Below are positions 1 through 64,000 of a stretch of 64,000 nucleotides of DNA, one piece after another. Source of the DNA: an uncultured Rhodocyclaceae bacterium (GTDB lineage Bacteria > Pseudomonadota > Gammaproteobacteria > Burkholderiales > Rhodocyclaceae); assembly GCA_907163075.1 (NCBI GenBank), contig CAJQTY010000002.1:1-64000 (forward strand), in the 5' to 3' direction. Each line of letters opens with the position of its first letter. The stretch's first letter is position 1. Below the pieces are notes generated by a model, which saw only the letters and a program-made list of their open reading frames with translations, ran no database searches and was not told the DNA's origin. The position numbers and the translations under genes were made by a program.

Positions 1-2086
1 ATGGTGCGGTGCTCTCGGCCTTGCTGCCGGTGCGGAAGTTCTGTCCGTCCGACGATGACGTAGTGCCATCACCCCAATGTTCGGCGAAGGGATGCCGGAA
101 TTGAGCGTTCACCAATTCAGCCAGCGCTGTCGAATAGGTTTCGTCGCGGGTATGCCAGGCTTGGAGCCAAGCGAGCTTGGCGTAGGTCGTGCCGGGGCAG
201 GACTCGGCCATCTTCGTCAGGCCCAGGTTGATGGCGTCGGCCAGGATGGTGGTCAACAGCAGATTTTTATCCTTGGCCAGATCGCCCGATTTCAGGTGCG
301 TGAAGTGGCGGGTGAAGCCCGTCCATTCATCGACTTCAAGCAGCAATTCGGTGATCTTGACGTGCGGCAGGATCATAGCCGTCCGGTCAATCAGCGCCTG
401 CGCGGTGTCGGGTACCGCTGCATCCAGCGGCGTGATCTTCAGGCCAGACTCGGTGATGATGGCATCCGGCAGGTCGTTGGCCGCCGCCATGCGGTTGACC
501 GTGGCGAGCTGCGCTTCTAGCAGCTCCAAGCGCTCGCTCAGGTACTGATCGCAATCGGTGGCCACGGCCAGCGGCAATTCGCTGGACTGTTTGAGGCTGG
601 CGAACTTCTCGGGCGGCACCAGGTAGTCCTCGAAGTCCTTGAACTGACGCGAACCCTGTACCCAGATGTCGCCCGAGCGCAGCCCGTTCTTCAGCTCCGA
701 CAGCGCGCACAGCTCGTAGTAGCGCCGGTCGAGGCCGGCGTCGGTCATCACCAGCTTCTGCCAGCGCGGCTTGATGAAGCCGGTCGGCGCATCGGTCGGC
801 ACCTTGCGGGCGTTGTCGGTGTTCATGCCGTGCAGCACTTCGATGGCATCAAGCACGTCCTTGGCGGCGGGCGCAGCCCGCAGCTTGAGCGCGGCGAGGA
901 ATCCCGGCGCGTACCGGCGCAGCGTGGCGTAGCTCTCGCCAATGCGGTGCAGGAAATCGAAGTCATCGGGCTGGGCGAGCTTCTGTGCCTCGGTGACGCT
1001 CTCGGCGAAAGCGTCCCAGGACATGACGGCCTCGATGGCGGCGAACGGATCGCTGCCCGCTTGCTTGGCGTCGATCAGCGCCTGACCTATGCGCCCGTAC
1101 AGGCGCACCTTGGCGTTGATCGCCTTGCCGGATGCCTGGAACTGCTGCTGATGTTTGTTCTTGGCCGCGTTGAACAGCTTGCCCAGGATGCGGTCATGCA
1201 AGTCGATGATTTCGTCGGTGACGGTGGCCATGCCCTCAATAGCGAGCGCCACCAAAGTGGCGTAGCGACGCTGCGGCTCGAACTTGGCCAGGTCGGCGGG
1301 CGTCATCTGGCCGCCCTCGCGGGCAATCTTGAGCAGCCGGTTCTGGTGAACCAAGCGCTCGATGCCCGAAGGCAGGTCGAGCGCCTGCCACGCCTTGAGG
1401 CGTTCGATGTGTTCGAGCATGTGGCGTGAATTCGGCTTAGCTGGTGACTGGCGCAGCCAGGCCAGCCAAGTCGTCTTGCCGTTGTCGCGGCGTTTCAGCA
1501 GGTCGTCGAGGCGATGCCGGTGCCCGTTCGACAACGGCTCGGACAGGGCTTCGTAGATGCGCCGGTTGGCGCGGGTAACCGCCTCGGCACTGGCGCGCTC
1601 GATGGCATTGAGCGCGGGCAGGATGATCGACAGACGCCGCAGATGCTCAATCAAGGCGCTGGCCAGCACGATGCCTTTGTCGGTTTGCATAGCCAGCTCG
1701 GTCAGCGTGTGGACGGCCTGCCGGTAGTGGCTCATGGTGAACGGCTGGAAACTGAACGCGGTTTGCAGCTCGACCAGGTGCTCGCGCCGGGTCTGCTCCC
1801 GCTGCCCGTACTCGTCCCAGCTTTCGATGCCGACCTTGAGCTGGTTGGCGACCAGTCTCAGCAAGGGCGGGAATGGCGGCTCATCAGCGCCAAGGATGAC
1901 ACTGGGAAAGCGTAGGTAGCAGAGCTGCACCGCGAAGCCCAGCCGGTTGGCCGGGCCGCGCCGCTGCCGGATGATGGACAGGTCGCTTTCGCTGAATGTG
2001 TAGTGACGGATCAACTCATCCTTGGTGTCTGGCAACGCCAGCAGGCTTTCCCGCTCGGCGGCGGACAGGATCGAACGGCGGGGCAT
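1..2086 (-). CDS. tnpA: Tn3-family transposase TnpA, Tn21 subgroup (3' end outside window)
   Basis: This is the replicative DDE transposase of a Tn21-type transposon; it binds the terminal repeats and forms cointegrates. About 695 residues are visible from ATG 2086 and read without interruption, against ~988 for the family. The N-terminus ([20 protein letters not shown]) and the internal stretch [14 protein letters not shown] are typical of Tn21/Tn501 transposases. The protein is very similar to the second Tn21-type TnpA at 56442-59411, which is intact and serves as an internal reference. The last few bases at the window edge depart from that reference after the conserved KAEST, so the true end cannot be judged. 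Confidence 0.93.
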
Positions 2087-2245
2087 GCGGTTTCCTTCTT
2101 CTTGAAAACGTTCGTTTGTGATTAACCAGCCAAGGCAACCGGCGCGGCACGGGAAATTAAGGCATTATGGTTCTCGAAAATAGTTCTTGAAATGCTATTC
2201 TCGATCTCATACCATAACAATGAGTTTCGATAAGAAAGGATGCTC
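2087..2245. promoter_or_regulatory. candidate res site / promoter region between tnpA and mntA
   Basis: This 159-bp divergent intergenic region holds a nested interrupted palindrome. The inner arms are TCGAAAATAG (2174-2183) and CTATTCTCGA (2195-2204), which pair at 9 of 10 positions. The outer arms TTATGGT (2165-2171) and ACCATAA (2211-2217) pair perfectly. Resolution sites of Tn3 elements and toxin-antitoxin operators both lie in this kind of position, and the sequence does not tell which this is. Confidence 0.5.
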
Positions 2246-2536
2246 ATGCGACCGTCCGTTGTGCTAGACATGAAGCGAAGCGCCGTGCGTGAAGTGGTGA
2301 GCCGCTTTCGCACGACTAACCCGCGCATCTTCGGCTCTGTGCTGCATGGTACCGACCAGGATGGCAGCGACCTCGATCTGTTGGTCGACGCACTGCCCGG
2401 TGCCACGTTGTTGGACTTGGGCGATTTGGAAGAAGAGCTGAAATCGCTGCTCGGCGTTGACGTCGATTTGCTGACACCCGGCGACCTGCCGCCGAAATTT
2501 CGGGCCAAGGTGCTCGCTGAGGCGCAGCCGGTATGA
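2246..2536 (+). CDS. mntA: MNT-domain nucleotidyltransferase antitoxin (MntA type)
   Basis: This is a minimal nucleotidyltransferase of the HEPN/MNT toxin-antitoxin family. Such proteins neutralise the partner HEPN RNase, in studied cases by adding AMP to a tyrosine of the toxin. The signature G-S-x10-D-x-D is visible as FGSVLHGTDQDGSDLDLLVD near residues 33-52, with a third acidic position in the later DVDLL stretch. An AGGA lies about 6 bases before ATG 2246; an in-frame ATG at 2240 is also possible. The stop overlaps the start of the next gene, which implies translational coupling with the toxin. Confidence 0.85.
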   Translation: MRPSVVLDMKRSAVREVVSRFRTTNPRIFGSVLHGTDQDGSDLDLLVDALPGATLLDLGDLEEELKSLLGVDVDLLTPGDLPPKFRAKVLAEAQPV

Positions 2537-2919
2537 GCGAAAACCGTCTCCCCGATTACCTTGACCACATCCAGCAGGCCGCAGCCGATGCGTGCAGCTT
2601 CGTGGAAGGGATGGCCAAGGACGACTTCTTGGCCGACAAGCGCACCCAGCAGGCCGTCATCATGAGCCTGATCGTCATCGGTGAGGCCGCCACGAAGGTG
2701 ATGGACGGCTACGCCGAGTTCACCCAGGCACACGCCGAAGTGCCGTGGCGCAGCATGCGCAACATGCGTAATCGCATGGCCCACGGCTATTTCGACATTA
2801 ACCTGGATGTGGTGTGGGAGACGGTACAGGAATGGCTGCCGGCGTTGCTCAAGCAACTGCCCGTCGTGCGCCAGGATGCCGACGATGAAGACCGCAACGG
2901 CGACGGGATGGAGTCGTGA
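2533..2919 (+). CDS. hepT: HEPN-domain RNase toxin (HepT-like, DUF86)
   Basis: This 128-residue all-helical HEPN protein is the likely toxin of the pair with the preceding MNT protein. The catalytic and modification motif R-x4-H-x-Y is visible as RNRMAHGY near residues 82-89; His is the RNase residue and Tyr the expected AMPylation site. Its ATG overlaps the antitoxin stop codon (ATGA). The pair sits between tnpA and tnpR, a position where Tn3-family transposons often carry toxin-antitoxin modules; this suggests a role in element maintenance or control of transposition, which is an inference. Confidence 0.85.
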   Translation: MSENRLPDYLDHIQQAAADACSFVEGMAKDDFLADKRTQQAVIMSLIVIGEAATKVMDGYAEFTQAHAEVPWRSMRNMRNRMAHGYFDINLDVVWETVQEWLPALLKQLPVVRQDADDEDRNGDGMES

Positions 2920-2944
2920 CCAACGATAAGACGGAGAGCACCCC

Positions 2945-3502
2945 GTGTTGATCGGCTATGCCCGCGTCTCGACGCAAGACCAGAACCTTGACCTTCAAAG
3001 CGAAGCTTTGACCAAGGCTGGCTGTGAGAAGATTTTCAACGACAAGATCAGTGGCAGTCGAGCTGAGCGCCCAGGACTTACCAAGGCATTAGAAATGCTG
3101 CGTGAGGGTGACACGCTCGTGGTTTGGAAACTGGATCGTCTGGGCCGCAGTGTCAAGAACTTGGTTGATCTGGTTGGCGAACTTCACCAGCAAGGTATCC
3201 AGTTCAAGAGCCTGACCGATGCCATTGATACTGGCACGCCCTCTGGACGCTTCTTTTTTCACGTCATGGCCAGCTTGGCCGAAATGGAACGGGAGCTGAC
3301 AGTCGAGCGCACCCGCGCAGGGCTGGAAGTTGCCCGCCAGCTTGGCCGAAAAGGCGGTCGCCGACGGCAGATGACCGAAAGCAAGATCGAGTCGGCGAAA
3401 AAACTACTGGCTAATGGCGTCCCGCCGCGTGACGTGGCTATGAATCTTGGTGTGTCCGTTCCTACCCTGTACCGCTGGATTCCAGCCTCTGGACGCGTTT
3501 AG
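2945..3502 (+). CDS. tnpR: serine resolvase TnpR
   Basis: This 185-residue small serine recombinase resolves transposition cointegrates at res. The catalytic serine lies in YARVSTQDQNLDLQ (about residue 9). The usual WKLDRLGRS block and the C-terminal helix-turn-helix ending VPTLYRWIPASG are present. The start is GTG 2945, with GGAG about 8 bases upstream. It belongs to a different resolvase lineage from the Tn21-like TnpR at 55882-56439. A diverged copy of its 3' end lies at 12611-12737 beside the terminal repeat, so the cargo between the two copies was inserted at this gene end. Confidence 0.92.
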   Translation: MLIGYARVSTQDQNLDLQSEALTKAGCEKIFNDKISGSRAERPGLTKALEMLREGDTLVVWKLDRLGRSVKNLVDLVGELHQQGIQFKSLTDAIDTGTPSGRFFFHVMASLAEMERELTVERTRAGLEVARQLGRKGGRRRQMTESKIESAKKLLANGVPPRDVAMNLGVSVPTLYRWIPASGRV

Positions 3503-3509
3503 CACCCAG

Positions 3510-4238
3510 ATGAACAGTTCACCAGAAAATAGCGCGCAAGCCTTAATGACTTTGGATGGTATCAGCCAGTCTTATCGTATTGGTGATCGAGTAATTCCGG
3601 TATTGAGAAATGTCTCCCTAAATCTCTGGCGAGGCGGGACGTGCGCCCTTCTCGGTGCCTCAGGGTCTGGCAAGAGTACATTGCTAAATATTCTCGGACT
3701 ACTTGATCGCCCAGCATCCGGGCGATTCCACTTCGCCGGCCAGGACATGCTAAACGCAAGCGTGGATGAACTGGCGGCGATTCGTAACCGTGAGATTGGT
3801 TTTGTTTTCCAGGCATTCAATCTCTTACCGCACCTCAGCGCATTGGACAACGTGGCCTTGCCATTAACTTATCGTGGCGTGTCGCGCTCCGAAGCGCATG
3901 CGCATGCACTAAACCAAATACAGCGGGTAGGTCTGGCAGATCACGCTATGCACCGACCTGCCGAATTGTCCGGCGGACAGTGCCAACGTATAGCGATAGC
4001 ACGCGCCCTGATCGGCGACCCCTCTGTCATCTTGGCCGATGAGCCTACAGGCAACCTCGACAACACGACCGCCGCTGGTGTTATGGATTTGCTATTGGCA
4101 CTTAACCGCGAGCAGGGCGTTACGCTGGTAGTGGTGACGCACGATCCTTCGGTGGCGAAGCAAATGGATCGACAGATTGAAGTCTTCGATGGGAAAGTGC
4201 ACGAGGCATCGACCCCGGAAGCTGCGGGATATGCATAA
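3510..4238 (+). CDS. ABC transporter ATP-binding protein, MacB/LolD type
   Basis: This ~242-residue ATPase subunit powers a MacB/FtsX-type exporter. Walker A is GASGSGKSTLLN, the signature is LSGGQCQRIAIARAL, and Walker B is VILADEPTGNLD, followed by the H-loop VVVTHD. The start ATG 3510 lies only 8 bases after the tnpR stop; an in-frame upstream start would sit inside tnpR and is unlikely. The permease, membrane fusion and outer membrane genes follow in the same direction, but all are frameshifted. This is the only intact member of the exporter, so it may be an orphan now. Confidence 0.88.
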   Translation: MNSSPENSAQALMTLDGISQSYRIGDRVIPVLRNVSLNLWRGGTCALLGASGSGKSTLLNILGLLDRPASGRFHFAGQDMLNASVDELAAIRNREIGFVFQAFNLLPHLSALDNVALPLTYRGVSRSEAHAHALNQIQRVGLADHAMHRPAELSGGQCQRIAIARALIGDPSVILADEPTGNLDNTTAAGVMDLLLALNREQGVTLVVVTHDPSVAKQMDRQIEVFDGKVHEASTPEAAGYA

Positions 4239-4255
4239 GCGCTTTGTTCATCGTC

Positions 4256-5443
4256 ATGGCCTTTCGCCATCTCAATTGCTCACCGAGTCCCATTCACAGC
4301 CTACGCCTGCTGGGGCGACGATCCCTACTGGCGCTGCTGGGTATTGTCGTAGGCAGCGCGTCAATCATCGCGCTGCTTAATATCGGCCGTAGTGCGGCCG
4401 ATGAATCGATCCGCGCCTTCAATGACTTGGGTACCGACACCTTGGTTGTCAGCTTCCCAAATTCTCCACAAAACAAACGTCCCGTTCCATCAACACTGAA
4501 CACCGATACGCTGAAACAAGCAGTGCCAGCCATCGTGCACATCGCACCGATTACAATTCATTCGGCGCGTGTAAGCCTTAATGGCCAAATCGCCGAGGCT
4601 ACTCTTGTCGGTACCACCACCGACTTGGCCCCAGCCTTGGGTTTGAAAATTTCTGAAGGCCGCTTCCTGTCCGACTTCGATCATCGAGAAACCTTTGCCG
4701 TGGTCGGCGCGCGAGTTGCTCGCGATCTCGGCGCAAAAGGCAATCCTCTAAAGGTAGGCGACCTGTTGCGCATCGAGAACTATTTGTTCCAAGTAATCGG
4801 TATTGCTCAGAGTTTGCCGACCAGTTCGCTGATGCCAGTAGCCATTGACGAATCGGTGATACTGCCGATTGAGGCATGCGCCGCTTGCGACCATCTCCGG
4901 AGATTGGCAGCGTGATCGGTAAGGTGGCCGCCACGACCGACCTACCCGCTACGGCGAAGGCTTTGCACAATTACCTGACCCGGTGGCTGGATGGCCGCGA
5001 GGTGGAGGTGCAAATACCACAACACCCTGCTTGATGGTCTCAAACGCCAGGCCAGTACGTTTTCCTATCTGCTCGCTGGCCTAGGGGGTATTTCCCTGCT
5101 CGTAGGCGTGTAGGTGTGATGAATGTCATGTTGATGAACGTCTCGGAGCGGCGGCGAGAGATCGGTGTTCGCATGGCGCTGGGGGCTCGACCACGCGATA
5201 TTCGTAACTTATTTCTGCTGGAAGCTGGGACCCTATCCGTTGTCGGAGCAGTGCTGGGCGGGGTGTTGGGACTTGTCGTCGCCTACGGTTTTACGCGCGT
5301 TTCCGGATGGCAATTTTCGTTCGCTCCAGAATCCTTGCTATTGGGATGTGGCAGCTCGTTGTTGATCGGGGCTGTTTTTCGGTCTGTATCCGGCTATTTC
5401 TGCAGCCCGACTGCAACCCGTACAGGCACTACGTAATGTATAA
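4256..5443 (+). pseudogene. MacB/FtsX-type ABC permease, frameshifted
   Basis: The gene encodes the membrane subunit of a MacB-like exporter. An N-terminal segment with a membrane helix (LLALLGIVVGSASIIALLN) and a periplasmic domain reads to a stop at 4915. The C-terminal FtsX half (ERRREIGVRMALGAR, then transmembrane helices) reads in other frames from about 5030. One break at ~5108 looks like a missing G in the codons for the conserved VGGVGVMNVM turn. Another near 5380 separates the last helix from GLYPAISAARLQPVQALR, which ends at 5443. At least three frame changes are needed. Confidence 0.8.
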
Positions 5444-6913
5444 GCAAAAACTCGTCACCATCGCCTTGCTTACTGGCCTGTGCAGCCCGGCATGGGCCAC
5501 AGATACGCTAGAGCCATCGAGGGCCACGATGCCCGGCAAGCTATCGGCATCCTTGAATGATCAGGTGGTCGATCTGGGCTTGACCGATGCGGTTTTTCTA
5601 GGATTGCGAGACAATCGCGCTATTCGTAGCGCATTCTTGCAACGCGTCGCACAGAAATTCGATTTGCGGGTGGCCGAGGATCAATTTACGCCCAAGTTGA
5701 TGTTGAGTGGGCGTTCCCTCATGGGACGCAATCAGGATGATCGTTACCGCACCAGCGAAGTGGCACCCACCACGACCATGCTAAGTGAATTGGGTACGCG
5801 CTTCAGCTTGTCATGGACGAAACCGACTTAACCAGGCTGATCGTACTGGTCGCTATCAGAGCAACGGACTGACCTTCAGCATCATCCAGCCCTTATTGCG
5901 CGATGCCGGCCCAGAAGTTACCACTGCACCGGTACGCCTTGCACGTTTGGGTGAACAAGCCAACCGACTCAGTTTGAAATCCACTGTTTCGCAAACCGTC
6001 ACGCAGATCGCGGTGGCCTATCGAGAGTTGCTGCGCGCCCAGGAACAACTACGTATCGCACGTGATGCACTGGCGCGTTCTCAACAACTCATGGAAGTGA
6101 ACAAAGCCTTGATCGCGGCTGGGCGCATGGCCGAGTTTGAGATCGTGCAAACCGAGGCCGATGCAGCCACTCAAGAGCTTGGCGTCGAAGAGGCCGCCAA
6201 CAACCTTGATGCCAGCCGTCGAGGGTTGCTGCGGCTTCTGGCATTCGATCTGAACACTCCGGTGCGGGCAAGCGATTGTACTTGAGGCCAAGCGTGTCGA
6301 CCTCAATGTGGTCCAGGCTTTGCGTGTCGCACTGGAAAATCAGCCGGAATATCTGATGCAATTGATTTCGAGCGAACAGGCAGCGATTAACCTGCTGGTA
6401 GCAAAGAATCAACGCTTGTGGGACGTTTCGTCTGATCGGTGGGGCAGCCAATTGCGTGAGCAGGGTCTTGGGCGACCAGAGCAGCAATCCTGATCGGCAA
6501 TGGGATAAGTACGCGGGTATTCAACTCAATATCCCCATTGGCGATTGCGACCGCGCCAGAACGAGATTCGGGCAGAGGTCGATGTTAAGGACAAGGCTAT
6601 CCGGCTCGCCGAAATGAAACAATTGACGGAGCGTGACGTGGGCCGATGCCGTACGCGATGTGGGCACGCGCTGGCGTCAATACGAAATCGCGCAGCGAGC
6701 CCGTGAATTGTCCCGGCGCAAGCTGGAAATCGAGCGTGACAAACTGAAGGTAGGCGCTCCAGCAACTTTCAGGTATTGAGTTTTGAGACCGACTGCGCAA
6801 TGCGGAGAACGCTCAGCTAAATGCACTGATCGCCTACCTGAATGCACAGACATTATTAGGACGAAAAACTGGGGATGACTTTGGAGAGTTGGGATATTGC
6901 ACTCAATGACTAA
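5436..6913 (+). pseudogene. TolC-family outer membrane efflux protein, frameshifted
   Basis: The gene begins with a signal peptide (MYKQKLVTIALLTGLCSPAWA) at ATG 5436, overlapping the end of the permease gene. Outer-membrane-factor sequence continues in several frames: QTVTQIAVAYRELLRAQEQLRIARDAL and related helical repeats, then LTLESWDIALND-like residues before the stop at 6913. Frame changes fall near 5825, 6283, 6435, 6550, 6635 and 6770. In an intact operon this would be the outer membrane channel for the MacB-like exporter. Confidence 0.8.
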
Positions 6914-8179
6914 ATTGAACCGCCTGCTTGGGCAACGTTTAAGGTATGGCTTCTGGCCGGCGTTATTTTGCTGGCCCTGGGTGGTGCCGTCATCGGCGTA
7001 CCAGACCAACGAGACGGCCCAGGCACCGGAGCCGCAGTGGCTACGTGTTGAAGCAAGGCCCATGGTTTTGCGCTTAGGGCTAGTGGGGCGTCCTTGAACC
7101 CCGCATCGCTCATCACTTTACGGCACCCTGTGATGGCACCCGTAGAAGAAAAGATCACCGAGGAAGGCCAGCGTGTTAAACGCGGGCAGGTGCTGGCTGC
7201 GGCTCGATACTGCGCATTTGGACATCCAGTTACGTGAAGCCCTGGCCGGACTGTTGAAAGCGAAACGTTGCAGTGTATGACCTGGCGCACTGGTCGCAAG
7301 GTCAGGAAGGTAGCGCGGGCGCGCCGAGCCATGACGACCATCCGAATGAATTTGGACGATACTGAACGCAAACTGGCTGAAACCAGTGCTTTGCTGGCGC
7401 GCGGCATCGTGCCGCGCATTGGAAGTTGACGCCTTGGAGCAGCAGGCCAACGCGCAGCGCTTAGGACCTAGCCGCTGCGCAAGCCGAGTTCAAGTTGGTG
7501 CTGGCCAAGGGAAGTGTGCGAAGATCGGCAGATTGCCGAAATGGAACTCGCCAATGCAACCGCGAGATACGACGCGCTGCGTGCCCTTGGAGGCTCGGCG
7601 CGAACTGGTTTGCCCCCTTTGCTGGAATCGTCATGCGCGTGTCCGGTGGTGCGACCGATAGATCACCAACAGAGCCCGTGCAGCGCGGCGCTCGCGTTAG
7701 CCGGGGGCAACCGCTTTTTAGTCTGGCGAGCCTGGAACAACTCAGGGTCGTAGCGAAGGTTGGAAGAGGTCGACATCAACTTGGTGCAGGAAGGCCAGTC
7801 GGTTGAAATCACAGGCGATGGCTTCGATGGTATCGCCCTGAGTGGAAACGTTGTCTCGGTGGGTGCCCAGGTCGTTACATCAGATTCGCCAGGCTCAGGG
7901 GCAACCTACGAAGTGGTAGTGACCATGCCGGCGCTGAGCGCCGAGCAACAGAAGCGCCTCAAGTTGGGCATGAGCGCCAAGTTGTCGATCATCACTTATC
8001 AGAATGACACTGCGATTGTCATACCCCACGAGGTGATCCAAAAGAAGGTGATCAACTGTTCGTGGAGTACCGCGACACGAGGGTAATGCAGCGCAGCGCA
8101 TCGAAGTGAAGACTGGTCGGGTACTGCGGAGGGGGTAGAGGTGTTCGGACTTAAGGCCGGCAATGTGCGGAAAAATTAG
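6906..8179 (+). pseudogene. HlyD/MacA-type membrane fusion protein, frameshifted
   Basis: Starting at ATG 6906, this gene overlaps the end of the TolC-like gene. Pieces of a periplasmic adaptor are recognisable in all three frames: an N-terminal anchor, a biotinyl-lipoyl-like stretch (PVMAPVEEKITEEGQRVKRGQVL), helical hairpin fragments, and a barrel domain (EEVDINLVQEGQSVEITGDGFDG onward). The number of frame changes is at least seven, the highest density in the window. The protein would have joined the ABC permease to the outer membrane factor. Confidence 0.75.
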
Positions 8180-8332
8180 TTGACTGTAATTTTGCAAGAT
8201 GAACTCAAGCCATGTCAAAAAATGCCGTAATCATTCAATGGGGCTGCTGTAATATGCATATTCGGTTTGAAAGTCCCGTGCGATTCCACGTCTGCCGATA
8301 ACAGCGGAAACTATTTTTCAGAAAGAAACACT

Positions 8333-8785
8333 ATGAAATTTATGAAAATATTGCTGCCATTGGTTTTTGTATTGGCATCAGCACCGAGCTTTGCTGTAGA
8401 GATGCAGCAATTACGAAGACAGCAAGTCCTGGTGTCATCATTGTGACGAATGGAGGAACTGGTCTTGCTCAGTTCAACATTCTCAGCGCCAATTTCCTTC
8501 TGGGACACTTTCCAAGACCAAAACATTGCTTGGAATTGATTGGCAAACCACGTTGTACCCGAAGAATCCTGGGGAAACAGTGCAACTGTGCTATTACCGT
8601 CCGTACAGTTCTACTGAGTGGGATGCACCACGATTCTCAGAATTCTTCCGGGACCGTATCCAATTTCAATACTCAGCCATTTGGGCCTGGCGCAAAAAGT
8701 GATAATTCGTCACTTCGCTAATGGAGGCCCCCAACCAGCCTATCCGGCCGGTCAGGATACTGTGACATTTAGATATAGCTATTGA
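8333..8785 (+). pseudogene. decayed small secreted protein
   Basis: ATG 8333 opens a clear signal peptide (FMKILLPLVFVLASAPSFA). The following protein is split over frames: AAITKT..VIIVTNGGTGLAQFNIL, then KTLLGIDWQTTLYPKNPGETVQLCYY, and finally HFANGGPQPAYPAGQDTVTFRYSY ending at 8785. At least three frame changes are needed. I do not recognise the family. It directly follows the broken exporter genes, so it could be an exported substrate or accessory protein. Confidence 0.55.
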
Positions 8786-8874
8786 TGGAAGCTCTGGCAG
8801 CTTTTTAGGAGCCGGCCAGAGCAGGAGCAATCAAGGGGGTCAGCTATGAAATCGATGATATCGTAACTGCATAT

Positions 8875-9825
8875 GTGCAAAACGTTGGCATGCCAAGAAA
8901 AAACGAGGACTTGATAAATTCAAGCCACAAATCAGCCTCTGTAACCAGTACCGCAGAGTCCAACCAAAGCACCTCAGTGTCTTTGAGCGGTAGAGCAATC
9001 ATGCTCTCGCGCCTGTTCGGCACACAAAATTCCAATACCGAACCACCTGTAGTGTCTGGGGTTAACGGAATGGACCTCAAGCACATCGGCATGAGCCCCC
9101 AAAATTTCCTGACCACGAGCGATCGTGCACTTCTATCAGACATGTATGAATACGCACAGCAGCAAGGCGCAGACCTCCAGAATGTGGATCAGTTGGCATA
9201 CGCACTGGGTACTTACCGGCAGAGCAATGACGGGCGTTCCATGTCAAGCTTCAATGGGGGAAATAGCTTTGATTTAGAGGGGCATCAACTGACGGTTAGC
9301 TTTAACGAAAAAGATGCGGCGACCGCTGCCCGGATTCTGAATGGAGATGCAATCAACAGCACCAAGCTTGACCAGGGGTTTTTGCGCTACACCCTTGACC
9401 CCGGCTATGGGGCCCTAAGCAACACGAGCGACTTTGAGTTCATGGAACAAATGGTCATCAAGTTTTCGGACGTAGGTGCGAAGCAAATGTCGCTCCCCTC
9501 AAAGTTCTCGACTTTTTCTTATAGGGTAATTAACGAAAGTGCCGTCTTTACTGCCTCAAAGCAAATCTTGAACCCTAATCCAGCCTCCACGTTCAAGCCG
9601 CAAATAATCAACGACAACGGGAAGTGGATTGTTCTGGATCCAAGCGTGCTAGAAGATAATTTATTTGAGCAGGCTCTCACACAACAAAAAATGAAACTTA
9701 CTACCAGCCAGAACGAAATGATCGTCAATACGCTCTTCGCCAACGATCACAAGGTATCAAAAAACAGCCAATTATTCGACGTACTCAAGCTGTTGAGCAT
9801 ACCCGGCACAACAAAGAAACCATGA
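8875..9825 (+). CDS. hypothetical protein, unknown family (316 aa)
   Basis: The family is not recognised. The open frame runs from GTG 8875 (alternative ATG 8890) to 9825, and no convincing ribosome binding site decides the start. The N-terminal ~45 residues are rich in Ser, Thr and Asn (SSHKSASVTSTAESNQSTSVSLSG), with no signal peptide and no membrane segment. The rest looks like a soluble globular protein. The Ser/Thr-rich start resembles secreted effectors and also the N-termini of the proteins at 10346-11176 and 11718-12548. The gene converges on the first duplicated gene pair across a strong terminator hairpin. Confidence 0.6.
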   Translation: MQNVGMPRKNEDLINSSHKSASVTSTAESNQSTSVSLSGRAIMLSRLFGTQNSNTEPPVVSGVNGMDLKHIGMSPQNFLTTSDRALLSDMYEYAQQQGADLQNVDQLAYALGTYRQSNDGRSMSSFNGGNSFDLEGHQLTVSFNEKDAATAARILNGDAINSTKLDQGFLRYTLDPGYGALSNTSDFEFMEQMVIKFSDVGAKQMSLPSKFSTFSYRVINESAVFTASKQILNPNPASTFKPQIINDNGKWIVLDPSVLEDNLFEQALTQQKMKLTTSQNEMIVNTLFANDHKVSKNSQLFDVLKLLSIPGTTKKP

Positions 9826-9852
9826 AATCACAATTTGTGAGATACAACAAAG

Positions 9853-9887
9853 ATATAAAACCCGGCAAAAACCACCGAGTTTTATAT
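9853..9887. terminator. bidirectional terminator hairpin
   Basis: Thirteen-base arms at 9853-9865 and 9875-9887 pair with one mismatch and are flanked by A and T runs on both sides. The hairpin lies between convergent genes ending at 9825 and 9909. Confidence 0.8.
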
Positions 9888-9908
9888 TCAGAATGACGAC
9901 AAGATTGC

Positions 9909-10349
9909 CTATTTCATTACGAAATCGACCGTCCATGCATATGTAGTCAGGTTGGTAGAGGTAATGGTGGCGGTGCAGATCGCTCCGCCGCTAGCCGTCG
10001 CGGTCTTGTTCCATTTCGGGATTTTGTAGCCGCCGGGTTGCAGCGCATTGACGAAGGTTGTGCCGAACACGCATTCCTTGGAGCCGATTTTATAGCGGAC
10101 GTTTGCATAGTTGACGTCCGGGCTGATCAGGCTGGTGACGGTATAGACATCGTTGGTTCCGGCAGGTCTTTTTGTTGTCGGCTTGGGTGAAGCATTTGCA
10201 TAGGTGCTGGTTTCATTGCTGGTAACAATGGTGTAGGTTGCTTCTGCGGTAGCTTGGTTCTTGAAGGTAACCGTTACGGGCGGTCCTGCAATTGCTGCCG
10301 TGGCGGCAAAAATGGAGGTGGCGGCGAGCAACTTGGGCAACAATTTCAT
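9909..10349 (-). CDS. small secreted protein, unknown family (copy 1)
   Basis: A 146-residue protein with a clear signal peptide (about residues 1-21, ending AATAAIA before GPPVTVTFKN). The mature part is rich in Thr, Ser, Asn and Tyr and probably beta-stranded. It has a pair of cysteines, in KECVFG and GAICTA, that could form a disulfide. The start overlaps the stop of the upstream 277-aa gene, with an AAGGAG inside that gene, so the two are translationally coupled. I do not recognise the family. A frameshifted paralogue lies at 11279-11721. Confidence 0.75.
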   Translation of the reverse strand: MKLLPKLLAATSIFAATAAIAGPPVTVTFKNQATAEATYTIVTSNETSTYANASPKPTTKRPAGTNDVYTVTSLISPDVNYANVRYKIGSKECVFGTTFVNALQPGGYKIPKWNKTATASGGAICTATITSTNLTTYAWTVDFVMK

Positions 10350-11176
10350 GTATTACTCCTTACGGTTGGTGATTCAGTGATGTTTTTCTTTTGGAAAAGC
10401 TCGTCGGTTTGCAGCGGGCTTTGCGCGAATAGCATTTCGATCAGGTTCATGGGGTTTTCGCTTTTCCCCTCCGCCTGGTGCGTGCGATAGTTGAAATCCC
10501 GGCTTATTTTTGACTCCAGATCGCTGGCATAATCTTTTGGATATTGCGCTTGCTCGATCGTGGGCAGCTCCTTGAAGTGGTCAAGGACGGAGCTGAAGAA
10601 ATTGGTCATTTTCCCCGTCCGGTTATATTCATCCATGGCTTGGGCTGCGACTTTTACACGCCAAGCCTGTTCCCTATCATCCGATTCATAGTAAGCCGCT
10701 CTACGTTCATTGATGGTGTAGTTTCCGCTGTCGTCATAGATGATGTTGGACAGTTGTTCTCTCGACAGGCTACCAAAAGGGTTTTTCACCGATCTGCTGC
10801 CCCTGTCCGAGCTAGTGACGAATTCCGTTGCTTGCTTAGCTCTTGCTAACAACTCTGGATCGTCAGTCTTAGGAACCTCGTTGTTGTACTTGGCTTTGTT
10901 AGCTTGGTAGGCGTCACCAAGTATTTGATCTAGCAAAGAGTTCGCCTTGTCGGCCAATTCTGAACGGCTGAGCATTTTGTCCCGAGCCTCTGCGCGGCTG
11001 GCACTGTCCGCCAATTGGCTGGCTAGCGTGGAAATCGTCAGCGTGCCGCCGCCTTGGGTGCCTGATGCGCCCTGATTTTTCGAGGCGTCAGAAACAAGCT
11101 CGGTCGCCGAAGCCGCCTTGAACGCCACCGCATTGCCTGTTTGGGCAGTGGAATACGAACCAATAGAGCTGACCAT
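10346..11176 (-). CDS. hypothetical protein paired with secreted protein (copy 1)
   Basis: This 276-residue soluble protein of unknown family has no signal peptide or membrane helix. Its N-terminal ~50 residues are rich in Ser, Ala and Gly (ASKNQGASGTQGGGTLTIS). A helical region rich in Asp, Glu and Ala follows (RDKMLSRSELADKANSLLDQ), then a conserved C-terminal half (SSVLDHFKELPTIEQAQYP). GGAGG precedes ATG 11176 by 5 bases. The unstructured Ser/Gly-rich start is of the kind seen in proteins exported without a cleaved signal, but this is an inference. The gene is coupled to the small secreted-protein gene and has a full paralogue at 11718-12548. Confidence 0.75.
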   Translation of the reverse strand: MVSSIGSYSTAQTGNAVAFKAASATELVSDASKNQGASGTQGGGTLTISTLASQLADSASRAEARDKMLSRSELADKANSLLDQILGDAYQANKAKYNNEVPKTDDPELLARAKQATEFVTSSDRGSRSVKNPFGSLSREQLSNIIYDDSGNYTINERRAAYYESDDREQAWRVKVAAQAMDEYNRTGKMTNFFSSVLDHFKELPTIEQAQYPKDYASDLESKISRDFNYRTHQAEGKSENPMNLIEMLFAQSPLQTDELFQKKNITESPTVRSNT

Positions 11177-11230
11177 AACTGCCTCCGTGAGCCTGGAACC
11201 TGTGCGAAAAAACGAACCGGCCGTAATATG

Positions 11231-11260
11231 AAAAACCCGGCAAAAATCACCGGGCTTTTT
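11231..11260 (-). terminator. terminator of second gene pair
   Basis: CCCGG (11236-11240) pairs with CCGGG (11250-11254), extended by A/T pairs. Read leftward the stem ends in a T run, as expected for a rho-independent terminator of the leftward unit above it. Confidence 0.75.
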
Positions 11261-11278
11261 GGACGATGCTCAAATTGC

Positions 11279-11721
11279 CTATTTCATTACGAAATCGACC
11301 GTCCATGCATAGGTGGTCAGGTTGGTAGAGGTATGGTGGCGGTGCAGATCGCTCCGCCGCTAGCCGTTGCGGTCTTGTTCCATTGCGGGATTTTGTAGCC
11401 GCCGGGTTGCAGCGCATTGACGAAGGTTGTGCTGAACACGCAGGTCTTGGAACCGATTTTATAGCGGACGTTTGCATAGTTGACGTCCGGGCTGATCAGG
11501 CTGGTGACGGCGTAAGAGTTAGAGCCTAACTTCGAAACGGTCGTGGCCGGTTTTGGAGAGGCGTTGGCGTATGTGCTTGATTCGTTGCTGGTGACAATCG
11601 CATAAGTTGCATCTGTGGTGGTGTTGTTATTTTTGAAGGTCACCGTTACAGGTGGCCCCGCAATTGCAGCCGTGGCGGCGAAGATGGAGGTGGCGGCGAG
11701 CAGTTTTGGCAACAATTTCAT
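11279..11721 (-). pseudogene. small secreted protein copy 2, frameshifted near its end
   Basis: This is a paralogue of the secreted protein at 9909-10349, with the same signal peptide and a conserved mature domain. Near 11331 the sequence reads GGTATGG where the intact copy has GGTAATGG. The one-base loss diverts the last ~20 residues, so the unaltered frame stops at 11317 and loses the conserved ...TTYAWTVDFVMK end. The original stop would be at 11279. Either the gene has begun to decay or the base is a sequencing error. Confidence 0.7.
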
Positions 11722-12548
11722 GGATTACTCCTTACGGTTGGTGAGTCAGTGGCGTTTTTTGGCTCTTGGGGTAGTTCATTGGCTTGTTGCGGGCTTTGCT
11801 CGAATAGCATCTCGATCAAGCTCATGGGGTCTTTGCCTTTACCCTCTGCCTGGTGCGTGCGGTAGTTAAAGTCCAGATCAATCTTGGACTGTAGGTCACT
11901 GGCGTAATCTTTTGGATATTGCGCTTGCTCGATGGCAGGCAGTTCCTTGAAGTGGTCAAGTACGGCACTGAAAAAATTGGTCAGTTTCCCCGACTCGTTA
12001 TATTCCGCTATGGCTTGAGCTATTACCTTCTCGCGCCATGCTTCTTCCTGCTTGGATGATTCCATCCAAGCAGCGCGACGCTCATTGACTGTATAAATGC
12101 TACTATCATCATTGATGATATCTGATAACTGTGCACGCGATAGACCGGAAAAAGGATTTTTCTCATTCCCGGTATTACTGCTTCTATTAACAAACTCTGT
12201 GGCTTGCTTGGCCCTAGCCAACAATTCTGGATCGCTGGTCTTTGGAACTTCGCTGTCGTGTATTTTCTTGTTGGCTTGGTAAGAGTCTCCTGATATTTGA
12301 CCCAGAAGGTTTTTCGCCTTGTCAGCCAATTCCGAGCGGGTGAGTGTTTTATCCCGCTCTTCGGCACGGCTGGCGCTCGCGGCCAGTTGTCGGGCCAGCG
12401 TGGAAATCGTCAGCGTGCCGCCGCCTTGGGTGCCTGATGCGCCCTGATTTTTCGATGTGTCAGAAACCTGACCGGTCGCCGAGGCCGCCTTGAGGCTCGA
12501 CGTACCCCCTGTTTGGGCTGCGGAATACGAACCAACAGAGCTGATCAT
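11718..12548 (-). CDS. hypothetical protein paired with secreted protein (copy 2)
   Basis: This 276-residue paralogue of the 10346-11176 protein shares the Ser/Gly-rich N-terminus, the helical middle (SELADKAKNLLGQI) and the C-terminal HFKELPAIEQAQYPKDYASDL block. The Shine-Dalgarno GGAGG fits ATG 12548 better than ATG 12551. The stop overlaps the start of the small secreted gene. A perfect 7+7 palindrome lies 45 bases upstream. Function unknown; conservation of the pair after duplication argues that both genes were under selection. Confidence 0.75.
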   Translation of the reverse strand: MISSVGSYSAAQTGGTSSLKAASATGQVSDTSKNQGASGTQGGGTLTISTLARQLAASASRAEERDKTLTRSELADKAKNLLGQISGDSYQANKKIHDSEVPKTSDPELLARAKQATEFVNRSSNTGNEKNPFSGLSRAQLSDIINDDSSIYTVNERRAAWMESSKQEEAWREKVIAQAIAEYNESGKLTNFFSAVLDHFKELPAIEQAQYPKDYASDLQSKIDLDFNYRTHQAEGKGKDPMSLIEMLFEQSPQQANELPQEPKNATDSPTVRSNP

Positions 12549-12592
12549 CATTTCCTCCCCGTGAGCCTAGAATTTATGTATCCAGTCTTATC

Positions 12593-12607
12593 TTAGCATC
12601 ATGCTAA
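12593..12607. promoter_or_regulatory. palindrome upstream of the duplicated gene pair
   Basis: TTAGCAT-C-ATGCTAA is a perfect inverted repeat with a one-base centre. It lies just upstream of the leftward gene starting at 12548 and could be an operator. No regulator for it is visible. Confidence 0.4.
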
Positions 12608-12610
12608 AAA

Positions 12611-12737
12611 TGAACGGCAGATGTTTTCGCATCGAAACTCTCCGATGGACTGCGTTCCGCCCAAGGACGTGACCAAAAATCTCGACGTGTTCGTTCCAAC
12701 ACTATACCGCTGGGTGCCAGCCTCGGCGCATGCTTAA
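12611..12737 (+). pseudogene. remnant of a tnpR 3' end
   Basis: In one frame the sequence reads CVPPKDVTKNLDVFVPTLYRW then VPASAHA and a stop at 12735-12737. It aligns with the C-terminal helix-turn-helix of the resolvase at 2945-3502 (GVPPRDVAMNLGVSVPTLYRW then IPASGRV). A shared ACGGCAGATG at ~12610 marks where similarity begins. The stop lies inside the terminal inverted repeat. The remnant is close to but not identical with the intact tnpR, so it derives from a related resolvase. Confidence 0.75.
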
Positions 12738-12770
12738 CGTACTTTAAATTCCGTTTTCTGAGACGACCCC
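12733..12770 (-). repeat. terminal inverted repeat, Tn21 type (right end of first transposon)
   Basis: This 38-bp repeat matches the inverted repeats of the nested transposon at 51700 and 59444 except in a central block (TTTAAAGTACG in place of AAATAAAGCACG). It abuts interrupted tniA sequence. The five bases after it, TACCT, would be the target duplication; the partner copy is outside the window. Confidence 0.85.
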
Positions 12771-13841
12771 TACCTGACCCTCGCCATCGACGTGTTCACC
12801 CGCTGCGTGCTCGGCATGGTCGTCACGCTGGAAGCGCCGTCTGCCGTTTCGGTTGGCCTGTGCCTCGTGCATGTCGCCTGCGACAAGCGCCCTTGGCTGG
12901 AAGGACTGAACGTGGAAATGGATTGGCAGATGAGCGGCAAGCCCTTGCTGCTCTACCTAGACAACGCGGCCGAGTTCAAGAGCGAGGCCCTGCGCCGGGG
13001 TTGCGAGCAGCATGGCATCCGGCTGGACTATCGCCCGCTGGGACAGCCGCACTATGGCGGCATCGTGGAACGGATCATCGGCACGGCGATGCAGATGATT
13101 CACGACGAACTGCCGGGAACGACCTTCTCCAACCCTGACCAGCGCGGCGACTACGATTCCGAAAACAAGGCCGCCCTGACGCTGCGCGAGCTAGAGCGCT
13201 GGCTCACATTGGCGGTCGGCACCTACCACGGTTCGGTGCACAACGGCCTGCTCCAACCGCCGGCCGCGCGCTGGGCCGAGGCCGTGGCGCGTGTCGGCGT
13301 ACCGGCCGTCGTCACACGCGCTACTTCGTTCCTGGTCGATTTTCTGCCGATCCTCCGGCGCACGCTGACCCGCACCGGCTTTGTCATCGACCACATCCAC
13401 TACTACGCCGATGCGCTCAAGCCGTGGATTGCGCGGCGTGAACGCTGGCCGTCCTTTCTGATCCGGCGCGATCCGCGCGACATCAGCCGTATCTGGGTCC
13501 TGGAACCGGAGGGACAGCATTACCTGGAAATTCCCTACCGTACCTTGTCGCATCCGGCTGTCACCCTCTGGGAACAACGGCAGGCGCTGGCGAAACTGCG
13601 GCAGCAAGGGCGCGAACAGGTGGATGAGTCGGCGCTGTTCCGCATGATCGGCCAGATGCGTGAGATTGTGACCAGCGCGCAGAAGGCCACACGCAAGGCG
13701 CGGCGTGACGCGGATCGCCGCCAGCACCTCAAGACATCAGCTCGGCCGGACAAGCCCGTTCCGCCGGATACGGATATTGCCGACCCGCAGGCAGACAACT
13801 TGCCACCCGCCAAACCGTTCGACCAGATTGAGGAGTGGTAG
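12771..13841 (+). pseudogene. tniA: TniA transposase, 5' truncated
   Basis: The C-terminal ~356 residues of the DDE transposase of Tn5053/Tn402 elements remain; the usual length is ~559. The frame is open from the insertion point (YLTLAIDVFTRC). All three candidate catalytic residues are still present: Asp in LAIDVFTR, Asp in LLYLDNAAEF and Glu in GGIVERIIGTAM. The DNA-binding N-terminal ~200 residues are missing because the upstream transposon inserted there. It is therefore unlikely to be functional. Confidence 0.88.
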
Positions 13842-13843
13842 CC

Positions 13844-14753
13844 GTGGACGAATATCCCATCATCGACCTGTCCCACCTGCTGCCGGCGGCGCAGGGGCTG
13901 GCTCGGCTGCCGGCGGACGAGCGCGTCCAGCGCCTTCGCGCCGACCGCTGGATCGGCTATCCGCGCGCGGTCGAGGCGCTGAACCGGCTGGAAGCCCTTT
14001 ATGCGTGGCCAAACAAGCAACGCATGCCCAACCTGCTGCTGGTCGGCCCGACCAACAATGGCAAGTCGATGATCGTCGAGAAGTTCCGCCGCACCCACCC
14101 GGCCAGCGCCGACGCCGACCAGGAGCACATCCCAGGTGTTGGTCGTGCAGATGCCGTCCGAGCCGTCCGTGATCCGCTTCTACGTCGCGCTGCTCGCCGC
14201 GATGGGCGCGCCGCTGCGCCCACGCCCACGGTTGCCGGAAATGGAGCAACTGGCTCTGGCACTGCTGCGCAAGGTCGGCGTGCGCATGCTGGTGATCGAC
14301 GAGCTGCACAACGTGCTGGCCGGCAACAGCGTCAACCGCCGGGAATTCCTCAACCTGCTGCGCTTCCTCGGCAACGAACTGCGCATCCCGTTGGTTGGGG
14401 TAGGCACGCGCGACGCCTACCTAGCCATCCGCTCCGATGACCAGTTGGAAAATCGCTTCGAGCCGATGATGCTGCCGGTATGGGAGGCCAACGACGATTG
14501 CTGCTCACTGCTGGCCAGCTTCGCCGCTTCGCTCCCGCTGCGCCGGCCTTCCCCAATTGCCACGCTGGACATGGCTCGCTACCTGCTCACACGCAGCGAG
14601 GGCACCATAGGGGAACTGGCGCACTTGCTGATGGCGGCGGCCATCGTCGCCGTGGAGAGCGGCGAGGAAGCGATCAACCATCGCACGCTCAGCATGGCCG
14701 ACTACACCGGCCCCAGCGAGCGGCGACGACAGTTCGAGCGGGAACTAATGTGA
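13844..14753 (+). pseudogene. tniB: TniB ATPase, frameshifted
   Basis: TniB is the AAA+ ATP-binding helper that selects targets for TniA. It starts at GTG 13844, three bases after the tniA stop. Walker A is visible (LLLVGPTNNGKS), and Walker B (MLVIDELHN) follows after a frame change. The break near 14130 is an extra G: CCAGGTGTTGG where the expected codons give IPVLVVQMPSEPSV. One base restores a protein of ~302 residues, the family length, so sequencing error is possible. Confidence 0.82.
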
Positions 14754-15184
14754 AGCCCGCGCCGCGCTGGCCGCTGCATCCCGCTCCGAAAGAAGGCGAG
14801 GCGCTGTCCTCATGGCTCAACCGCGTGGCCCTTTGCTATCACATGGAACTGCCCGAGCTGCTGGAGCACGATCTTGGCCACAGCCAGGTCGATGACCTGG
14901 ACACCGCGCCACCACTGTCGCTGCTGGCGATGCTTTCCCAGCGGAGCGGGATCGATCCGGACCGGCTGCGCAGCATGAGTTTCGCCGGCTGGGTGCCTTG
15001 GCTACTGGATAGTCTTGATGACCAGATTCCAGACGCATTGGAAACCTATGCATTTCAGCTCTCGGTACTGCTGCCAAAACTCCACCGTAAGAAGCGATCC
15101 ATCACGAGGTGGCGTGCCTGGCTACCCAGCCAGCCGATAGAGGGTCGGCCGGGATTACGGAAATTTTGGCAGAAAATACTGTAA
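14750..15184 (+). pseudogene. tniQ: TniQ, 3' truncated by transposon insertion
   Basis: The N-terminal ~130 residues of TniQ (family length ~400) read from GTG 14750, overlapping the tniB stop. Typical TniQ sequence (PLHPAPKEGEALSSWLNR) is present. From 15142 the frame enters the terminal repeat of the next transposon and ends at 15184 with non-native residues. The gene is inactivated. Confidence 0.85.
15142..15175 (+). repeat. left terminal inverted repeat of the Tn4651-like element
   Basis: The repeat starts GGGTCGGCCGGGATTACGGA and is identical over 34 bases to the reverse complement of 62009-62042. The tnpA stop lies 18 bases inside. Confidence 0.9.
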
Positions 15185-15193
15185 CCACATGAG

Positions 15194-18166
15194 TCAAAAG
15201 GTAAAAGCAATTCTATAATCTAACGGTTCTGTTGCTCTTTCGAGATTCAGCGGATATTCCCCGAAGCGATTGATGTGCGCACGCCGGTATGGCGCTATAC
15301 CTCGCAGTATTTCCTCCGTCAGCACGTACCCCTTCCCCTGCAACCGTTTCAGAACTTTTGACATGGTGTGGACGTTATGCAGGATCACCATGTTGGCCAC
15401 CAGTTGGTTGTACTTGATCACCTTGCGTTGCTCGTGGCGAATGTTCTCGGCGATGATTCCATCTCCGCCGAAGAACAGCCACTTCACGAAATCGTTGAAC
15501 TCTTCGCTCTTGTTCGTAGCGGCATTGATTGTCTTGCGCAATTCAGCGTCATTTATGTACTTCAGAAGGAACATCGTGCGCACCGCCCTTCCAAGTTCCC
15601 GGAATGCGTAATACAGCCGGTTCTTGCGGCTGGCGGTGCCAAGGCGACGCAGGATGGTAGACGGTGCAATCTTGCCGGCCTTAATGGAAATGACAACGCG
15701 CAACATGTCTTTCAGGTGGCGCGCGATCAGCGACCAGTCGATGTTGCCGCGGAACAAACTGCCGATGTGCTCAAAGTGATCTCCGCGGTCGCCTCGGAAA
15801 AACACCAGATCTTTGATGTTCCGAATTCTGGGCATCAAATTGATGCCCAAGAGATGCGCCAGAGCAAAAACGGGCGTGCTCTGGGCTTGCGTGTCGCCAT
15901 GCAACGTATCTGGTTGAATGTCCGACTGGTTGTAAATCAGCCCGTCCAGGATGTAGACGGCTTCATAAACGCCACATGGGATGAAATGGCTGAACAACGC
16001 AATGTACTTGTCCGACACATGGTAATAGCCAATTCCGCCGTAGCCGCCGTAGCGGATGTGATACTCGGAAAGCAGGTTTTGCTCGAAGACGTTCCATTTC
16101 GTGCCGTCTGCCGAGGCGCTCTTGCCGCTTCCCCAGTACCGCGGCAATGCGAAGCGATTGTAGGCGTTGACCACCTTGACGATGGCCTTGTCCAAACGCT
16201 GCTCGGTGACGTGCTTGAGGTTTAGCCATGCAACCTGCTTTCGACTGAGCCCTTTCACTGAGCGCGCCGTTTGCACCGGCCCGAGGTTGCATCCGTAGCA
16301 AAACAACGTGGTGATGAAACGCTTTCGTGGATCGTCAATCTTGGCTTCAAATCCTGAGAGCGGCCCGAAGAATTTGTGTAGATCCAGCCACTTCTCCGTT
16401 TCCGTCAGGACGTCCAGGATGCTGGCTTCGCTCATTTCCGAGGTAATCGCTTGATCGATCGTATCGATGCCCTCTGGCGGCTTCGGACGCTCCGGACGTC
16501 GGATCACGATACCGGTTTGATCCAAATCGACATAGCCGTTATCCGGGAAGCGCTGGTCGACCAACCGAGCCAGGCTGCGCAGCTGCTCCTTCAGTTCCGC
16601 CACAAAGGCCTCAGGGTCAACAGGCAGGCCCACCATGTCACCATAGGCCTGAATCTCGTTTTCGTACTCGTCCCACGACACCAGGTGGCTGCGATAATCA
16701 TCATATTCGCCGCTGTGTTCCACGTACAGGTCGCCGGACTTCAATTCGTCCATGACCGCGCTGAACACGGCTAGCTCAAAGTATTTACGATGAAAATGTG
16801 GCTCGGAATCGTTCTGCCGCTTGCCGAAGACCAAGCTGTGCCACTTGTCAGGCATCCATTCGAGATTCAGATTCTCGATTCCAGACTCGGCGCACGGCAG
16901 TTGTGCTCGATGGCTTGTTCGGTATTTCCGGATGAACGAAATCGCGTCGAGCAAGCTGCTGTCCTGTGAGCTGGAGCACAAGCTAAGTGCTTCCAGACAT
17001 TTGAAGAGTAAGCTGCGTTTTGAGCCGTAGCTGCTCAACATGAAGGGATAGTAGTTGTTACCGGCGAAGGCCATATGCTCATCGCACTGATTGATCCATC
17101 TTTCGTAGTCCCCGTGCAGGGACTCATCGACACGCGCGAGCTTTTGATCCCCGCTTCCGTCCTCGTTCAGGACGCTCAGCACCTCTCTAAATTGCCCGAT
17201 CAACCGTTCCGTTTGCTCAGCGTGCTGCAGGTGGTACTGGCGCAGCCTTTCGTCGGCCGTATTGTGAAGGTTGCGTAAGGACTTGATGAAGATGTCGGCA
17301 ATGTCGTCCATCGCCTTTTCCAGTTGCGTCTGGATCAGCAGCACCGCCAGTGTGTAACGCTTCAACGGTTTCATGGCGCGCATTTCAGCGAGATCCAAGG
17401 CGCGGGCCTCCAGTGTCATTTGCTCGCGCTTGGTGGCCGCAATCTGCTGAGTGCTCGGCAGTCCTCGCGCCGTTTCCGTGATCTGATCGACGTGCTGAAG
17501 GAAATCAGTCACCTCCCGCACGTTGGGCTGCTTGGGCTCTCGCTTAAGACCATCCCAAATACTGCGCCCTTGTTGCGAAGAAAGTATCGCATCGAGCCGC
17601 TCAATGGCGCCTTTGTCCAACGCGCCGCCAACACTTCTGTATATCTGTTCGTTGACGGTATTTCGGCAGCGGCGTGCCAAGCGAAACAGGATCGTAAACC
17701 CGGGCAACTCGTACTTGCGCTGCACCAGCTCCTCGATCAGAACGTTGATGATGTCGGGCAACTCCTGCTTGGTGCGCGCGGCATGGGTTGCTGCGCTCTC
17801 CAGCCACTTTTCCGCTTTTTGATCGACCAGCTGTAAGCCAAGATATGCGCGCAGGCGTTGATGCTGCAGCGCTCTTGTTCCCGATTGATCGTATTGGGTG
17901 ATCGCCCGCTTCGCCGGCTTGCGTAAATTCGCCTGGCTGCAAATATGCTCGATGATCTCATCGGGCACCGAAGCCAGGGGCACGAAGTAACCGAGCCGCT
18001 GCAGCAGCTTCAGTTTGACCAACATGAAGGTTCTCGGCCCGACCTGGCGGTACAGATTGAAAACGTAATCGATTTCGGCAGATGATGGCGTGTAGACAGC
18101 TGTCAGTTCTTCGAGGCTATATTCTGTCTTCAGGCGCGGATACGCCGTTTCATGGATGGCGGTCAT
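15194..18166 (-). CDS. tnpA: Tn3-family transposase TnpA, Tn4651-like
   Basis: This 990-residue DDE transposase reads toward the left terminal repeat. The N-terminal region (EELTAVYTPSSAEIDYVFNLYRQ) and the C-terminal catalytic domain are typical of the longer Tn3-family transposases. Candidate catalytic residues are Asp in SADGTKWNVF, Asp in VYILDGLIYN and Glu in IRHEQRKVIKYNQ. It is only distantly related to the two Tn21-type TnpAs in this window. The frame is uninterrupted, so the element may still be mobile. Confidence 0.93.
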   Translation of the reverse strand: MTAIHETAYPRLKTEYSLEELTAVYTPSSAEIDYVFNLYRQVGPRTFMLVKLKLLQRLGYFVPLASVPDEIIEHICSQANLRKPAKRAITQYDQSGTRALQHQRLRAYLGLQLVDQKAEKWLESAATHAARTKQELPDIINVLIEELVQRKYELPGFTILFRLARRCRNTVNEQIYRSVGGALDKGAIERLDAILSSQQGRSIWDGLKREPKQPNVREVTDFLQHVDQITETARGLPSTQQIAATKREQMTLEARALDLAEMRAMKPLKRYTLAVLLIQTQLEKAMDDIADIFIKSLRNLHNTADERLRQYHLQHAEQTERLIGQFREVLSVLNEDGSGDQKLARVDESLHGDYERWINQCDEHMAFAGNNYYPFMLSSYGSKRSLLFKCLEALSLCSSSQDSSLLDAISFIRKYRTSHRAQLPCAESGIENLNLEWMPDKWHSLVFGKRQNDSEPHFHRKYFELAVFSAVMDELKSGDLYVEHSGEYDDYRSHLVSWDEYENEIQAYGDMVGLPVDPEAFVAELKEQLRSLARLVDQRFPDNGYVDLDQTGIVIRRPERPKPPEGIDTIDQAITSEMSEASILDVLTETEKWLDLHKFFGPLSGFEAKIDDPRKRFITTLFCYGCNLGPVQTARSVKGLSRKQVAWLNLKHVTEQRLDKAIVKVVNAYNRFALPRYWGSGKSASADGTKWNVFEQNLLSEYHIRYGGYGGIGYYHVSDKYIALFSHFIPCGVYEAVYILDGLIYNQSDIQPDTLHGDTQAQSTPVFALAHLLGINLMPRIRNIKDLVFFRGDRGDHFEHIGSLFRGNIDWSLIARHLKDMLRVVISIKAGKIAPSTILRRLGTASRKNRLYYAFRELGRAVRTMFLLKYINDAELRKTINAATNKSEEFNDFVKWLFFGGDGIIAENIRHEQRKVIKYNQLVANMVILHNVHTMSKVLKRLQGKGYVLTEEILRGIAPYRRAHINRFGEYPLNLERATEPLDYRIAFTF

Positions 18167-18332
18167 GCTGAGCGACCTTCGCCGCTAGGATTCTCTGATC
18201 GTCCTTGTTGTCGCCGGCGCCGGTTCGTTCTCGCCCAGACGCTTGTTCACTGGATCATAAGGACAGGAAGTTATTCGCGTTGCCGCCCAGGTCGCGATGT
18301 CGGTGCCGGAACACCGACATCGAGGACGACGC

Positions 18333-18815
18333 TCAAGCGGCCTTTTTGTTGAACGGTAACTGGAGTTCCTCGACGTCGTACGTAAAATCCAAGGGCATCT
18401 GGATCAGTTTTTGTGTCGGATGCTTGCCGTTATAGACATCAACATCGGTTTTCAACTGGAAGCAGTCGCCGACGATCTGCTGCCGCCGCTGGGAGAAGGA
18501 GCGCACGAAGTGTTCCCGTGGCGCTCGGTCGTCGTCAATATCCGCCCACAGTGACATGTTCTTGTTTCCCTGCTTGGAGCGCACCGCATGCTTGGCTCGG
18601 TATCGCTGGCCGAGCGCATCGGTGCGGTACTCCTCGCGAAGCACCTGCGCGATATCGACTGCAATAACGTCGATCACCGTCTTCAGGCTCGGCTTGTGTA
18701 GTCCGTGGTGGTAGGCCCAGGCAGCCACGGCGTGGGGATCGATCAGGCCGTCGTCGCCGACCTCCGTCTGGTAACGTTCGAGGTAGTCCTTCACTTGATT
18801 GGCGTACGCAGTCAT
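18333..18815 (-). CDS. conserved hypothetical protein downstream of HigA-ImmA
   Basis: A 160-residue soluble protein. A strong GGGGGAG precedes ATG 18815, and the gene starts only 9 bases after the antitoxin stop, so it is the third gene of the higB-higA operon. The N-terminal part (DPHAVAAWAYHHGLHKPSLKTVIDVI) looks helical, with a possible winged-helix character. The C-terminal part is basic (KHAVRSKQGNKNM) and then mixed. I do not recognise the family. Its place in a toxin-antitoxin operon suggests a regulator or helper, which is an inference. Confidence 0.7.
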   Translation of the reverse strand: MTAYANQVKDYLERYQTEVGDDGLIDPHAVAAWAYHHGLHKPSLKTVIDVIAVDIAQVLREEYRTDALGQRYRAKHAVRSKQGNKNMSLWADIDDDRAPREHFVRSFSQRRQQIVGDCFQLKTDVDVYNGKHPTQKLIQMPLDFTYDVEELQLPFNKKAA

Positions 18816-18824
18816 TGCTCCCCC

Positions 18825-19940
18825 TTACTCGGAAAATGAACCCCAACCGTCGGCATCGGCCGACGGCAACACGCAAGCACGCACCTTGACTTGATGCTTG
18901 CGGAGAAAGTCATGCCGTCCCAGCTTGCGCTGAAGCTGTCCTACGACCAATCCAGGATGCACGCTGATGCGCTGGGCGAACAGCAGCACCTTCTGCTCAG
19001 AGAAGTACGGCTGTACTCGTGCGATAAAATTCTCCAACTGGTCCGTCGGCACACAGAAATCCGCCCCGGCGTCGTTGGCCCGGACCTCGCACTCGGGGAG
19101 GCCCTCCCGGTCGTCGCCGATCTCGACGTCGATAATTGGTTCGCCGGTCTTGCCGTCCTCTCGCAACACGTGCTCGATCTCATGGCGCAGCACGAACCAG
19201 AAATTGTCGATGCGATCGAACCGCAGTGCCATGCCAATGACCGGCTTGTCGTCGGCGAGCCAGAAGCACGCACCGTCCAGTTTCGAGCCTGGCATCGGCT
19301 CCACGAAGACCAGCCGGACACCGGCTTCCGCCAGAATGCGCGGCACCTGCCGAGTTTCTTCGGGAGCCAGAATTAAGTTTTTCAGTTGTTCGATGGCAGC
19401 CAATAGCTTGTCACGACTATAAGCCGGGATACGTTGTTGTGCCGCCATACCGCGCACCCGGAACAGCCAAGCGAGCTGCAATGGCGTGGCATCCATGGTT
19501 GCATGGGTCTTCTTGGCGCGATGTAGGAGTTCGGGTTCTTCATCCATCGAGCGGATGCAGAAGAACTCGCAAAAGCGCTGCTCCAGCACGTCGAGATTCT
19601 CGCTCGCACGAATCCAGCCGCGACGCAGCATCTCGCGTACCGGAAACTTGCTGTACAGGCGTGCTTTTCGGACTACATGGTCGTTGGTCACCTTGACTTT
19701 CGAGAGCTGATATTGGCTCTCCAAGGTCATCCAATACTCGGCCGACGTACCAAATGCATCCGCCAGACCACGAGCGGTCTCGGGCGTAATGGCGCGTTTT
19801 CCGGAAATCAGTTCGCTGACTAGACGCGCGGGGCGATCCAGGATGTCTGCAAGTTCCTGCTGGCTCCATTCGCGCGCTTCCAGCTCTTCCCGCAGGAATT
19901 CTCCTGGCGGGAAGACCTCAGCAGGTATACGTGCGTTCAT
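18825..19940 (-). CDS. higA: HigA-type antitoxin fused to ImmA/IrrE metallopeptidase domain
   Basis: Two domains are visible in 371 residues. Residues ~10-80 are an XRE/HigA helix-turn-helix (EWSQQELADILDRPARLVSELI). Residues ~190-280 contain a zinc peptidase site of the ImmA/IrrE family (FVLRHEIEHVLRED, an HExxH motif). GGAGA precedes ATG 19940; the upstream extension of the frame has no such site. The gene follows higB by 13 bases. In ImmA/IrrE systems the peptidase cleaves a repressor, so the fusion could allow self-regulated release of repression; that is an inference. Confidence 0.85.
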   Translation of the reverse strand: MNARIPAEVFPPGEFLREELEAREWSQQELADILDRPARLVSELISGKRAITPETARGLADAFGTSAEYWMTLESQYQLSKVKVTNDHVVRKARLYSKFPVREMLRRGWIRASENLDVLEQRFCEFFCIRSMDEEPELLHRAKKTHATMDATPLQLAWLFRVRGMAAQQRIPAYSRDKLLAAIEQLKNLILAPEETRQVPRILAEAGVRLVFVEPMPGSKLDGACFWLADDKPVIGMALRFDRIDNFWFVLRHEIEHVLREDGKTGEPIIDVEIGDDREGLPECEVRANDAGADFCVPTDQLENFIARVQPYFSEQKVLLFAQRISVHPGLVVGQLQRKLGRHDFLRKHQVKVRACVLPSADADGWGSFSE

Positions 19941-19953
19941 GGTGTCTCCATTC

Positions 19954-20250
19954 CTAGTGATAATCGACAATCTCAACAATCCCGACGACCTTACAGGGAT
20001 GTTCGCCTCGAATCTCCAGGATGAGGCGCCACTGTAAATTCAGCCGGATCGACTGCTGTCCTTCCCGGTCGCCTTTCAACCGTTCAAAGTGCAGTGCTTT
20101 TACCGCGTAAAAATCTCGTTCATCCCGAAAGGCACGAACCTGCTGCATGCGTTTTCGGTAGGCACGCACGACTTCCTGGGAAAACCCGGCGGTGAACTGC
20201 GCATCGGTCTCGAGGCGGTCCAAATCGTCGTCGTCGAATTCAACTTCCAT
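19954..20250 (-). CDS. higB: HigB-like RelE/ParE-superfamily toxin
   Basis: A 98-residue basic protein with the compact RelE/HigB fold pattern. The segments ALHFERLKGDREGQQSIRLN and WRLILEIRGE correspond to the central strands of HigB toxins, which are ribosome-dependent mRNA endonucleases. The first gene of a three-gene operon with higA-immA, it lies beside the tnpA of the large transposon, a common position for toxin-antitoxin modules in Tn3-family elements. The N-terminal acidic run (EFDDDDLDRLETD) is longer than in the smallest HigB proteins. Confidence 0.82.
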   Translation of the reverse strand: MEVEFDDDDLDRLETDAQFTAGFSQEVVRAYRKRMQQVRAFRDERDFYAVKALHFERLKGDREGQQSIRLNLQWRLILEIRGEHPCKVVGIVEIVDYH

Positions 20251-20281
20251 AACAAATTATAGACATATTCTTATTATTTGC

Positions 20282-20318
20282 AAAAGCCATCTTTACACTT
20301 GGTGTAAAGATGGCTTTT
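20282..20318 (-). terminator. perfect 17-bp stem hairpin downstream of the copper operon
   Basis: AAAAGCCATCTTTACAC (20282-20298) pairs perfectly with GTGTAAAGATGGCTTTT (20302-20318) around a three-base loop. A T run on both sides fits a bidirectional terminator. It isolates the leftward copper operon ending at 20401 from higB starting at 20250. Confidence 0.85.
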
Positions 20319-20400
20319 CTGTGATAAACAAATCTCTCACATCATGGTTTCGATTTCTTAATTCTGCAGTTTGGCACCAACGCCCCTCCGCAGAACACGC

Positions 20401-20748
20401 TCATTGGGCTGGTTGAATGTCCGTCACGGTCAATTTTCCGTTTTCCTTGATTACCATAAAGCTGATTTTGTCGCCGGCATTAATCTTGTCCAACATGGAT
20501 GTGTCCTTCACAACAAAAACCATGGTCATGCCGGGCATGTCCATGTGTTTGATTTCGCCATGCTTGATGGTCAGCTTTCCCGCGGCCTTGTCGATCTTTC
20601 GGACTTCTCCTTCGGTCATGCCAGGAGCCGTATTGCCTGCCATCTCCATTCCGTTTTGGTCTGCGGCAGCTTGCGCCAAGACCGGAGCCGAAAGCACGGA
20701 TGAGAGTGCAATAGCGGACGCGACAAGCAAAGAACTACTTGGCTTCAT
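20401..20748 (-). CDS. CusF-like periplasmic copper-binding protein
   Basis: A 115-residue protein with a signal peptide (cut after about residue 25, ..APVLAQA) and one CusF domain. CusF carries Cu(I)/Ag(I) to the CusCBA pump using His, Trp and two Met. Here the motif is HGEIKHMDMPGMTM: the His and the two Met of MTM are kept, but the position of the CusF Trp is Met. It is the last gene of a leftward operon with a cupredoxin, a multicopper oxidase and a TolC-like protein. Confidence 0.85.
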   Translation of the reverse strand: MKPSSSLLVASAIALSSVLSAPVLAQAAADQNGMEMAGNTAPGMTEGEVRKIDKAAGKLTIKHGEIKHMDMPGMTMVFVVKDTSMLDKINAGDKISFMVIKENGKLTVTDIQPAQ

Positions 20749-20825
20749 GATGAATTCCTTGAGAGAGATTCTTGAATCTGAGGTGAAATCCGACAGATGG
20801 ACGGCGTTTAAGATGTTTGATCAGG

Positions 20826-21317
20826 TTATTTTTTGACAACCGTCACTTGGCCTTTCATGCCGGCCTCGTAGTGGCCAGGCATCAGGCAGGCAAAGTGCAC
20901 GGCACCGGGCTCGGTAAACTGCCAGAGGATTTCGCCGTGTTTGCCGGGGTCAAGAGTGATCTTGCTCGGCTCGTCGTGCTCCATTCCGGGGAACTTTTTC
21001 ATCTGTTCCAGGTGTTCTGCAAGTTCGTCCGGGGTACCCAGACTCAATTCATGCCTCACCTTGCCGACATTCTTGACGATGAAGCGGACGGTCTCCCCTT
21101 TCTTGACCTGGATGTCCGACGGGCTGTAGCGCATGTTGTCCGCCATCTCGACCGTAATGGTACGCTTGACCTTGGATGAAATACCGGGTTTGCCGATCGG
21201 CGATTCGTCGTGCCCGCCAGCATGATTGCCGGAAGCGAACGCGGTCGCGGAAGTAGCCAGAAAGGCCGCGATGATTGCGGCGGAACGGGCACACTGAGTG
21301 GGGTTACTAGATTTCAT
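20826..21317 (-). CDS. periplasmic cupredoxin (plastocyanin/azurin-like)
   Basis: A 163-residue secreted blue-copper-type protein. A signal peptide precedes ..AFASGNHAGGHDES. The type 1 copper ligands are visible: His in GKVRHELSLG, then Cys, His and Met in HFACLMPGHYEAGM. ATG 21317 has a GTGAG upstream; an upstream in-frame start would lengthen the signal region implausibly. It lies between the multicopper oxidase and the CusF-like gene and could bind or deliver periplasmic copper. Confidence 0.85.
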   Translation of the reverse strand: MKSSNPTQCARSAAIIAAFLATSATAFASGNHAGGHDESPIGKPGISSKVKRTITVEMADNMRYSPSDIQVKKGETVRFIVKNVGKVRHELSLGTPDELAEHLEQMKKFPGMEHDEPSKITLDPGKHGEILWQFTEPGAVHFACLMPGHYEAGMKGQVTVVKK

Positions 21318-21420
21318 AGGGCTCACTTTCTGATTGCGTTGTTTTGCCGAGAACGGCGGTTGGGAGTGGTACGGCGTCAACGGAGTCATCGGGGCATTGG
21401 CGCGTTAGTTTGTTGCCGAA

Positions 21421-22806
21421 TCAGTGCGACATGCCTTTGCCGCCCGGTTTGACGGCACTGGCCAAGGCCGGTGCCGTTTTGACGCGGCTGGCCGGCCGCT
21501 CGGTTTTTGGCATTACACCATTCCATTCATAAGCCACCGTGCCGGCCGGGAATTTGTACGGCCCCGGGTCGCTGTAATCACCACGCTTCTGGTCATTGCG
21601 CACTTTGAACACACTGAACATGCCACCCATCTCGAGTGGCCCGAACTGACCGGTACCGGTCATCATTGGCGCAGTATTTTCCGGGATCGGCATTTCCATT
21701 TCGCCCATGTCGGCCATGCCGCGTTCGCCCATCAGCATGTAGTCCGGCGCGACTTTCTGAATCTTGCCCACCAGCCCGCGATGATCGACGCCGATCATGG
21801 TCGGTACGTCATGCCCCATGGCATTCATCGTGTGGTGGCTCTTGTGGCAATGCATCGCCCAGTCGCCCTCTTCGTCGGCGATCAGCTCGATCTGCCGCAT
21901 TTGTCCGACGGCCACGTCGGTGGTGACTTCGTACCAGCGCGTGGAGGGGGGCGTCGGACCGCCGTCGGTGCCGGTAACGAGGAATTCGTGGCCGTGCAGG
22001 TGGATCGGGTGATTGGTCATCGTGAGATTGCCGATGCGGATGCGCACGCGGTCGTTCAAGCGCACGTTGAGGCTGTCGATGGCCGGGAAGATGCGGCTGT
22101 TCCAGCACCAGATGTTAAAGTCGGTCATGGTGTTGATCTTCGGCGTCCTGCTGCCGGGCTCGACATCGAAGGCGTTAAGCAGGAAGCAGAAATCGCGGTC
22201 GACGTCGGCGATGTGCGGATGCTTCGCCTTCGGATGAGTGACCCAGAAACCCATCATACCCATAGCCATCTGCACCATTTCATCGGCGTGCGGATGGTAC
22301 ATGAAGGTGCCGGGGCGGCGCGCTTCGAACTCGTAGACGAAGGTCTTGCCGGCGGGAATCTGCGGCTGGGTCAGCCCGCCAACGCCGTCCATGCCGTTGG
22401 GCAGGCGCTGGCCGTGCCAGTGAACGGAGGTGTGCTCGGGCAGCTTATTGGTCACAAAGATGCGCACGCGGTCGCCTTCAACGACTTCGATGGTCGGGCC
22501 GGGGCTTTGCCCGTTGTAACCCCACATATTGACCATAAAGCCGGGCGCCACTTCGCGCACCACGGGCTCGGCCACCAAGTGGAATTCCTTGACGCCGTTG
22601 TTCATGCGCCAAGGCAGTGTCCAGCCGTTTACAGTCACCACCGGGTTGTAGGGACGTCCGGTACTAGGGATCAAGGGCGGGGCAGTTTCCACCGAAGTCT
22701 GGATAACAGGCTCAGGCATGCCGGCCAAGGCTGAACGAGCGACCGTCAAACCCGCCATAGAGGCGGCGGCGCTGGTGAGAAACTTCCTGCGTGAATTGAG
22801 ATTCAT
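21421..22806 (-). CDS. multicopper oxidase (CopA/CueO-like), Tat-exported
   Basis: A 461-residue multicopper oxidase, expected to oxidise Cu(I) in the periplasm. A twin-arginine signal (SRRKFLTSAA) lies at residues ~5-14. All four copper motifs are present: HWHG (129-132), HPH (171-173), HPIHLHGH (266-273) and HCHKSHH (319-325). A Met-rich stretch follows (MGERGMADMGEMEMP, ~355-370), typical of cuprous oxidases. ATG 22806 places the twin-arginine close to the N-terminus. It is the second gene of the four-gene copper operon. Confidence 0.9.
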   Translation of the reverse strand: MNLNSRRKFLTSAAASMAGLTVARSALAGMPEPVIQTSVETAPPLIPSTGRPYNPVVTVNGWTLPWRMNNGVKEFHLVAEPVVREVAPGFMVNMWGYNGQSPGPTIEVVEGDRVRIFVTNKLPEHTSVHWHGQRLPNGMDGVGGLTQPQIPAGKTFVYEFEARRPGTFMYHPHADEMVQMAMGMMGFWVTHPKAKHPHIADVDRDFCFLLNAFDVEPGSRTPKINTMTDFNIWCWNSRIFPAIDSLNVRLNDRVRIRIGNLTMTNHPIHLHGHEFLVTGTDGGPTPPSTRWYEVTTDVAVGQMRQIELIADEEGDWAMHCHKSHHTMNAMGHDVPTMIGVDHRGLVGKIQKVAPDYMLMGERGMADMGEMEMPIPENTAPMMTGTGQFGPLEMGGMFSVFKVRNDQKRGDYSDPGPYKFPAGTVAYEWNGVMPKTERPASRVKTAPALASAVKPGGKGMSH

Positions 22807-22817
22807 CCTGGCTCCTG

Positions 22818-23927
22818 TCAATGTCCAGCGGGAGTTGCTGATTCACCGCCGCCGTCCAGCGATACAAAATTCTCGGGTTCTCCGCCGAGCAATACCCATT
22901 GCAGATCGGCGTCAGCGAGCCAGAAGTCGCGTTGAGCCCTGATCGCATCGATGGCCGCCTGTGACTGATTGCGCGATTCGTCAAGTAGATCCCAGACGCT
23001 CGCCAACATTCCGTTGTAGTGCAGCACCGTCTCTTCGCCGATGAATTCGCGCACCTTCAGCACGTCATTGCGTGCAATCGTGACCAACTCGTGGGTCAAC
23101 TGATAGGCCGCCAGGGCCCGCTCCATGTTGGCGCGGTTATGCCGAGCTTCGGCGCTCGGCAGTTGCGCCTGTGTCGCAGACGCCCGCTGTTGCCACGCAA
23201 GTGGTGGCACTAGTTGCTCTGGGACGTCGGGCAGGCTATCGGGTAGCAGCAGATGGCTATATTGGTCCTTGAGTTTGAGCAGATCGATCAACTCGAACTG
23301 CGCCTGATTCGCGGTGTATTGGGCACGGATCAGATTTGTTCGCGCCAAAGATTGCGTTAGCTGCACCTGTGTCTGCTTAAGCTTGCTCCAATTACCGGTC
23401 TGTACCATGCGCTGACCGAGGTTACTGGCCGCGTCAGCCGCGTCCAGCGCAGCGCGAAAGTGCGCCACTTCCTGGCGTGCAGAAGTGGCACGTAGCCAAG
23501 CCTTTCTGGCTTGCACGGCGACCTCGAGTATTTCGTCCAGCTCCTCGACACGGCGGCGCACGGCGGGATCAATTTCAGTCCATCGGCCAGTTTCGAGGCG
23601 GTCAACATTCGCCGCACCCAAGATCGATAACTGGTTCGCAAGATCAAAATGGGTTCGCCAAACCTGGCGCGTCAGCGCTTCAAGCGTATTCAGGGCGAGT
23701 CCGCGGGCCGCAGGCTGACTGTCGCCGCCTTCGGGAGACCGATTGGCCGCTTCCCATTTCAGGACATCAACATGGCCGCGTCGATACGCGCCAACGGTCT
23801 CATTGGCACCTCGCCAATCGGGAGCAGTGTCAACCGAAGCGGTTTGTGCCGTTACAACGACTGGGCTGAGCGCCAGGCTGAAGACGACTGCCTTCCAGGC
23901 GATCATCGAGTTGTGTTGGCGTGTCAC
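22818..23927 (-). CDS. TolC-family outer membrane protein of the copper operon
   Basis: A ~369-residue protein with a signal peptide (VVFSLALSPVVVTAQT) and long amphipathic helices with heptad-like Ala/Leu/Gln patterns, as in outer membrane factors. GTG 23927 follows GAGGGGGG by a short spacer; ATG 23906 is an alternative start. It is shorter than usual TolC proteins (~420-480), so it may be a divergent member. It is the first gene of the operon with the multicopper oxidase, cupredoxin and CusF-like protein, and a CusR-type box lies 82 bases upstream. Confidence 0.75.
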   Translation of the reverse strand: MTRQHNSMIAWKAVVFSLALSPVVVTAQTASVDTAPDWRGANETVGAYRRGHVDVLKWEAANRSPEGGDSQPAARGLALNTLEALTRQVWRTHFDLANQLSILGAANVDRLETGRWTEIDPAVRRRVEELDEILEVAVQARKAWLRATSARQEVAHFRAALDAADAASNLGQRMVQTGNWSKLKQTQVQLTQSLARTNLIRAQYTANQAQFELIDLLKLKDQYSHLLLPDSLPDVPEQLVPPLAWQQRASATQAQLPSAEARHNRANMERALAAYQLTHELVTIARNDVLKVREFIGEETVLHYNGMLASVWDLLDESRNQSQAAIDAIRAQRDFWLADADLQWVLLGGEPENFVSLDGGGESATPAGH

Positions 23928-24291
23928 AGACCCCCCTCTCTTGATGTAGATCAAAAAAAAGCAAGCCTCATCTTGCAGCCAAGTTGCTGTCAGGGAGATG
24001 GCTTCCAGATTACAGTTTTGTCATGTTCTGGCGTGTATTCAATCTTCGGCGTCGGGGACGTGGGTTTCGTACCTGCTACAGGCGTTTCTTGTGCGAACGC
24101 TACCGACACGTCCAGAACAAATTCGACGGGTAACGCACATTTGGGCGGTTATAGTGAGATGGCATCCATAAGCTCCTTCCATGAAATAGAACCTCAAACG
24201 TTCGACTCAGAAGACCACATCATGCCTCTCTCAATCTAGCAGGAGGCTGACCCACAGATTGCATTTACGTAATCTCCAGCCTTGGGGGAAT
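23928..24291. other. intergenic region between TolC-like operon and NlpC/P60 gene
   Basis: This 364-bp stretch holds the copper box at 24009-24024 that serves the leftward operon. On the minus strand a short open frame at about 23990-24140 (..AFAQETPVAGTKPTSPTPK..) has no ATG start and may be the tail of a lost gene. Nothing else is recognised. Confidence 0.5.
24009..24024. promoter_or_regulatory. putative CusR box (TolC-like/oxidase operon)
   Basis: ATTACAGTTTTGTCAT matches the 16-bp pattern found eight times between genes of this island. It lies 82 bases before the leftward operon start at 23927. Confidence 0.75.
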
Positions 24292-24855
24292 TCAGCGCGC
24301 GGCCGCCTCGATCAATCTCCGGCCACCGTTGAAGCGCTTGCGCCAGTAGGTGATGTCCATGTTTTCCACGCGCACCACGCCACCGGTGGCTGGCGAATGC
24401 AGGAAACGGTTGTTCCCGAGATAGATTCCGACATGCGAGAAAGCGCGATTCATCGTGTTGAAGAAAACCAGATCGCCGGCCACCAATTCGTCCTTGCCGA
24501 CCTTATCGCCGACCTTGGCGATTTCTGCGGATGTTCTCGGCAAGTCCAGCCCGAGCGAAACGCCGAAGACTTTCTTGACGAGTCCGCTACAGTCGAATCC
24601 CCCCGATTCGGGGCCATTGCCGCCGCGACGGTAGCGGATCCCCAGGAATCCAAGACCGGTTTCGAGCGTCGCGGCAATGCCGGCCGAGGTCGAGACCATC
24701 GCCGATTGCGCTTTCTCGGCCAGCTGCTGCAGCCGGTGATCTTTGCCGCTATTGGTGATTGAATCGGTTGATGCCGTCGGCTCTGACGCATAGCCGATCT
24801 TCGTGAGGGAAAACAAAAGCATCAGCGAGAGTAATAAGACGCGGAGAACGTTCAT
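24292..24855 (-). CDS. NlpC/P60-family cell wall endopeptidase
   Basis: A 187-residue secreted protein with a signal peptide (VLRVLLLSLMLLFSLTKIGYA) and a C-terminal NlpC/P60 domain. The catalytic Cys is in GGFDCSGLVKK and the His in AFSHVGIYLGNN. Such enzymes cut peptide stems of peptidoglycan. The gene is divergent from cusR, with a copper box in the shared 206-bp region, so it may be part of the copper response; envelope remodelling for efflux pump assembly is one possible role. ATG 24855 is preferred over the upstream TTG. Confidence 0.88.
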   Translation of the reverse strand: MNVLRVLLLSLMLLFSLTKIGYASEPTASTDSITNSGKDHRLQQLAEKAQSAMVSTSAGIAATLETGLGFLGIRYRRGGNGPESGGFDCSGLVKKVFGVSLGLDLPRTSAEIAKVGDKVGKDELVAGDLVFFNTMNRAFSHVGIYLGNNRFLHSPATGGVVRVENMDITYWRKRFNGGRRLIEAAAR

Positions 24856-24978
24856 AGGCAACCATCAACAGGCTTGGAGCGATTTCTGGGCGGTTGCCAA
24901 ATCAGACGACAGGTCGAGCAACCGGAATTGACTGCCGGGAGGCTACCGGAGACTTCCTAACAGAACGCTGTCCCGCGG

Positions 24979-24994
24979 ATTACATTTTTGTCAT
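24979..24994. promoter_or_regulatory. putative CusR box (cusRS / NlpC divergent promoters)
   Basis: ATTACATTTTTGTCAT lies 68 bases before cusR and 124 bases before the divergent NlpC/P60 gene. It is the member of the set closest to the CusR box known from E. coli, which ends in TTTTGTCAT. Confidence 0.78.
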
Positions 24995-25061
24995 CTTCGC
25001 GGAAGCAATCCGAGACGGGGCAGAATACCGTTCAATCAATTTCGGTTTTAAGGGAGCAACA

Positions 25062-25739
25062 ATGAAAATTCTTGTCGTGGAAGATGAACTGAAGACAGGA
25101 AACTACCTGAAACAGGGCTTGATGGAAGCCGGCTTTGTCGTCGATCTGGTCCGGGACGGTGAGGACGGACTCCATAGCGCGCTGACCGAGGCCTACGATC
25201 TGGTGATTCTCGATGTGATGCTCCCGGGGATGGATGGCTGGGCGGTACTGCAAGGCATCCGGAAGTCCGGGAAAGACCTGCCGGTCCTCTTCTTGACCGC
25301 CCGTGATCAAGTTGACGATCGGGTTCGTGGCCTTGAGCTCGGCGCAGACGATTACCTGGTCAAGCCCTTTGCGTTTGCCGAACTGCTAGCAAGAGTGCGC
25401 ACCTTGCTGCGCCGCGGGAGCAAGGGCAAAGAGTCGGAATATCTGCGGGCAGCCGATCTCGATCTCGATTTGATGCGACGACGGGTGACGCGCGCCGGCA
25501 AACGCATCGATCTGACCGCCAAGGAGTTTGCGCTTCTTGAACTCCTGCTCCGTCGCCAGGGCGAGGTTCTACCGCGCTCGTTGATCGCATCACAGGTTTG
25601 GGACATGAATTTCGACAGCGATACCAACGTGATCGAGGTCGCCGTAAAGCGACTGCGCGCCAAGGTGGATGACGACTTCGAGCTGAAGCTGATCCGCACG
25701 GTACGTGGCATGGGCTACGTTCTCGAGGTACCGGAATGA
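25062..25739 (+). CDS. cusR: copper-responsive response regulator CusR/CopR
   Basis: A 225-residue OmpR-family regulator. The receiver domain has the acidic pair in VVEDE, the phosphorylated Asp in [11 protein letters not shown] (about residue 51) and Lys in DDYLVKPF. The C-terminal winged helix includes [24 protein letters not shown] and a VRGMGYVL end. AAGGGAG precedes ATG 25062. Its stop overlaps the start of cusS. It is the most likely protein to bind the eight 16-bp boxes in this island. Confidence 0.92.
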
Positions 25740-27160
25740 TCCTCGGCGGCCGAAAGTCCATTACCTTCCGGCTGACCCTGCTCTTTGCTTCGGCCTCGAC
25801 CGCCGTGTTGCTGTTGCTCGGCTACCTCATCGGCGGTTCGGTCGATCGGCATTTCGAAGCGCAGGATATGGAAGTGCTGGCGGGAAAACTGCAACTGACA
25901 CAGCATGCGGTTGAGAAGGTTGGCTCTCAATCAGACCTGGACGCGCTGCCACAGCAACTGGATGACTCGCTCATCGGGCATGTCGGTTTGGCGGTCGTCG
26001 TCGTCGCACCCAGCGGACAGATTCTGTATGCGACGCGTGGCGCCGAATTCCCGCAGGTGCTGCTGGACAAGAGCCAACAATTCGACCCGGAGCGCCCGAT
26101 CGCTTGGGAGACAACGGCAAAACAATCATTCCGCGGCATTTCCACCCAGGTCACGACAGGAATGGACGGAGCACCCCCGGCCATTGTCGCGGTCGCCACC
26201 GATATTTCCCAACACGAACATTTCAATATGGCATTCCGCGAGACGCTATGGTCGTTCGTCGTTCTCGCCGCCTTGGCGACTGGCATTCTCGGCTGGGTCG
26301 CGGCGCGTCGCGGACTCGCGCCGTTGCAAGCGATCAAGCGCAAAGCCGCCGACATCACCGCGCATCGCCTGCACACTCGCATCCCCGTCGATTCGGTGCC
26401 AGTCGAGTTGGTTGATCTGGTCGAAACGCTGAATGAAATGCTCACTCGCCTCGAAACCTCGTTCAGTCAATTGTCAGATTTCTCGTCGGATATTGCCCAT
26501 GAACTGCGCACTCCGGTCAGCAACCTGCTGACGCAGACCCAAGTTACTCTCGCCAAAGCCCGGACTCCGGACGAGTATCGTGACGTCCTGGCGTCCAACA
26601 TCGAAGAATTTGAACGCCTGTCGCGCATGATCTCGGACATGCTGTTCCTGGCGAAATCCGATAATCAACTCCTGATTCCGCATCCGGAACAACTGGACTT
26701 GATCGATGAAGTCAAAGGCCTCTTTGAATTCTACGAAGCATTGGCCGAAGAAAAATCGGTCGCCTTATCATGCTCTGGCACGGGCGTCGTCTCCGGCGAT
26801 CGGTTGATGTTGCGTCGAGCGATCAGCAATCTGCTCTCCAATGCCTTGCGTTACACGCCGGCCGGGGAACGCATCGTAGTCCGTGTCGATAACTCAACGG
26901 ATTCGGTGGTCAAGCTGTCGGTGGCAAACCCCGGGAAAGCCATACCTGCGGAACACCTGCCACGCCTGTTCGACCGCTTCTACCGTGTCGACGGCTCCCG
27001 CCAGCGTTTCACCGAAGGCGTGGGACTCGGCTTGGCGATCACCCGCTCAATCATGCGAGCGCACGGAGGGGAAGCTTCCGTCCGCTCCGATCTGATGAGC
27101 ACCGTGTTTGAATTGACGATTCCCCGTCAACCATTGGAAACGCCGATTCATGCTCATTGA
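25736..27160 (+). CDS. cusS: copper-sensing histidine kinase CusS/CopS
   Basis: A 474-residue membrane sensor kinase of the heavy-metal type. A first membrane helix ([14 protein letters not shown]) is followed by a periplasmic sensor of ~130 residues with the QHEHFN segment near its end. A second helix ([17 protein letters not shown]), a HAMP domain and the phosphorylated His in [12 protein letters not shown] follow. The ATP-binding domain has the N box LLSNALRYT and GVGLGLAIT. It is coupled to cusR by an ATGA overlap. Confidence 0.92.
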
Positions 27161-27251
27161 TGGTGGCCGTGCGATTCATCCGTATCGCTTCGTTTCGCTC
27201 GTCAACACTGTGGAAGACGAGATCCACGCTCCTGAGTGGATCGCTTCGAAC

Positions 27252-27267
27252 ATTACACAAATGTAAT
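27252..27267. promoter_or_regulatory. putative CusR box (copG-cusFCBA operon)
   Basis: ATTACACAAATGTAAT is a perfect 6+6 palindrome around CAAA. It lies 71 bases before copG and is the most symmetric of the eight boxes. Confidence 0.78.
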
Positions 27268-27337
27268 TTTTCAGTCAGCTTAATGTTGGAATGACCTTAG
27301 TAGACTCAAGTCATTCCATCAACCAGAGGAAATCGTC

Positions 27338-27775
27338 ATGCACCTTCACCTTCGCTCCCTTGCTCTCATCGCCCTGTTGGGGTCCGCTCCCGTTTGGGCG
27401 CAATCCGCCACCACGGTCGAGATTTTCAAAAGCCCCTCTTGTGATTGCTGCGGGAAGTGGATAGCCCACATGCAGAAGAACGGCTTCAAGGTCGAGACGC
27501 ACGAAGTCGATGACATCCCGGCCTCACGCAAAAAACTCGGCATGCCCGACAAGCTGGGTTCCTGCCACACGTCCAAGATCGGCAATTACGTCGTTGAAGG
27601 GCACGTTCCGGCGCAAGACATCAAGCGGTTGTTGAAAGAAAAGCCCAAGGCCCTCGGCTTGGCGATCCCGTCGATGCCGCCAGGCGTGCCGGGCATGGAT
27701 ATTCCCAACTCGCCGCCCTATGAGACCTTGCTCGTTCAAGCCGACGGCTCCACAAGCGTTTTTGCAAAGCACTAA
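27338..27775 (+). CDS. copG: CopG-like DUF411 periplasmic copper protein
   Basis: A 145-residue exported protein with a signal peptide ending in VWAQS. The DUF411 signature is clear: FKSPSCDCCGKW near residue 33, and later GSCHTSKIGNYVVEGHVPAQ. CopG proteins of this family bind a multinuclear copper cluster through these cysteines. AGAGGAAATCGTC precedes the ATG. It opens the operon of cusF, cusC, cusB and cusA. Confidence 0.88.
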   Translation: MHLHLRSLALIALLGSAPVWAQSATTVEIFKSPSCDCCGKWIAHMQKNGFKVETHEVDDIPASRKKLGMPDKLGSCHTSKIGNYVVEGHVPAQDIKRLLKEKPKALGLAIPSMPPGVPGMDIPNSPPYETLLVQADGSTSVFAKH

Positions 27776-27804
27776 TTTCTTTTATTTCTTATCCGGAGAA
27801 CTCG

Positions 27805-28167
27805 ATGAAAACCGTCATTGCCACCGCCCTGATTGCCTTGGCTTCCACCCTGTCTGCACCAAGTATGGCCGCCGATGGGCACAACGGACACGGTGCCATG
27901 CCCGCCGATATGAAGATGCAGTCCCACGCGCCGGCCGAGGCCAAGATGGTCGACGGCACGGTCAAGAAGGTGGACAAGACGGCGGGCAAGGTCACGCTGG
28001 CACATGGTCCCCTGACAAATCTGGGAATGGATATGTCGATGACCATGGCCTTCCGGGTCAAAGACGCCGCTTGGCTCGATCAAATGAAGGACGGCGACAA
28101 GATTCGTTTCGTGGCCGAGGACATCAACGGGGTATTGACGGTCGTCAAGTTTGAGCCGGCCAAATAA
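27805..28167 (+). CDS. cusF: CusF-like periplasmic copper chaperone (second copy)
   Basis: A 120-residue secreted CusF-domain protein located right before cusCBA, so probably the chaperone of this pump. The signal peptide ends ..APSMAADG. The metal motif reads HGPLTNLGMDMSMTM: His and the final MTM are kept, the Trp of CusF is replaced by Met, and one extra residue lies in the loop. Compare the canonical Trp in the CusF domain fused to CusB just downstream. Confidence 0.87.
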   Translation: MKTVIATALIALASTLSAPSMAADGHNGHGAMPADMKMQSHAPAEAKMVDGTVKKVDKTAGKVTLAHGPLTNLGMDMSMTMAFRVKDAAWLDQMKDGDKIRFVAEDINGVLTVVKFEPAK

Positions 28168-28255
28168 CGGCCGCCCAAAGAAAATCAGTCCCTGGCCGCG
28201 AGGCAAGCGGTTCGGGGCAGCCTACATTGCTACTTGAACGATTCTGGGAGGTACC

Positions 28256-29521
28256 ATGAGAAGAACGATTCCAGCCTGGACGATGATCCTGGCGCTGGGC
28301 CTTGCTAACCCTGTGTTGTCGCAGGAACCCCCCATTGGGCGGACCGTCGACAGCCTGCTCGACTACGCCCGAAACAACAATCCGGAATATGCGTCGATGC
28401 GCTTCGAAGCCGACGCCGCCGGAGAGCGAGTTACCCCAGCCGGTGCGCTGCCCGATCCCAGGCTAAAGATCGAGCTGATGGATCTCACTAAGATGGGCGA
28501 GCAAAACGCCACCTTGAATCCCAGCCGGGTCGGCAGCACCCAATATACGCTGACGCAGGAACTGCCCTGGTACGGCAAGCGCGACCTGAAGCGCGATATC
28601 GCCGAACTGGAAGCCGAAGGGGCACAGGGGCGCGCACGGGGTTCCTGGGCCGAGATCGCCGCCCAACTGAAGACGGCACACGCCCAACTCTATCTCCTGA
28701 ATCACAACGAGCAACTGACGCGCGAGATCCTCGACCTCATGGTGCGGCTTGAGAAAATCGCCCAGGTCCGTTACGCGGGCGGACTGGCAATGCAGCAGGA
28801 CGTCATCCGCTCCCAAGTCGAACAAACCGGCATGCGCAACGACCTGATCATGCTCGAGAACGATAGCAACATGCTGCGGGCACGCATCAACATGTTGCTG
28901 GCGCGGCCGGCGAGTGCCGCAATCGTCAGCCCGGACGCCTTGCGCCCGATCCCGGCGCCCGCAAAACTCGATTACGCCACGCTGGAAGAGCGCGTGCGCG
29001 GACGCAATCCCCAACTCTTTGCCGACGAAGCCGGAATCAAGTCGGCCGAGAAACGCCGCGAACTGGCCTACAAGGAGCGCTATCCGGATTTCATGGTCGG
29101 CGTGACGCCGGTCCAGTTCGGGAGCTCGATCGAGGAATGGCAGCTGATGGTTGAATTCAATATTCCGCTGCAGCAATCTTCGCGCCGCTCCATGGAGCGT
29201 GAATCGGAGTCCATGCTGGCCGCCGCGCGGTCACGCAAGGAAGCGACCGCCAACCAGGTGCTTTCCGGCCTGGCCGAGAACCTCTCCGGCATTGAAGCGG
29301 CGCGGCGGACCGAAATGCTCGCAACCACCAGCCTGCTGCCGCAGGCCGAACTGACCTTCAATTCGGCGCTAGCGGCCTACGAGAACGGCAAGGTGGACTT
29401 CGCCACTCTGCTCGAAGCGCAACAGCAGATACGAAAAGCCAAGCTAAACAAGATCAAAGCACAGGCTGATGCGCAGATGCGCTTGGCCGAAATCGAAAAA
29501 CTCTTGGGAGAAGATCTATGA
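28256..29521 (+). CDS. cusC: outer membrane channel CusC/CzcC type
   Basis: A 421-residue outer membrane factor with a signal peptide (..LALGLANPVLSQEP) and two repeated long helical hairpins (EIAAQLKTAHAQLYLLNHNE; ENLSGIEAARRTEMLATTSL). The conserved TQELPWYGKRDLKRD is typical of heavy-metal RND outer membrane proteins. GGAGGTACC precedes ATG. Its stop overlaps the cusB start, and the three pump genes form one operon. Confidence 0.9.
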   Translation: MRRTIPAWTMILALGLANPVLSQEPPIGRTVDSLLDYARNNNPEYASMRFEADAAGERVTPAGALPDPRLKIELMDLTKMGEQNATLNPSRVGSTQYTLTQELPWYGKRDLKRDIAELEAEGAQGRARGSWAEIAAQLKTAHAQLYLLNHNEQLTREILDLMVRLEKIAQVRYAGGLAMQQDVIRSQVEQTGMRNDLIMLENDSNMLRARINMLLARPASAAIVSPDALRPIPAPAKLDYATLEERVRGRNPQLFADEAGIKSAEKRRELAYKERYPDFMVGVTPVQFGSSIEEWQLMVEFNIPLQQSSRRSMERESESMLAAARSRKEATANQVLSGLAENLSGIEAARRTEMLATTSLLPQAELTFNSALAAYENGKVDFATLLEAQQQIRKAKLNKIKAQADAQMRLAEIEKLLGEDL

Positions 29522-31173
29522 AACAGGGTGCAGGATTGACTGTCGGCATTGTCGTCGCACTGATCGCCGGCGGTGGCGGCTATTGGCTGGGTGGCAAAGG
29601 GAGTTCCATGCAGGGCGCCGGCGGTACGGCGGCAACGGCGGGTGCAGTTGTTCCCGCAGGCGATGCCGCCAAGAAAGAACGCAAGCTGCTCTACTACCGC
29701 AATCCGATGGGCTTGCCCGACACCTCGCCCACACCCAAGAAGGATCCGATGGGCATGGACTACATCGCCGTCTTTGAAGGTGAAGAGGATAGTGGCGATT
29801 CGAGTACACCTGCCAATCCCAACCAAGTCAAGATCAGCACGGAAAAAGTCCAGAAATTGGGCGTCAGAAGCGAAGCCGCACAGCTTCGCACGCTGGACAA
29901 AATCGTCCGCGCGGCGGGCCGGATCGAGCCCGACGAAGGACGCGTTTACGCTATCTCACCGAAGTTCGAAGGCTACGTCGAACGGTTGCACGTGAATGTC
30001 ACCGGCCAACCGGTCGCCAAGGGGCAAGCGCTTTTCGAAGTCTATAGTCCGGAACTTGTCTCGGCACAGCGCGAATACGCGATTGCTGCGCAGGGGGTCG
30101 ACTCGCTCAAGGATGCCGGTGATATCGCGCAGTCCGGCATGAAGCAGCTGGCCGAATCGAGCCTGCTGCGCCTGAAGAATTGGGACATCCCGGAATCGCA
30201 GATCAAGGCCTTGGCCAAGTCTGGCCAGACGAAACGTACCTTGACCTTTCTTTCGCCTGTATCCGGTGTGATCACCGAGAAAAAGGCGCTGCAAGGCATG
30301 CGTTTCATGCCCGGCGAGGAGTTGTACCAGGTGGCGGATCTCTCGTCGGTCTGGGTCGTTGCCGACGTGTTCGAACAGGATATCGGTCAGGTCCAATTGG
30401 GGGCCGTGGCGAAGGTCCGCATCAATGCCTATCCGGACAAACTGTTCGAGGGCAAGGTCAGTTACGTTTATCCGACGCTGAACGAGATGACACGCACGGT
30501 GCCGGTCCGCGTCGAGCTTCCCAACCCGGGTCTGCTTCTAAAACCCGCGATGTACGCCCAAATGGAGCTGCCGGTCGCGGCCAAGGGCGCCGTGGTTACC
30601 GTTCCGGTGTCGGCGGTCATTGACAGCGGAACCCGTCAGATTGTCCTGCTGCAAAAAGGTGAAGGCCGTTTCGAGCCACGCGAAGTCAAGGTGGGCGCGC
30701 GAAGCGATGCCAATATTGAGATCATCGACGGCGTGAAGGAAGGCGAACAGGTCGTCGTGGCAGCCAACTTCCTGATCGATGCCGAAAGCAATCTCAAGGC
30801 AGCAATCGGTGGTTTTGGTCATTCAGCGCACGGCGCGACGCCCAAGGAGGGTGCAGAAGCGGAAAGAGTGGTGCCAGCCGCGACGGGCGTCAGCCACCGC
30901 GCCAGCGGACGAATCGACGACTATGACCCCAAGAACGGTACGGCCAGTATTGAACATGGTCCGATTGAAAGCCTGAAATGGCCGGGGATGACGATGGAGT
31001 TCAAGATCGCCAACGAAGCCTTGGTGAAAGGGCTGAAACCCGGCGCACGCATCGATTTCGAGTTCGTCGAACGCGGCCCGGGAGAGTGGGTCATCACCAG
31101 CGTCAAACCGATTGTCATGGGGCAGGAGGCCGGTACGCCAGCGTCCGCAACCAACGCGCACACCGGTCACTAA
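29518..31173 (+). CDS. cusB: membrane fusion protein CusB with C-terminal CusF domain
   Basis: A 551-residue adaptor linking CusA to CusC. After an N-terminal anchor helix there is a heavy-metal-binding segment (YYRNPMGLPD...KKDPMGMDY, ~residues 60-82). The lipoyl, hairpin and barrel domains follow. Residues ~465-545 form a complete CusF domain (HGPIESLKWPGMTMEF) with the canonical His, Trp and two Met. The fusion supplies a tethered chaperone in addition to the free CusF encoded two genes upstream. Confidence 0.92.
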   Translation: MKQGAGLTVGIVVALIAGGGGYWLGGKGSSMQGAGGTAATAGAVVPAGDAAKKERKLLYYRNPMGLPDTSPTPKKDPMGMDYIAVFEGEEDSGDSSTPANPNQVKISTEKVQKLGVRSEAAQLRTLDKIVRAAGRIEPDEGRVYAISPKFEGYVERLHVNVTGQPVAKGQALFEVYSPELVSAQREYAIAAQGVDSLKDAGDIAQSGMKQLAESSLLRLKNWDIPESQIKALAKSGQTKRTLTFLSPVSGVITEKKALQGMRFMPGEELYQVADLSSVWVVADVFEQDIGQVQLGAVAKVRINAYPDKLFEGKVSYVYPTLNEMTRTVPVRVELPNPGLLLKPAMYAQMELPVAAKGAVVTVPVSAVIDSGTRQIVLLQKGEGRFEPREVKVGARSDANIEIIDGVKEGEQVVVAANFLIDAESNLKAAIGGFGHSAHGATPKEGAEAERVVPAATGVSHRASGRIDDYDPKNGTASIEHGPIESLKWPGMTMEFKIANEALVKGLKPGARIDFEFVERGPGEWVITSVKPIVMGQEAGTPASATNAHTGH

Positions 31174-31197
31174 CGAATACCGAGGGAGATTCGTACC

Positions 31198-34100
31198 ATG
31201 CTGGCCAAAATCATTGACTGGTCGGGCAGGAACCGTTTTTTTGTTCTGCTCGGTACCTTGTTCATCATTATTGCCGGGGTCTTCGCTGTTCTAAGAACAC
31301 CGATTGACGCCCTTCCTGACTTATCCGACGTGCAGGTGATCGTCTACACCGAGTACCCCGGCCAGGCGCCGCAGGTGGTCGAAGATCAGGTGACCTACCC
31401 GCTGACGACTTCCATGCTTTCGGTGCCGAAATCGAAGGTCGTGCGCGGCTTCTCGTTCTTCGGCGCCTCGTTCGTCTACATCATCTTCGAGGACGGGACG
31501 GACATCTACTGGGCGCGTTCCCGTGTGCTGGAGTACCTCAATTTCGCCTCGAGCCGCATGCCGAAAGGTGTGACGCCACAGATCGGACCCGATGCCACCG
31601 GCGTCGGCTGGGTCTATCAGTACGCGCTGCTGGCCAAGGACAAGACGCTGGCCGAACTGCGCTCGATCCAGGACTGGTTTGTCCGTTACCAATTGACCAA
31701 GGCGCGCGGCGTCGCCGAAGTCGCGTCGGTCGGCGGCTTCGTGCAAACCTACCAGGTCACCGTCGATCCCGTGAAGCTGCGTTCCTACGGCATTCCATTG
31801 ATGAAGGTGGCGCAGGTCGTCCGCGACTCGAACCGCGATGTTGGCGGTCGTGCGGTGGAAATGGGCGAGACCGAGTACATGGTGCGCGGCAAGGGCTATC
31901 TGCGCGGCAAGAGCGACATCGAGATGCTAGTAGTGAAGAGCGAGAAAGGCACGCCGGTGCTGATCCGCGACATCGCCCGCGTCGAACTGATCCCCGATGA
32001 GCGGCGCGGCGTCACGGAGCTGAACGGCGAAGGCGAAGTCGTATCCGGTATCGCCATGTCGCGCTATGGTGAGAACGCGCTGGAAGTCATCCACAACCTG
32101 AAGGAGAAGATCGCTGAAATCGGCCCGGGCTTGCCGGAAGGCGTCACCATCGAGGCAGTTTATGACCGGTCCGAACTGATTCATCGCGCCATCGAAACGC
32201 TCAGAAACACCTTGATCGAGGAATCGATCATTGTCGCCGTGGTCTGCATCGTCTTCCTGCTGCACGTGCGCTCGGCACTGGTCGCCATCCTGATGCTGCC
32301 GGTCGGCATCCTGATGTCCTTCATCGCCATGCGCCTGCTCGGCATGAACTCCAACCTGATGAGTCTGGGTGGCATCGCCATCGCCATCGGCGCGATGATC
32401 GACGCGGCTATTGTCATGATCGAGAACGCGCACAAGCATCTGGAGCGGCTACCGGAGAACCACTCCGCGCGTGATCGCGGGCGAGCCATGATCGAGGCCT
32501 GCCAGGAGGTCGGCCCGGCGCTCTTCTTCTCGCTGCTGATCATCACCGTGTCGTTCCTGCCGGTCTTCAGCCTGGAAGGACAGGAAGGCCGGCTCTTCTC
32601 GCCGCTGGCCTATACCAAGACGTTCGCCATGGCGAGTGCCGCGTTCCTATCGGTCACACTGGTGCCGGTACTGATGATGCTGTTCATCCGCGGCAAGATC
32701 ATGCCCGAGGCCAAGAACCCGGTGAATCGCTTCCTGATCTGGGCTTATCGACCGATTATCACCGGCGTCATGCGCTGGAAGAAATTGACGATCCTGATCG
32801 CCCTGATCGCCCTTGGCGCCTCGTATTACCCAGCCTCCAAACTCGGTTCCGAGTTCATGCCAACACTCAACGAGGGCTCACTGCTCTACATGCCAGCTTC
32901 GTTGCCGGGGATGTCGATCACAAAGGCCGCCGAGCTGATGCAGACGCAGAACAAGATCATCAAGAGCTTCCCCGAAGTCGCTTCGGTCTACGGTAAGGCC
33001 GGTCGTGCTAATACCGCAACCGATCCGGCGCCGACCGAGATGTTCGAGACGGTGATCAACCTCAAACCACAGTCCGAATGGCGAGCAGGCTTGACCACCG
33101 ACAAGCTGATTGCCGAGCTCGACAAGGCGTTGCAATTCCCGGGCGTCGCCAACTCCTGGACGATGCCGATCAAGGCGCGTATCGACATGCTGTCCACCGG
33201 CATCCGCACGCCGATCGGGATCAAGGTCTTCGGCAAGAACCTCGAAGAAATGGAGAAGCTGGCGAAGGAAATCGAGGGTGTAGTGAAGAACGTTCGCGGC
33301 ACCAGCAGTGCCTTTGCCGAACGCATTACCGGCGGCTTCTACCTCAACATCGAACCAGATCGCGAACAGCTGGCGCGTTATGGCTTGTCCGTGGGCGAAC
33401 TGCAGGACGTGATCGGTTCGGCGCTCGGCGGTGAGATGGTGACCACTACGGTCGAAGGCCGCGAGCGCTACGGCGTCACCGTGCGCTATCCGCGCGAGAT
33501 GCGTTCCGATCCGCAACAGATCGCGCGCGAAGTGCTGATTCCCACGATGGATGGGGCCATGATTCCCTTGGGGCAAGTAGCCAAGGTGGTTGTCGCCAAG
33601 GGAACGCCGGGCATCCGCACCGAGAACGGCTTGCTTTCGGCCTATATCTATGTCGACATCCGTGATCGCGATATCGGCAGCTATGTCGCGGAAGCGAAGA
33701 AGGCGGTGGCCGACCAAGTGAAGTTCCCGGCCGGCTATTACGTGACCTGGAGTGGTCAGTTCGAGAACATGGAACATGCCATCGAGAAGATGAAGGTGGT
33801 CATCCCGGTCACGCTGCTTTCCATTTTCCTGCTGCTCTACCTCAACTTCCGGCGGATGACGGAAACCATCATTGTCATGCTCTCGGTGCCCTTCGCGCTG
33901 GTCGGTGGTGTCTGGTTGATGTGGTGGCTGGGCTACAACCTGTCGGTGGCGGTCGCCGTGGGTTTCATCGCGCTGGCGGGCGTTGCTGCCGAGACCGGCG
34001 TAATCATGCTGATCTATCTTGATCATGCTTGGGAAGAGGTCAAGGAAAGGTGTCAGGTATCTGGGCGAGAAGCGAATGTCACGGACCTTTACGGAGCGAT

Positions 34101-34332
34101 CATGGAAGGCGCCGTCGAGCGCGTTCGACCCAAGATGATGACCGTGGTCGCCATCATGGCCGGCCTGCTGCCGATCATGTGGGGCACCGGCACCGGTTCG
34201 GAAGTCATGAGCCGCATCGCCGCGCCGATGGTCGGCGGCATGGTATCCTCGACGATTCTGACGCTCGCCGTGATTCCCGCCATCTACGCGCTGGTCAAGC
34301 AATGGCGTATCAAGCGCGGCCTGGAGAAATAG
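31198..34332 (+). CDS. cusA: heavy-metal RND efflux pump CusA
   Basis: A 1,044-residue proton-driven inner membrane pump of the Cu(I)/Ag(I) (HME) type. Twelve membrane helices are arranged in two halves with large periplasmic loops. The TM4 motif GAMIDAAIVMIENAHKHLE contains the Asp and Glu of the proton relay. LNEGSLLYMPASLPGM is typical of CusA. The gene starts 24 bases after cusB with GAGGGAG upstream. Transcription may continue into the chemoreceptor 100 bases downstream. Confidence 0.93.
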   Translation: MLAKIIDWSGRNRFFVLLGTLFIIIAGVFAVLRTPIDALPDLSDVQVIVYTEYPGQAPQVVEDQVTYPLTTSMLSVPKSKVVRGFSFFGASFVYIIFEDGTDIYWARSRVLEYLNFASSRMPKGVTPQIGPDATGVGWVYQYALLAKDKTLAELRSIQDWFVRYQLTKARGVAEVASVGGFVQTYQVTVDPVKLRSYGIPLMKVAQVVRDSNRDVGGRAVEMGETEYMVRGKGYLRGKSDIEMLVVKSEKGTPVLIRDIARVELIPDERRGVTELNGEGEVVSGIAMSRYGENALEVIHNLKEKIAEIGPGLPEGVTIEAVYDRSELIHRAIETLRNTLIEESIIVAVVCIVFLLHVRSALVAILMLPVGILMSFIAMRLLGMNSNLMSLGGIAIAIGAMIDAAIVMIENAHKHLERLPENHSARDRGRAMIEACQEVGPALFFSLLIITVSFLPVFSLEGQEGRLFSPLAYTKTFAMASAAFLSVTLVPVLMMLFIRGKIMPEAKNPVNRFLIWAYRPIITGVMRWKKLTILIALIALGASYYPASKLGSEFMPTLNEGSLLYMPASLPGMSITKAAELMQTQNKIIKSFPEVASVYGKAGRANTATDPAPTEMFETVINLKPQSEWRAGLTTDKLIAELDKALQFPGVANSWTMPIKARIDMLSTGIRTPIGIKVFGKNLEEMEKLAKEIEGVVKNVRGTSSAFAERITGGFYLNIEPDREQLARYGLSVGELQDVIGSALGGEMVTTTVEGRERYGVTVRYPREMRSDPQQIAREVLIPTMDGAMIPLGQVAKVVVAKGTPGIRTENGLLSAYIYVDIRDRDIGSYVAEAKKAVADQVKFPAGYYVTWSGQFENMEHAIEKMKVVIPVTLLSIFLLLYLNFRRMTETIIVMLSVPFALVGGVWLMWWLGYNLSVAVAVGFIALAGVAAETGVIMLIYLDHAWEEVKERCQVSGREANVTDLYGAIMEGAVERVRPKMMTVVAIMAGLLPIMWGTGTGSEVMSRIAAPMVGGMVSSTILTLAVIPAIYALVKQWRIKRGLEK

Positions 34333-34432
34333 CGCGCGCAACGAAGGTGGTCCGGTCGGTAAGACGGGTGTCCGTTGGCAAAGCCGGCGGGCACCCGGAA
34401 AATAACTCAAAAGAACCTTGGGAGAACCCTCC

Positions 34433-36085
34433 ATGTTTGAAAAGGCAAGTGTGCGGCTATGGCTGCTGGCTGCGTTGAGCTTCGGCACCATGCTGGCCTT
34501 GGGCGGTGCCGGCTTCTATGGGCTGAGCTATCTGAACGGGGGCATGGGCACCGCATTGAAATCCACTGGGCGTCAAACGGAAGTCCTGGTGGACTTTCAG
34601 CACGCCCAAGCCCACCTGAACGCCCAGGTGGTTGCCTGGAAAAATATCCTCCTGCGGGGTCATGATGCGGAGAATCTGAATCGCTACACCTCGGAATTCA
34701 ACAAGGAAGAAGCCGAAGTCGCCCGTTACCTGAAGCTGGGCACCGAACAACTGAAGGCCAACGGAATGGCGACGGAGGCGGCAGAGGCTCTGCACGCCGT
34801 GCATCTGGATATGGGCACGCGCTATCGCGAAGCACTCAAGCAGTTTGATCCCGCCAACAACCACAATGCCGGCCATGAAGTCGATGACCTCGTGATGGGC
34901 ATCGAGACCAAGCCGCTGGCCCAAGCGGACACGCTGCTGCAACAGGTCGAAGAGCATGCGCGCCGTCTGGCCAGCGACGCTGTACAGCAAGGCGATACCA
35001 TCTATGAGCGAACGATCGGGATTTTTGGAGCGCTGATTCTGGTGGGCGGCGGCTTGTCGCTGCTGGTCTCGTTTCTGATCATCCGCGGGCTGTTGCGGCA
35101 ATTGGGCGGCGAACCTTCATATGCGGCAGCGATCGCCCAGCGTATCGCCTCAGGCGAGTTGAATTTCGACGTCGCTGCGGCGCACGGAAACGAGGCCAGC
35201 CTGATGGCGTCCATGAAGCGCATGCAACAGAGTATTCGCGATGCGGTCGCCGAGGTCCGTACCGGTTCGAACGAGCTTCTTGAGTCGGCACGGGCATTGA
35301 CGGTCACCAGCCACCAATTGGCGACAGCCTCCGACGAGCAGAATCTGGCTGCGCAAGAGACCGGTGAAGCCGTCAGCCGCATCACGGCCCGTATCGGCCG
35401 GATCGCCGAGAGTGCGAAAGATGCCGAGTCCACGGCGAAGGAATCCGGGACGCTTTCGCTCGTCGGAGAGCAGACCGTTTCAAACGCCAGCAGTGAAATG
35501 GAACGTATCGCGACGACCGTGACCTCGACCGCCTCCCATGTCGAACATCTGGGGGCCGCCTCGCGCCAAATCTTTGAGATTGTTAGCACGATTCGCGAGA
35601 TCGCCGACCAAACGAATCTGCTCGCCCTCAACGCTGCCATTGAGGCCGCCCGCGCCGGCGAGCAAGGCCGGGGCTTTGCCGTGGTGGCCGATGAAGTGCG
35701 AAAACTCGCCGAACGAACGACGAAGGCGACCCAAGAGATCAGCACCATGATCAGCGAGATCGAGAACACCACCAGCCAGGCCGTCAGCAGCATGGACGAA
35801 GGCACCCAACGGGTCAGCCAAGGGGTCGAAAAGGCGGCGGAGGCCGCACGCTCGATGGCGGCCATTCGTGCGGGTTCGGCCAATGTCGTGGCGTCGGTCA
35901 GCGAAATTTCCTCAGCGCTGGAGGAACAGCGACGGGCCACGGATGACGTGGCACGTAATGTCGAAACGGTTACAGAGCGAGCCCAACAAAACAGTCAGGC
36001 CGTCAACAGTGTGGCCGATTCCGCCTCCAGGCTGGAATCGGTCGCCGAGTCGCTACAGAAGGCCACCTCCCGATTTATCGTTTAG
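34433..36085 (+). CDS. methyl-accepting chemotaxis protein
   Basis: A 550-residue chemoreceptor. The first membrane helix (~residues 8-30) and the second ([21 protein letters not shown], ~190-212) enclose a helical periplasmic sensor of ~155 residues. A HAMP-like region and a long coiled coil follow, with the invariant hairpin tip [27 protein letters not shown] precedes ATG 34433. The gene follows cusA in the same direction, with no box or clear terminator between them. Copper taxis is a plausible but unproven role. Confidence 0.9.
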
Positions 36086-36225
36086 GCCCTCGGGGATGGA
36101 ATAGCCACCTGGTCGCGGCAAACGGTGTCGGCAATACAAGCCGCCGCGTAAAATTCAAAGAACTGGGCATTCTCACGTATCCTTTCCGGGTTCGCGCAGA
36201 ACACAACAAAACGCCGGAGATGCCA

Positions 36226-37833
36226 ATGGTTCTTTCAGAACGCAGCAATACGCAGCGAGCCCCGCAGCGCCTGATCCATATACTGCGCATACTTGCCAAA
36301 CACGGACTCTTGAGGACCTTGCTCGGCAAGCAACATATGCCGCCGCCGAAATCGGTGCGTGAGGCCATTGAAGAGTTGGGCCTGACCTTCATCAAATTCG
36401 GGCAGGTGCTCGCAATGCGGCGCGACCTCCTCTCCGACGCCTACATTGACGAGCTGGAGTTGCTGCATGATCAGGTGCCGGCCATGAGTGTCGAATCGGT
36501 GCGGGCAACGATTGAGGCCAACCTCGGTGCACCGTTGTCGATGCTCTTCTCGTCCTTCGAAGAAACACCTCTTGGGGCCGCCAGCATCGCCCAAGTCCAT
36601 AAAGCAAAGCTACCCGATGGGCGGCTAGTGGCGGTGAAGGTGCGACGACCGGGCCTCAACGAGAAAATTGCCGGGGATATTTCCGCTTTGACCTACCTCG
36701 TTTTGGCAGGTGAAAAGCTCTTTCCTCGTTTGCGCGCCTTCGATCTTCATTCTGTATTGCGCGAGTTTTCAGCGAGCCTGAACCGGGAAACCGATTTTGG
36801 CCATGAAGCCCGGACCATCACGATCTTTCGCGGAACAATGGCCGAATTTTCCGACCTTTGGATTCCTGGGGTGGTGGCCGACTATTCACGAGGCTCGGTG
36901 CTGACGCTGGAGTTCTCTGCGGGCGAGCGAATTGATTTCTACGCCAGACGTCACCCGGAATTGATGCCGGAAGCAATGAATACGCTTGTTCGGTTGATGA
37001 TGCAAACCATCTTCGAGGAGGGTTTGTTCCATGCCGATCCGCATCCCGGCAACGTTTTTGTCTTGCCGGATGGCCGGCTTTCGCTTCTCGATTTTGGCAG
37101 CGCCGGCGAACTCGACGAGCGGATGCGCGAATCGCTGTCCTTGTTGCTCGAAGCCGTCATCAATGGCGATGCGCGGGCAGCTACCGAGGCCTACCTCGAA
37201 ATGGCGCCCGAAAGCGAAAACGTCAATCGAGTCGCACTGCAGGGAGACATCAAGGCAGCACTCTACGAGATTCGCGGGGTCAATCTATCTGACGTTTCGA
37301 TTGGCAATGTATTCGAGGCACTGGTGCGCGCCGGAACGCGGAACGGTGTCCGCAACCCGAGCGAATTCGTCCTGCTGACGCGAGCGGTGGTCATTCTTGA
37401 GTCCATGATTCGGCAGCTCGCCCCGAATCACAACTATATGGAGTCGTTCCGCGAACAGCTCTCGCGCTTGACGGTGAAGCATTTTTCACAGACGCGAATC
37501 ACGGAAAAATCAACGCGGCTCGCGCGTGATTTTGAGCGGCTGGTCCTCGATGCGCCTGCGGATACACGACGTATTCTGCGACGAATTGCCGAGGGAAATC
37601 TCGGGCGCCTTCCCCGATTGGAGTCGATGGGAGATCGTCTCGGCCGCAACCTTGAACGGCTTGCCGGCGCCATCGCCTATGCTGCGCTGGTCATTAGTGG
37701 ATCAATGCTGTTGCTTACCACGTCGGGCGATTGGCATCATTCGCTGGGCGAAATAATGATCGGCGTCGGCGTTGTCGGGATGCTCATCACCGGCTTCGGT
37801 GCGTTGCGCCGGGGCCATGACCAGCGTCACTGA
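36226..37833 (+). CDS. UbiB/ABC1-family atypical kinase
   Basis: A ~535-residue protein of the UbiB/ABC1 (ADCK) family, whose members assist ubiquinone synthesis through an atypical ATPase fold. The family marks are visible: KFGQVLAMR (KxGQ), an Ala-rich loop ASIAQVH, VAVKVRRPG, HADPHPGNVF (catalytic) and LLDFGS (metal). Two C-terminal membrane helices follow (AALVISGSMLLLTT; IGVGVVGMLITGFGALR). CCGGAG precedes ATG 36226; ATG 36220 is also possible. A quinone-linked role for copper oxidation is speculative. Confidence 0.88.
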   Translation: MVLSERSNTQRAPQRLIHILRILAKHGLLRTLLGKQHMPPPKSVREAIEELGLTFIKFGQVLAMRRDLLSDAYIDELELLHDQVPAMSVESVRATIEANLGAPLSMLFSSFEETPLGAASIAQVHKAKLPDGRLVAVKVRRPGLNEKIAGDISALTYLVLAGEKLFPRLRAFDLHSVLREFSASLNRETDFGHEARTITIFRGTMAEFSDLWIPGVVADYSRGSVLTLEFSAGERIDFYARRHPELMPEAMNTLVRLMMQTIFEEGLFHADPHPGNVFVLPDGRLSLLDFGSAGELDERMRESLSLLLEAVINGDARAATEAYLEMAPESENVNRVALQGDIKAALYEIRGVNLSDVSIGNVFEALVRAGTRNGVRNPSEFVLLTRAVVILESMIRQLAPNHNYMESFREQLSRLTVKHFSQTRITEKSTRLARDFERLVLDAPADTRRILRRIAEGNLGRLPRLESMGDRLGRNLERLAGAIAYAALVISGSMLLLTTSGDWHHSLGEIMIGVGVVGMLITGFGALRRGHDQRH

Positions 37834-37978
37834 AGTGCAGACCGGCCCCGAGCAAACCGGCTCGGAGGCATCCAAGGAAAACGGTCGTTGGCTTGTCCTC
37901 CGATACGGCCTGCATATCGGAGCACGGAGCACGGAGCACCTTAGGCGATCGTCGTGAGAGTCCGCCATCGCCAGATGG

Positions 37979-38173
37979 TCAGGGTCCGGATCTCGCTTCT
38001 GGCGGCTTGTCGCGTGCTTGGGGGCTACTCGTCTTCACAGAGGCGTCACTCTCGCCGGCTGCGTCCTGATGATGTGACTGGCGATGACTGCAGCACACTC
38101 CGCCTCGTCTCATGAGAATCAGGAAGGTGATTCCGACGGCAAGCGGGATCCAGTTCTGAATAAGCCATTGCAT
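37979..38173 (-). CDS. short membrane protein with Cys/His cluster
   Basis: A 64-residue protein with one N-terminal membrane helix (WIPLAVGITFLILM) followed by a putative metal cluster (GGVCCSHRQSHHQD). It is the last gene of the leftward copA operon and lies 43 bases after copA. The CCxH..HH arrangement suggests metal binding. Short proteins of this form are often found beside copper ATPases, but I cannot name the family with confidence. Confidence 0.65.
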   Translation of the reverse strand: MQWLIQNWIPLAVGITFLILMRRGGVCCSHRQSHHQDAAGESDASVKTSSPQARDKPPEARSGP

Positions 38174-38216
38174 GATGTTCTCCTGTTGCCACTTCGATTG
38201 TTTGCGACCGCTGGGC

Positions 38217-40595
38217 CTAAATCACTGTCCGGCGTAGTCGCAAGGCGTTGGTGATCACCGAGACCGATGAAAGGCTCATCGCCGCCGCTGCAAAGATCGG
38301 CGAGACCAGTAAACCGAAGAACGGGTAGAGAACGCCCGCCGCAACGGGGACGCCGGCCGCGTTATAGACCAACGCAAAAAACAGGTTCTGCTTGATGTTG
38401 CGCATGGTGGCCTGCGCCAGGCGATGCGCCCGGACAATTCCGGTCAGGTCGCCTTTCACCAGCGTGAAACCGGCGCTCTCGATGGCCACATCCGCCCCCG
38501 TTCCCATCGCAATGCCGACATCCGCCTGCGCCAGCGCTGGTGCGTCGTTTACGCCATCACCGGCCATGGCCACTTTATGCCCCTGGGCCTGCAACTCCTT
38601 GATGATCTGCGCCTTGTCGGCGGGTAGCACGTCTGCGCGAATTTCATCGATCCCGAGCGTTCCGGCGACGGCGCGGGCGGTCCGTTCGTTGTCCCCGGTC
38701 GCCATGATGATGCGCAGGCCTTGCGCATGGAGCGCCTTGAGCGCAGCGGGGGTGGTGTCCTTGATCGGATCCGATACGCTCACGAGCCCGGCGACTTCAC
38801 TGCCGATCAGGATAAACATTACCGTCTCGCCCTGATCGCGCCGACTGTTTGCCATCTTGCTAAAGTGTTCTCCGGTTCGGCCAAGTTCAGCAAGCAACTG
38901 GGCGTTGCCCAGCGCGACGGTACGCCCATCGACGACGCCTTTCACACCCTTGCCGGGAATGGATTCAAATGCCTCGATATCGGTTAGGTCGACCCCACGC
39001 GCTTCGGCACCCGCCACAATTGCTTCAGCCAACGGGTGTTCCGAGCCCCTTTCCAGACTGGCGGCGAGACGTAATACCTCGGATTCGTTAAACCCCTCCG
39101 CCGGCAGCGCCGCGATGAGTCGCGGTTTCCCCGCGGTCAACGTGCCGGTCTTATCGACGATCAGGGTATCGACCTTGGCGAATCGCTCCAGCGCCTCAGC
39201 GTTCTTGATCAACACGCCGACCTGCGCGCCGCGCCCGGTGGCGGTCATGATCGACATCGGGGTCGCCAGGCCCAGGGCACACGGACAGGCGATGATCAGC
39301 ACGGCGACTGCAGAAATCAGCGCGTAGGAAAGCGCCGGAGCCGGGCCCCAGACGGCCCAGGCGACATAGGAAAGAAGGGCGATACCGATAACGACCGGCA
39401 CGAAAATTCCGGCCACGGCGTCGGCCAGCTTCTGGATCGGTGCTCGCGAGCGCTGGGCGTTCGCCACCATCTCGACGATCTGGCTGAGTAGCGTATCGGC
39501 ACCGACGCGTTTAGCCTCGATGATCAGCGAACCGGTGCCGTTTAGGGTGGCACCCGTAATCGTATCGCCAGCATTCTTTTCCACCGGGATCGGCTCACCG
39601 GAAATCATCGACTCGTCGACGGCCGAATGACCTTCAAGGACCACGCCATCAACCGGTACCTTGTCTCCGGGACGGACGCGCACACGGTCACCCACGACCA
39701 CCTCTTCGATCGGGATATCCTCTTCGCTTCCGTCGGCCCGAATCACGCGTGCTGTCTTCGCGGCGAGATCCAGCAAGGCACGAATCGCCGACCCCGTTCG
39801 CTCGCGGGCGCCCAATTCCATCACCTGGCCCAGCAAAACGAGGACGACGATGACCGAAGCCGCCTCAAAATACACGCCAACGTGCCCCTGGGCGTCGCGG
39901 AATCCGGCGGGGAACAAGTCCGGAGCCAGAACCGCGACGGCACTGAAGAGGTACGCCGCGCCCACCCCCATAGCGATCAGCGAAAACATGTTGAGACTAC
40001 GATTCAGCACCGATCTGGCCCCGCGTACAAAAAACGGCCAACCGGCCCACAACACAACGGGTGTGCTCAGGATGAGTTCGATCCACTGCGCCATCCGCTC
40101 GCCCAAGGTCTGGCGGAAGATCTCAAGGCCGACGAGCGGACCCATGGTCAAGATCATTAAGGGAATCGTCAGCGCAACACCGGTCCAGAAGCGACGGGTG
40201 AAGTCGGCGACTTCCGGATTCGGGCCTTCATCCGTCGCCGGAACTCCCACGGGCTCCAGCGCCATGCCACACTTCGGGCAATCCCCCGGGGCGTCGCGAA
40301 TGATCTCCGGATGCATCGGACAGGTGTACTTGGTCCCGGCCAGCCGGGGCGGTCTTTCTCGTTTTGGTTCCTCGCGCAGATAGTGCGCGGGATTTGCCAC
40401 GAATTTGTCGTGACACTTCAGGGAGCAGAAATGGTAGGTCACCCCGGTATGCGCCGTACTCGGTTTACCCGTACCGAGGGTTACGGTCATGCCGCACACC
40501 GGGTCCTTGGCGGTCGCGGCGCCAGATTCGGCGGGACCATGGACATGCGAGGCGCGATCTACGTGGTGTTCATGCACTTTGGATGAAGATCTCAT
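38217..40595 (-). CDS. copA: Cu(+)-translocating P1B-type ATPase with YHS domain (CopA)
   Basis: A 792-residue copper pump. Domains in order: a His-rich N-terminus ([12 protein letters not shown]), a YHS domain (KDPVCGMTV ... YHFCSLKC), a heavy-metal-binding segment ([22 protein letters not shown]), then the P-type core. The CPC site is in [13 protein letters not shown], the phosphorylated Asp in DKTGTL, and the nucleotide motif in [11 protein letters not shown] in TM7 and MSLSSVSV in TM8 fit the Cu(+) subgroup P1B-1. ATG 40595 has an AGGA upstream. The pump removes cytoplasmic Cu(I). Confidence 0.93.
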
Positions 40596-40680
40596 TTCGG
40601 TCCTTCCTGTCAGGACGTGATTCCGCTTTGGAGTGCGGCCCAACGCGTTGTCGAGCGGTGTTCAGTTGCTGGATCGTTTG

Positions 40681-40992
40681 TCAGTGCATTCCATTTCCGT
40701 GACGGGGCAGGTTTGCTACGCCCGGCGGCGGTGCCGCACAACAAGCTCCAGGCTTCGACTTTGCATGTGCTTCGGCATTGACACGTCGCCAGTCGTTGAA
40801 GCGTGTGCGAAGGCTGCTTATCCATGCGGTCGCCGGGGAGTCTTGCTTACTGACGCCCTCGTCAGCCGTATCTGGCGATTCGCGATCCATCAAAGCCGCC
40901 AGAATATTCACCAGTCCAATAATCAGAAGGACGGAGACAATCCAGATCAGAAGCATCCCAGGCCATCCCATGTTGTGATCCATCCAGTTCAT
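40681..40992 (-). CDS. small single-helix membrane protein of the copA operon
   Basis: A 103-residue protein: a Met/Trp/His-rich start (MNWMDHNMGWPGM), one membrane helix (LLIWIVSVLLIIGLVNIL), and a basic cytoplasmic part ending in a Cys pair and His (KSKPGACCAA ... HGNGMH). It lies between the Met-rich protein and copA in the same direction. No family is recognised with certainty; the metal-ligand-rich ends suggest a copper-handling accessory. Confidence 0.7.
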   Translation of the reverse strand: MNWMDHNMGWPGMLLIWIVSVLLIIGLVNILAALMDRESPDTADEGVSKQDSPATAWISSLRTRFNDWRRVNAEAHAKSKPGACCAAPPPGVANLPRHGNGMH

Positions 40993-41079
40993 GTCATCTC
41001 TCCTGGCAAAATCCACCCGGTCTTGAGCGAGCGGAAAAACTACTCAGTGAACGGTACCGAGCATGACTCGGGCCGATAC

Positions 41080-41460
41080 CTACTTGGCAGGCTTCTCATT
41101 CATCGGCTTACCCATCATGCCGCCTTGGCCGCCCATCATGTCCCCCATGCCTTGCATCATCGGGCACCCCGATCCCATGAGCGTCATCATGTCCGTCATG
41201 TCTTGCATTTGGGCCATCATCATGGTCTGACGGGTTTGAGGGTCGCTGGTGTTTTGCATAGCCAGCATGCGAGCGTGCATTCTTTCCTGGATCTGGCCAG
41301 CCGCTGCCTGAGTTGGTTTATCGGGTGTTTTTGCCGATTGCACCGTAGCCGGATGGTGAGGATCCGGGGCGGCGGCCTTATCCGCGGCAAGCAGGGCAGC
41401 CGGAGCAGCAAATGCGGAGATCAGAATGAGCTTGGCGATGTTACGGGATAGAGTTTTCAT
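41080..41460 (-). CDS. secreted methionine-rich copper-binding protein
   Basis: A 126-residue exported protein. The signal peptide (LILISAFAAPAALLAA) is followed by a linker, then by a strongly Met-rich half: MHARMLAMQ, TMMMAQMQDMTDMMTLMG and PMMQGMGDMMGG. Such Met clusters bind Cu(I) in the periplasm. It is the first gene of a leftward unit with the small membrane protein, copA and the Cys/His protein, and has a copper box 137 bases upstream. Confidence 0.82.
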   Translation of the reverse strand: MKTLSRNIAKLILISAFAAPAALLAADKAAAPDPHHPATVQSAKTPDKPTQAAAGQIQERMHARMLAMQNTSDPQTRQTMMMAQMQDMTDMMTLMGSGCPMMQGMGDMMGGQGGMMGKPMNEKPAK

Positions 41461-41596
41461 GGCATTTCCTTTCGTTGTGAACGGCTATCAGTGGCGAGTG
41501 TCGTTCGGTGTAGTGAGCTTCCGATTTCGAAACTAGTCGCCTACTGAACCTGACTGTAGTGTGCGCCAGTGCACCCAACAGGATGCTGACGCACGC

Positions 41597-41612
41597 ATTA
41601 CAATTGCGTCAG
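41597..41612. promoter_or_regulatory. putative CusR box (Met-rich protein/copA operon)
   Basis: ATTACAATTGCGTCAG fits the island-wide pattern and lies 137 bases before the leftward unit that contains copA. Confidence 0.72.
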
Positions 41613-41811
41613 TTTTCCGCGCGACCAGCCAGCCTCTGGGTTTGTGGCTGCGTCGCGTCAGCGATGCGGTCAGGATTGCGCCTCTGCGTAAAAACCAATG
41701 AATTGTCGTACCGCTCCAACACGTTGTGCTGTGCGGAATACGTCTACTCGTTTTCGTTTTTGCTGGCGCTGGGCGGCCGATTCGAGCACGATCACTGTCG
41801 AAGAAGCTGGA

Positions 41812-41839
41812 ATAACCATTGCTCCAGAATGGTTATAAT
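41812..41839 (+). promoter_or_regulatory. palindrome overlapping a -10 element before the diguanylate cyclase
   Basis: ATAACCATT (41812-41820) and AATGGTTAT (41828-41836) form a perfect inverted repeat with a 7-base spacer. TATAAT (41834-41839) overlaps the right arm. There is no good -35 hexamer, so a bound activator or repressor is likely. The pattern differs from the copper box. Confidence 0.55.
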
Positions 41840-41924
41840 CGGCGTTTGCTCCGGGTGGGCACTTGAGCAAGGTCTTCGCGAGCGCTCGCGAGGCTACCGC
41901 GGTGCGTGAGAAAGGATTGCCCGC

Positions 41925-42011
41925 GTGAACCCACAAAATCGTTACTCCGAGGGCGTCGATGCGGCCTCGCTCAAGGCACACATTGACCATGCAAATGCCC
42001 TTTCGCTTTAA
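41925..42011 (+). CDS. possible 28-aa leader peptide overlapping the diguanylate cyclase start
   Basis: GTG 41925 follows AGGA by about 8 bases and opens a 28-codon frame (MNPQNRYSEGVDAASLKAHI and onward) ending TAA 42011. The ATG of the cyclase (41989) lies inside it in another frame. It could couple translation to the cyclase, or be chance. Confidence 0.35.
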   Translation: MNPQNRYSEGVDAASLKAHIDHANALSL

Positions 42012-43182
42012 GCTCGGAATTCTGCTGCTGATCATCGTCCTCCCGATGTTGGCGTCGCAAATCATCTATCGACGAGCGATCACGTCGCTACACGACGCGC
42101 TTTATTCATCAATCGTTGTCTTGAACACGATCCACGCAACGGAGAATTTCCACGCTGGGTTGCATTCCATGCTGAATGTCACGCGCAATATCGTTGCAGA
42201 CCCAAACAACCGGGCGGTTCCCGATGACTGGAACGAGTTGCGGGAAAGCACGGCCAAGACACTGGATGCCTTGCGTGAATCGCTCCAGCAAATCAATAGC
42301 CATGGCCAGCACGCCAAAGCCTCTGAACCGCACCCGGCAGATGCCATTGCTGCGTTATTTGACCGGCTCATGGTTGAACTGGAAACGGCACTTTCCGGGC
42401 CGGCCTCTGAGGTACCGTCGCACATGGCCGCCGCTCGGAAACTGTTCGACGAAATATTCCAGGACCACATTGATAAACTCCATGACGGTCATCAGCAACG
42501 TTTTGACGATTTGAAGGCCGACGCCCATGGATTCGAACGGCAAATCGATCTGCTGTTCTACGGACAAACGCTCTTTGTCGGGGTTGTTGTGCTATTCGCG
42601 CTGTTTTTCTCGGAAAAGATACTGGTCAAAGGTTATTTGCGTACCGAGGACGCATCGCTTTCGGATCGATTGACCGAGGCGCGCAACCGACGTTACCTTG
42701 AGACCGTCAGTGATCGGCAAGTAGCGGGAATGCTGGAACGGAACGAACCGTTTTCTCTGGCGTTGCTGGATATCGATCATTTCAAACGGGTCAATGACGC
42801 GTTTGGCCATGACGCCGGCGACAAGGTGTTGCGTATTGTCGCGGAGGTTGTCCGCAAGAGACTCCGAAAATCCGATACGTTCGTGCGTTATGGTGGCGAG
42901 GAATTTCTCGTTCTCCTGCCGGGAGCAGAAAAAGAGGCCGCCATCGTGATTCTGGAGGCCATCAGAAAAGGCATTGAAACGACTCCGCTATCATTGGTCG
43001 ACGCAAATGACCCGACGCATATTACGGCCAGTGCTGGCTTGGCGTCTTTTCCGGAAGATGCTGTCGATGATTTTTCTTCGATGCAGAAGTTGGCCGACGA
43101 ACGCTTGTACCAGGCCAAGAGCAACGGACGAAACCAGTGTGTCAGCCAGGACCTGAGCAAGGTGATCATTCGGTCGTCGTGA
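41989..43182 (+). CDS. membrane-bound diguanylate cyclase (GGDEF)
   Basis: A 397-residue enzyme making cyclic di-GMP. It has an N-terminal membrane helix (LGILLLIIVLPMLAS), a helical periplasmic sensor (~30-175), and a second helix (TLFVGVVVLFALFFS). The GGDEF domain has LLDIDHFKRVNDAFGHDAGD and the active site RYGGEEF (about residue 301). An inhibitory site RxxD (RKSD) lies five residues before it, so product feedback is expected. ATG 41989 or 41995 are both possible. It sits inside the copper island facing copK. Confidence 0.9.
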   Translation: MQMPFRFKLGILLLIIVLPMLASQIIYRRAITSLHDALYSSIVVLNTIHATENFHAGLHSMLNVTRNIVADPNNRAVPDDWNELRESTAKTLDALRESLQQINSHGQHAKASEPHPADAIAALFDRLMVELETALSGPASEVPSHMAAARKLFDEIFQDHIDKLHDGHQQRFDDLKADAHGFERQIDLLFYGQTLFVGVVVLFALFFSEKILVKGYLRTEDASLSDRLTEARNRRYLETVSDRQVAGMLERNEPFSLALLDIDHFKRVNDAFGHDAGDKVLRIVAEVVRKRLRKSDTFVRYGGEEFLVLLPGAEKEAAIVILEAIRKGIETTPLSLVDANDPTHITASAGLASFPEDAVDDFSSMQKLADERLYQAKSNGRNQCVSQDLSKVIIRSS

Positions 43183-43243
43183 GACCGAAACTAGTGAGCT
43201 ATTGAAGAGTCACGTGCAGCGATACATGCGAAGCGCACAAAGC

Positions 43244-43270
43244 GAAAACGGCCCTTGAGGGGCCGTTTTC
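43244..43270. terminator. bidirectional terminator between cyclase and copK copy 1
   Basis: GAAAACGGCCC (43244-43254) and GGGCCGTTTTC (43260-43270) form a perfect 11-bp stem with a 5-base loop between two convergent genes. Confidence 0.85.
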
Positions 43271-43292
43271 AGTTCCGCAGGTCCGTGAATTA

Positions 43293-43580
43293 TCAGTTGC
43301 TACGATAATCCTGCCATAGCAGCGAACTCAGACGCGCCACCTCGTCACCGACCATGGTGATCTTCTGGCCGTCCTTGGTTTCCATCACCATGCCCGGATC
43401 CATGCGCACGGCTCGTCCATATTTGGTCTCCATGGCCATTTTTCCGCCATCAAATACATAGACGGTCGAGCCATCCTTCAGTTCGACGACCTGCTTCGCT
43501 TCCCGGCGTGCGAAATCATTGGCAAAGGCCGTCACGGCTACAGCGCTGATGGCAATGGCGACTAACGTTTTCTTCAACAT
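43293..43580 (-). CDS. copK: CopK-like periplasmic copper-binding protein (copy 1)
   Basis: A 95-residue exported protein with a signal peptide (KTLVAIAISAVAVTAFA). The mature part follows the CopK pattern of Cupriavidus metallidurans: VVELKDGSTVYVFDGGKMAM, then MDPGMVMETKDGQKITM, with the Met positions that bind Cu(I) retained. ATG 43580 has a GGAG upstream. It is nearly the same as copy 2 at 45827-46117 and shares with it the upstream sequence that includes the copper box. Confidence 0.88.
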   Translation of the reverse strand: MLKKTLVAIAISAVAVTAFANDFARREAKQVVELKDGSTVYVFDGGKMAMETKYGRAVRMDPGMVMETKDGQKITMVGDEVARLSSLLWQDYRSN

Positions 43581-43738
43581 TTTGTTTCTCCTAAAAATGA
43601 GTTGACTTGCTGAACTAACACCAACATCAGGAACCTCAAGTTTGTTCATGTGACGTTGGAGCCAATCGCGCCGGATGTTCTTCATCCAACGGTGATCCCA
43701 TCTTAGGCGTCGCATACCAACAGAACGGTGACCGGCAA

Positions 43739-43754
43739 ATTACGTCTGAGTCAG
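43739..43754. promoter_or_regulatory. putative CusR box (copK copy 1)
   Basis: ATTACGTCTGAGTCAG lies 159 bases before copK copy 1. The 10 bases before it resemble those before the box of copy 2. Confidence 0.7.
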
Positions 43755-43861
43755 ACTTTGTTGGTCAAGTACCCGCCTGGAAGTCCCTGGGGCATACCAC
43801 TTGTTTGATGCAGAAAGTGGGGCAAGCGGCCTTTCCAGCTCTCGAGCCTGACCACTTCGAT

Positions 43862-45622
43862 TCAGTGTTCGACTGACCTCAGCGTCCGCTGAAACTGCTC
43901 GGCGTTCTGATAGCCGACGACGCGCACGTTGCCAAGTTCTTTTCCTCGGCTATCAAAGAAGATGATTCCGGGAGGGCCGAAGAGGTTGAAGCGCGCCAGA
44001 AGCGCCTTGTCCTCGTCGGAGTTGGCCGTCACATCGGCCTGCAGCAGGGTCCAGCCAGTCAGCGTCTGCCGTACGCGCGCATCGGAGAAGGTGAACCGCT
44101 CCATTTCCTTGCAGGAGACGCACCAATCAGCGTAGAAATCGAGCATGACCGGTCTGCCCGACGTTTTGATGCGTGCCTCGAGTTCGGCGACTGAACGGAT
44201 GCGCTCGAAAGGGAGACGACTGACTTCGTGGGCCGCACCCCCGCGCAAGCCGGCAAGCGGTTGTAGCGGATCTTTGGCACCGGAAAGCGCACCGACCAGC
44301 AAGGCCGCGCCGGCAATCAGCATGACCAGGCCGATGCCTTTCCAGAAACGCGACCACCCCTTGGCGTGCGGCGGCAGCGGATCAATGGCATGCAGGTAAA
44401 CGGCCGACACGATCAGCAGCAGTGACCATGCACCCATCTGCACGGCGGTTGGAATGACCGGTGCAATAAGCCACAAGGCCGTAGCCAACAGGAGCACGCC
44501 GAAGGTCTTCTTCACGGCCTCCATCCAGGCACCGGATTTGGGCAGCAGCGTTCCGGCTGAGAGGCCAACAGCAAGCAAGGGCATGCCCATGCCCAGCGCC
44601 ATACAAAAAAGAGCTATTCCGCCGAGCAACGCGTCGCCAGTCTGTCCGATATAGAGCAGCGCACCGGCCAGCGGCGCGGCGACGCAGGGGCCGACGATGA
44701 GCGCCGACAGGGTGCCCATGATGGCGACTCCCGGCAGCGAGCCGCCTTTGAGATGGGACGCCTCCTCCGACACTTTGCTCTGCAGGAAAGTGGGGAGCTG
44801 CAGTTCGTAGAAGCCGAACATTGAGAGCGACAGCGCAACAAAGATCAGCGCAAAGCCGCCGAGTACCCACTGGTTTTGCAGCGCCACCGAAAGCAGTGTG
44901 CCGGTCAGCCCGGCGGCAACTCCTACCGCTGCGTAAGTCGTTGCCATGCCGAGGACGTAGGCCAATGAGAGGGTAAAGCCACGTGCATGCGAGACGCCAT
45001 GACCGTCGCGGCCGGAACCGACGATGATTCCAGAAATGATCGGGATCATCGGAAAAACGCAGGGCGTCAGTGAAAGCAGCAGGCCGAAACCGAAAAAGCT
45101 GGCAGCGACCACCCACAGATTGGCGTTTTTTAGCAACTGCGCGATGCGGCCCGACTCATCGTTGCCGGAGGCCGGTAACGGCGCCACGACCGGGACGGAT
45201 GCCGGATCGGGCAATTCAAGACTGACGGTCTGCTTTTGCGGCGGATAGCAGACACCGACATCGGCACACCCTTGCGAGGTCAGATTCAGCGTTAGTGCCA
45301 AGGGGCCGGAGCTGTTGCGTTCGACCGGCAGGCGGATCAGGGCTTCCTTGTAATAGACCTGGACCTTGCCGAAGGTATCGTCGTCTTTCTCCTTGCCCTC
45401 CGGGAGAACGGGCATCCCAAGCTGAACACTGGACGGCTCGGCGGAAAAGCGAAACTTATCGCGGTACAGGTAATAACCTTTGGCGATCTCGAAGCGCACC
45501 TCGATGGTCTGTCCATCAAGGGCACGGGCAGTCGGTTTGAAGGCGACCGAAGGCGGCAGCAAATCCTCAGCGTTCGCGAACGAACACAGCAGCAAGAAGC
45601 AAACTAATAGGCGACGGATCAT
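43862..45622 (-). CDS. dsbD: thiol:disulfide interchange protein DsbD
   Basis: A 586-residue protein that carries electrons from the cytoplasm to periplasmic thiol proteins. An N-terminal signal and periplasmic domain contain the CxxxxxC pair (GCADVGVCYPP). Eight membrane helices have the conserved cysteines in LTPCVFPMIP and VGPCVAAPL. A C-terminal thioredoxin domain has DWCVSCKEM. It lies downstream of copK copy 2 in the same direction. With the DsbA and DsbC proteins encoded at 49.7-51.7 kb it makes a copper-stress disulfide repair set. Confidence 0.92.
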   Translation of the reverse strand: MIRRLLVCFLLLCSFANAEDLLPPSVAFKPTARALDGQTIEVRFEIAKGYYLYRDKFRFSAEPSSVQLGMPVLPEGKEKDDDTFGKVQVYYKEALIRLPVERNSSGPLALTLNLTSQGCADVGVCYPPQKQTVSLELPDPASVPVVAPLPASGNDESGRIAQLLKNANLWVVAASFFGFGLLLSLTPCVFPMIPIISGIIVGSGRDGHGVSHARGFTLSLAYVLGMATTYAAVGVAAGLTGTLLSVALQNQWVLGGFALIFVALSLSMFGFYELQLPTFLQSKVSEEASHLKGGSLPGVAIMGTLSALIVGPCVAAPLAGALLYIGQTGDALLGGIALFCMALGMGMPLLAVGLSAGTLLPKSGAWMEAVKKTFGVLLLATALWLIAPVIPTAVQMGAWSLLLIVSAVYLHAIDPLPPHAKGWSRFWKGIGLVMLIAGAALLVGALSGAKDPLQPLAGLRGGAAHEVSRLPFERIRSVAELEARIKTSGRPVMLDFYADWCVSCKEMERFTFSDARVRQTLTGWTLLQADVTANSDEDKALLARFNLFGPPGIIFFDSRGKELGNVRVVGYQNAEQFQRTLRSVEH

Positions 45623-45780
45623 AGGGGCAACCTGTTGTCGAACGGTGTTTCGGCGGCGACGCCAGTGAACTGAGATCCTTCCGAAGGATGGCGTTCAAGG
45701 CGCGCTCCGCAATAGTCACTTCACATTCACATCATCTATCTTCTTCGGTTTGAGCCGGTTCTTTCACTGTCTTTCCAAAT

Positions 45781-45807
45781 GGAAACGGCCCTCGACGGGC
45801 CGTTTCC
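45781..45807. terminator. hairpin between copK copy 2 and dsbD
   Basis: GGAAACGGCCC (45781-45791) and GGGCCGTTTCC (45797-45807) form a perfect 11-bp stem. The T run is weak, so some read-through from copK into dsbD is possible. It resembles the hairpin beside copK copy 1, part of the duplicated unit. Confidence 0.75.
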
Positions 45808-45826
45808 AGTTCCGCAGGTCCGTGAA

Positions 45827-46117
45827 TTATCGGTTGCTACGATTATCTTGCCAGAGCAGCGAATCAAGCCGAGCCACCTCATCACCGACCATGGTGATCT
45901 TCTGGCCGTCCTTGGTTTCCATCACCATGCCCGGATCCATGCGCACGGCCCGTCCATATTTGGACTCCATGGCCATTTTTCCATCATTGAACATATAAAC
46001 GGTCGAGCCATCCTTTAGTTCGACGACCTGTTTCGCCTCCCGGCGTGCGTAATCATTGGCAAATGCCGTAACTGCTACAGCGCTCATCGCGACAACGACT
46101 AACATTTTCTTCAGCAT
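45827..46117 (-). CDS. copK: CopK-like periplasmic copper-binding protein (copy 2)
   Basis: A 96-residue paralogue of the protein at 43293-43580 with few substitutions. The signal peptide (KMLVVVAMSAVAVTAFA) and the Met pattern (GKMAMESKYG, MDPGMVMETK, KITM) are kept. CopK binds Cu(I) through Met thioethers and then Cu(II) cooperatively. Both copies have similar promoters and terminators, so the whole transcription unit was duplicated. Confidence 0.88.
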   Translation of the reverse strand: MLKKMLVVVAMSAVAVTAFANDYARREAKQVVELKDGSTVYMFNDGKMAMESKYGRAVRMDPGMVMETKDGQKITMVGDEVARLDSLLWQDNRSNR

Positions 46118-46267
46118 TTTCTATCTCCTGGAACAAACAAGATTGCATGGAAAGCACCAATACCGAAACGACCCTTGTCGTGACGCTTGGTGCATCTCGC
46201 CAGATGTTCTGCATCTGACGGTGATGCCATCTTAGGATCCACTGACCAACGCGACGGTGACAGGGAA

Positions 46268-46283
46268 ATTACGTTTCGGTCAG
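46268..46283. promoter_or_regulatory. putative CusR box (copK copy 2)
   Basis: ATTACGTTTCGGTCAG lies 151 bases before copK copy 2, nearly the same distance as for copy 1. Confidence 0.72.
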
Positions 46284-46509
46284 CCTGCGGTCGGCTGGAT
46301 ATCACGCCGGGCTCGACACGATCGTGGGCCATCTGAATGTGTAGCAACGGCTGCGATTGGTCTAGTGCGCATCGATCGATACCGCCATCCACGGATCGTT
46401 CGAAGCGAGTTCGTTCCTGATTTCGATAGCGGTCGCTGGCACTTCGAAATGATCGTTCGATCGGCACGTCGTCGGTCTTCGCATCCGTCTTGGCATCAAT
46501 AGACAAAAG

Positions 46510-46525
46510 ATGACCCGAATGTAAT
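46510..46525. promoter_or_regulatory. putative CusR box (DUF2933 operon)
   Basis: On the minus strand it reads ATTACATTCGGGTCAT. It lies 195 bases before the rightward operon starting at 46720. Confidence 0.7.
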
Positions 46526-46719
46526 CTGAAGGTCATGTCCCCGACAGCGCTCGAAGACTAGAGTAAGACCATGCAAGGCACTCAGATAGAGAGGATGCAT
46601 CAATCTCACCCGTCTGATTCCAGCGGATCGTATGTGAAATGCGATGGACATGCCGCAATAGCCAGAAAGGCAAGGCGGCCAATTGATCAATCAGAGGCTG
46701 GCAGGCCGAAGGAGTGGAT

Positions 46720-46986
46720 ATGGAACACAATCACAAGTCAGAAAACCACGGAACCATGAATTCCAAGGCCAATATCGCCCTGATCGTTTTCCTCCTGATC
46801 GGTGGCTATTTTCTGGTGACCGAGCACTGGGCCCATTTGACCGGTTGGTTCCCCAACTGGCCGTACTTGCTGTTGCTGGCCTGCCCGCTCATGCACCTGT
46901 TCATGCACGGCGGACATGGGAGCCACGGTCATGGTGGACACGGGGCGCAGGAGTCGACGAAGGATTCCACGACGGAGAAGAAGTGA
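46720..46986 (+). CDS. DUF2933-type small membrane protein, His-rich
   Basis: An 88-residue protein with a His-containing start (MEHNHKSENHG), two hydrophobic segments (ALIVFLLIGGYFLVTEHWAH; YLLLLACPLMHLFMHGG) and a His/Gly-rich tail (HGGHGSHGHGGHG). The LLLACPLMHLFMH block is characteristic of DUF2933 proteins in copper clusters. AAGGAG precedes ATG 46720. Its stop overlaps the start of the next gene (TGATG). Metal binding by the His tail is likely; the function is not established. Confidence 0.85.
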   Translation: MEHNHKSENHGTMNSKANIALIVFLLIGGYFLVTEHWAHLTGWFPNWPYLLLLACPLMHLFMHGGHGSHGHGGHGAQESTKDSTTEKK

Positions 46987-47618
46987 TGGACCACAGCGCA
47001 GCCCCGGCATACGGACTCTGGTCGCTGGTGATTATCAATTCACTGGTGTTCATCATCTTCGCCTTCAGCTTCGCGAAACCTCAATCGTCGCGTGATTGGC
47101 GATCGTTCGGCGCGTTCTCGGCTTTTCTGGTTGCACTGTTTACCGAGATGTATGGTTTCCCGCTGACGATCTACCTGCTCTCAGGATGGCTCGCGCAACG
47201 ATTTCCGGGCGTGGATTTTCTGTCGCATGATGCCGGACATCTACTGGAGGTCACATTCGGGTGGCAGAGCAACCCACATTTCGGGCCATTCCACATTCTT
47301 AGCACTATCCTGATCGTCTTGGGTTTTTGGCTCCTCGCGTCGGCGTGGAAGGTTCTTTACGCAGCGCAACGCACGCACCGACTCGCGACGACCGGACCCT
47401 ACGCACACGTGCGGCACCCGCAGTACATTGGCTTCGTGCTGATCATGACGGGCTTCCTTCTTCAATGGCCGACGATCGTTACGCTGGCGATGTTCCCGGT
47501 CTTGGTGTTCATGTACTGGCGACTTGCCCGCCGCGAAGAAGAGGATGCTCGGGAGGCGTTCGGTGATGCCTATCGACGCTACGAAGAAAATACCCCTGCA
47601 TTTCTACCGAAGTTCTGA
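46986..47618 (+). CDS. isoprenylcysteine methyltransferase-like membrane protein
   Basis: A 210-residue integral membrane protein of the ICMT/PEMT superfamily. There are at least five hydrophobic helices. The C-terminal SAM-binding motif is visible: TTGPYAHVRHPQYIGFVL, followed by WRLARREEEDAREAFGDAY, in which the RHPxY and EE positions are conserved. The substrate in bacteria is unknown. Members occur regularly beside heavy-metal resistance genes. It is translationally coupled to the DUF2933 gene. Confidence 0.85.
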   Translation: MDHSAAPAYGLWSLVIINSLVFIIFAFSFAKPQSSRDWRSFGAFSAFLVALFTEMYGFPLTIYLLSGWLAQRFPGVDFLSHDAGHLLEVTFGWQSNPHFGPFHILSTILIVLGFWLLASAWKVLYAAQRTHRLATTGPYAHVRHPQYIGFVLIMTGFLLQWPTIVTLAMFPVLVFMYWRLARREEEDAREAFGDAYRRYEENTPAFLPKF

Positions 47619-47626
47619 GATAGCCT

Positions 47627-48100
47627 ATGCTTAGGCGTTCAACGCCAACAAGTGTCGTCGCGAGTGCCGGCCTGTGGTCGGCACTCGCTTTTGGTTTCAA
47701 TCTGGCGTGGGAGATAGCCCATGTCAGGTTATATACGCTCTGGACGGAGGACGATGGTCCAAGCGTGGCTTGGGCTTTATTCCACTGTACGCTGGGCGAT
47801 GTGCTGATCGCGCTGGGTGCGTTTCTCGTGACGGCAATCGTTTTGGGCCGGATTGATTGGCCTGTGTCACGTCCCACGGCAGGCAGCATCCTTGTCGTCG
47901 TCAGTACGATGGCCTATACCGCCTGGAGCGAGTGGTACAACATCTATCGCGCCGGGAACTGGCGCTATACGGAACTCATGCCGACGATTTTCGGTATCGG
48001 GCTTTCACCCTTGCTGCAGTGGCTGATCCTGCCCATCGTAATGGTGATCACCTATAGAAGGATCTGCGAAAAAAGGACCGAGAAGCTCACGACGCATTGA
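47627..48100 (+). CDS. hypothetical four-helix membrane protein
   Basis: A 157-residue integral membrane protein with about four helices (LWSALAFGFNLAWEIAHV; LGDVLIALGAFLVTAIVLG; SILVVVSTMAYTAWSEWY; LSPLLQWLILPIVMVITY). The charged and aromatic residues inside the helices (NLAWEIAH, WSEWYN) suggest a ligand or metal site. It follows the methyltransferase by 8 bases in the same operon. No function is known to me. Confidence 0.75.
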   Translation: MLRRSTPTSVVASAGLWSALAFGFNLAWEIAHVRLYTLWTEDDGPSVAWALFHCTLGDVLIALGAFLVTAIVLGRIDWPVSRPTAGSILVVVSTMAYTAWSEWYNIYRAGNWRYTELMPTIFGIGLSPLLQWLILPIVMVITYRRICEKRTEKLTTH

Positions 48101-48186
48101 TCAATATGACAACGACCATTGCGCCGAGAATACGATGAATCGGCGGTGCAAAATAACGATACGAACACGCTTTTCCGGAATCAGGG

Positions 48187-49467
48187 ATGAACAATAAGGC
48201 ATTACCCGAAAGTTCTTGGCAACTGCGCTGGATGCTTGCCCGCAGGCTTGGTGCTGCCGCCATCGTGATCGGTATCGCCGCCGGCGGCGTATCCTATTTC
48301 GTCGAAACACGCCGAGTGGAACAGACGGCGTTGCAACGCGCCTCGGAGGGCGTGCACCATTTCGAATCCTCGGCTCTGCGCATGGCCGCGGATGCCAAGA
48401 CCACATCGGAGCACGCCACCCTTGACCGCTTGCTGGATCGCTCGCGATTTGTCGGCATCCGTATCTTTGGGTCAAACCAACAGGTGATTTACGAATCCTG
48501 GGCGGACATCTCACCTGAGATCAAGGACGCCGCGCGCTCCACACGCCATCAGCACGTCTGGCCCCAGCGAGGGCAGAGTCATCAGAACTGGATCGACGTG
48601 GCAGGAGAGCGATTGATACAAGTTGTGCTCCCCCTGTTGGGTCCAAACGGAAACCTCGAAGGCTATCTTGAAGGGGTCAGCCGTCTTGATGAGCAAGCCC
48701 TGCAGGCACAACGGGAACAAGTCCGAAATGGCGCGCTAACCGCCGCCATTTCCGTCCTGGCCGCAGCTTTTCTGCTCTATCCGCTGATGCTTGCCATGTT
48801 GCAGCGTTCCACCGGACTTTCCCGCCGATTGCTCGATTCCAATCTCTCCTTGATGCGCTCGCTGGGCAACGCGATCGCAAAAAGGGATTCCGATACCGAC
48901 GCTCACAATTACCGTGTCACCTACTACGCCGTCGCGCTGGCCGAAGCGATCGGAATGTCCAGCAAGGAAATTGCCGACTTGATCGTCGGAGCCTTTCTTC
49001 ATGATGTCGGGAAGATCGGTATTCCCGATAGCATCCTGCTCAAGCCCGGCAAACTGACGACGGAAGAATTTGAGGTCATGAAAACCCATGCGCTTCTCGG
49101 TATCGAGATCGTGGAGGACAACCCATGGTTGAAAGGCGCCGCGCTGACCATCCGCCATCATCATGAGCGCTTTGACGGGACCGGCTATCCGGAACGTCTC
49201 GGTGGCACGGCAATTCCATTAAACGCTCGCATCTTCGCGGTCGTTGATGTGTTCGACGCATTGACTTCCGAACGTCCCTACAAAGAGCCCATGTCGCTGT
49301 CCGACGCGCTCAACATCATTCGCAAGGACTCTGGCCGGCACTTTGATCCGGCCGTTGTAGACGCGTTCCATGTCATCGGCCCGGATTTGTATGCCCAGAC
49401 GGCGTTGGCCAGCGAAAACGAGCTGCGCAAGCGGCTGGGGAAAGCCCTTTTTCAATACTTCAATTGA
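48187..49467 (+). CDS. membrane HD-GYP cyclic di-GMP phosphodiesterase
   Basis: A 426-residue protein with two membrane helices (~22-40 and ~180-205) around a periplasmic sensor of ~140 residues. The C-terminal HD-GYP domain contains FLHDVGKIGIPD (HD near residue 272), IRHHHERFDGTGYP (GYP near 330) and FAVVDVFDALTSERPYK. HD-GYP enzymes break down cyclic di-GMP. It follows the membrane genes of the DUF2933 unit by 86 bases and is the opposite activity to the cyclase at 41989-43182. Confidence 0.9.
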   Translation: MNNKALPESSWQLRWMLARRLGAAAIVIGIAAGGVSYFVETRRVEQTALQRASEGVHHFESSALRMAADAKTTSEHATLDRLLDRSRFVGIRIFGSNQQVIYESWADISPEIKDAARSTRHQHVWPQRGQSHQNWIDVAGERLIQVVLPLLGPNGNLEGYLEGVSRLDEQALQAQREQVRNGALTAAISVLAAAFLLYPLMLAMLQRSTGLSRRLLDSNLSLMRSLGNAIAKRDSDTDAHNYRVTYYAVALAEAIGMSSKEIADLIVGAFLHDVGKIGIPDSILLKPGKLTTEEFEVMKTHALLGIEIVEDNPWLKGAALTIRHHHERFDGTGYPERLGGTAIPLNARIFAVVDVFDALTSERPYKEPMSLSDALNIIRKDSGRHFDPAVVDAFHVIGPDLYAQTALASENELRKRLGKALFQYFN

Positions 49468-49537
49468 GGCGTCTGACACTGCGGTTAGGCTTGCTTGGCG
49501 ACGAAGAATCTGGATTTCGTAGTTTCCTGATAGCCAC

Positions 49538-49553
49538 CTTACAGAATTGTAAT
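49538..49553. promoter_or_regulatory. putative CusR box (dsbA)
   Basis: On the minus strand it reads ATTACAATTCTGTAAG, a near palindrome. It lies 147 bases before dsbA. A weaker related sequence (TTTCCCGGTCAC) occurs at ~50484-50495 before the small gene at 50612. Confidence 0.65.
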
Positions 49554-49699
49554 CCCCGGTTCACCGTCCTGATGGAAATGCATAGTCAAAATGCCGAATG
49601 ACTTGGGTTGCCGCGATCCGCTTTGTAATGAAGCACTAAACGCTGGTTCTCTGTGTCGTGACCCATTTCAATCCATCCAATTGCTAAAGCGGAAAGAAA

Positions 49700-50347
49700 A
49701 TGAAAAAGATCCTGACTACCTGGGTTGCTACGCTGGGCGTGGCGCTCTCTGTGTTCGCTCTCCCGACCCACGCGCAGCAGCTCGGTGGGGACTACACCGA
49801 GATTGTTCCCGCACTCGTTGCCGACGCTCCGGACAAGATCGAGGTCATCGAGTTTTTCTCTTACGCTTGTCCTCACTGCAATGAACTCAACCCGATTCTG
49901 AATCAGTGGGCGGCCAAGCTACCCCCTGATGTGGCTTTCAGAAAAGTTGCGGTGGGTTTCAATACCCCGTTCTATCAACTCATGGCCAAGCTCTATTACT
50001 CGCTTGATGCCCTGGGAGAATCAAAGCGATTGGACGAGGCGGTCTTCAAAGCCATACACAGCCAAGGCGTGAAGCTCATTGACGAAAAAAGTGTCACGGC
50101 CTGGGTGACGACCCAAGGCATTGACGGTAAGAAATTCGGTGACACTTTCAGTTCGTTTGGCGTTCTGAACCAAGCGAAGCGCGCCGACATGCTGGTGCAG
50201 AAAGCAAAGATTCGAGGGGTGCCGGCTTTGCTGGTGGATGGTCGCTACCTGGTGGGCGGACCGAACATAAAGAGCAACACCGATCTCCTGGCTGTGACCG
50301 ACCAACTCGTTGCGAAAGCTCGCGCTGAACGTGCCGCGAACAAATAG
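49700..50347 (+). CDS. dsbA: periplasmic thiol:disulfide oxidoreductase DsbA
   Basis: A 215-residue exported thioredoxin-fold protein. The signal peptide ends ..LPTHAQQ. The active site is CPHC in EFFSYACPHCNELNP, and the cis-Pro loop is KIRGVPALLVDGRYL. GGAAAGAAA precedes ATG 49700. DsbA forms disulfides in exported proteins. Copper catalyses wrong disulfides, so an extra DsbA/C/D set in a copper island is consistent with the Scs type of copper tolerance. Confidence 0.9.
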   Translation: MKKILTTWVATLGVALSVFALPTHAQQLGGDYTEIVPALVADAPDKIEVIEFFSYACPHCNELNPILNQWAAKLPPDVAFRKVAVGFNTPFYQLMAKLYYSLDALGESKRLDEAVFKAIHSQGVKLIDEKSVTAWVTTQGIDGKKFGDTFSSFGVLNQAKRADMLVQKAKIRGVPALLVDGRYLVGGPNIKSNTDLLAVTDQLVAKARAERAANK

Positions 50348-50611
50348 TCCGTCCCCGTCGACATGGCTCAGATCAGACAAGAAACCAACCAGGGCGGTGC
50401 ATGAGTACAGCACCACCCGGGGTTGCCTGAGTAGAGACAACCTCTCACGCAGCCAAAGTAACGAGCGCCTGTCCAATACGTAATTTCCCGGTCACTGAGC
50501 TGTCGGTGTGTAGCGCCTAGGATGATTTCCGGGGCACGCGAAACTGAACTGAACAGGACCCAGAGTCATGACGTGGCCCCTGAACCGAAAATTGCAATCT
50601 TGGGAGCAGGC

Positions 50612-50824
50612 ATGTCACGACACTTGGAGAAATATGTTGGGCGAATTGTTCGACTGAATCAATCGGCTTTCGGGCAACTTTCCCGCAATAGCAGACAACG
50701 GGGAGTCAATCCTCCCGACAACTACTTCGTAGTCGCCGACATCCGAAGACAGATGCGCCAACTCATTTGTTACGGCGCAAATCTTCGGATTGTCGTGGGG
50801 GTGGCCGACGTGGTTTTGGTTTGA
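50612..50824 (+). CDS. small conserved-looking protein (70 aa)
   Basis: GGGAG lies 6 bases before ATG 50612. The 70-residue product (MSRHLEKYVGRIVRLNQSAF and onward) is basic, ends in a hydrophobic part (LRIVVGVADVVLV), and has one Cys in RQLICYGANLR. No signal peptide is seen. The balanced composition and good ribosome site support a real gene. It lies between dsbA and dsbC. The function is unknown. Confidence 0.6.
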   Translation: MSRHLEKYVGRIVRLNQSAFGQLSRNSRQRGVNPPDNYFVVADIRRQMRQLICYGANLRIVVGVADVVLV

Positions 50825-50943
50825 ATACCCTATTCAATGCGTCAATGGCAACCATTCGTAGGCGGTCTTGGCACGCGACGCATCGGCTCAAGTCCGGTCC
50901 CGAGAGCCTGATTGTTTTGGCCGATGTTCATTTGGAGAAATAC

Positions 50944-51687
50944 ATGTTGAAAAGACTCTTGCCGGTCGTATTCGCTGCCATGTTCAGCGCACCAACGCTA
51001 GCAGCGACGGCGGCCGCAAAGACACCCGCCAAGGCCGAAGACAAGTCAACCAGTATCAAAGAGGCGATGGAAGCCAAGCTCGGTACCAAGATCGCCAGCG
51101 TCATCAAGAGTCCTTACCTTGGGCTCTACGAGATCTATGCCGATGGTCAGCTTCTGTACGCCGATGAAAAACTGACCGTGATCATTGCCGGCACGCTGAT
51201 CGACGGGCAAACCATGAAGAACTACTCGGCGGAACGTCTGCAGAAGCTGACTGCGATCCGGTTCTCGGACCTTCCGCTTGATCTTGCCGTCAAGCAGGTG
51301 CGCGGCGACGGCAAGCGTATCCTGGCCACATTTGAGGATCCGAACTGTGGCTATTGCAAGAAGTTGGCCAAGGATATGGTCAAGCTCGATAACGTGACCC
51401 TCTACACTTTCCTTTACCCGATCCTCTCGCCCGATTCGCTGGAGAAGTCAAACCAGATCTGGTGTTCGTCCGACAAAGCGAAAGCATGGAACGAGTGGAT
51501 GCAGGATGGTAAGACATTGACCGGCAAGGGCGATTGCGACACGACGGCGGTGAAGAAGTCAATTGATCTGGGTCGCAAACTGGCGATCACCGGCACGCCG
51601 ACACTGTTCTTCGCCGACGGCGAGCGGGTACAGGGGGTCATTCCTCTGGCTCAGATTGAGAAGAAGCTGGATCAGATCAGCCCGTAA
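50944..51687 (+). CDS. dsbC: periplasmic disulfide isomerase DsbC/DsbG type
   Basis: A 247-residue exported protein. The signal peptide (LPVVFAAMFSAPTLAATAA) is followed by an N-terminal dimerisation domain (GLYEIYADGQLLYADE) and a thioredoxin domain with active site CGYC in EDPNCGYCKKL. ITGTPTLFFADGERVQG is the cis-Pro region. It repairs wrong disulfides and needs DsbD for electrons; dsbD is 5 kb away. ATG 50944 is preceded by TTGGAG. The nested transposon inserted only 7 bases after the stop. Confidence 0.9.
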   Translation: MLKRLLPVVFAAMFSAPTLAATAAAKTPAKAEDKSTSIKEAMEAKLGTKIASVIKSPYLGLYEIYADGQLLYADEKLTVIIAGTLIDGQTMKNYSAERLQKLTAIRFSDLPLDLAVKQVRGDGKRILATFEDPNCGYCKKLAKDMVKLDNVTLYTFLYPILSPDSLEKSNQIWCSSDKAKAWNEWMQDGKTLTGKGDCDTTAVKKSIDLGRKLAITGTPTLFFADGERVQGVIPLAQIEKKLDQISP

Positions 51688-51694
51688 ATCTGCC

Positions 51695-51699
51695 TATGA
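51695..51699. repeat. target site duplication, left copy
   Basis: TATGA directly precedes the left inverted repeat and is matched by TATGA at 59445-59449 directly after the right repeat. Confidence 0.92.
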
Positions 51700-51737
51700 G
51701 GGGTCGCCTCAGAAAACGGAAAATAAAGCACGCTAAG
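51700..51737 (+). repeat. left terminal inverted repeat of the nested transposon
   Basis: It starts GGGGTCGCCTCAGAAAACGG and ends GCACGCTAAG. The CadR stop codon lies 8 bases inside. Confidence 0.93.
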
Positions 51738-51744
51738 CCCTTAC

Positions 51745-52185
51745 TTACCCAGATGTTTGACTGTTCGTGGCACTTTCACCATGGCAATTGCAATTGCCCA
51801 ACCCTTGCAAAATGCCGCACGCCTCTACAGATCGAGAGCCAGAACACTTCTCGCGCAAATCAACCAAGTGCCGTTTTAACTGCAACAGCGCGGACACACG
51901 CATTTCCACCTGTTGAATATGGGCCTCCAGCAGCGTGTTGACCTCCCCACAGTCCTGCATCGGGTTGTCTCGCAGACCCAGCAATGCGCGAATCTCGCTC
52001 AACGTCATGTCGAGCGAACGGCAATGACGGATGAATTGCAAGCGCTCAATGTGCGCCTCACCGTACAGCCGGAAGTTGCCACCGCTTCGCGCTGGCTTCG
52101 GCAGTAGCCCTTCCTTCTCGTAGTAGCGGATGGTCACGACCTCGCACCCAGAGCGCTTGGCGAGGTCGCCAATTCTGATTTCCAT
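51745..52185 (-). CDS. cadR: MerR-family Pb/Cd/Zn-responsive regulator (CadR/PbrR)
   Basis: A 146-residue MerR regulator. The helix-turn-helix (RIGDLAKRSGCEVVTIRYYEKEGLLP) and the dimerisation helix are followed by the metal-binding cysteines expected for CadR/PbrR: CGEVN (~77), REKCSG (~113) and EACGIL (~122). The C-terminus has an extra Cys/His group (GNCNCHGE). It is divergent from cadA and should twist the 19-base-spaced promoter at 52207 into an active form when Pb, Cd or Zn binds. CadR and PbrR cannot be separated by sequence reading alone. Confidence 0.9.
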   Translation of the reverse strand: MEIRIGDLAKRSGCEVVTIRYYEKEGLLPKPARSGGNFRLYGEAHIERLQFIRHCRSLDMTLSEIRALLGLRDNPMQDCGEVNTLLEAHIQQVEMRVSALLQLKRHLVDLREKCSGSRSVEACGILQGLGNCNCHGESATNSQTSG

Positions 52186-52206
52186 GCATCAATCTCCAAT
52201 TATCAC

Positions 52207-52237
52207 TTGACTCTATAGTGACTATAGAGATTTTAAT
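52207..52237 (+). promoter_or_regulatory. MerR-type promoter/operator of cadA
   Basis: TTGACT (52207-52212) is followed by the dyad CTCTATAG-TGA-CTATAGAG (52211-52229) and a -10-like TTTAAT at about 52232-52237, spaced 19 bases. The long spacing and central dyad are the hallmark of MerR-family operators. Confidence 0.85.
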
Positions 52238-52270
52238 GGAGGCTGAATAGAAGATTTTCAGGAGTTACTC

Positions 52271-54676
52271 ATGAGCGAATGCGCTTCAAAGGTGTGTGGC
52301 TGCACGACTGAGCCGATCATCCAACCCACGGCACCGGCCCCGCTGGCAACCGGATCGGCTCAAGCGGTGTACCGCATCGAGAACATGGATTGCCCGACCG
52401 AAGAGGCGCTGATCCGAAGCAAACTGGCCGGTCTGGCGGGGGTGGCGGGTCTTGAATTCAACCTGATGCAACGTACCTTGGCCGTGCAACACGAATTGCC
52501 TTCGTTGTCTCCCGTCGAGCAGGCGCTGAAGGCCATCGGCATGCAAGCTGTGCGCATGGATCAGGCGTCGGCCGAGCAGACGACCAAGCTGTCCATTGCC
52601 AAGATGGATTGCCCGACCGAAGAGACGTTGATCCGCAACAAGCTCGGCACCGTGGCCGGTGTTGCTGATCTCGATTTCAACCTGATGCAGCGCACGCTGT
52701 CGGTACGCCATGCGAACCAGGTTCTGCCAGACGTGCTCGTGGCACTGCAAGCGCTTGGATTCGAGGCGCAGGTCGTGGACACGGCAGAGGTCGCATCTCC
52801 ATCCGCCGCCCCTGTGACCACGCCGACCAACTGGTGGCCGCTGGGCATCTCCTTGGTCACTGCATCGGCGGCCGAGGCGGTCTACTGGCTCCACAACGGC
52901 AATCACTGGTCGGTTGTCGTTCTGGCGCTTGTCGCGGTCTTCACGGGTGGCCTCTCCACCTACAAGAAGGGGTGGATTGCGCTCAAGAACCGTAATCTCA
53001 ATATGAACGCCCTCATGTCGATTGCGGTCACGGGTGCCATGTTGATCGGCCACTGGCCCGAAGCGGCAATGGTGATGGTACTGTTCGCGCTGGCCGAGGT
53101 AATCGAAGCCAAATCGCTGGATCGCGCTCGTAACGCTATCCGTGGCCTGCTCGACCTGACCCCGGAACAGGCCACGGTACAGCAGGCTGACGGCACATGG
53201 CGCGAGGTGGGCGCCAAGCAAATCACCATCGGCGCCCGCGTCCGGGTCAAACCAGGTGAGCGCATCGCCCTTGATGGTGAGGTGCTGGAAGGCCGCTCTG
53301 CCGTCAACCAAGCCCCGATCACGGGTGAAAGCCTCCCGGTCGAAAAATCCCCCGGTGATTCGGTGTTCGCTGGCACGATCAACGAATCCGGCTCGTTCGA
53401 GTACCGCGTCACCGCCTTGGCCAACAACTCCACTTTGGCCCGGATCATTCACGCGGTAGAGGCTGCGCAAGGTAGTCGTGCGCCGACTCAGCGTTTTGTC
53501 GATCAGTTCGCCCGCTGGTACACCCCCGTTGTATTCGGCGTTGCCATCGCCGTCGCGTTGTTGCCGCCGCTGTTCATGGGTGCGGCATGGCTCGACTGGA
53601 TCTACCGTGCATTGGTTCTGCTGGTGGTCGCCTGCCCGTGCGCACTGGTGATCTCTACACCGGTCAGCATCGTCAGCGGCCTGGCCGCCGCCGCTCGCCA
53701 CGGCATTCTCATCAAAGGTGGCGTCTATCTGGAAGAAGGCCGCAAGCTGCGCTGGCTGGCTCTGGACAAGACCGGCACGATCACGCACGGCAAGCCCGCA
53801 CAGACCGACTTTGTCACATGGGGCAATGCACTCGCCTCGGACAGCCGCAGCATCGCTGCCAGTCTGGCGGCCCGCTCAGACCATCCTGTATCCAAGGCGG
53901 TGGCACAGGCCGCGCAGACGGACGGGGTTGCCTTGCTCGACGTGGCCGAATTCAACGCGCTGCCCGGTCGGGGTGTGCAAGGCCAAATCAACGGTGCGAC
54001 CTACCATCTGGGCAACCACCGGATGCTCGAAGAGCTGGGGCAGTGCACACCAGAGCTGGAGCAGCGCATCGCTGCGCTGGAAACCGCTGGCAAGACCGTC
54101 GTGATGTTGGTAGGCGCAAAGGCGGTACATGCCTTATTCGCCGTAGCGGACACCATCAAGGACAGCAGCAGGACCGCCATCGCCGAGCTGCACGCACTGG
54201 GCATCAACACCATGATGCTGACCGGCGACAACCCCCATACGGCACAGGCCATTGCCGCACAAGCCGGAATCGACCGTGCGCAAGGCAACCTACTCCCAGA
54301 TGACAAATTGCGCGAAGTGGAGCAACTGGCCCGAAGCGGCAAGGTTGGCATGGTCGGTGATGGCATCAACGATGCCCCGGCCTTGGCGCGTGCGGACATC
54401 GGCTTTGCAATGGGAGCGGCTGGCACAGATACCGCAATCGAGACCGCCGACGTGGCCCTGATGGACGACAACCTGCGCAAGATTCCGACCTTCGTGCGCC
54501 TGTCGCGTGCGACGGCGCAGGTGCTGATGCAAAACATTGTGCTGGCCCTTGGCATCAAGGCAGTATTTCTGGTACTGACCTTCACGGGTCAAGCGACCAT
54601 GTGGATGGCGGTGTTTGCTGATATGGGGGCCAGCTTGCTCGTCGTTGGCAATGGCTTGAGGCTGTTGCGCAAATGA
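52271..54676 (+). CDS. cadA: Pb/Cd/Zn-translocating P1B-type ATPase (CadA/PbrA)
   Basis: An 801-residue export pump. It has a Cys-rich start (CASKVCGCTTEP) and two HMA domains with MDCPTEE metal sites (~residues 39-45 and ~115-121). The P-type core has VVACPCALVIST, DKTGTIT and GDGINDAPAL. Lys in the seventh helix region (ALGIKAVFLV) and Asp in the eighth (VFADMGASLL) fit the divalent-metal subgroup P1B-2. The tandem HMA with TEE after the Cys fits Zn/Cd/Pb rather than Cu. Its stop overlaps the next gene. Confidence 0.93.
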   Translation: MSECASKVCGCTTEPIIQPTAPAPLATGSAQAVYRIENMDCPTEEALIRSKLAGLAGVAGLEFNLMQRTLAVQHELPSLSPVEQALKAIGMQAVRMDQASAEQTTKLSIAKMDCPTEETLIRNKLGTVAGVADLDFNLMQRTLSVRHANQVLPDVLVALQALGFEAQVVDTAEVASPSAAPVTTPTNWWPLGISLVTASAAEAVYWLHNGNHWSVVVLALVAVFTGGLSTYKKGWIALKNRNLNMNALMSIAVTGAMLIGHWPEAAMVMVLFALAEVIEAKSLDRARNAIRGLLDLTPEQATVQQADGTWREVGAKQITIGARVRVKPGERIALDGEVLEGRSAVNQAPITGESLPVEKSPGDSVFAGTINESGSFEYRVTALANNSTLARIIHAVEAAQGSRAPTQRFVDQFARWYTPVVFGVAIAVALLPPLFMGAAWLDWIYRALVLLVVACPCALVISTPVSIVSGLAAAARHGILIKGGVYLEEGRKLRWLALDKTGTITHGKPAQTDFVTWGNALASDSRSIAASLAARSDHPVSKAVAQAAQTDGVALLDVAEFNALPGRGVQGQINGATYHLGNHRMLEELGQCTPELEQRIAALETAGKTVVMLVGAKAVHALFAVADTIKDSSRTAIAELHALGINTMMLTGDNPHTAQAIAAQAGIDRAQGNLLPDDKLREVEQLARSGKVGMVGDGINDAPALARADIGFAMGAAGTDTAIETADVALMDDNLRKIPTFVRLSRATAQVLMQNIVLALGIKAVFLVLTFTGQATMWMAVFADMGASLLVVGNGLRLLRK

Positions 54677-55752
54677 GCTGGAAATTCTTTCTCTACGACT
54701 GGGGTGGTCTGAACATCGCGTTGTTCCAAGCCATCAACATGAGCACACCTGCAGCGCTGGAACCGCTGGCATCGTTCTTCAACCTTGTGATAGGCAACTA
54801 CTGGACTGCACCACTGATGCTCTTGGCGATGTGGGGATGGTCAAAGTCGGCACCTGACCCAACGCGGGCCGATGCCATCCGGTACAGACTCAGAGTCTTT
54901 AGCGTGGCCTTTGCGTTGGCATTTCTCGTCGCCACCATCTTGAAGCTATGGATCGACTTTCCACGCCCGCCTGCCGTTTTTGGCGACATGGTGCGCGTTA
55001 TCGGGGGCATCGAACGACACTACAGCCTGCCCAGCGGGCATGCCACCTATGCCGCGCTGGTGGTCGGCGCGCTCTGGCCTTTGATAGGCCGTCGTGGCCG
55101 CATCGGCTTGGTGTTGTACGCCGCATTGGTCGGTTGGTCACGCATCGCAGCCGGAATGCACTTTCCTGCCGATGTGCTGGCGGGGTGGGTACTTGGATTG
55201 AGTTGCACGGCGCTCGCCGGGTGGCTGATGCCGCTGGCCGTCCCTGTGTGGCAATCGGCTCGCCGCACATCGACTTGGGTCTGGTTCGCAGTGGCCGCCA
55301 GTGCTGTCATGACCGATCAGCTCGCAAAGTTCGCCATCACCCGCACGTTTGCCTACGGTGAACAGGTCGAAGTCACGCCCTTCTTCAACTTCGTCCATGT
55401 CCTGAATCCCGGCGCGGCATTCAGCTTTCTGGCGAACGCTGGCGGCTGGCAACGTTACTTTTTCATCACGCTGGGCCTGGTCGTGTCTGCTTGGCTGGGA
55501 CGCATGCTGTGCCAGCAATTGCCCCGTCTCGAAGCGATGGGATACAGCCTGATCCTCGGCGGTGCGCTGGGCAATGTCGCGGATCGTGTGCTGCGTGGAC
55601 AGGTTGTTGATTTCCTTGACTTCCATTGGCGACTTGCGCACTGGCCCGCCTTCAACCTCGCTGATGTGGCGATAACTATCGGAGCGCTCTGCCTGTTCTT
55701 GACGGTTGTACCGAAAAGCAGTAAAGGCACAGAGGCCGAGGTGTCCGGTTAA
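54673..55752 (+). CDS. PAP2 phosphatase fused to lipoprotein signal peptidase (PbrB/PbrC fusion)
   Basis: A 359-residue membrane protein with two catalytic parts. Residues ~1-190 form a PAP2 phosphatase (KLWIDFPRPP, YSLPSGHATY, SRIAAGMHFPADV). Residues ~195-350 form signal peptidase II (MTDQLAKFAI, VLNPGAAFSF, GALGNVADR, VVDFLDFHW with the two catalytic Asp). Fusions of this kind are known in lead-resistance operons, where phosphate released by PAP2 is thought to trap exported Pb(II). Its ATG overlaps the cadA stop. Confidence 0.9.
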   Translation: MSWKFFLYDWGGLNIALFQAINMSTPAALEPLASFFNLVIGNYWTAPLMLLAMWGWSKSAPDPTRADAIRYRLRVFSVAFALAFLVATILKLWIDFPRPPAVFGDMVRVIGGIERHYSLPSGHATYAALVVGALWPLIGRRGRIGLVLYAALVGWSRIAAGMHFPADVLAGWVLGLSCTALAGWLMPLAVPVWQSARRTSTWVWFAVAASAVMTDQLAKFAITRTFAYGEQVEVTPFFNFVHVLNPGAAFSFLANAGGWQRYFFITLGLVVSAWLGRMLCQQLPRLEAMGYSLILGGALGNVADRVLRGQVVDFLDFHWRLAHWPAFNLADVAITIGALCLFLTVVPKSSKGTEAEVSG

Positions 55753-55881
55753 GCTATACCCTAACCTGATGTCAGATGCTTGGCGCAAAGCACGTCAGAA
55801 TAGAGTTGTAGTTTGTATTTATTGACACAAGCCGCCAAGGGTAATAGATTTCATCCTGACACTTTTACCTTTGGAGGCACC
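55753..55881. promoter_or_regulatory. probable res site of the nested transposon
   Basis: The 129-bp gap between the resistance operon and tnpR has the position and length of the Tn21 res site. AT-rich imperfect repeats with TGTCAGA/CGTCAGAAT elements (55770-55805) are visible. Subsite borders are not assigned. Confidence 0.6.
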
Positions 55882-56439
55882 TTGCAAGGTCAACGCATTG
55901 GCTATATCCGCGTCAGCAGCTTCGACCAGAACCCTGATCGGCAACTGGAGCAAATCGAAGTCGGTAAGGTATTCACCGATAAGGCTTCCGGCAAGGACAC
56001 GCAACGTCCCGAACTTGAAAGGCTGCTGGCCTTTGTGCGCGAGGGCGACACCGTGGTGGTGCACAGCATGGACAGGTTGGCACGCAATCTCGATGACCTG
56101 CGCCGCATCGTTCAGGGGCTGACACAACGGGGCGTGCGGATGGAGTTTGTCAAAGAAGGGCTGGCTTTCACCGGCGATGACTCACCGATGGCCAATTTGA
56201 TGCTGTCGGTCATGGGGGCTTTTGCGGAGTTCGAGCGCGCACTGATCCGCGAACGCCAGCGCGAGGGAATCGTGCTGGCCAAGCAGCGCGGTGCCTACCG
56301 GGGAAGAAAGAAATCGCTGAACAGCGAACAAATTGCCAAGTTGAAACAGCGAGTCGCGGCAGGCGATCAAAAAACCTTGGTGGCCCGTGACTTCGGCATC
56401 AGTCGCGAAACCTTGTACCAGTACCTGCGGGAAGACTGA
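55882..56439 (+). CDS. tnpR: serine resolvase TnpR, Tn21 type
   Basis: A 185-residue resolvase nearly collinear with Tn21 TnpR. The catalytic Ser is in [29 protein letters not shown] and a C-terminal helix-turn-helix ([14 protein letters not shown]) follow. The start is TTG 55882, with GGAGG 6 bases upstream, which gives the family length; a longer upstream frame would extend into res. It resolves cointegrates made by the adjacent TnpA. Confidence 0.92.
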
Positions 56440-56441
56440 TC

Positions 56442-59411
56442 ATGCCGCGCCGCTCAATCCTGTCCGCCACCGAGCGCGAAAGCCTGCTTGCACTACCAGA
56501 TGCCAAAGACGAACTGATACGGCACTACACGTTCAACGAAACCGACCTATCGGTGATCCGCCAGCGTCGCGGCGCTGCGAATCGATTGGGCTTCGCCGTG
56601 CAGCTTTGCTACTTGCGATTCCCTGGCATCTTCTTGGGCATCGATGAGCCTCCGTTTCCGCCCCTGTTGCGCATGGTGGCCGCACAACTCAAGGTGCCGG
56701 TGGAAAGTTGGAACGATTACGGCCAGCGCGAGCAGACGCGGCGGGAGCACTTGGTCGAGCTGCAAACGGTGTTCGGGTTCAAGCCCTTCACCATGAGTCA
56801 CTACCGGCAAGCCGTGCATACATTGACCGAGCTGGCCTTGCAGACCGATAAAGGGATTGTGCTGGCCAGCACCCTTGTCGAAAACCTGCGGCGGCAGAGC
56901 ATCATCCTGCCCGCCATGAATGCCATCGAGCGCGCGAGCGCCGAGGCCATCACCCGTGCCAACCGGCGTATTTACGCGGCGTTGACCGATTCTTTGTTAT
57001 CGCTCCACCGTCAGCGCCTGGACGAACTTCTCAAGCGCAAGGACGGCAGCAAATTGACGTGGCTGGCATGGCTGCGCCAGTCGCCCGTCAAGCCGAACTC
57101 TCGGCATATGCTTGAACACATCGAGCGCCTCAAGGCTTGGCAGGCGCTTGACCTTCCCGCAGGCATCGAGCGACAAGTTCACCAGAACCGCCTGCTCAAG
57201 ATCGCCCGTGAGGGTGGGCAGATGACGCCTGCCGATCTGGCAAAGTTCGAGATGCAACGACGCTATGCCACTCTGGTTTCGCTGGCCATTGAAGGCATGG
57301 CCACCGTCACCGACGAAATCATCGACCTGCACGACCGCATCATTGGCAAACTATTCAACGCCGCCAAGAACAAGCATCAGCAGCAGTTTCAGGCTTCCGG
57401 CAAGGCGATCAATGACAAGGTGCGGATGTATGGCCGCATCGGCCAAGCCTTACTGGAAGCCAAACAGAGCGGCGGCGATCCGTTCGCCGCCATCGAGGCC
57501 GTAATGCCGTGGGATACCTTCGCCGCCAGCGTCACGGAGGCGCAAAAGCTCGCGCAGCCGGAGAGCTTCGACTTTCTGCATCGCATCGGTGAAAGCTACG
57601 CCACGTTGCGCCGCTACGCGCCGCAGTTCCTGGACGTACTTAAGTTACGGGCGGCACCAGCCGCCAAGGGCGTACTCGATGCCATCGAGGTGCTTCGCGG
57701 CATGAACAGCGACAACGCCCGCAAGGTGCCCGCCGACGCGCCGACCGCATTCATCAAGCCACGCTGGGCGAAACTGGTGCTCACGGACGATGGCATTGAC
57801 CGGCGCTACTACGAGCTGTGCACCTTGTCAGAGCTAAAGAACGCGCTGCGATCAGGCGATGTCTGGGTGCAGGGTTCGCGCCAGTTCAAGGATTTTGATG
57901 AGTACCTGGTGCCGGCCGAGAAGTTCGCTACTCTGAAGCTGGCCAACGAATTGTCGCTGGCAGTGGCCACCGATTGCGATCAGTATTTGCACGACCGACT
58001 GGCATTGCTGGAACAGCAGCTTGCCACCGTCAACCGCATGGCGGCGGCCAATGATCTGCCGGATGCCATCATTACCGAGTCCGGCCTGAAGATCACGCCG
58101 CTGGACGCGGCGGTGCCGGAGACCGCACAAGCCCTAATCGACCAGTCGGCGATGCTGCTGCCACACGTCAAGATTACCGAACTGCTGATGGAAGTTGATG
58201 AGTGGACAGGCTTCACCCGGCATTTCACGCATCTGAAGACCGGCGACACGGCCAAGGACAAAACCTTGTTGCTGACGACGATCCTGGCTGATGGCATCAA
58301 TCTCGGGCTAACCAAGATGGCCGAGTCCTGCCCAGGCACGACTTACGCCAAGCTGTCGTGGCTGCAAGCCTGGCACATCCGGGATGAAACGTACTCAACG
58401 GCGCTGGCCGAACTGGTCAACGCGCAGTTCCGGCAATCCTTTGCCGGAAACTGGGGCGATGGCACCACGTCATCGTCGGATGGCCAAAATTTCAGAACCG
58501 GCAGCAAAGCGGAGAGCACCGGGCATATCAACCCGAAGTATGGAAGCAGTCCAGGCCGGACGTTTTATACCCATATCTCCGACCAGTACGCGCCCTTCAG
58601 CACCAAGGTAGTCAACGTCGGCGTGCGTGATTCAACCTATGTGCTCGATGGCCTGCTGTACCACGAGTCGGACTTGCGGATCGAGGAGCACTACACCGAC
58701 ACAGCGGGCTTTACCGATCATGTCTTCGGCCTGATGCACCTACTGGGCTTCCGATTCGCGCCACGTATCCGAGACCTGGGCGACACCAAGCTATTCATCC
58801 CAAAGGGCGATGCCGCCTATGACGCGCTCAAGCCGATGATTAGCAGCGACCGGCTGAACATCAAGCAGATACGCGCCCATTGGGATGAAATCTTGCGGTT
58901 CGCCTCTTCGATCAAGCAGGGTACGGTGACGGCCTCGCTGATGTTGCGCAAGCTCGGCAGCTATCCGCGTCAGAACGGACTGGCCGTTGCACTGCGCGAG
59001 CTGGGGCGCATTGAGCGCACGCTGTTCATACTGGATTGGCTGCAAAGCGTGGAGCTGCGCCGCCGCGTGCAGGCCGGACTCAACAAAGGCGAGGCGCGCA
59101 ACGCGCTGGCCAGGGCGGTGTTCTTCAACCGACTGGGCGAAATCCGCGACCGCAGTTTTGAGCAACAACGCTACCGGGCCAGCGGCCTCAATCTGGTAAC
59201 GGCGGCCATCGTGCTTTGGAACACGGCCTATCTGGAACGGGCAACCAATGCTTTGAACGGGCACGGCAAACCGGTAGACGAGACGCTGTTTCAATACCTG
59301 TCACCGCTGGGGTGGGAACACATCAATCTGACCGGCGATTACCTCTGGCGCAGCAGCACCAAGGTCGGCGCAGGCAAGTTCAGACCGTTGCGACCACTGC
59401 CACCGGCTTAA
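56442..59411 (+). CDS. tnpA: Tn3-family transposase TnpA, Tn21 subgroup
   Basis: A 989-residue intact transposase, starting three bases after tnpR. The N-terminus ([20 protein letters not shown]) and C-terminus ([14 protein letters not shown]) are those of Tn21-type enzymes. Candidate catalytic residues are Asp in [12 protein letters not shown], Asp in [12 protein letters not shown] and Glu in [12 protein letters not shown]. The stop lies inside or at the edge of the right repeat. Together with TnpR and both repeats it makes a probably active transposon. Confidence 0.95.
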
Positions 59412-59444
59412 CGTGCTTTATTTTCCGTTTTCTGAGACGACCCC
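59407..59444 (-). repeat. right terminal inverted repeat of the nested transposon
   Basis: Read inward it starts GGGGTCGTCTCAGAAAACGG and ends GCACGTTAAG. It differs from the left repeat at two positions. TATGA follows at 59445-59449. Confidence 0.93.
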
Positions 59445-59526
59445 TATGAACGCCCTCGAAGGCGATCAGCGTATGCACTTCTTTCAGGATGATTTGGTGG
59501 GAGCATGATGGATCCGAGGCTGAGCA

Positions 59527-60663
59527 TCACTTTCCGGTAGTCTGAGCATGCCGCTGATCATCTTCTGCATGGAGGTAGATTGCAGTGGTTTCGATCGAGG
59601 CGTGCCGCAAGTTTTTCTGGATGAAACGGATGTCGTTGCCGGCATCCGCTTGGTGGGTCGCTGCGGTGTGTCGCAGCCAATGAGTTGACGCACGGCGAAG
59701 GGTAACCGCCTTACCAGGATCGGTCGCTTCCAATCGATCAGCGGCACGCCGAAAGACTTCTTTTACGATCAAGTAAATCGCTGTAGAGGTCAGGAATCGA
59801 TCAGTTCGGCCGGTAACACTCATAACGAGAGGTGTTTCCTCCGGTGCTACCGGTACCGCAGACAGTCCGTAGAATCGCCGATAACGTGCAAAATCGTCCA
59901 TCAGCTCATCACTGATGGGTACGTCGCCCACAGCATTACCTTTGCCAATAACGCGCAACCACCATTTTCCGCGCCGTAGTTCCAGGTCACCCGATTTGGC
60001 TTGAGCAACCTCGGAAGCGCGCAATGCGGCCCCGTAAATCAAACGAAACAGCCAACGCACTCGCTCGTAGTGTTGCCTCTCCCTTGCTGAGTCCTGCGGC
60101 ATGGTATCAATGTAGTCGAGCACAGATTGCCACAGTGCGTGATCTAGGTAGCGCTCGACCGCTGACCGGCGACTGCTTTTCGATTCACTTCTACGGCGAC
60201 GCAAAGCGAGCGGGTTACCTGCGAGATAGCCCGCCGCAACGAGATACCCGAACAATCCGGACAGAATCCCCATGGCCTGGCGCACGCTGCGTGGGGAGAG
60301 GGGACCATCCAGGAGACGCCGACGACCACCTCGGCGCGGAAGGGTTGGATCAATCCAATCTCCCGAAGGATTGGCCAAGAAGGATTCGTAAACAAGCAAG
60401 TCCTCACGGTTGAGGCTGGATAAAGCCTTTCCCAAACCTTGGGTCGCCCAGACTATCAGTCGTACAGCCTCTTTTCGGTAATTGCGCAAGGTATGCGGCG
60501 AACCGGCATATTCGGCTAGCCATAGTCGTAACGCATCCACGTCAGTATTCGCTGCAGTCTGCCGAACACCGCCCAGTGCACGGTTCGAACCATGACTACC
60601 GTTGAGTGTCGGTGGCAGGGTGAAATCTGGAAAAGAGTCAGAGGCGGTCACCCAATTTGACAA
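59527..60663 (-). CDS. tnpS: tyrosine recombinase, TnpS-like cointegrate resolvase
   Basis: A 378-residue site-specific recombinase. An N-terminal SAM-like domain is followed by the catalytic domain. The active residues are visible: Arg in YGAALRASEVAQ, His-x-x-Arg in THWLRHTAATHQ, His in RHASIETTAIY, and the nucleophile Tyr in the same segment. In Tn4651-type transposons TnpS resolves cointegrates together with TnpT at the rst site. Here it is divergent from a TnpT-like gene, close to the right repeat, which fits that role. Confidence 0.85.
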   Translation of the reverse strand: MSNWVTASDSFPDFTLPPTLNGSHGSNRALGGVRQTAANTDVDALRLWLAEYAGSPHTLRNYRKEAVRLIVWATQGLGKALSSLNREDLLVYESFLANPSGDWIDPTLPRRGGRRRLLDGPLSPRSVRQAMGILSGLFGYLVAAGYLAGNPLALRRRRSESKSSRRSAVERYLDHALWQSVLDYIDTMPQDSARERQHYERVRWLFRLIYGAALRASEVAQAKSGDLELRRGKWWLRVIGKGNAVGDVPISDELMDDFARYRRFYGLSAVPVAPEETPLVMSVTGRTDRFLTSTAIYLIVKEVFRRAADRLEATDPGKAVTLRRASTHWLRHTAATHQADAGNDIRFIQKNLRHASIETTAIYLHAEDDQRHAQTTGK

Positions 60664-60840
60664 GACATTGCCTCCAGTGATTTTAAGAATGGCTTTTGGC
60701 AGCGTACATCAGAATTGATTACGATTATCGGTGTTATCGTAAATTTATAGCTATAATAGTTACATGCGTAACGTTATATAATAATATATTGTAAAGGATA
60801 CGTCAAAATCCGGTCTGCCATGCCACTTTCGAAGGAGTTC
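60664..60840. promoter_or_regulatory. probable rst resolution site between tnpS and tnpT
   Basis: The AT-rich region holds two perfect inverted repeats: TTACGAT/ATCGTAA (60719-60725 and 60736-60742) and GTTAC-ATGC-GTAAC (60759-60772). Tyrosine recombinase core sites have such facing arms. Its position between divergent tnpS and tnpT matches the rst site of Tn4651. Confidence 0.65.
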
Positions 60841-60844
60841 GTCT

Positions 60845-61876
60845 ATGAGTCGCGTCAGCGATACCCGCCTGCGCACACGAGAAGCCGCCGCACAGTTGGT
60901 GAGCACCGGCCGCCGTTCACATGATCTGACCGTCGACCTGATCTACGCCGAAATCAAGCAAGGTAGCCGTACGACGATCAACGACGAACTGAAGCTCTGG
61001 AAGGATGAGCAAGCCAAGGCCAATGCCCTGACAGCGGCGTTACCGCCAGCGGTGGCCAGCGCCATGTTGAATATGTGGGCGTTGGCGGTGGAACACGGTG
61101 AAAAAGCGTTCGATCTGCGTCTGGAAGAGGTCGAAACCCATCTGGCGAAGGCTACGACGAGTGTTGAAAGCCTGGGGGCCGAAAAATGCGGACTCCTTCA
61201 ACAAAACGAAAGCTTGCAAGCAGAGATCGCCCGGGGCCAATCCGAGCTCGCCGCGGTGCGGGAACTGCTTACCGCTGAGCATGTGGCCAAGGAGAACGCC
61301 ACTTCCAGAGTCGATGCGCTGGAGCAACAACTCGAATCGGTCAAAACCGACGCTGCGCAAGCCATATCGATCGTGAAAGCAGAGCACCGGCTACGTGTCC
61401 AGGAGCTACAGGCGGCCCTTGCCACCCAAGAGAGTTCGTTTCGACAAGAAATTGACAAAGCGACCGAGCGGTTGGAAGGTGTGCAGAAGCATGTCATGCT
61501 TCAGGTCACAGAAGCCCGTGAAGCTCAGAAACGAGCGGAGACGCTCCTTTCAAAAACCAACCAGAAGAATGAGCAGCTATCGGCCGAGGTGCAACAACTC
61601 GGGCGGCAGATCGCATCGATATCCCAGACGTCTGAGCGGGCTCAAGCTGACCTGGCTCAGACGCAGGGCGTAATAGACAAGCTCCGGTCGGAGCGCGAGT
61701 CTCTCGTCCAGCAGGTAGCCACAGCTGCCGGCAAGCTGGGAGTTCTGGAACAGCAGGTCGAATCACTTGAGCGCAGAGCGGTTGGGGCGGAAACTAGACT
61801 TGAAACGGCATTGAAGCGACCGGCAGCGGAGAAGAGGAAGAGCGGAAAGCATCACGGGGACTTGATTGGCGAGTAA
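60845..61876 (+). CDS. tnpT: TnpT-like coiled-coil DNA-binding protein (KfrA-type N-terminus)
   Basis: A 343-residue protein. Residues ~1-90 are a KfrA-like DNA-binding domain (TREAAAQLVSTGRRSHDLTVDLIYAEI ... TINDELKLWKDE). Residues ~95-325 are one long predicted coiled coil rich in Glu, Gln, Ala and Leu. The tail is basic (RPAAEKRKSGKHHGD). TnpT proteins help TnpS resolve cointegrates of Tn4651-type elements. GAAGGAG precedes ATG 60845. The name rests on context and domain layout. Confidence 0.8.
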   Translation: MSRVSDTRLRTREAAAQLVSTGRRSHDLTVDLIYAEIKQGSRTTINDELKLWKDEQAKANALTAALPPAVASAMLNMWALAVEHGEKAFDLRLEEVETHLAKATTSVESLGAEKCGLLQQNESLQAEIARGQSELAAVRELLTAEHVAKENATSRVDALEQQLESVKTDAAQAISIVKAEHRLRVQELQAALATQESSFRQEIDKATERLEGVQKHVMLQVTEAREAQKRAETLLSKTNQKNEQLSAEVQQLGRQIASISQTSERAQADLAQTQGVIDKLRSERESLVQQVATAAGKLGVLEQQVESLERRAVGAETRLETALKRPAAEKRKSGKHHGDLIGE

Positions 61877-62008
61877 GTCCTACTATTATCGGCATGGGGC
61901 TGGACCAGAGTTGTCCAAATTTACGAGAAAGAGGTGCGATTTGCCGGCTAATCAAATTCGCCGAGCTGTCTTTTTCGTTTTTTATTGCAATTCAATACCT
62001 TAATCCCG

Positions 62009-62042
62009 TTTCTGCCAAAATTTCCGTAATCCCGGCCGACCC
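62009..62042 (-). repeat. right terminal inverted repeat of the Tn4651-like element
   Basis: Perfect 34-base inverse match to 15142-15175. HoxH coding sequence begins at once on the outer side, in frame from 62042-62044. Confidence 0.9.
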
Positions 62043-62047
62043 TCAAA

Positions 62048-63445
62048 GTGACGCTGCTGATCGACGACAACGACGTGGTGCAGCAGGCGCGCCTGCACAT
62101 CGTCGAGTTCCGCGGCTTTGAAAAGTTCATCCAGGGCCGGCCCTACTGGGAGGTGCCGGTGATGGTGCAGCGCCTGTGCGGCATCTGCCCGGTGTCGCAC
62201 CATCTGGCCGCATCGAAGGCGCTCGACTGGGTGGTCGGCGCCCCGCACATCACGGCATCGGCCAGAAAGCTGCGCCGCCTGATGCACTACGGGCAGATCC
62301 TGCAATCGCATGCGCTGCATTTCTTTCATCTGTCATCGCCCGATCTGCTCTTCGGTTTCGAAAGCGACGTCGGACAGCGCAACATCGTCGGCATCGCCGC
62401 CGCGTATCCCGAGGTCGCCAAGAAAGGCGTGCTGCTGCGCAAGTTCGGCCAGGAAGTGATTCGCCTGACCGCCGGCAAGCGCATCCACGGGACCGGCGCC
62501 ATTCCCGGCGGCGTCAACCGCGCGCTCAGCCGCGAGGAGCGCGACGAACTGCTGGCGCAGATCGACCAGATCGTCGCCTGGAGCCGCGAGGCGGTGCAAC
62601 TGGCCAGGCGCCTGCACAGCGCCGATCCGGGGCTGTACGACGAATTCGGGACGTTCCGCTCGTCGCTGCTGTCGATCGTCGGCGCGAACGGAGCGCTCGA
62701 CTTCTACGAGGGCACGCTGCGCGTGCGCGACGCCGATGGCCGGATCATCGTTGACGGCGTCGACGCGCAGAACTATCACGAACTGATCCACGAAGAAGTC
62801 AAGCCGTGGAGTTACATGAAATTTCCCTTCCTGGCGGCGCTCGGGCCGGAAACCGGCTGGTACAAGGTGGGGCCGCTGGCACGCGTGCAGAACTGCGATT
62901 TCATCCCGACGCCGCTGGCCGAAGCCGAGCGCCGCGAGTTCGTCGACTATGGTCAGGGCCGCCTGATCCACGCCCCGCTCGCCTACCACTGGGCGCGCAT
63001 GATCGAAATGCTGCATGCCGCCGAGACGATCCGCGATCTGCTGCACGACGACGATCTCTCGGGCAGCGACCTGGTGGCTGCCGGCGCGCATCGCCGCGAA
63101 GGCGTCGGCGTCATCGAGGCGCCGCGCGGCACGCTGATCCATCACTACCACGTGGACGACGACGATGTGGTCACCATGTGCAACCTGATCGTCTCAACGA
63201 CGCACAACAACCAGCCGATGAACGAGGCCGTGCGGCGCGTCGCCGGGCGCTACCTGAGCGGGCGCAAACTGACCGAAGGCCTGCTCAATCACATCGAAGT
63301 GGCGATCCGCGCCTTCGACCCCTGCCTCTCCTGCGCCACCCACGCGCTCGGCAAGATGCCGCTGGAAGCCAGGCTGCTCGATAGCGCCGGGCGCGAGATC
63401 GGCCGGCTCGTCCGCTCGGGCGCTGGCGAGGTGAACCATCAATGA
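62048..63445 (+). pseudogene. hoxH: HoxH, large subunit of NAD-reducing [NiFe] hydrogenase, 5' truncated
   Basis: The catalytic subunit of the bidirectional NAD(P)-linked hydrogenase. The nickel ligands are present: RLCGICPVSHH near the start and DPCLSCATHAL near the end. The remainder is uninterrupted, and a C-terminal extension (..GAGEVNHQ) would be removed on maturation. The first ~16 codons, including the conserved RIEGH region, are replaced by the transposon repeat; the frame before KVTLLIDDND continues straight into it. GTG 62048 could start a shortened protein, but the native promoter and start are gone. Confidence 0.88.
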
Positions 63446-63963
63446 CCCCGAAACCGGTACTGCTGCTGGCGCTGGGCAACGACAGCCGCGGCGACGACGC
63501 GCTCGGGCCGCTGCTCGCCCGCCGCGTGCAGGCATGGCTGGACGGCAGCGACAGGGAAAAGCAGGTCGAGATCATCGAGGACTACCAGTTGCAGATCGAA
63601 CATGCGCTGGATATCGCGCAACGCCGGCTGGTACTGTTCGTCGATGCCGGAACGGGAACTCGCCCGCCTTTCGACTTTTGTGAAGCGCGGCCGCAGCGGC
63701 GGCAGACGCATACGACCCATGCCCTGGCGCCGCAAGCCCTGCTCGGCGTTTACGAAGCGGTGCATGGCGCAGCGCCGCCGCCAGCCTTCATCCTGTGCCT
63801 CGAAGGCGTCGGCTTTGAACTGGGCAATGCGCTTTCCGCCCCGGCGAAAGTGCATCTCGAACGAGGATTCGAATTCTGCCAAAGTCTGCTCGAGCAGCCG
63901 ACGGCGAACGCCTGGCGCCGGCTGGCGAACGCCGAGCGGACGGAAATGGCTGGTCATGCATGA
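63442..63963 (+). CDS. hoxW: hydrogenase maturation protease (HoxW/HycI family)
   Basis: A 173-residue endopeptidase that trims the C-terminus of the hydrogenase large subunit after nickel insertion. The family features are visible: LLALGNDSRGDDALGPLLA with the first nickel-sensing Asp, and QIEHALDIAQRRLVLFVDAG with the second acidic site. Its ATG overlaps the hoxH stop (ATGA), which fits a dedicated protease. Its likely substrate, HoxH, is truncated in this strain. Confidence 0.88.
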   Translation: MTPKPVLLLALGNDSRGDDALGPLLARRVQAWLDGSDREKQVEIIEDYQLQIEHALDIAQRRLVLFVDAGTGTRPPFDFCEARPQRRQTHTTHALAPQALLGVYEAVHGAAPPPAFILCLEGVGFELGNALSAPAKVHLERGFEFCQSLLEQPTANAWRRLANAERTEMAGHA

Positions 63964-64000
63964 AATGTCGCTGATGGAGGGCGTCGCGCAGATCATCGAC
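63956..64000 (+). CDS. hypA: HypA hydrogenase nickel insertion protein (5' end only)
   Basis: The first 15 codons (MHEMSLMEGVAQIID) match the N-terminus of HypA, including the nickel-binding start MHE. It overlaps the end of hoxW. The rest is outside the window. Confidence 0.8.
   Translation, partial: MHEMSLMEGVAQIID

Follow-up and report, generated by a model that had tools for sequence, protein, structure and literature searches.

The window analysed here, a 64,000-nucleotide stretch of contig CAJQTY010000002.1 from an uncultured Rhodocyclaceae bacterium, holds a transposon of 46,905 bp (15140-62044) that separates a truncated tni module from a truncated hydrogenase gene. Between its perfect terminal inverted repeats (IRs) lie a Tn3-family tnpA at one end, divergent genes for a tyrosine recombinase and a helper (tnpS and tnpT) at the other, and a cargo of copper genes, a HigBA pair and a second, nested transposon (Table 1).

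Table 1. Features of the outer transposon and its flanks (positions in the window)
Feature	Position	Strand	Remarks
Left flank tniA'-tniB-tniQ'	12767..15139	+	tniQ cut at IR; PF09299, PF05621, PF06527
Whole outer transposon	15140..62044	.	46,905 bp; 36-bp perfect IRs; flank homologies stop at 15139, start at 62044/62045
Left terminal IR	15140..15175	+	36 bp, GAGGG terminus, same as in relatives
tnpA, 990-aa Tn3-family DDE transposase	15194..18166	-	3' end towards left IR; PF01526 E=2.4e-146, NF033527
160-aa protein beside tnpA	18333..18815	-	no Pfam or NCBIfam match at E<=0.001
HigA-type antitoxin	18825..19979	-	TIGR02607 above cut-off; PF01381; weak (below cut-off) M78/IrrE-like C-terminal part, PF06114
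HigB-type toxin, type II pair	19954..20250	-	PF05015 E=1.2e-7
Copper block: CusF-like, cupredoxin, multicopper oxidase, outer-membrane efflux protein	20401..23954	-	Pfam
copR-type response regulator, CusS sensor kinase	24894..27160	+	PF00072/PF00486, PF21085
DUF411 protein, cusCBA efflux (CusB with CusF domain)	27338..34332	+	
Methyl-accepting chemotaxis protein (MCP), ABC1-type kinase	34418..37833	+	PF00015, PF03109
P-type metal ATPase, YHS + HMBD domains	38217..40643	-	
GGDEF protein	41959..43182	+	PF00990
Two copK copies flanking dsbD	43293..46117	-	PF11525 x2, PF02683; copK = 90% DNA direct repeat (D1)
Methyltransferase-like, HD-domain (HD_5) protein, dsbA, dsbC, small unnamed ORFs	46683..51687	+	
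Nested lead/cadmium Tn3-family transposon	51700..59444	.	7,745 bp; 41-bp IR 95%; target-site duplication (TSD) TATGA both sides
Nested cargo: MerR-type regulator, P-type ATPase, PAP2-LspA fusion	51745..55752	.	
Nested tnpR (serine resolvase), tnpA (989 aa)	55813..59411	+	PF00239, PF01526
tnpS, 378-aa tyrosine recombinase	59527..60663	-	TTG start; PF00589; not Tn4651 type
Candidate rst core TTACGATTAT-CGGTG-TTATCGTAA	60719..60742	+	imperfect dyad
tnpT, 343-aa KfrA_N/coiled-coil helper	60845..61876	+	PF11740
Right terminal IR	62009..62044	-	36 bp
Right flank NiFe hydrogenase large subunit (truncated hoxH)	62045..63445	+	without ~30 N-terminal codons

Terminal repeats of the outer transposon

The original prediction had bounded a single element at 15142..62042 by perfect 34-bp inverted repeats. 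These repeats are found at 15142-15175 (+) and 62009-62042 (-); a search of the whole genome (5.2 Mb) that allowed three mismatches gave no others. They do delimit one element, but the true repeat is 36 bp, and each end lies 2 bp outside its predicted position. The ends of relatives, which have a GAGGG..CGGCCGG terminus in common and pair at 37-43 of 46 bases (four elements), show that GAGGG is the true terminus, and three tests concur on the ends: the GAGGG start in relatives, the stop of tni homology and the start of hydrogenase homology. The left and right IRs are identical at 36/36 bases, above all seven comparison elements (30-35/36), and about 5e-13 perfect 36-bp inverted pairs would be expected by chance in 64 kb of random DNA. 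Terminal IRs of the Tn3 family are related to each other and, according to PMC7157771, typically 38-40 bp or longer.

An exact 29-nt end pattern matched no stretch in a collection of genome contigs; the ends vary among relatives. Megablast searches against plasmids returned no record with at least 80% of either half of the element, the best cover being 17% for the left query (copper genes) and 35% for the right query (nested element).

Copper island, HigBA pair and nested transposon

Some 31 kb of cargo had been described as a single copper island. Such an island is present (~20401-51687, 31.3 kb), but the HigBA pair and the lead/cadmium transposon are inside the element as well. The P-type ATPase at 38217..40643 is CopF-like. 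It had been proposed to look for the same ends around copper genes in other betaproteobacteria; ends of this type do accompany copper genes in elements of Undibacterium sp. TS12 (G318), Herbaspirillum sp. RV1423 (G315/L060), G319 and Janthinobacterium, and copper or other metal-efflux genes occur in 7/10 clade members compared.

The Undibacterium element (43,717 bp, TSD TCAAG) has ends of the same type, a TnpA 75% identical, a multicopper oxidase 74% identical, the same gene order in the copper block at 20401..23954, and tnpS/tnpT at the far end. It has only part of the copper set in common (cupredoxin, CusF, cusAB, P-type ATPase, methyltransferase), contains no matches (E<=1e-10) to the MCP, GGDEF, HD, CopK or HigBA proteins, and differs in that its TnpS/TnpT are of Tn4651 type. 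The Herbaspirillum element resembles ours in its TnpA (85%) and in copper regulator genes inward of tnpA, but it has a Tn4651-type TnpS/TnpT ~10 kb inward of tnpA, and its other end was not found.

The nested transposon is complete and independent, with its own tnpR and tnpA, and the TATGA duplication around it is perfect. It is 97-99% identical to the best 40 enterobacterial plasmid copies among the matches listed. An assignment to Tn5718 was ruled out, as Tn5718 is treated in PMC7765201 as an element with a Tn5053-kind tni module.

A transposase loosely related to that of Tn4651

Both PF01526 and NF033527 score above cut-off for TnpA, whose 990 aa agree with the roughly 1000 aa of Tn3-family DDE transposases. 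Its catalytic residues D687, D758 and E888 are invariant across 32 aligned transposases, and the genome contains one tnpA of this type (E<=1e-100). Ten Burkholderiales transposases share 71-87% identity with TnpA, compared with 35% for that of Tn4651 and 26% for that of the nested element; in a tree TnpA stands on Tn4651's side against two Tn21-type rows, the sole other subgroup references. A Tn3-family tnpA is located at one end, as predicted, but calling it Tn4651-like is a loose fit at this identity and with the opposite orientation.

Tn4651 itself (pWW0, NC_003350, 27224-83279; 56,056 bp) resembles the present element in carrying a Tn3-family TnpA at one end, dozens of kilobases of cargo between the ends and, towards the opposite end, divergent genes for a tyrosine recombinase and a KfrA_N helper. 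Beyond the distance between the two TnpA proteins, it differs in its unrelated ends (a 43-bp match with an AGGGGT... terminus), in a tnpA transcribed inward rather than outward, in a TnpS/TnpT pair of another family, and in a cargo for toluene/xylene catabolism.

A putative resolution module of another family

At the far end, a tnpS/tnpT-like pair with a candidate rst site had been proposed. Divergent recombinase and helper genes with a conserved core between them are indeed found there, but the recombinase does not belong to the Tn4651 TnpS family, and the helper resembles Tn4651 TnpT in one domain. TnpS is 12-16% identical to all eight aligned Tn4651-type sequences (hhalign probability 0.6%), with only the wide PF00589 superfamily in common, and phmmer gave no match at E<=1 between the TnpS/TnpT of Tn4651 and the pair of this element. 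TnpT and Tn4651 TnpT have KfrA_N in common (hhalign 97.8% over the N-terminal 124 columns, 16-21% identity), the match being confined to that end. Judged by these comparisons, TnpS and, less clearly, TnpT are not those of Tn4651 and constitute another tyrosine recombinase/KfrA_N pair. The relatives nearest to this pair come from Cupriavidus, Paraburkholderia, Caballeronia and Polaromonas, with 66% identity to Cupriavidus taiwanensis for TnpS and 50% over residues 1-298 for TnpT. Within its own family, nine aligned rows of TnpS show no variation at R215, K241, H328, R331, H354 and Y363.

The rst core pattern recurs in 7/7 aligned spacers of the near family and, in degenerate form (15/19 arm bases), in an eighth from Polaromonas. 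It matches 0/8 Tn4651-type spacers, and neither the more distant pair of C. metallidurans nor a second C. taiwanensis pair gave a match; the 64-kb window contains a single copy. Searching the spacers one by one for inverted repeats yielded no dyad common to them, and the core was derived from the spacer alignment instead. The genome encodes one TnpS of the outer-element type and no TnpS of Tn4651 type (both at E<=1e-10), the latter query having matched 11/12 other genomes. The reading frames of tnpA, tnpS and tnpT are all intact, in agreement with the prediction that the transposition genes are open.

All seven relatives with a readable resolution type (G315, G316, G317, G318, G319, G322 and G323) have Tn4651-type TnpS/TnpT, a count drawn from 11 near relatives (ten plus Janthinobacterium) after leaving out L059 (whose TnpA is the nearest of all at 87%, but whose contig breaks off), L065, L066 and L033 of Janthinobacterium. 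It looks as if the whole tnpS-rst-tnpT unit was exchanged in the present element. The element could alternatively be an ordinary Tn4651-type transposon without module replacement, in line with the similar layout (a divergent tnpS/tnpT pair close to the end opposite tnpA), the 35% identity of TnpA, and the presence of KfrA_N in both TnpT and PF00589 in both TnpS proteins. We consider this improbable in view of the divergence of TnpS from all eight Tn4651-type sequences, the different spacer core, the opposite orientation of tnpA, and the real Tn4651-type pair held by relatives whose TnpA is 72-85% identical. The exchange that we favour is undatable because the nearest relatives of the module have only ~66% DNA identity, and we found no donor junction. 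In Alicycliphilus (L149), a remnant of tnpT was rejected as a right-end marker, its homology ending just past tnpT with no end repeat. Among the literature matches listed, no title or abstract opening concerns a TnpS/TnpT swap or the 15140-62044 element, which does not prove absence in either case.

Mismatched flanks

Perfect 5-bp target duplications surround 6/8 GAGGG-bounded elements with both flanks readable; outside this count are G316, whose contig stops at the repeats, G315, for which a second end did not turn up, and a Duganella pair (G321), which was excluded beforehand with its two repeats on the same strand. There is no duplication at 15140/62044, where the flanking 5-mers are CGATA and AAAGT; the two flanks do not represent halves of a single target site. 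The left flank is 98.0% identical to R751 up to position 15139 and contains a Tn402-type tni module, together with Tn3-family remnants. The right-flank hydrogenase occurs in 3/28 same-genus genomes (80-85% protein identity), and homology to the cluster in these three starts at 62044/62045. Different genes are broken at each side, tniQ on the left and hoxH on the right. Neither the missing part of hoxH nor, in a search without a positive control, that of tniQ was found in the genome, which is 98% complete.

The lack of a duplication, together with two broken genes whose other halves are missing, means that flanking DNA was lost or that this copy is recombinant. DNA beside the element appears to have been lost, most likely through intramolecular (deletion-forming) replicative transposition, which would have removed DNA on one side. 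Recombination of two element copies, one in a Tn402-type tni module and one at the hydrogenase locus, would suit flanks that could stem from different replicons, the left being mobile DNA and the right a hydrogenase cluster common to same-genus genomes; a plasmid might, for example, have integrated, with the second recombination product lost afterwards. The ends, tnpA and tnpS are, however, single copy in the genome and neither absent flank half was found, and we regard recombination as possible but rather unlikely.

A chimera, immobile as a unit, of a left half of Oxalobacteraceae type and a right half of Cupriavidus/Paraburkholderia type would likewise fit the absent duplication and the different nearest relatives of TnpA and TnpS/TnpT. 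We doubt this strongly, as the complete identity of the two ends, unmatched among the comparison elements, is expected if they were used together. Given the open genes, it is reasonable to suppose that the whole island could move, but this copy is no plain insertion.

Proposed model

We think it probable that the locus represents one replicative Tn3-family transposon with a swapped resolution unit, a copper/HigBA/nested cargo and a one-sided flank deletion. TnpA would act on the two identical 36-bp ends and generate a cointegrate, duplicating 5 bp of the target; TnpS, aided by TnpT, would then resolve the cointegrate at the rst core that lies between tnpS and tnpT. Both TnpA and the ends belong to a Burkholderiales clade whose other members with readable type use Tn4651-type TnpS/TnpT, the whole tnpS-rst-tnpT unit having presumably been replaced by that of a second, far-diverged recombinase/helper family. 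The lead/cadmium transposon inserted later and independently, adding to the copper island and HigBA cargo, and intramolecular replicative transposition most likely removed the DNA on one side, leaving mismatched flanks and no duplication.

Very large metal-resistance transposons may thus combine a transposase with its ends, a resolution unit and cargo that each have a separate history. The exact ends (GAGGG, 36 bp) for this Burkholderiales TnpA clade allow more elements to be delimited and their duplications to be read. Moreover, with this element one can test cleanly if cointegrate resolution by a foreign system is tolerated by a transposase, and its TnpS/TnpT pair provides a putative second type of heteromeric resolvase for assays.

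Recombinase types among more distant relatives

More distant TnpA relatives (57-59%) already differ in recombinase type, and exchange is therefore not peculiar to this element. We are evenly divided on the broader proposal that there are two far-diverged heteromeric TnpS/TnpT families, each with its own core, and that among Tn4651-like transposons the tnpS-rst-tnpT unit is swapped as a whole near the non-tnpA end. The present element would then be a captured case within a transposase clade in which all other members with readable type have the other family. A plasmid element of Cupriavidus taiwanensis SWF66294 (NZ_CP016951; 12,846 bp) has the same end type and rst core, is the source of the 66% TnpS and 50% TnpT matches, and is likewise without a target duplication; it differs in its TnpA (59%), in the grouping of tnpS-tnpT-tnpA at one end, and in having no copper genes annotated within the mapped ends. 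The element on p1 of Cupriavidus metallidurans BS1 (26,331 bp, TSD AAGTA) also has the same end type, with a TnpS 49% identical, a KfrA_N gene and metal efflux cargo, but its TnpA is 59% identical, it has no match to our core pattern, and a RelE/ParE-type toxin-antitoxin pair lies between its KfrA_N and recombinase genes.

Boundaries and flanks of the copper transposon

The original prediction of a single Tn4651-like copper transposon (Tn4651 is the toluene/xylene transposon of pWW0) was right about one delimited element: the outer Tn3-family element is a real, well-delimited large copper transposon, but its flanks are disturbed and its resolution unit is heterologous. The perfect inverted repeats lie where predicted, but are 36 rather than 34 bp long, since the match extends 2 bp outward on both sides; about 5e-13 such perfect 36-bp pairs are expected by chance in 64 kb. 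We place the boundary at GAGGG (15140/62044) because the ends of elements with related TnpA (these open with GAGGG or a close variant, and the bases beyond are unrelated), the left-flank match to the R751 plasmid tni module (98.0% identity from 12767, stopping exactly at 15139) and the right-flank match to the hydrogenase cluster found in three genomes of the same genus (75–80%, starting at 62044/62045 in all three) concur.

Perfect 5-bp duplications occur at this boundary in six of the eight elements with both flanks readable; the predicted boundary puts GA in the flank, and these duplications would therefore be misread. Neither the window copy nor the C. taiwanensis element has one. The latter (plasmid NZ_CP016951, L034 10289-23134), with both ends mapped, carries closely related TnpS/TnpT; the joint absence in these two elements may be chance (n=2).

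Coordinates of features, and target duplications of related elements
Feature	Position	Details
Second left-hand element (apparent)	1-12772	Tn3 family, left of tni module
Its tnpA part	7-2087	78-82% to nested tnpA; cut by contig end
Tandem duplication	9904-12551	spacing ~1.37 kb; blocks 78-97% identical
End repeat of second left-hand element	12732-12772	adjoins truncated tniA
Outer inverted repeats	15140-15175 and 62009-62044	36 bp, perfect
Copper island	about 20401-51687	~31 kb
CopK pair	43246-46082	genes in 300-bp repeats, 90% identical
Nested element	51700-59444	7,745 bp; 41-bp repeats (95%); TATGA duplication both sides
tnpS-tnpT spacer core	60719-60742	imperfect dyad
Target duplications, TnpA relatives		G317 AAATG; G318 (Undibacterium sp. 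TS12) TCAAG; G319 GAATG; G322 TGTAT; G323 CAACT; C. metallidurans AAGTA

At the left edge tniQ is truncated, and at the right edge hoxH, the hydrogenase large subunit gene, lacks about 30 codons; its G195 counterpart encodes 493 aa, homology breaks off 89 bp short of its start, and the ORFs upstream of it in G195 are likewise absent here. A genome search with the remaining tniQ part (828 bp from R751), run without a positive control, yielded no match. For the 3,272 bp that precede the breakpoint in G195, the sole match was 52 bp long and on a different contig. PF00374 does not occur elsewhere in the genome, and the sole other TniQ match of the genome, on contig C1, is not matched by R751 tniQ DNA. 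Because both genes are cut and their missing parts were not found in the genome, the window copy is not a plain insertion. Replicative transposons can delete adjoining DNA, and such a deletion is our preferred explanation. A 2024 paper (PMC11708052) reportedly concerns adjacent deletion, its abstract starting from IS copies that lack duplications. The main rival is that recombination between two copies of the outer element produced the mismatched flanks; the genome (5.2 Mb, four contigs) holds no further copy of the end repeats with up to three mismatches allowed.

The window is the beginning of a 750,941-bp contig, and the apparent second Tn3-family element there also encodes a HepT-like protein and a serine resolvase; PMC7157771 lists a HEPN/MNT pair for TnSod9, placed between its tnpR and tnpA. 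In each copy of the tandem duplication at 9904-12551, the larger ORF matches no Pfam family at E≤0.01.

Transposase and resolution unit

TnpA shares 87% and 85% identity with two Herbaspirillum transposases and 71–76% with eight others of full length (Keguizhuia, Undibacterium, Massilia, Duganella, two Noviherbaspirillum, one Comamonas MAG and one Burkholderiales MAG); with three partial ones, these make up the 13 loci of that search. Identity is 73% to a Janthinobacterium plasmid transposase, 57–59% to Cupriavidus and 35% to Tn4651. A quick tree groups TnpA with the two Herbaspirillum rows, and this group falls within a clade of 12 rows (SH-aLRT 100 for each). In the stretch 15140-21000, no compared relative shows DNA homology beyond the end repeat and tnpA (15140-18168), except for a 105-bp match to the CusF gene of G318.

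In pWW0, tnpT/tnpS lie close to one end of Tn4651, with tnpA at the opposite end. A Tn4651-type pair is present in all seven resolvable TnpA relatives (G315–G319, G322, G323; phmmer, 184–423 bits to Tn4651 TnpS and 52–177 to TnpT), and 11 of 12 relative genomes encode such a TnpS somewhere (E≤1e-20). Window-type TnpS (E≤1e-40, 34–47% identity) occurs in four of the 12, on contigs other than tnpA's or, in Duganella (G321), ~33 kb from it. The predicted Tn4651 kinship of the window pair did not hold for TnpS and in TnpT shows over one region: phmmer with Tn4651 TnpS and TnpT finds neither window protein at E≤1, window TnpS has 12–16% identity with the eight Tn4651-type sequences aligned to it (hhalign probability 0.6%), and the TnpT match is limited to the KfrA_N region (hhalign 97.8%). 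The window pair is 66%/50% identical to one of C. taiwanensis, and it has other relatives in Paraburkholderia, Caballeronia, Polaromonas, Rhodanobacter and C. basilensis.

The predicted rst site survives as a candidate, though not of Tn4651 type: the core TTnCGATTAT-N5-TTATCrTAA is kept in 7/7 aligned spacers of the pair's near family and in 0/8 Tn4651-type spacers. Counting against it, an eighth spacer (Polaromonas) retains the right arm but only 15/19 arm bases, and there is no match in C. metallidurans, whose pair is more distant, or in the second pair of C. taiwanensis.

On these comparisons, we read the complete tnpS-rst-tnpT unit as having been replaced in the outer element. Such exchange may be common, because the recombinase also varies among more distant TnpA relatives in Cupriavidus. 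PMC7157771 describes inter-transposon exchange at res sites for TnpR elements and gives TnpR, TnpI and TnpS+TnpT as the known resolvase types.

Distant relatives of window TnpS are frequent in plasmids (1541/72,556 records at E≤1e-20, Klebsiella accounting for 579); identity at the best place is 60–80% in just 10 of the 1541. In Rhodanobacter plasmids L074 and L075, window-type tnpS/tnpT and a gene for a multicopper oxidase, annotated as copper resistance, lie ~1.3 kb apart, and R. thiooxydans has two tandem tnpT-like genes. The TSD-flanked, 26.3-kb C. metallidurans BS1 p1 element (L035 with L147) has a RelE/ParE-type pair between its KfrA_N and recombinase genes.

Cargo and nested element

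The predicted copper island is present: it encodes CusF, cupredoxin, multicopper oxidase, CopR/CusS, CusCBA, DsbA, DsbC and a P-type ATPase, a DsbD whose gene sits between the two CopK repeats, and, for signalling, a chemotaxis receptor, a GGDEF protein and an HD-domain protein. Among ten related elements or loci compared (G315, from Herbaspirillum sp. RV1423, and Janthinobacterium mapped at the tnpA end only), four have near relatives of the window copper genes (G318, G315, G319, Janthinobacterium), three have other RND metal pumps at 33–36% (G317, G322, C. metallidurans), and three have none of these or at most a remote P-type ATPase (G316 and C. taiwanensis; G323, 24%). G318 retains the window's gene order CusF-cupredoxin-oxidase-outer-membrane protein. 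A HigB/HigA pair between tnpA and the island has no match at E≤1e-8 across 31 loci scanned; PMC7157771 reports toxin-antitoxin pairs within Tn3-family modules, the Tn4651 subgroup included.

The nested lead/cadmium element encodes a MerR-type regulator, a P-type ATPase, PAP2-LspA, TnpR and TnpA, and is a recent, independent insertion. Plasmids of Citrobacter, Klebsiella and E. coli match it full-length at 97–99% (best 40 of at least 5000 records); most plasmid matches are weaker, at 80–90% in at least 4281 among the matches listed.
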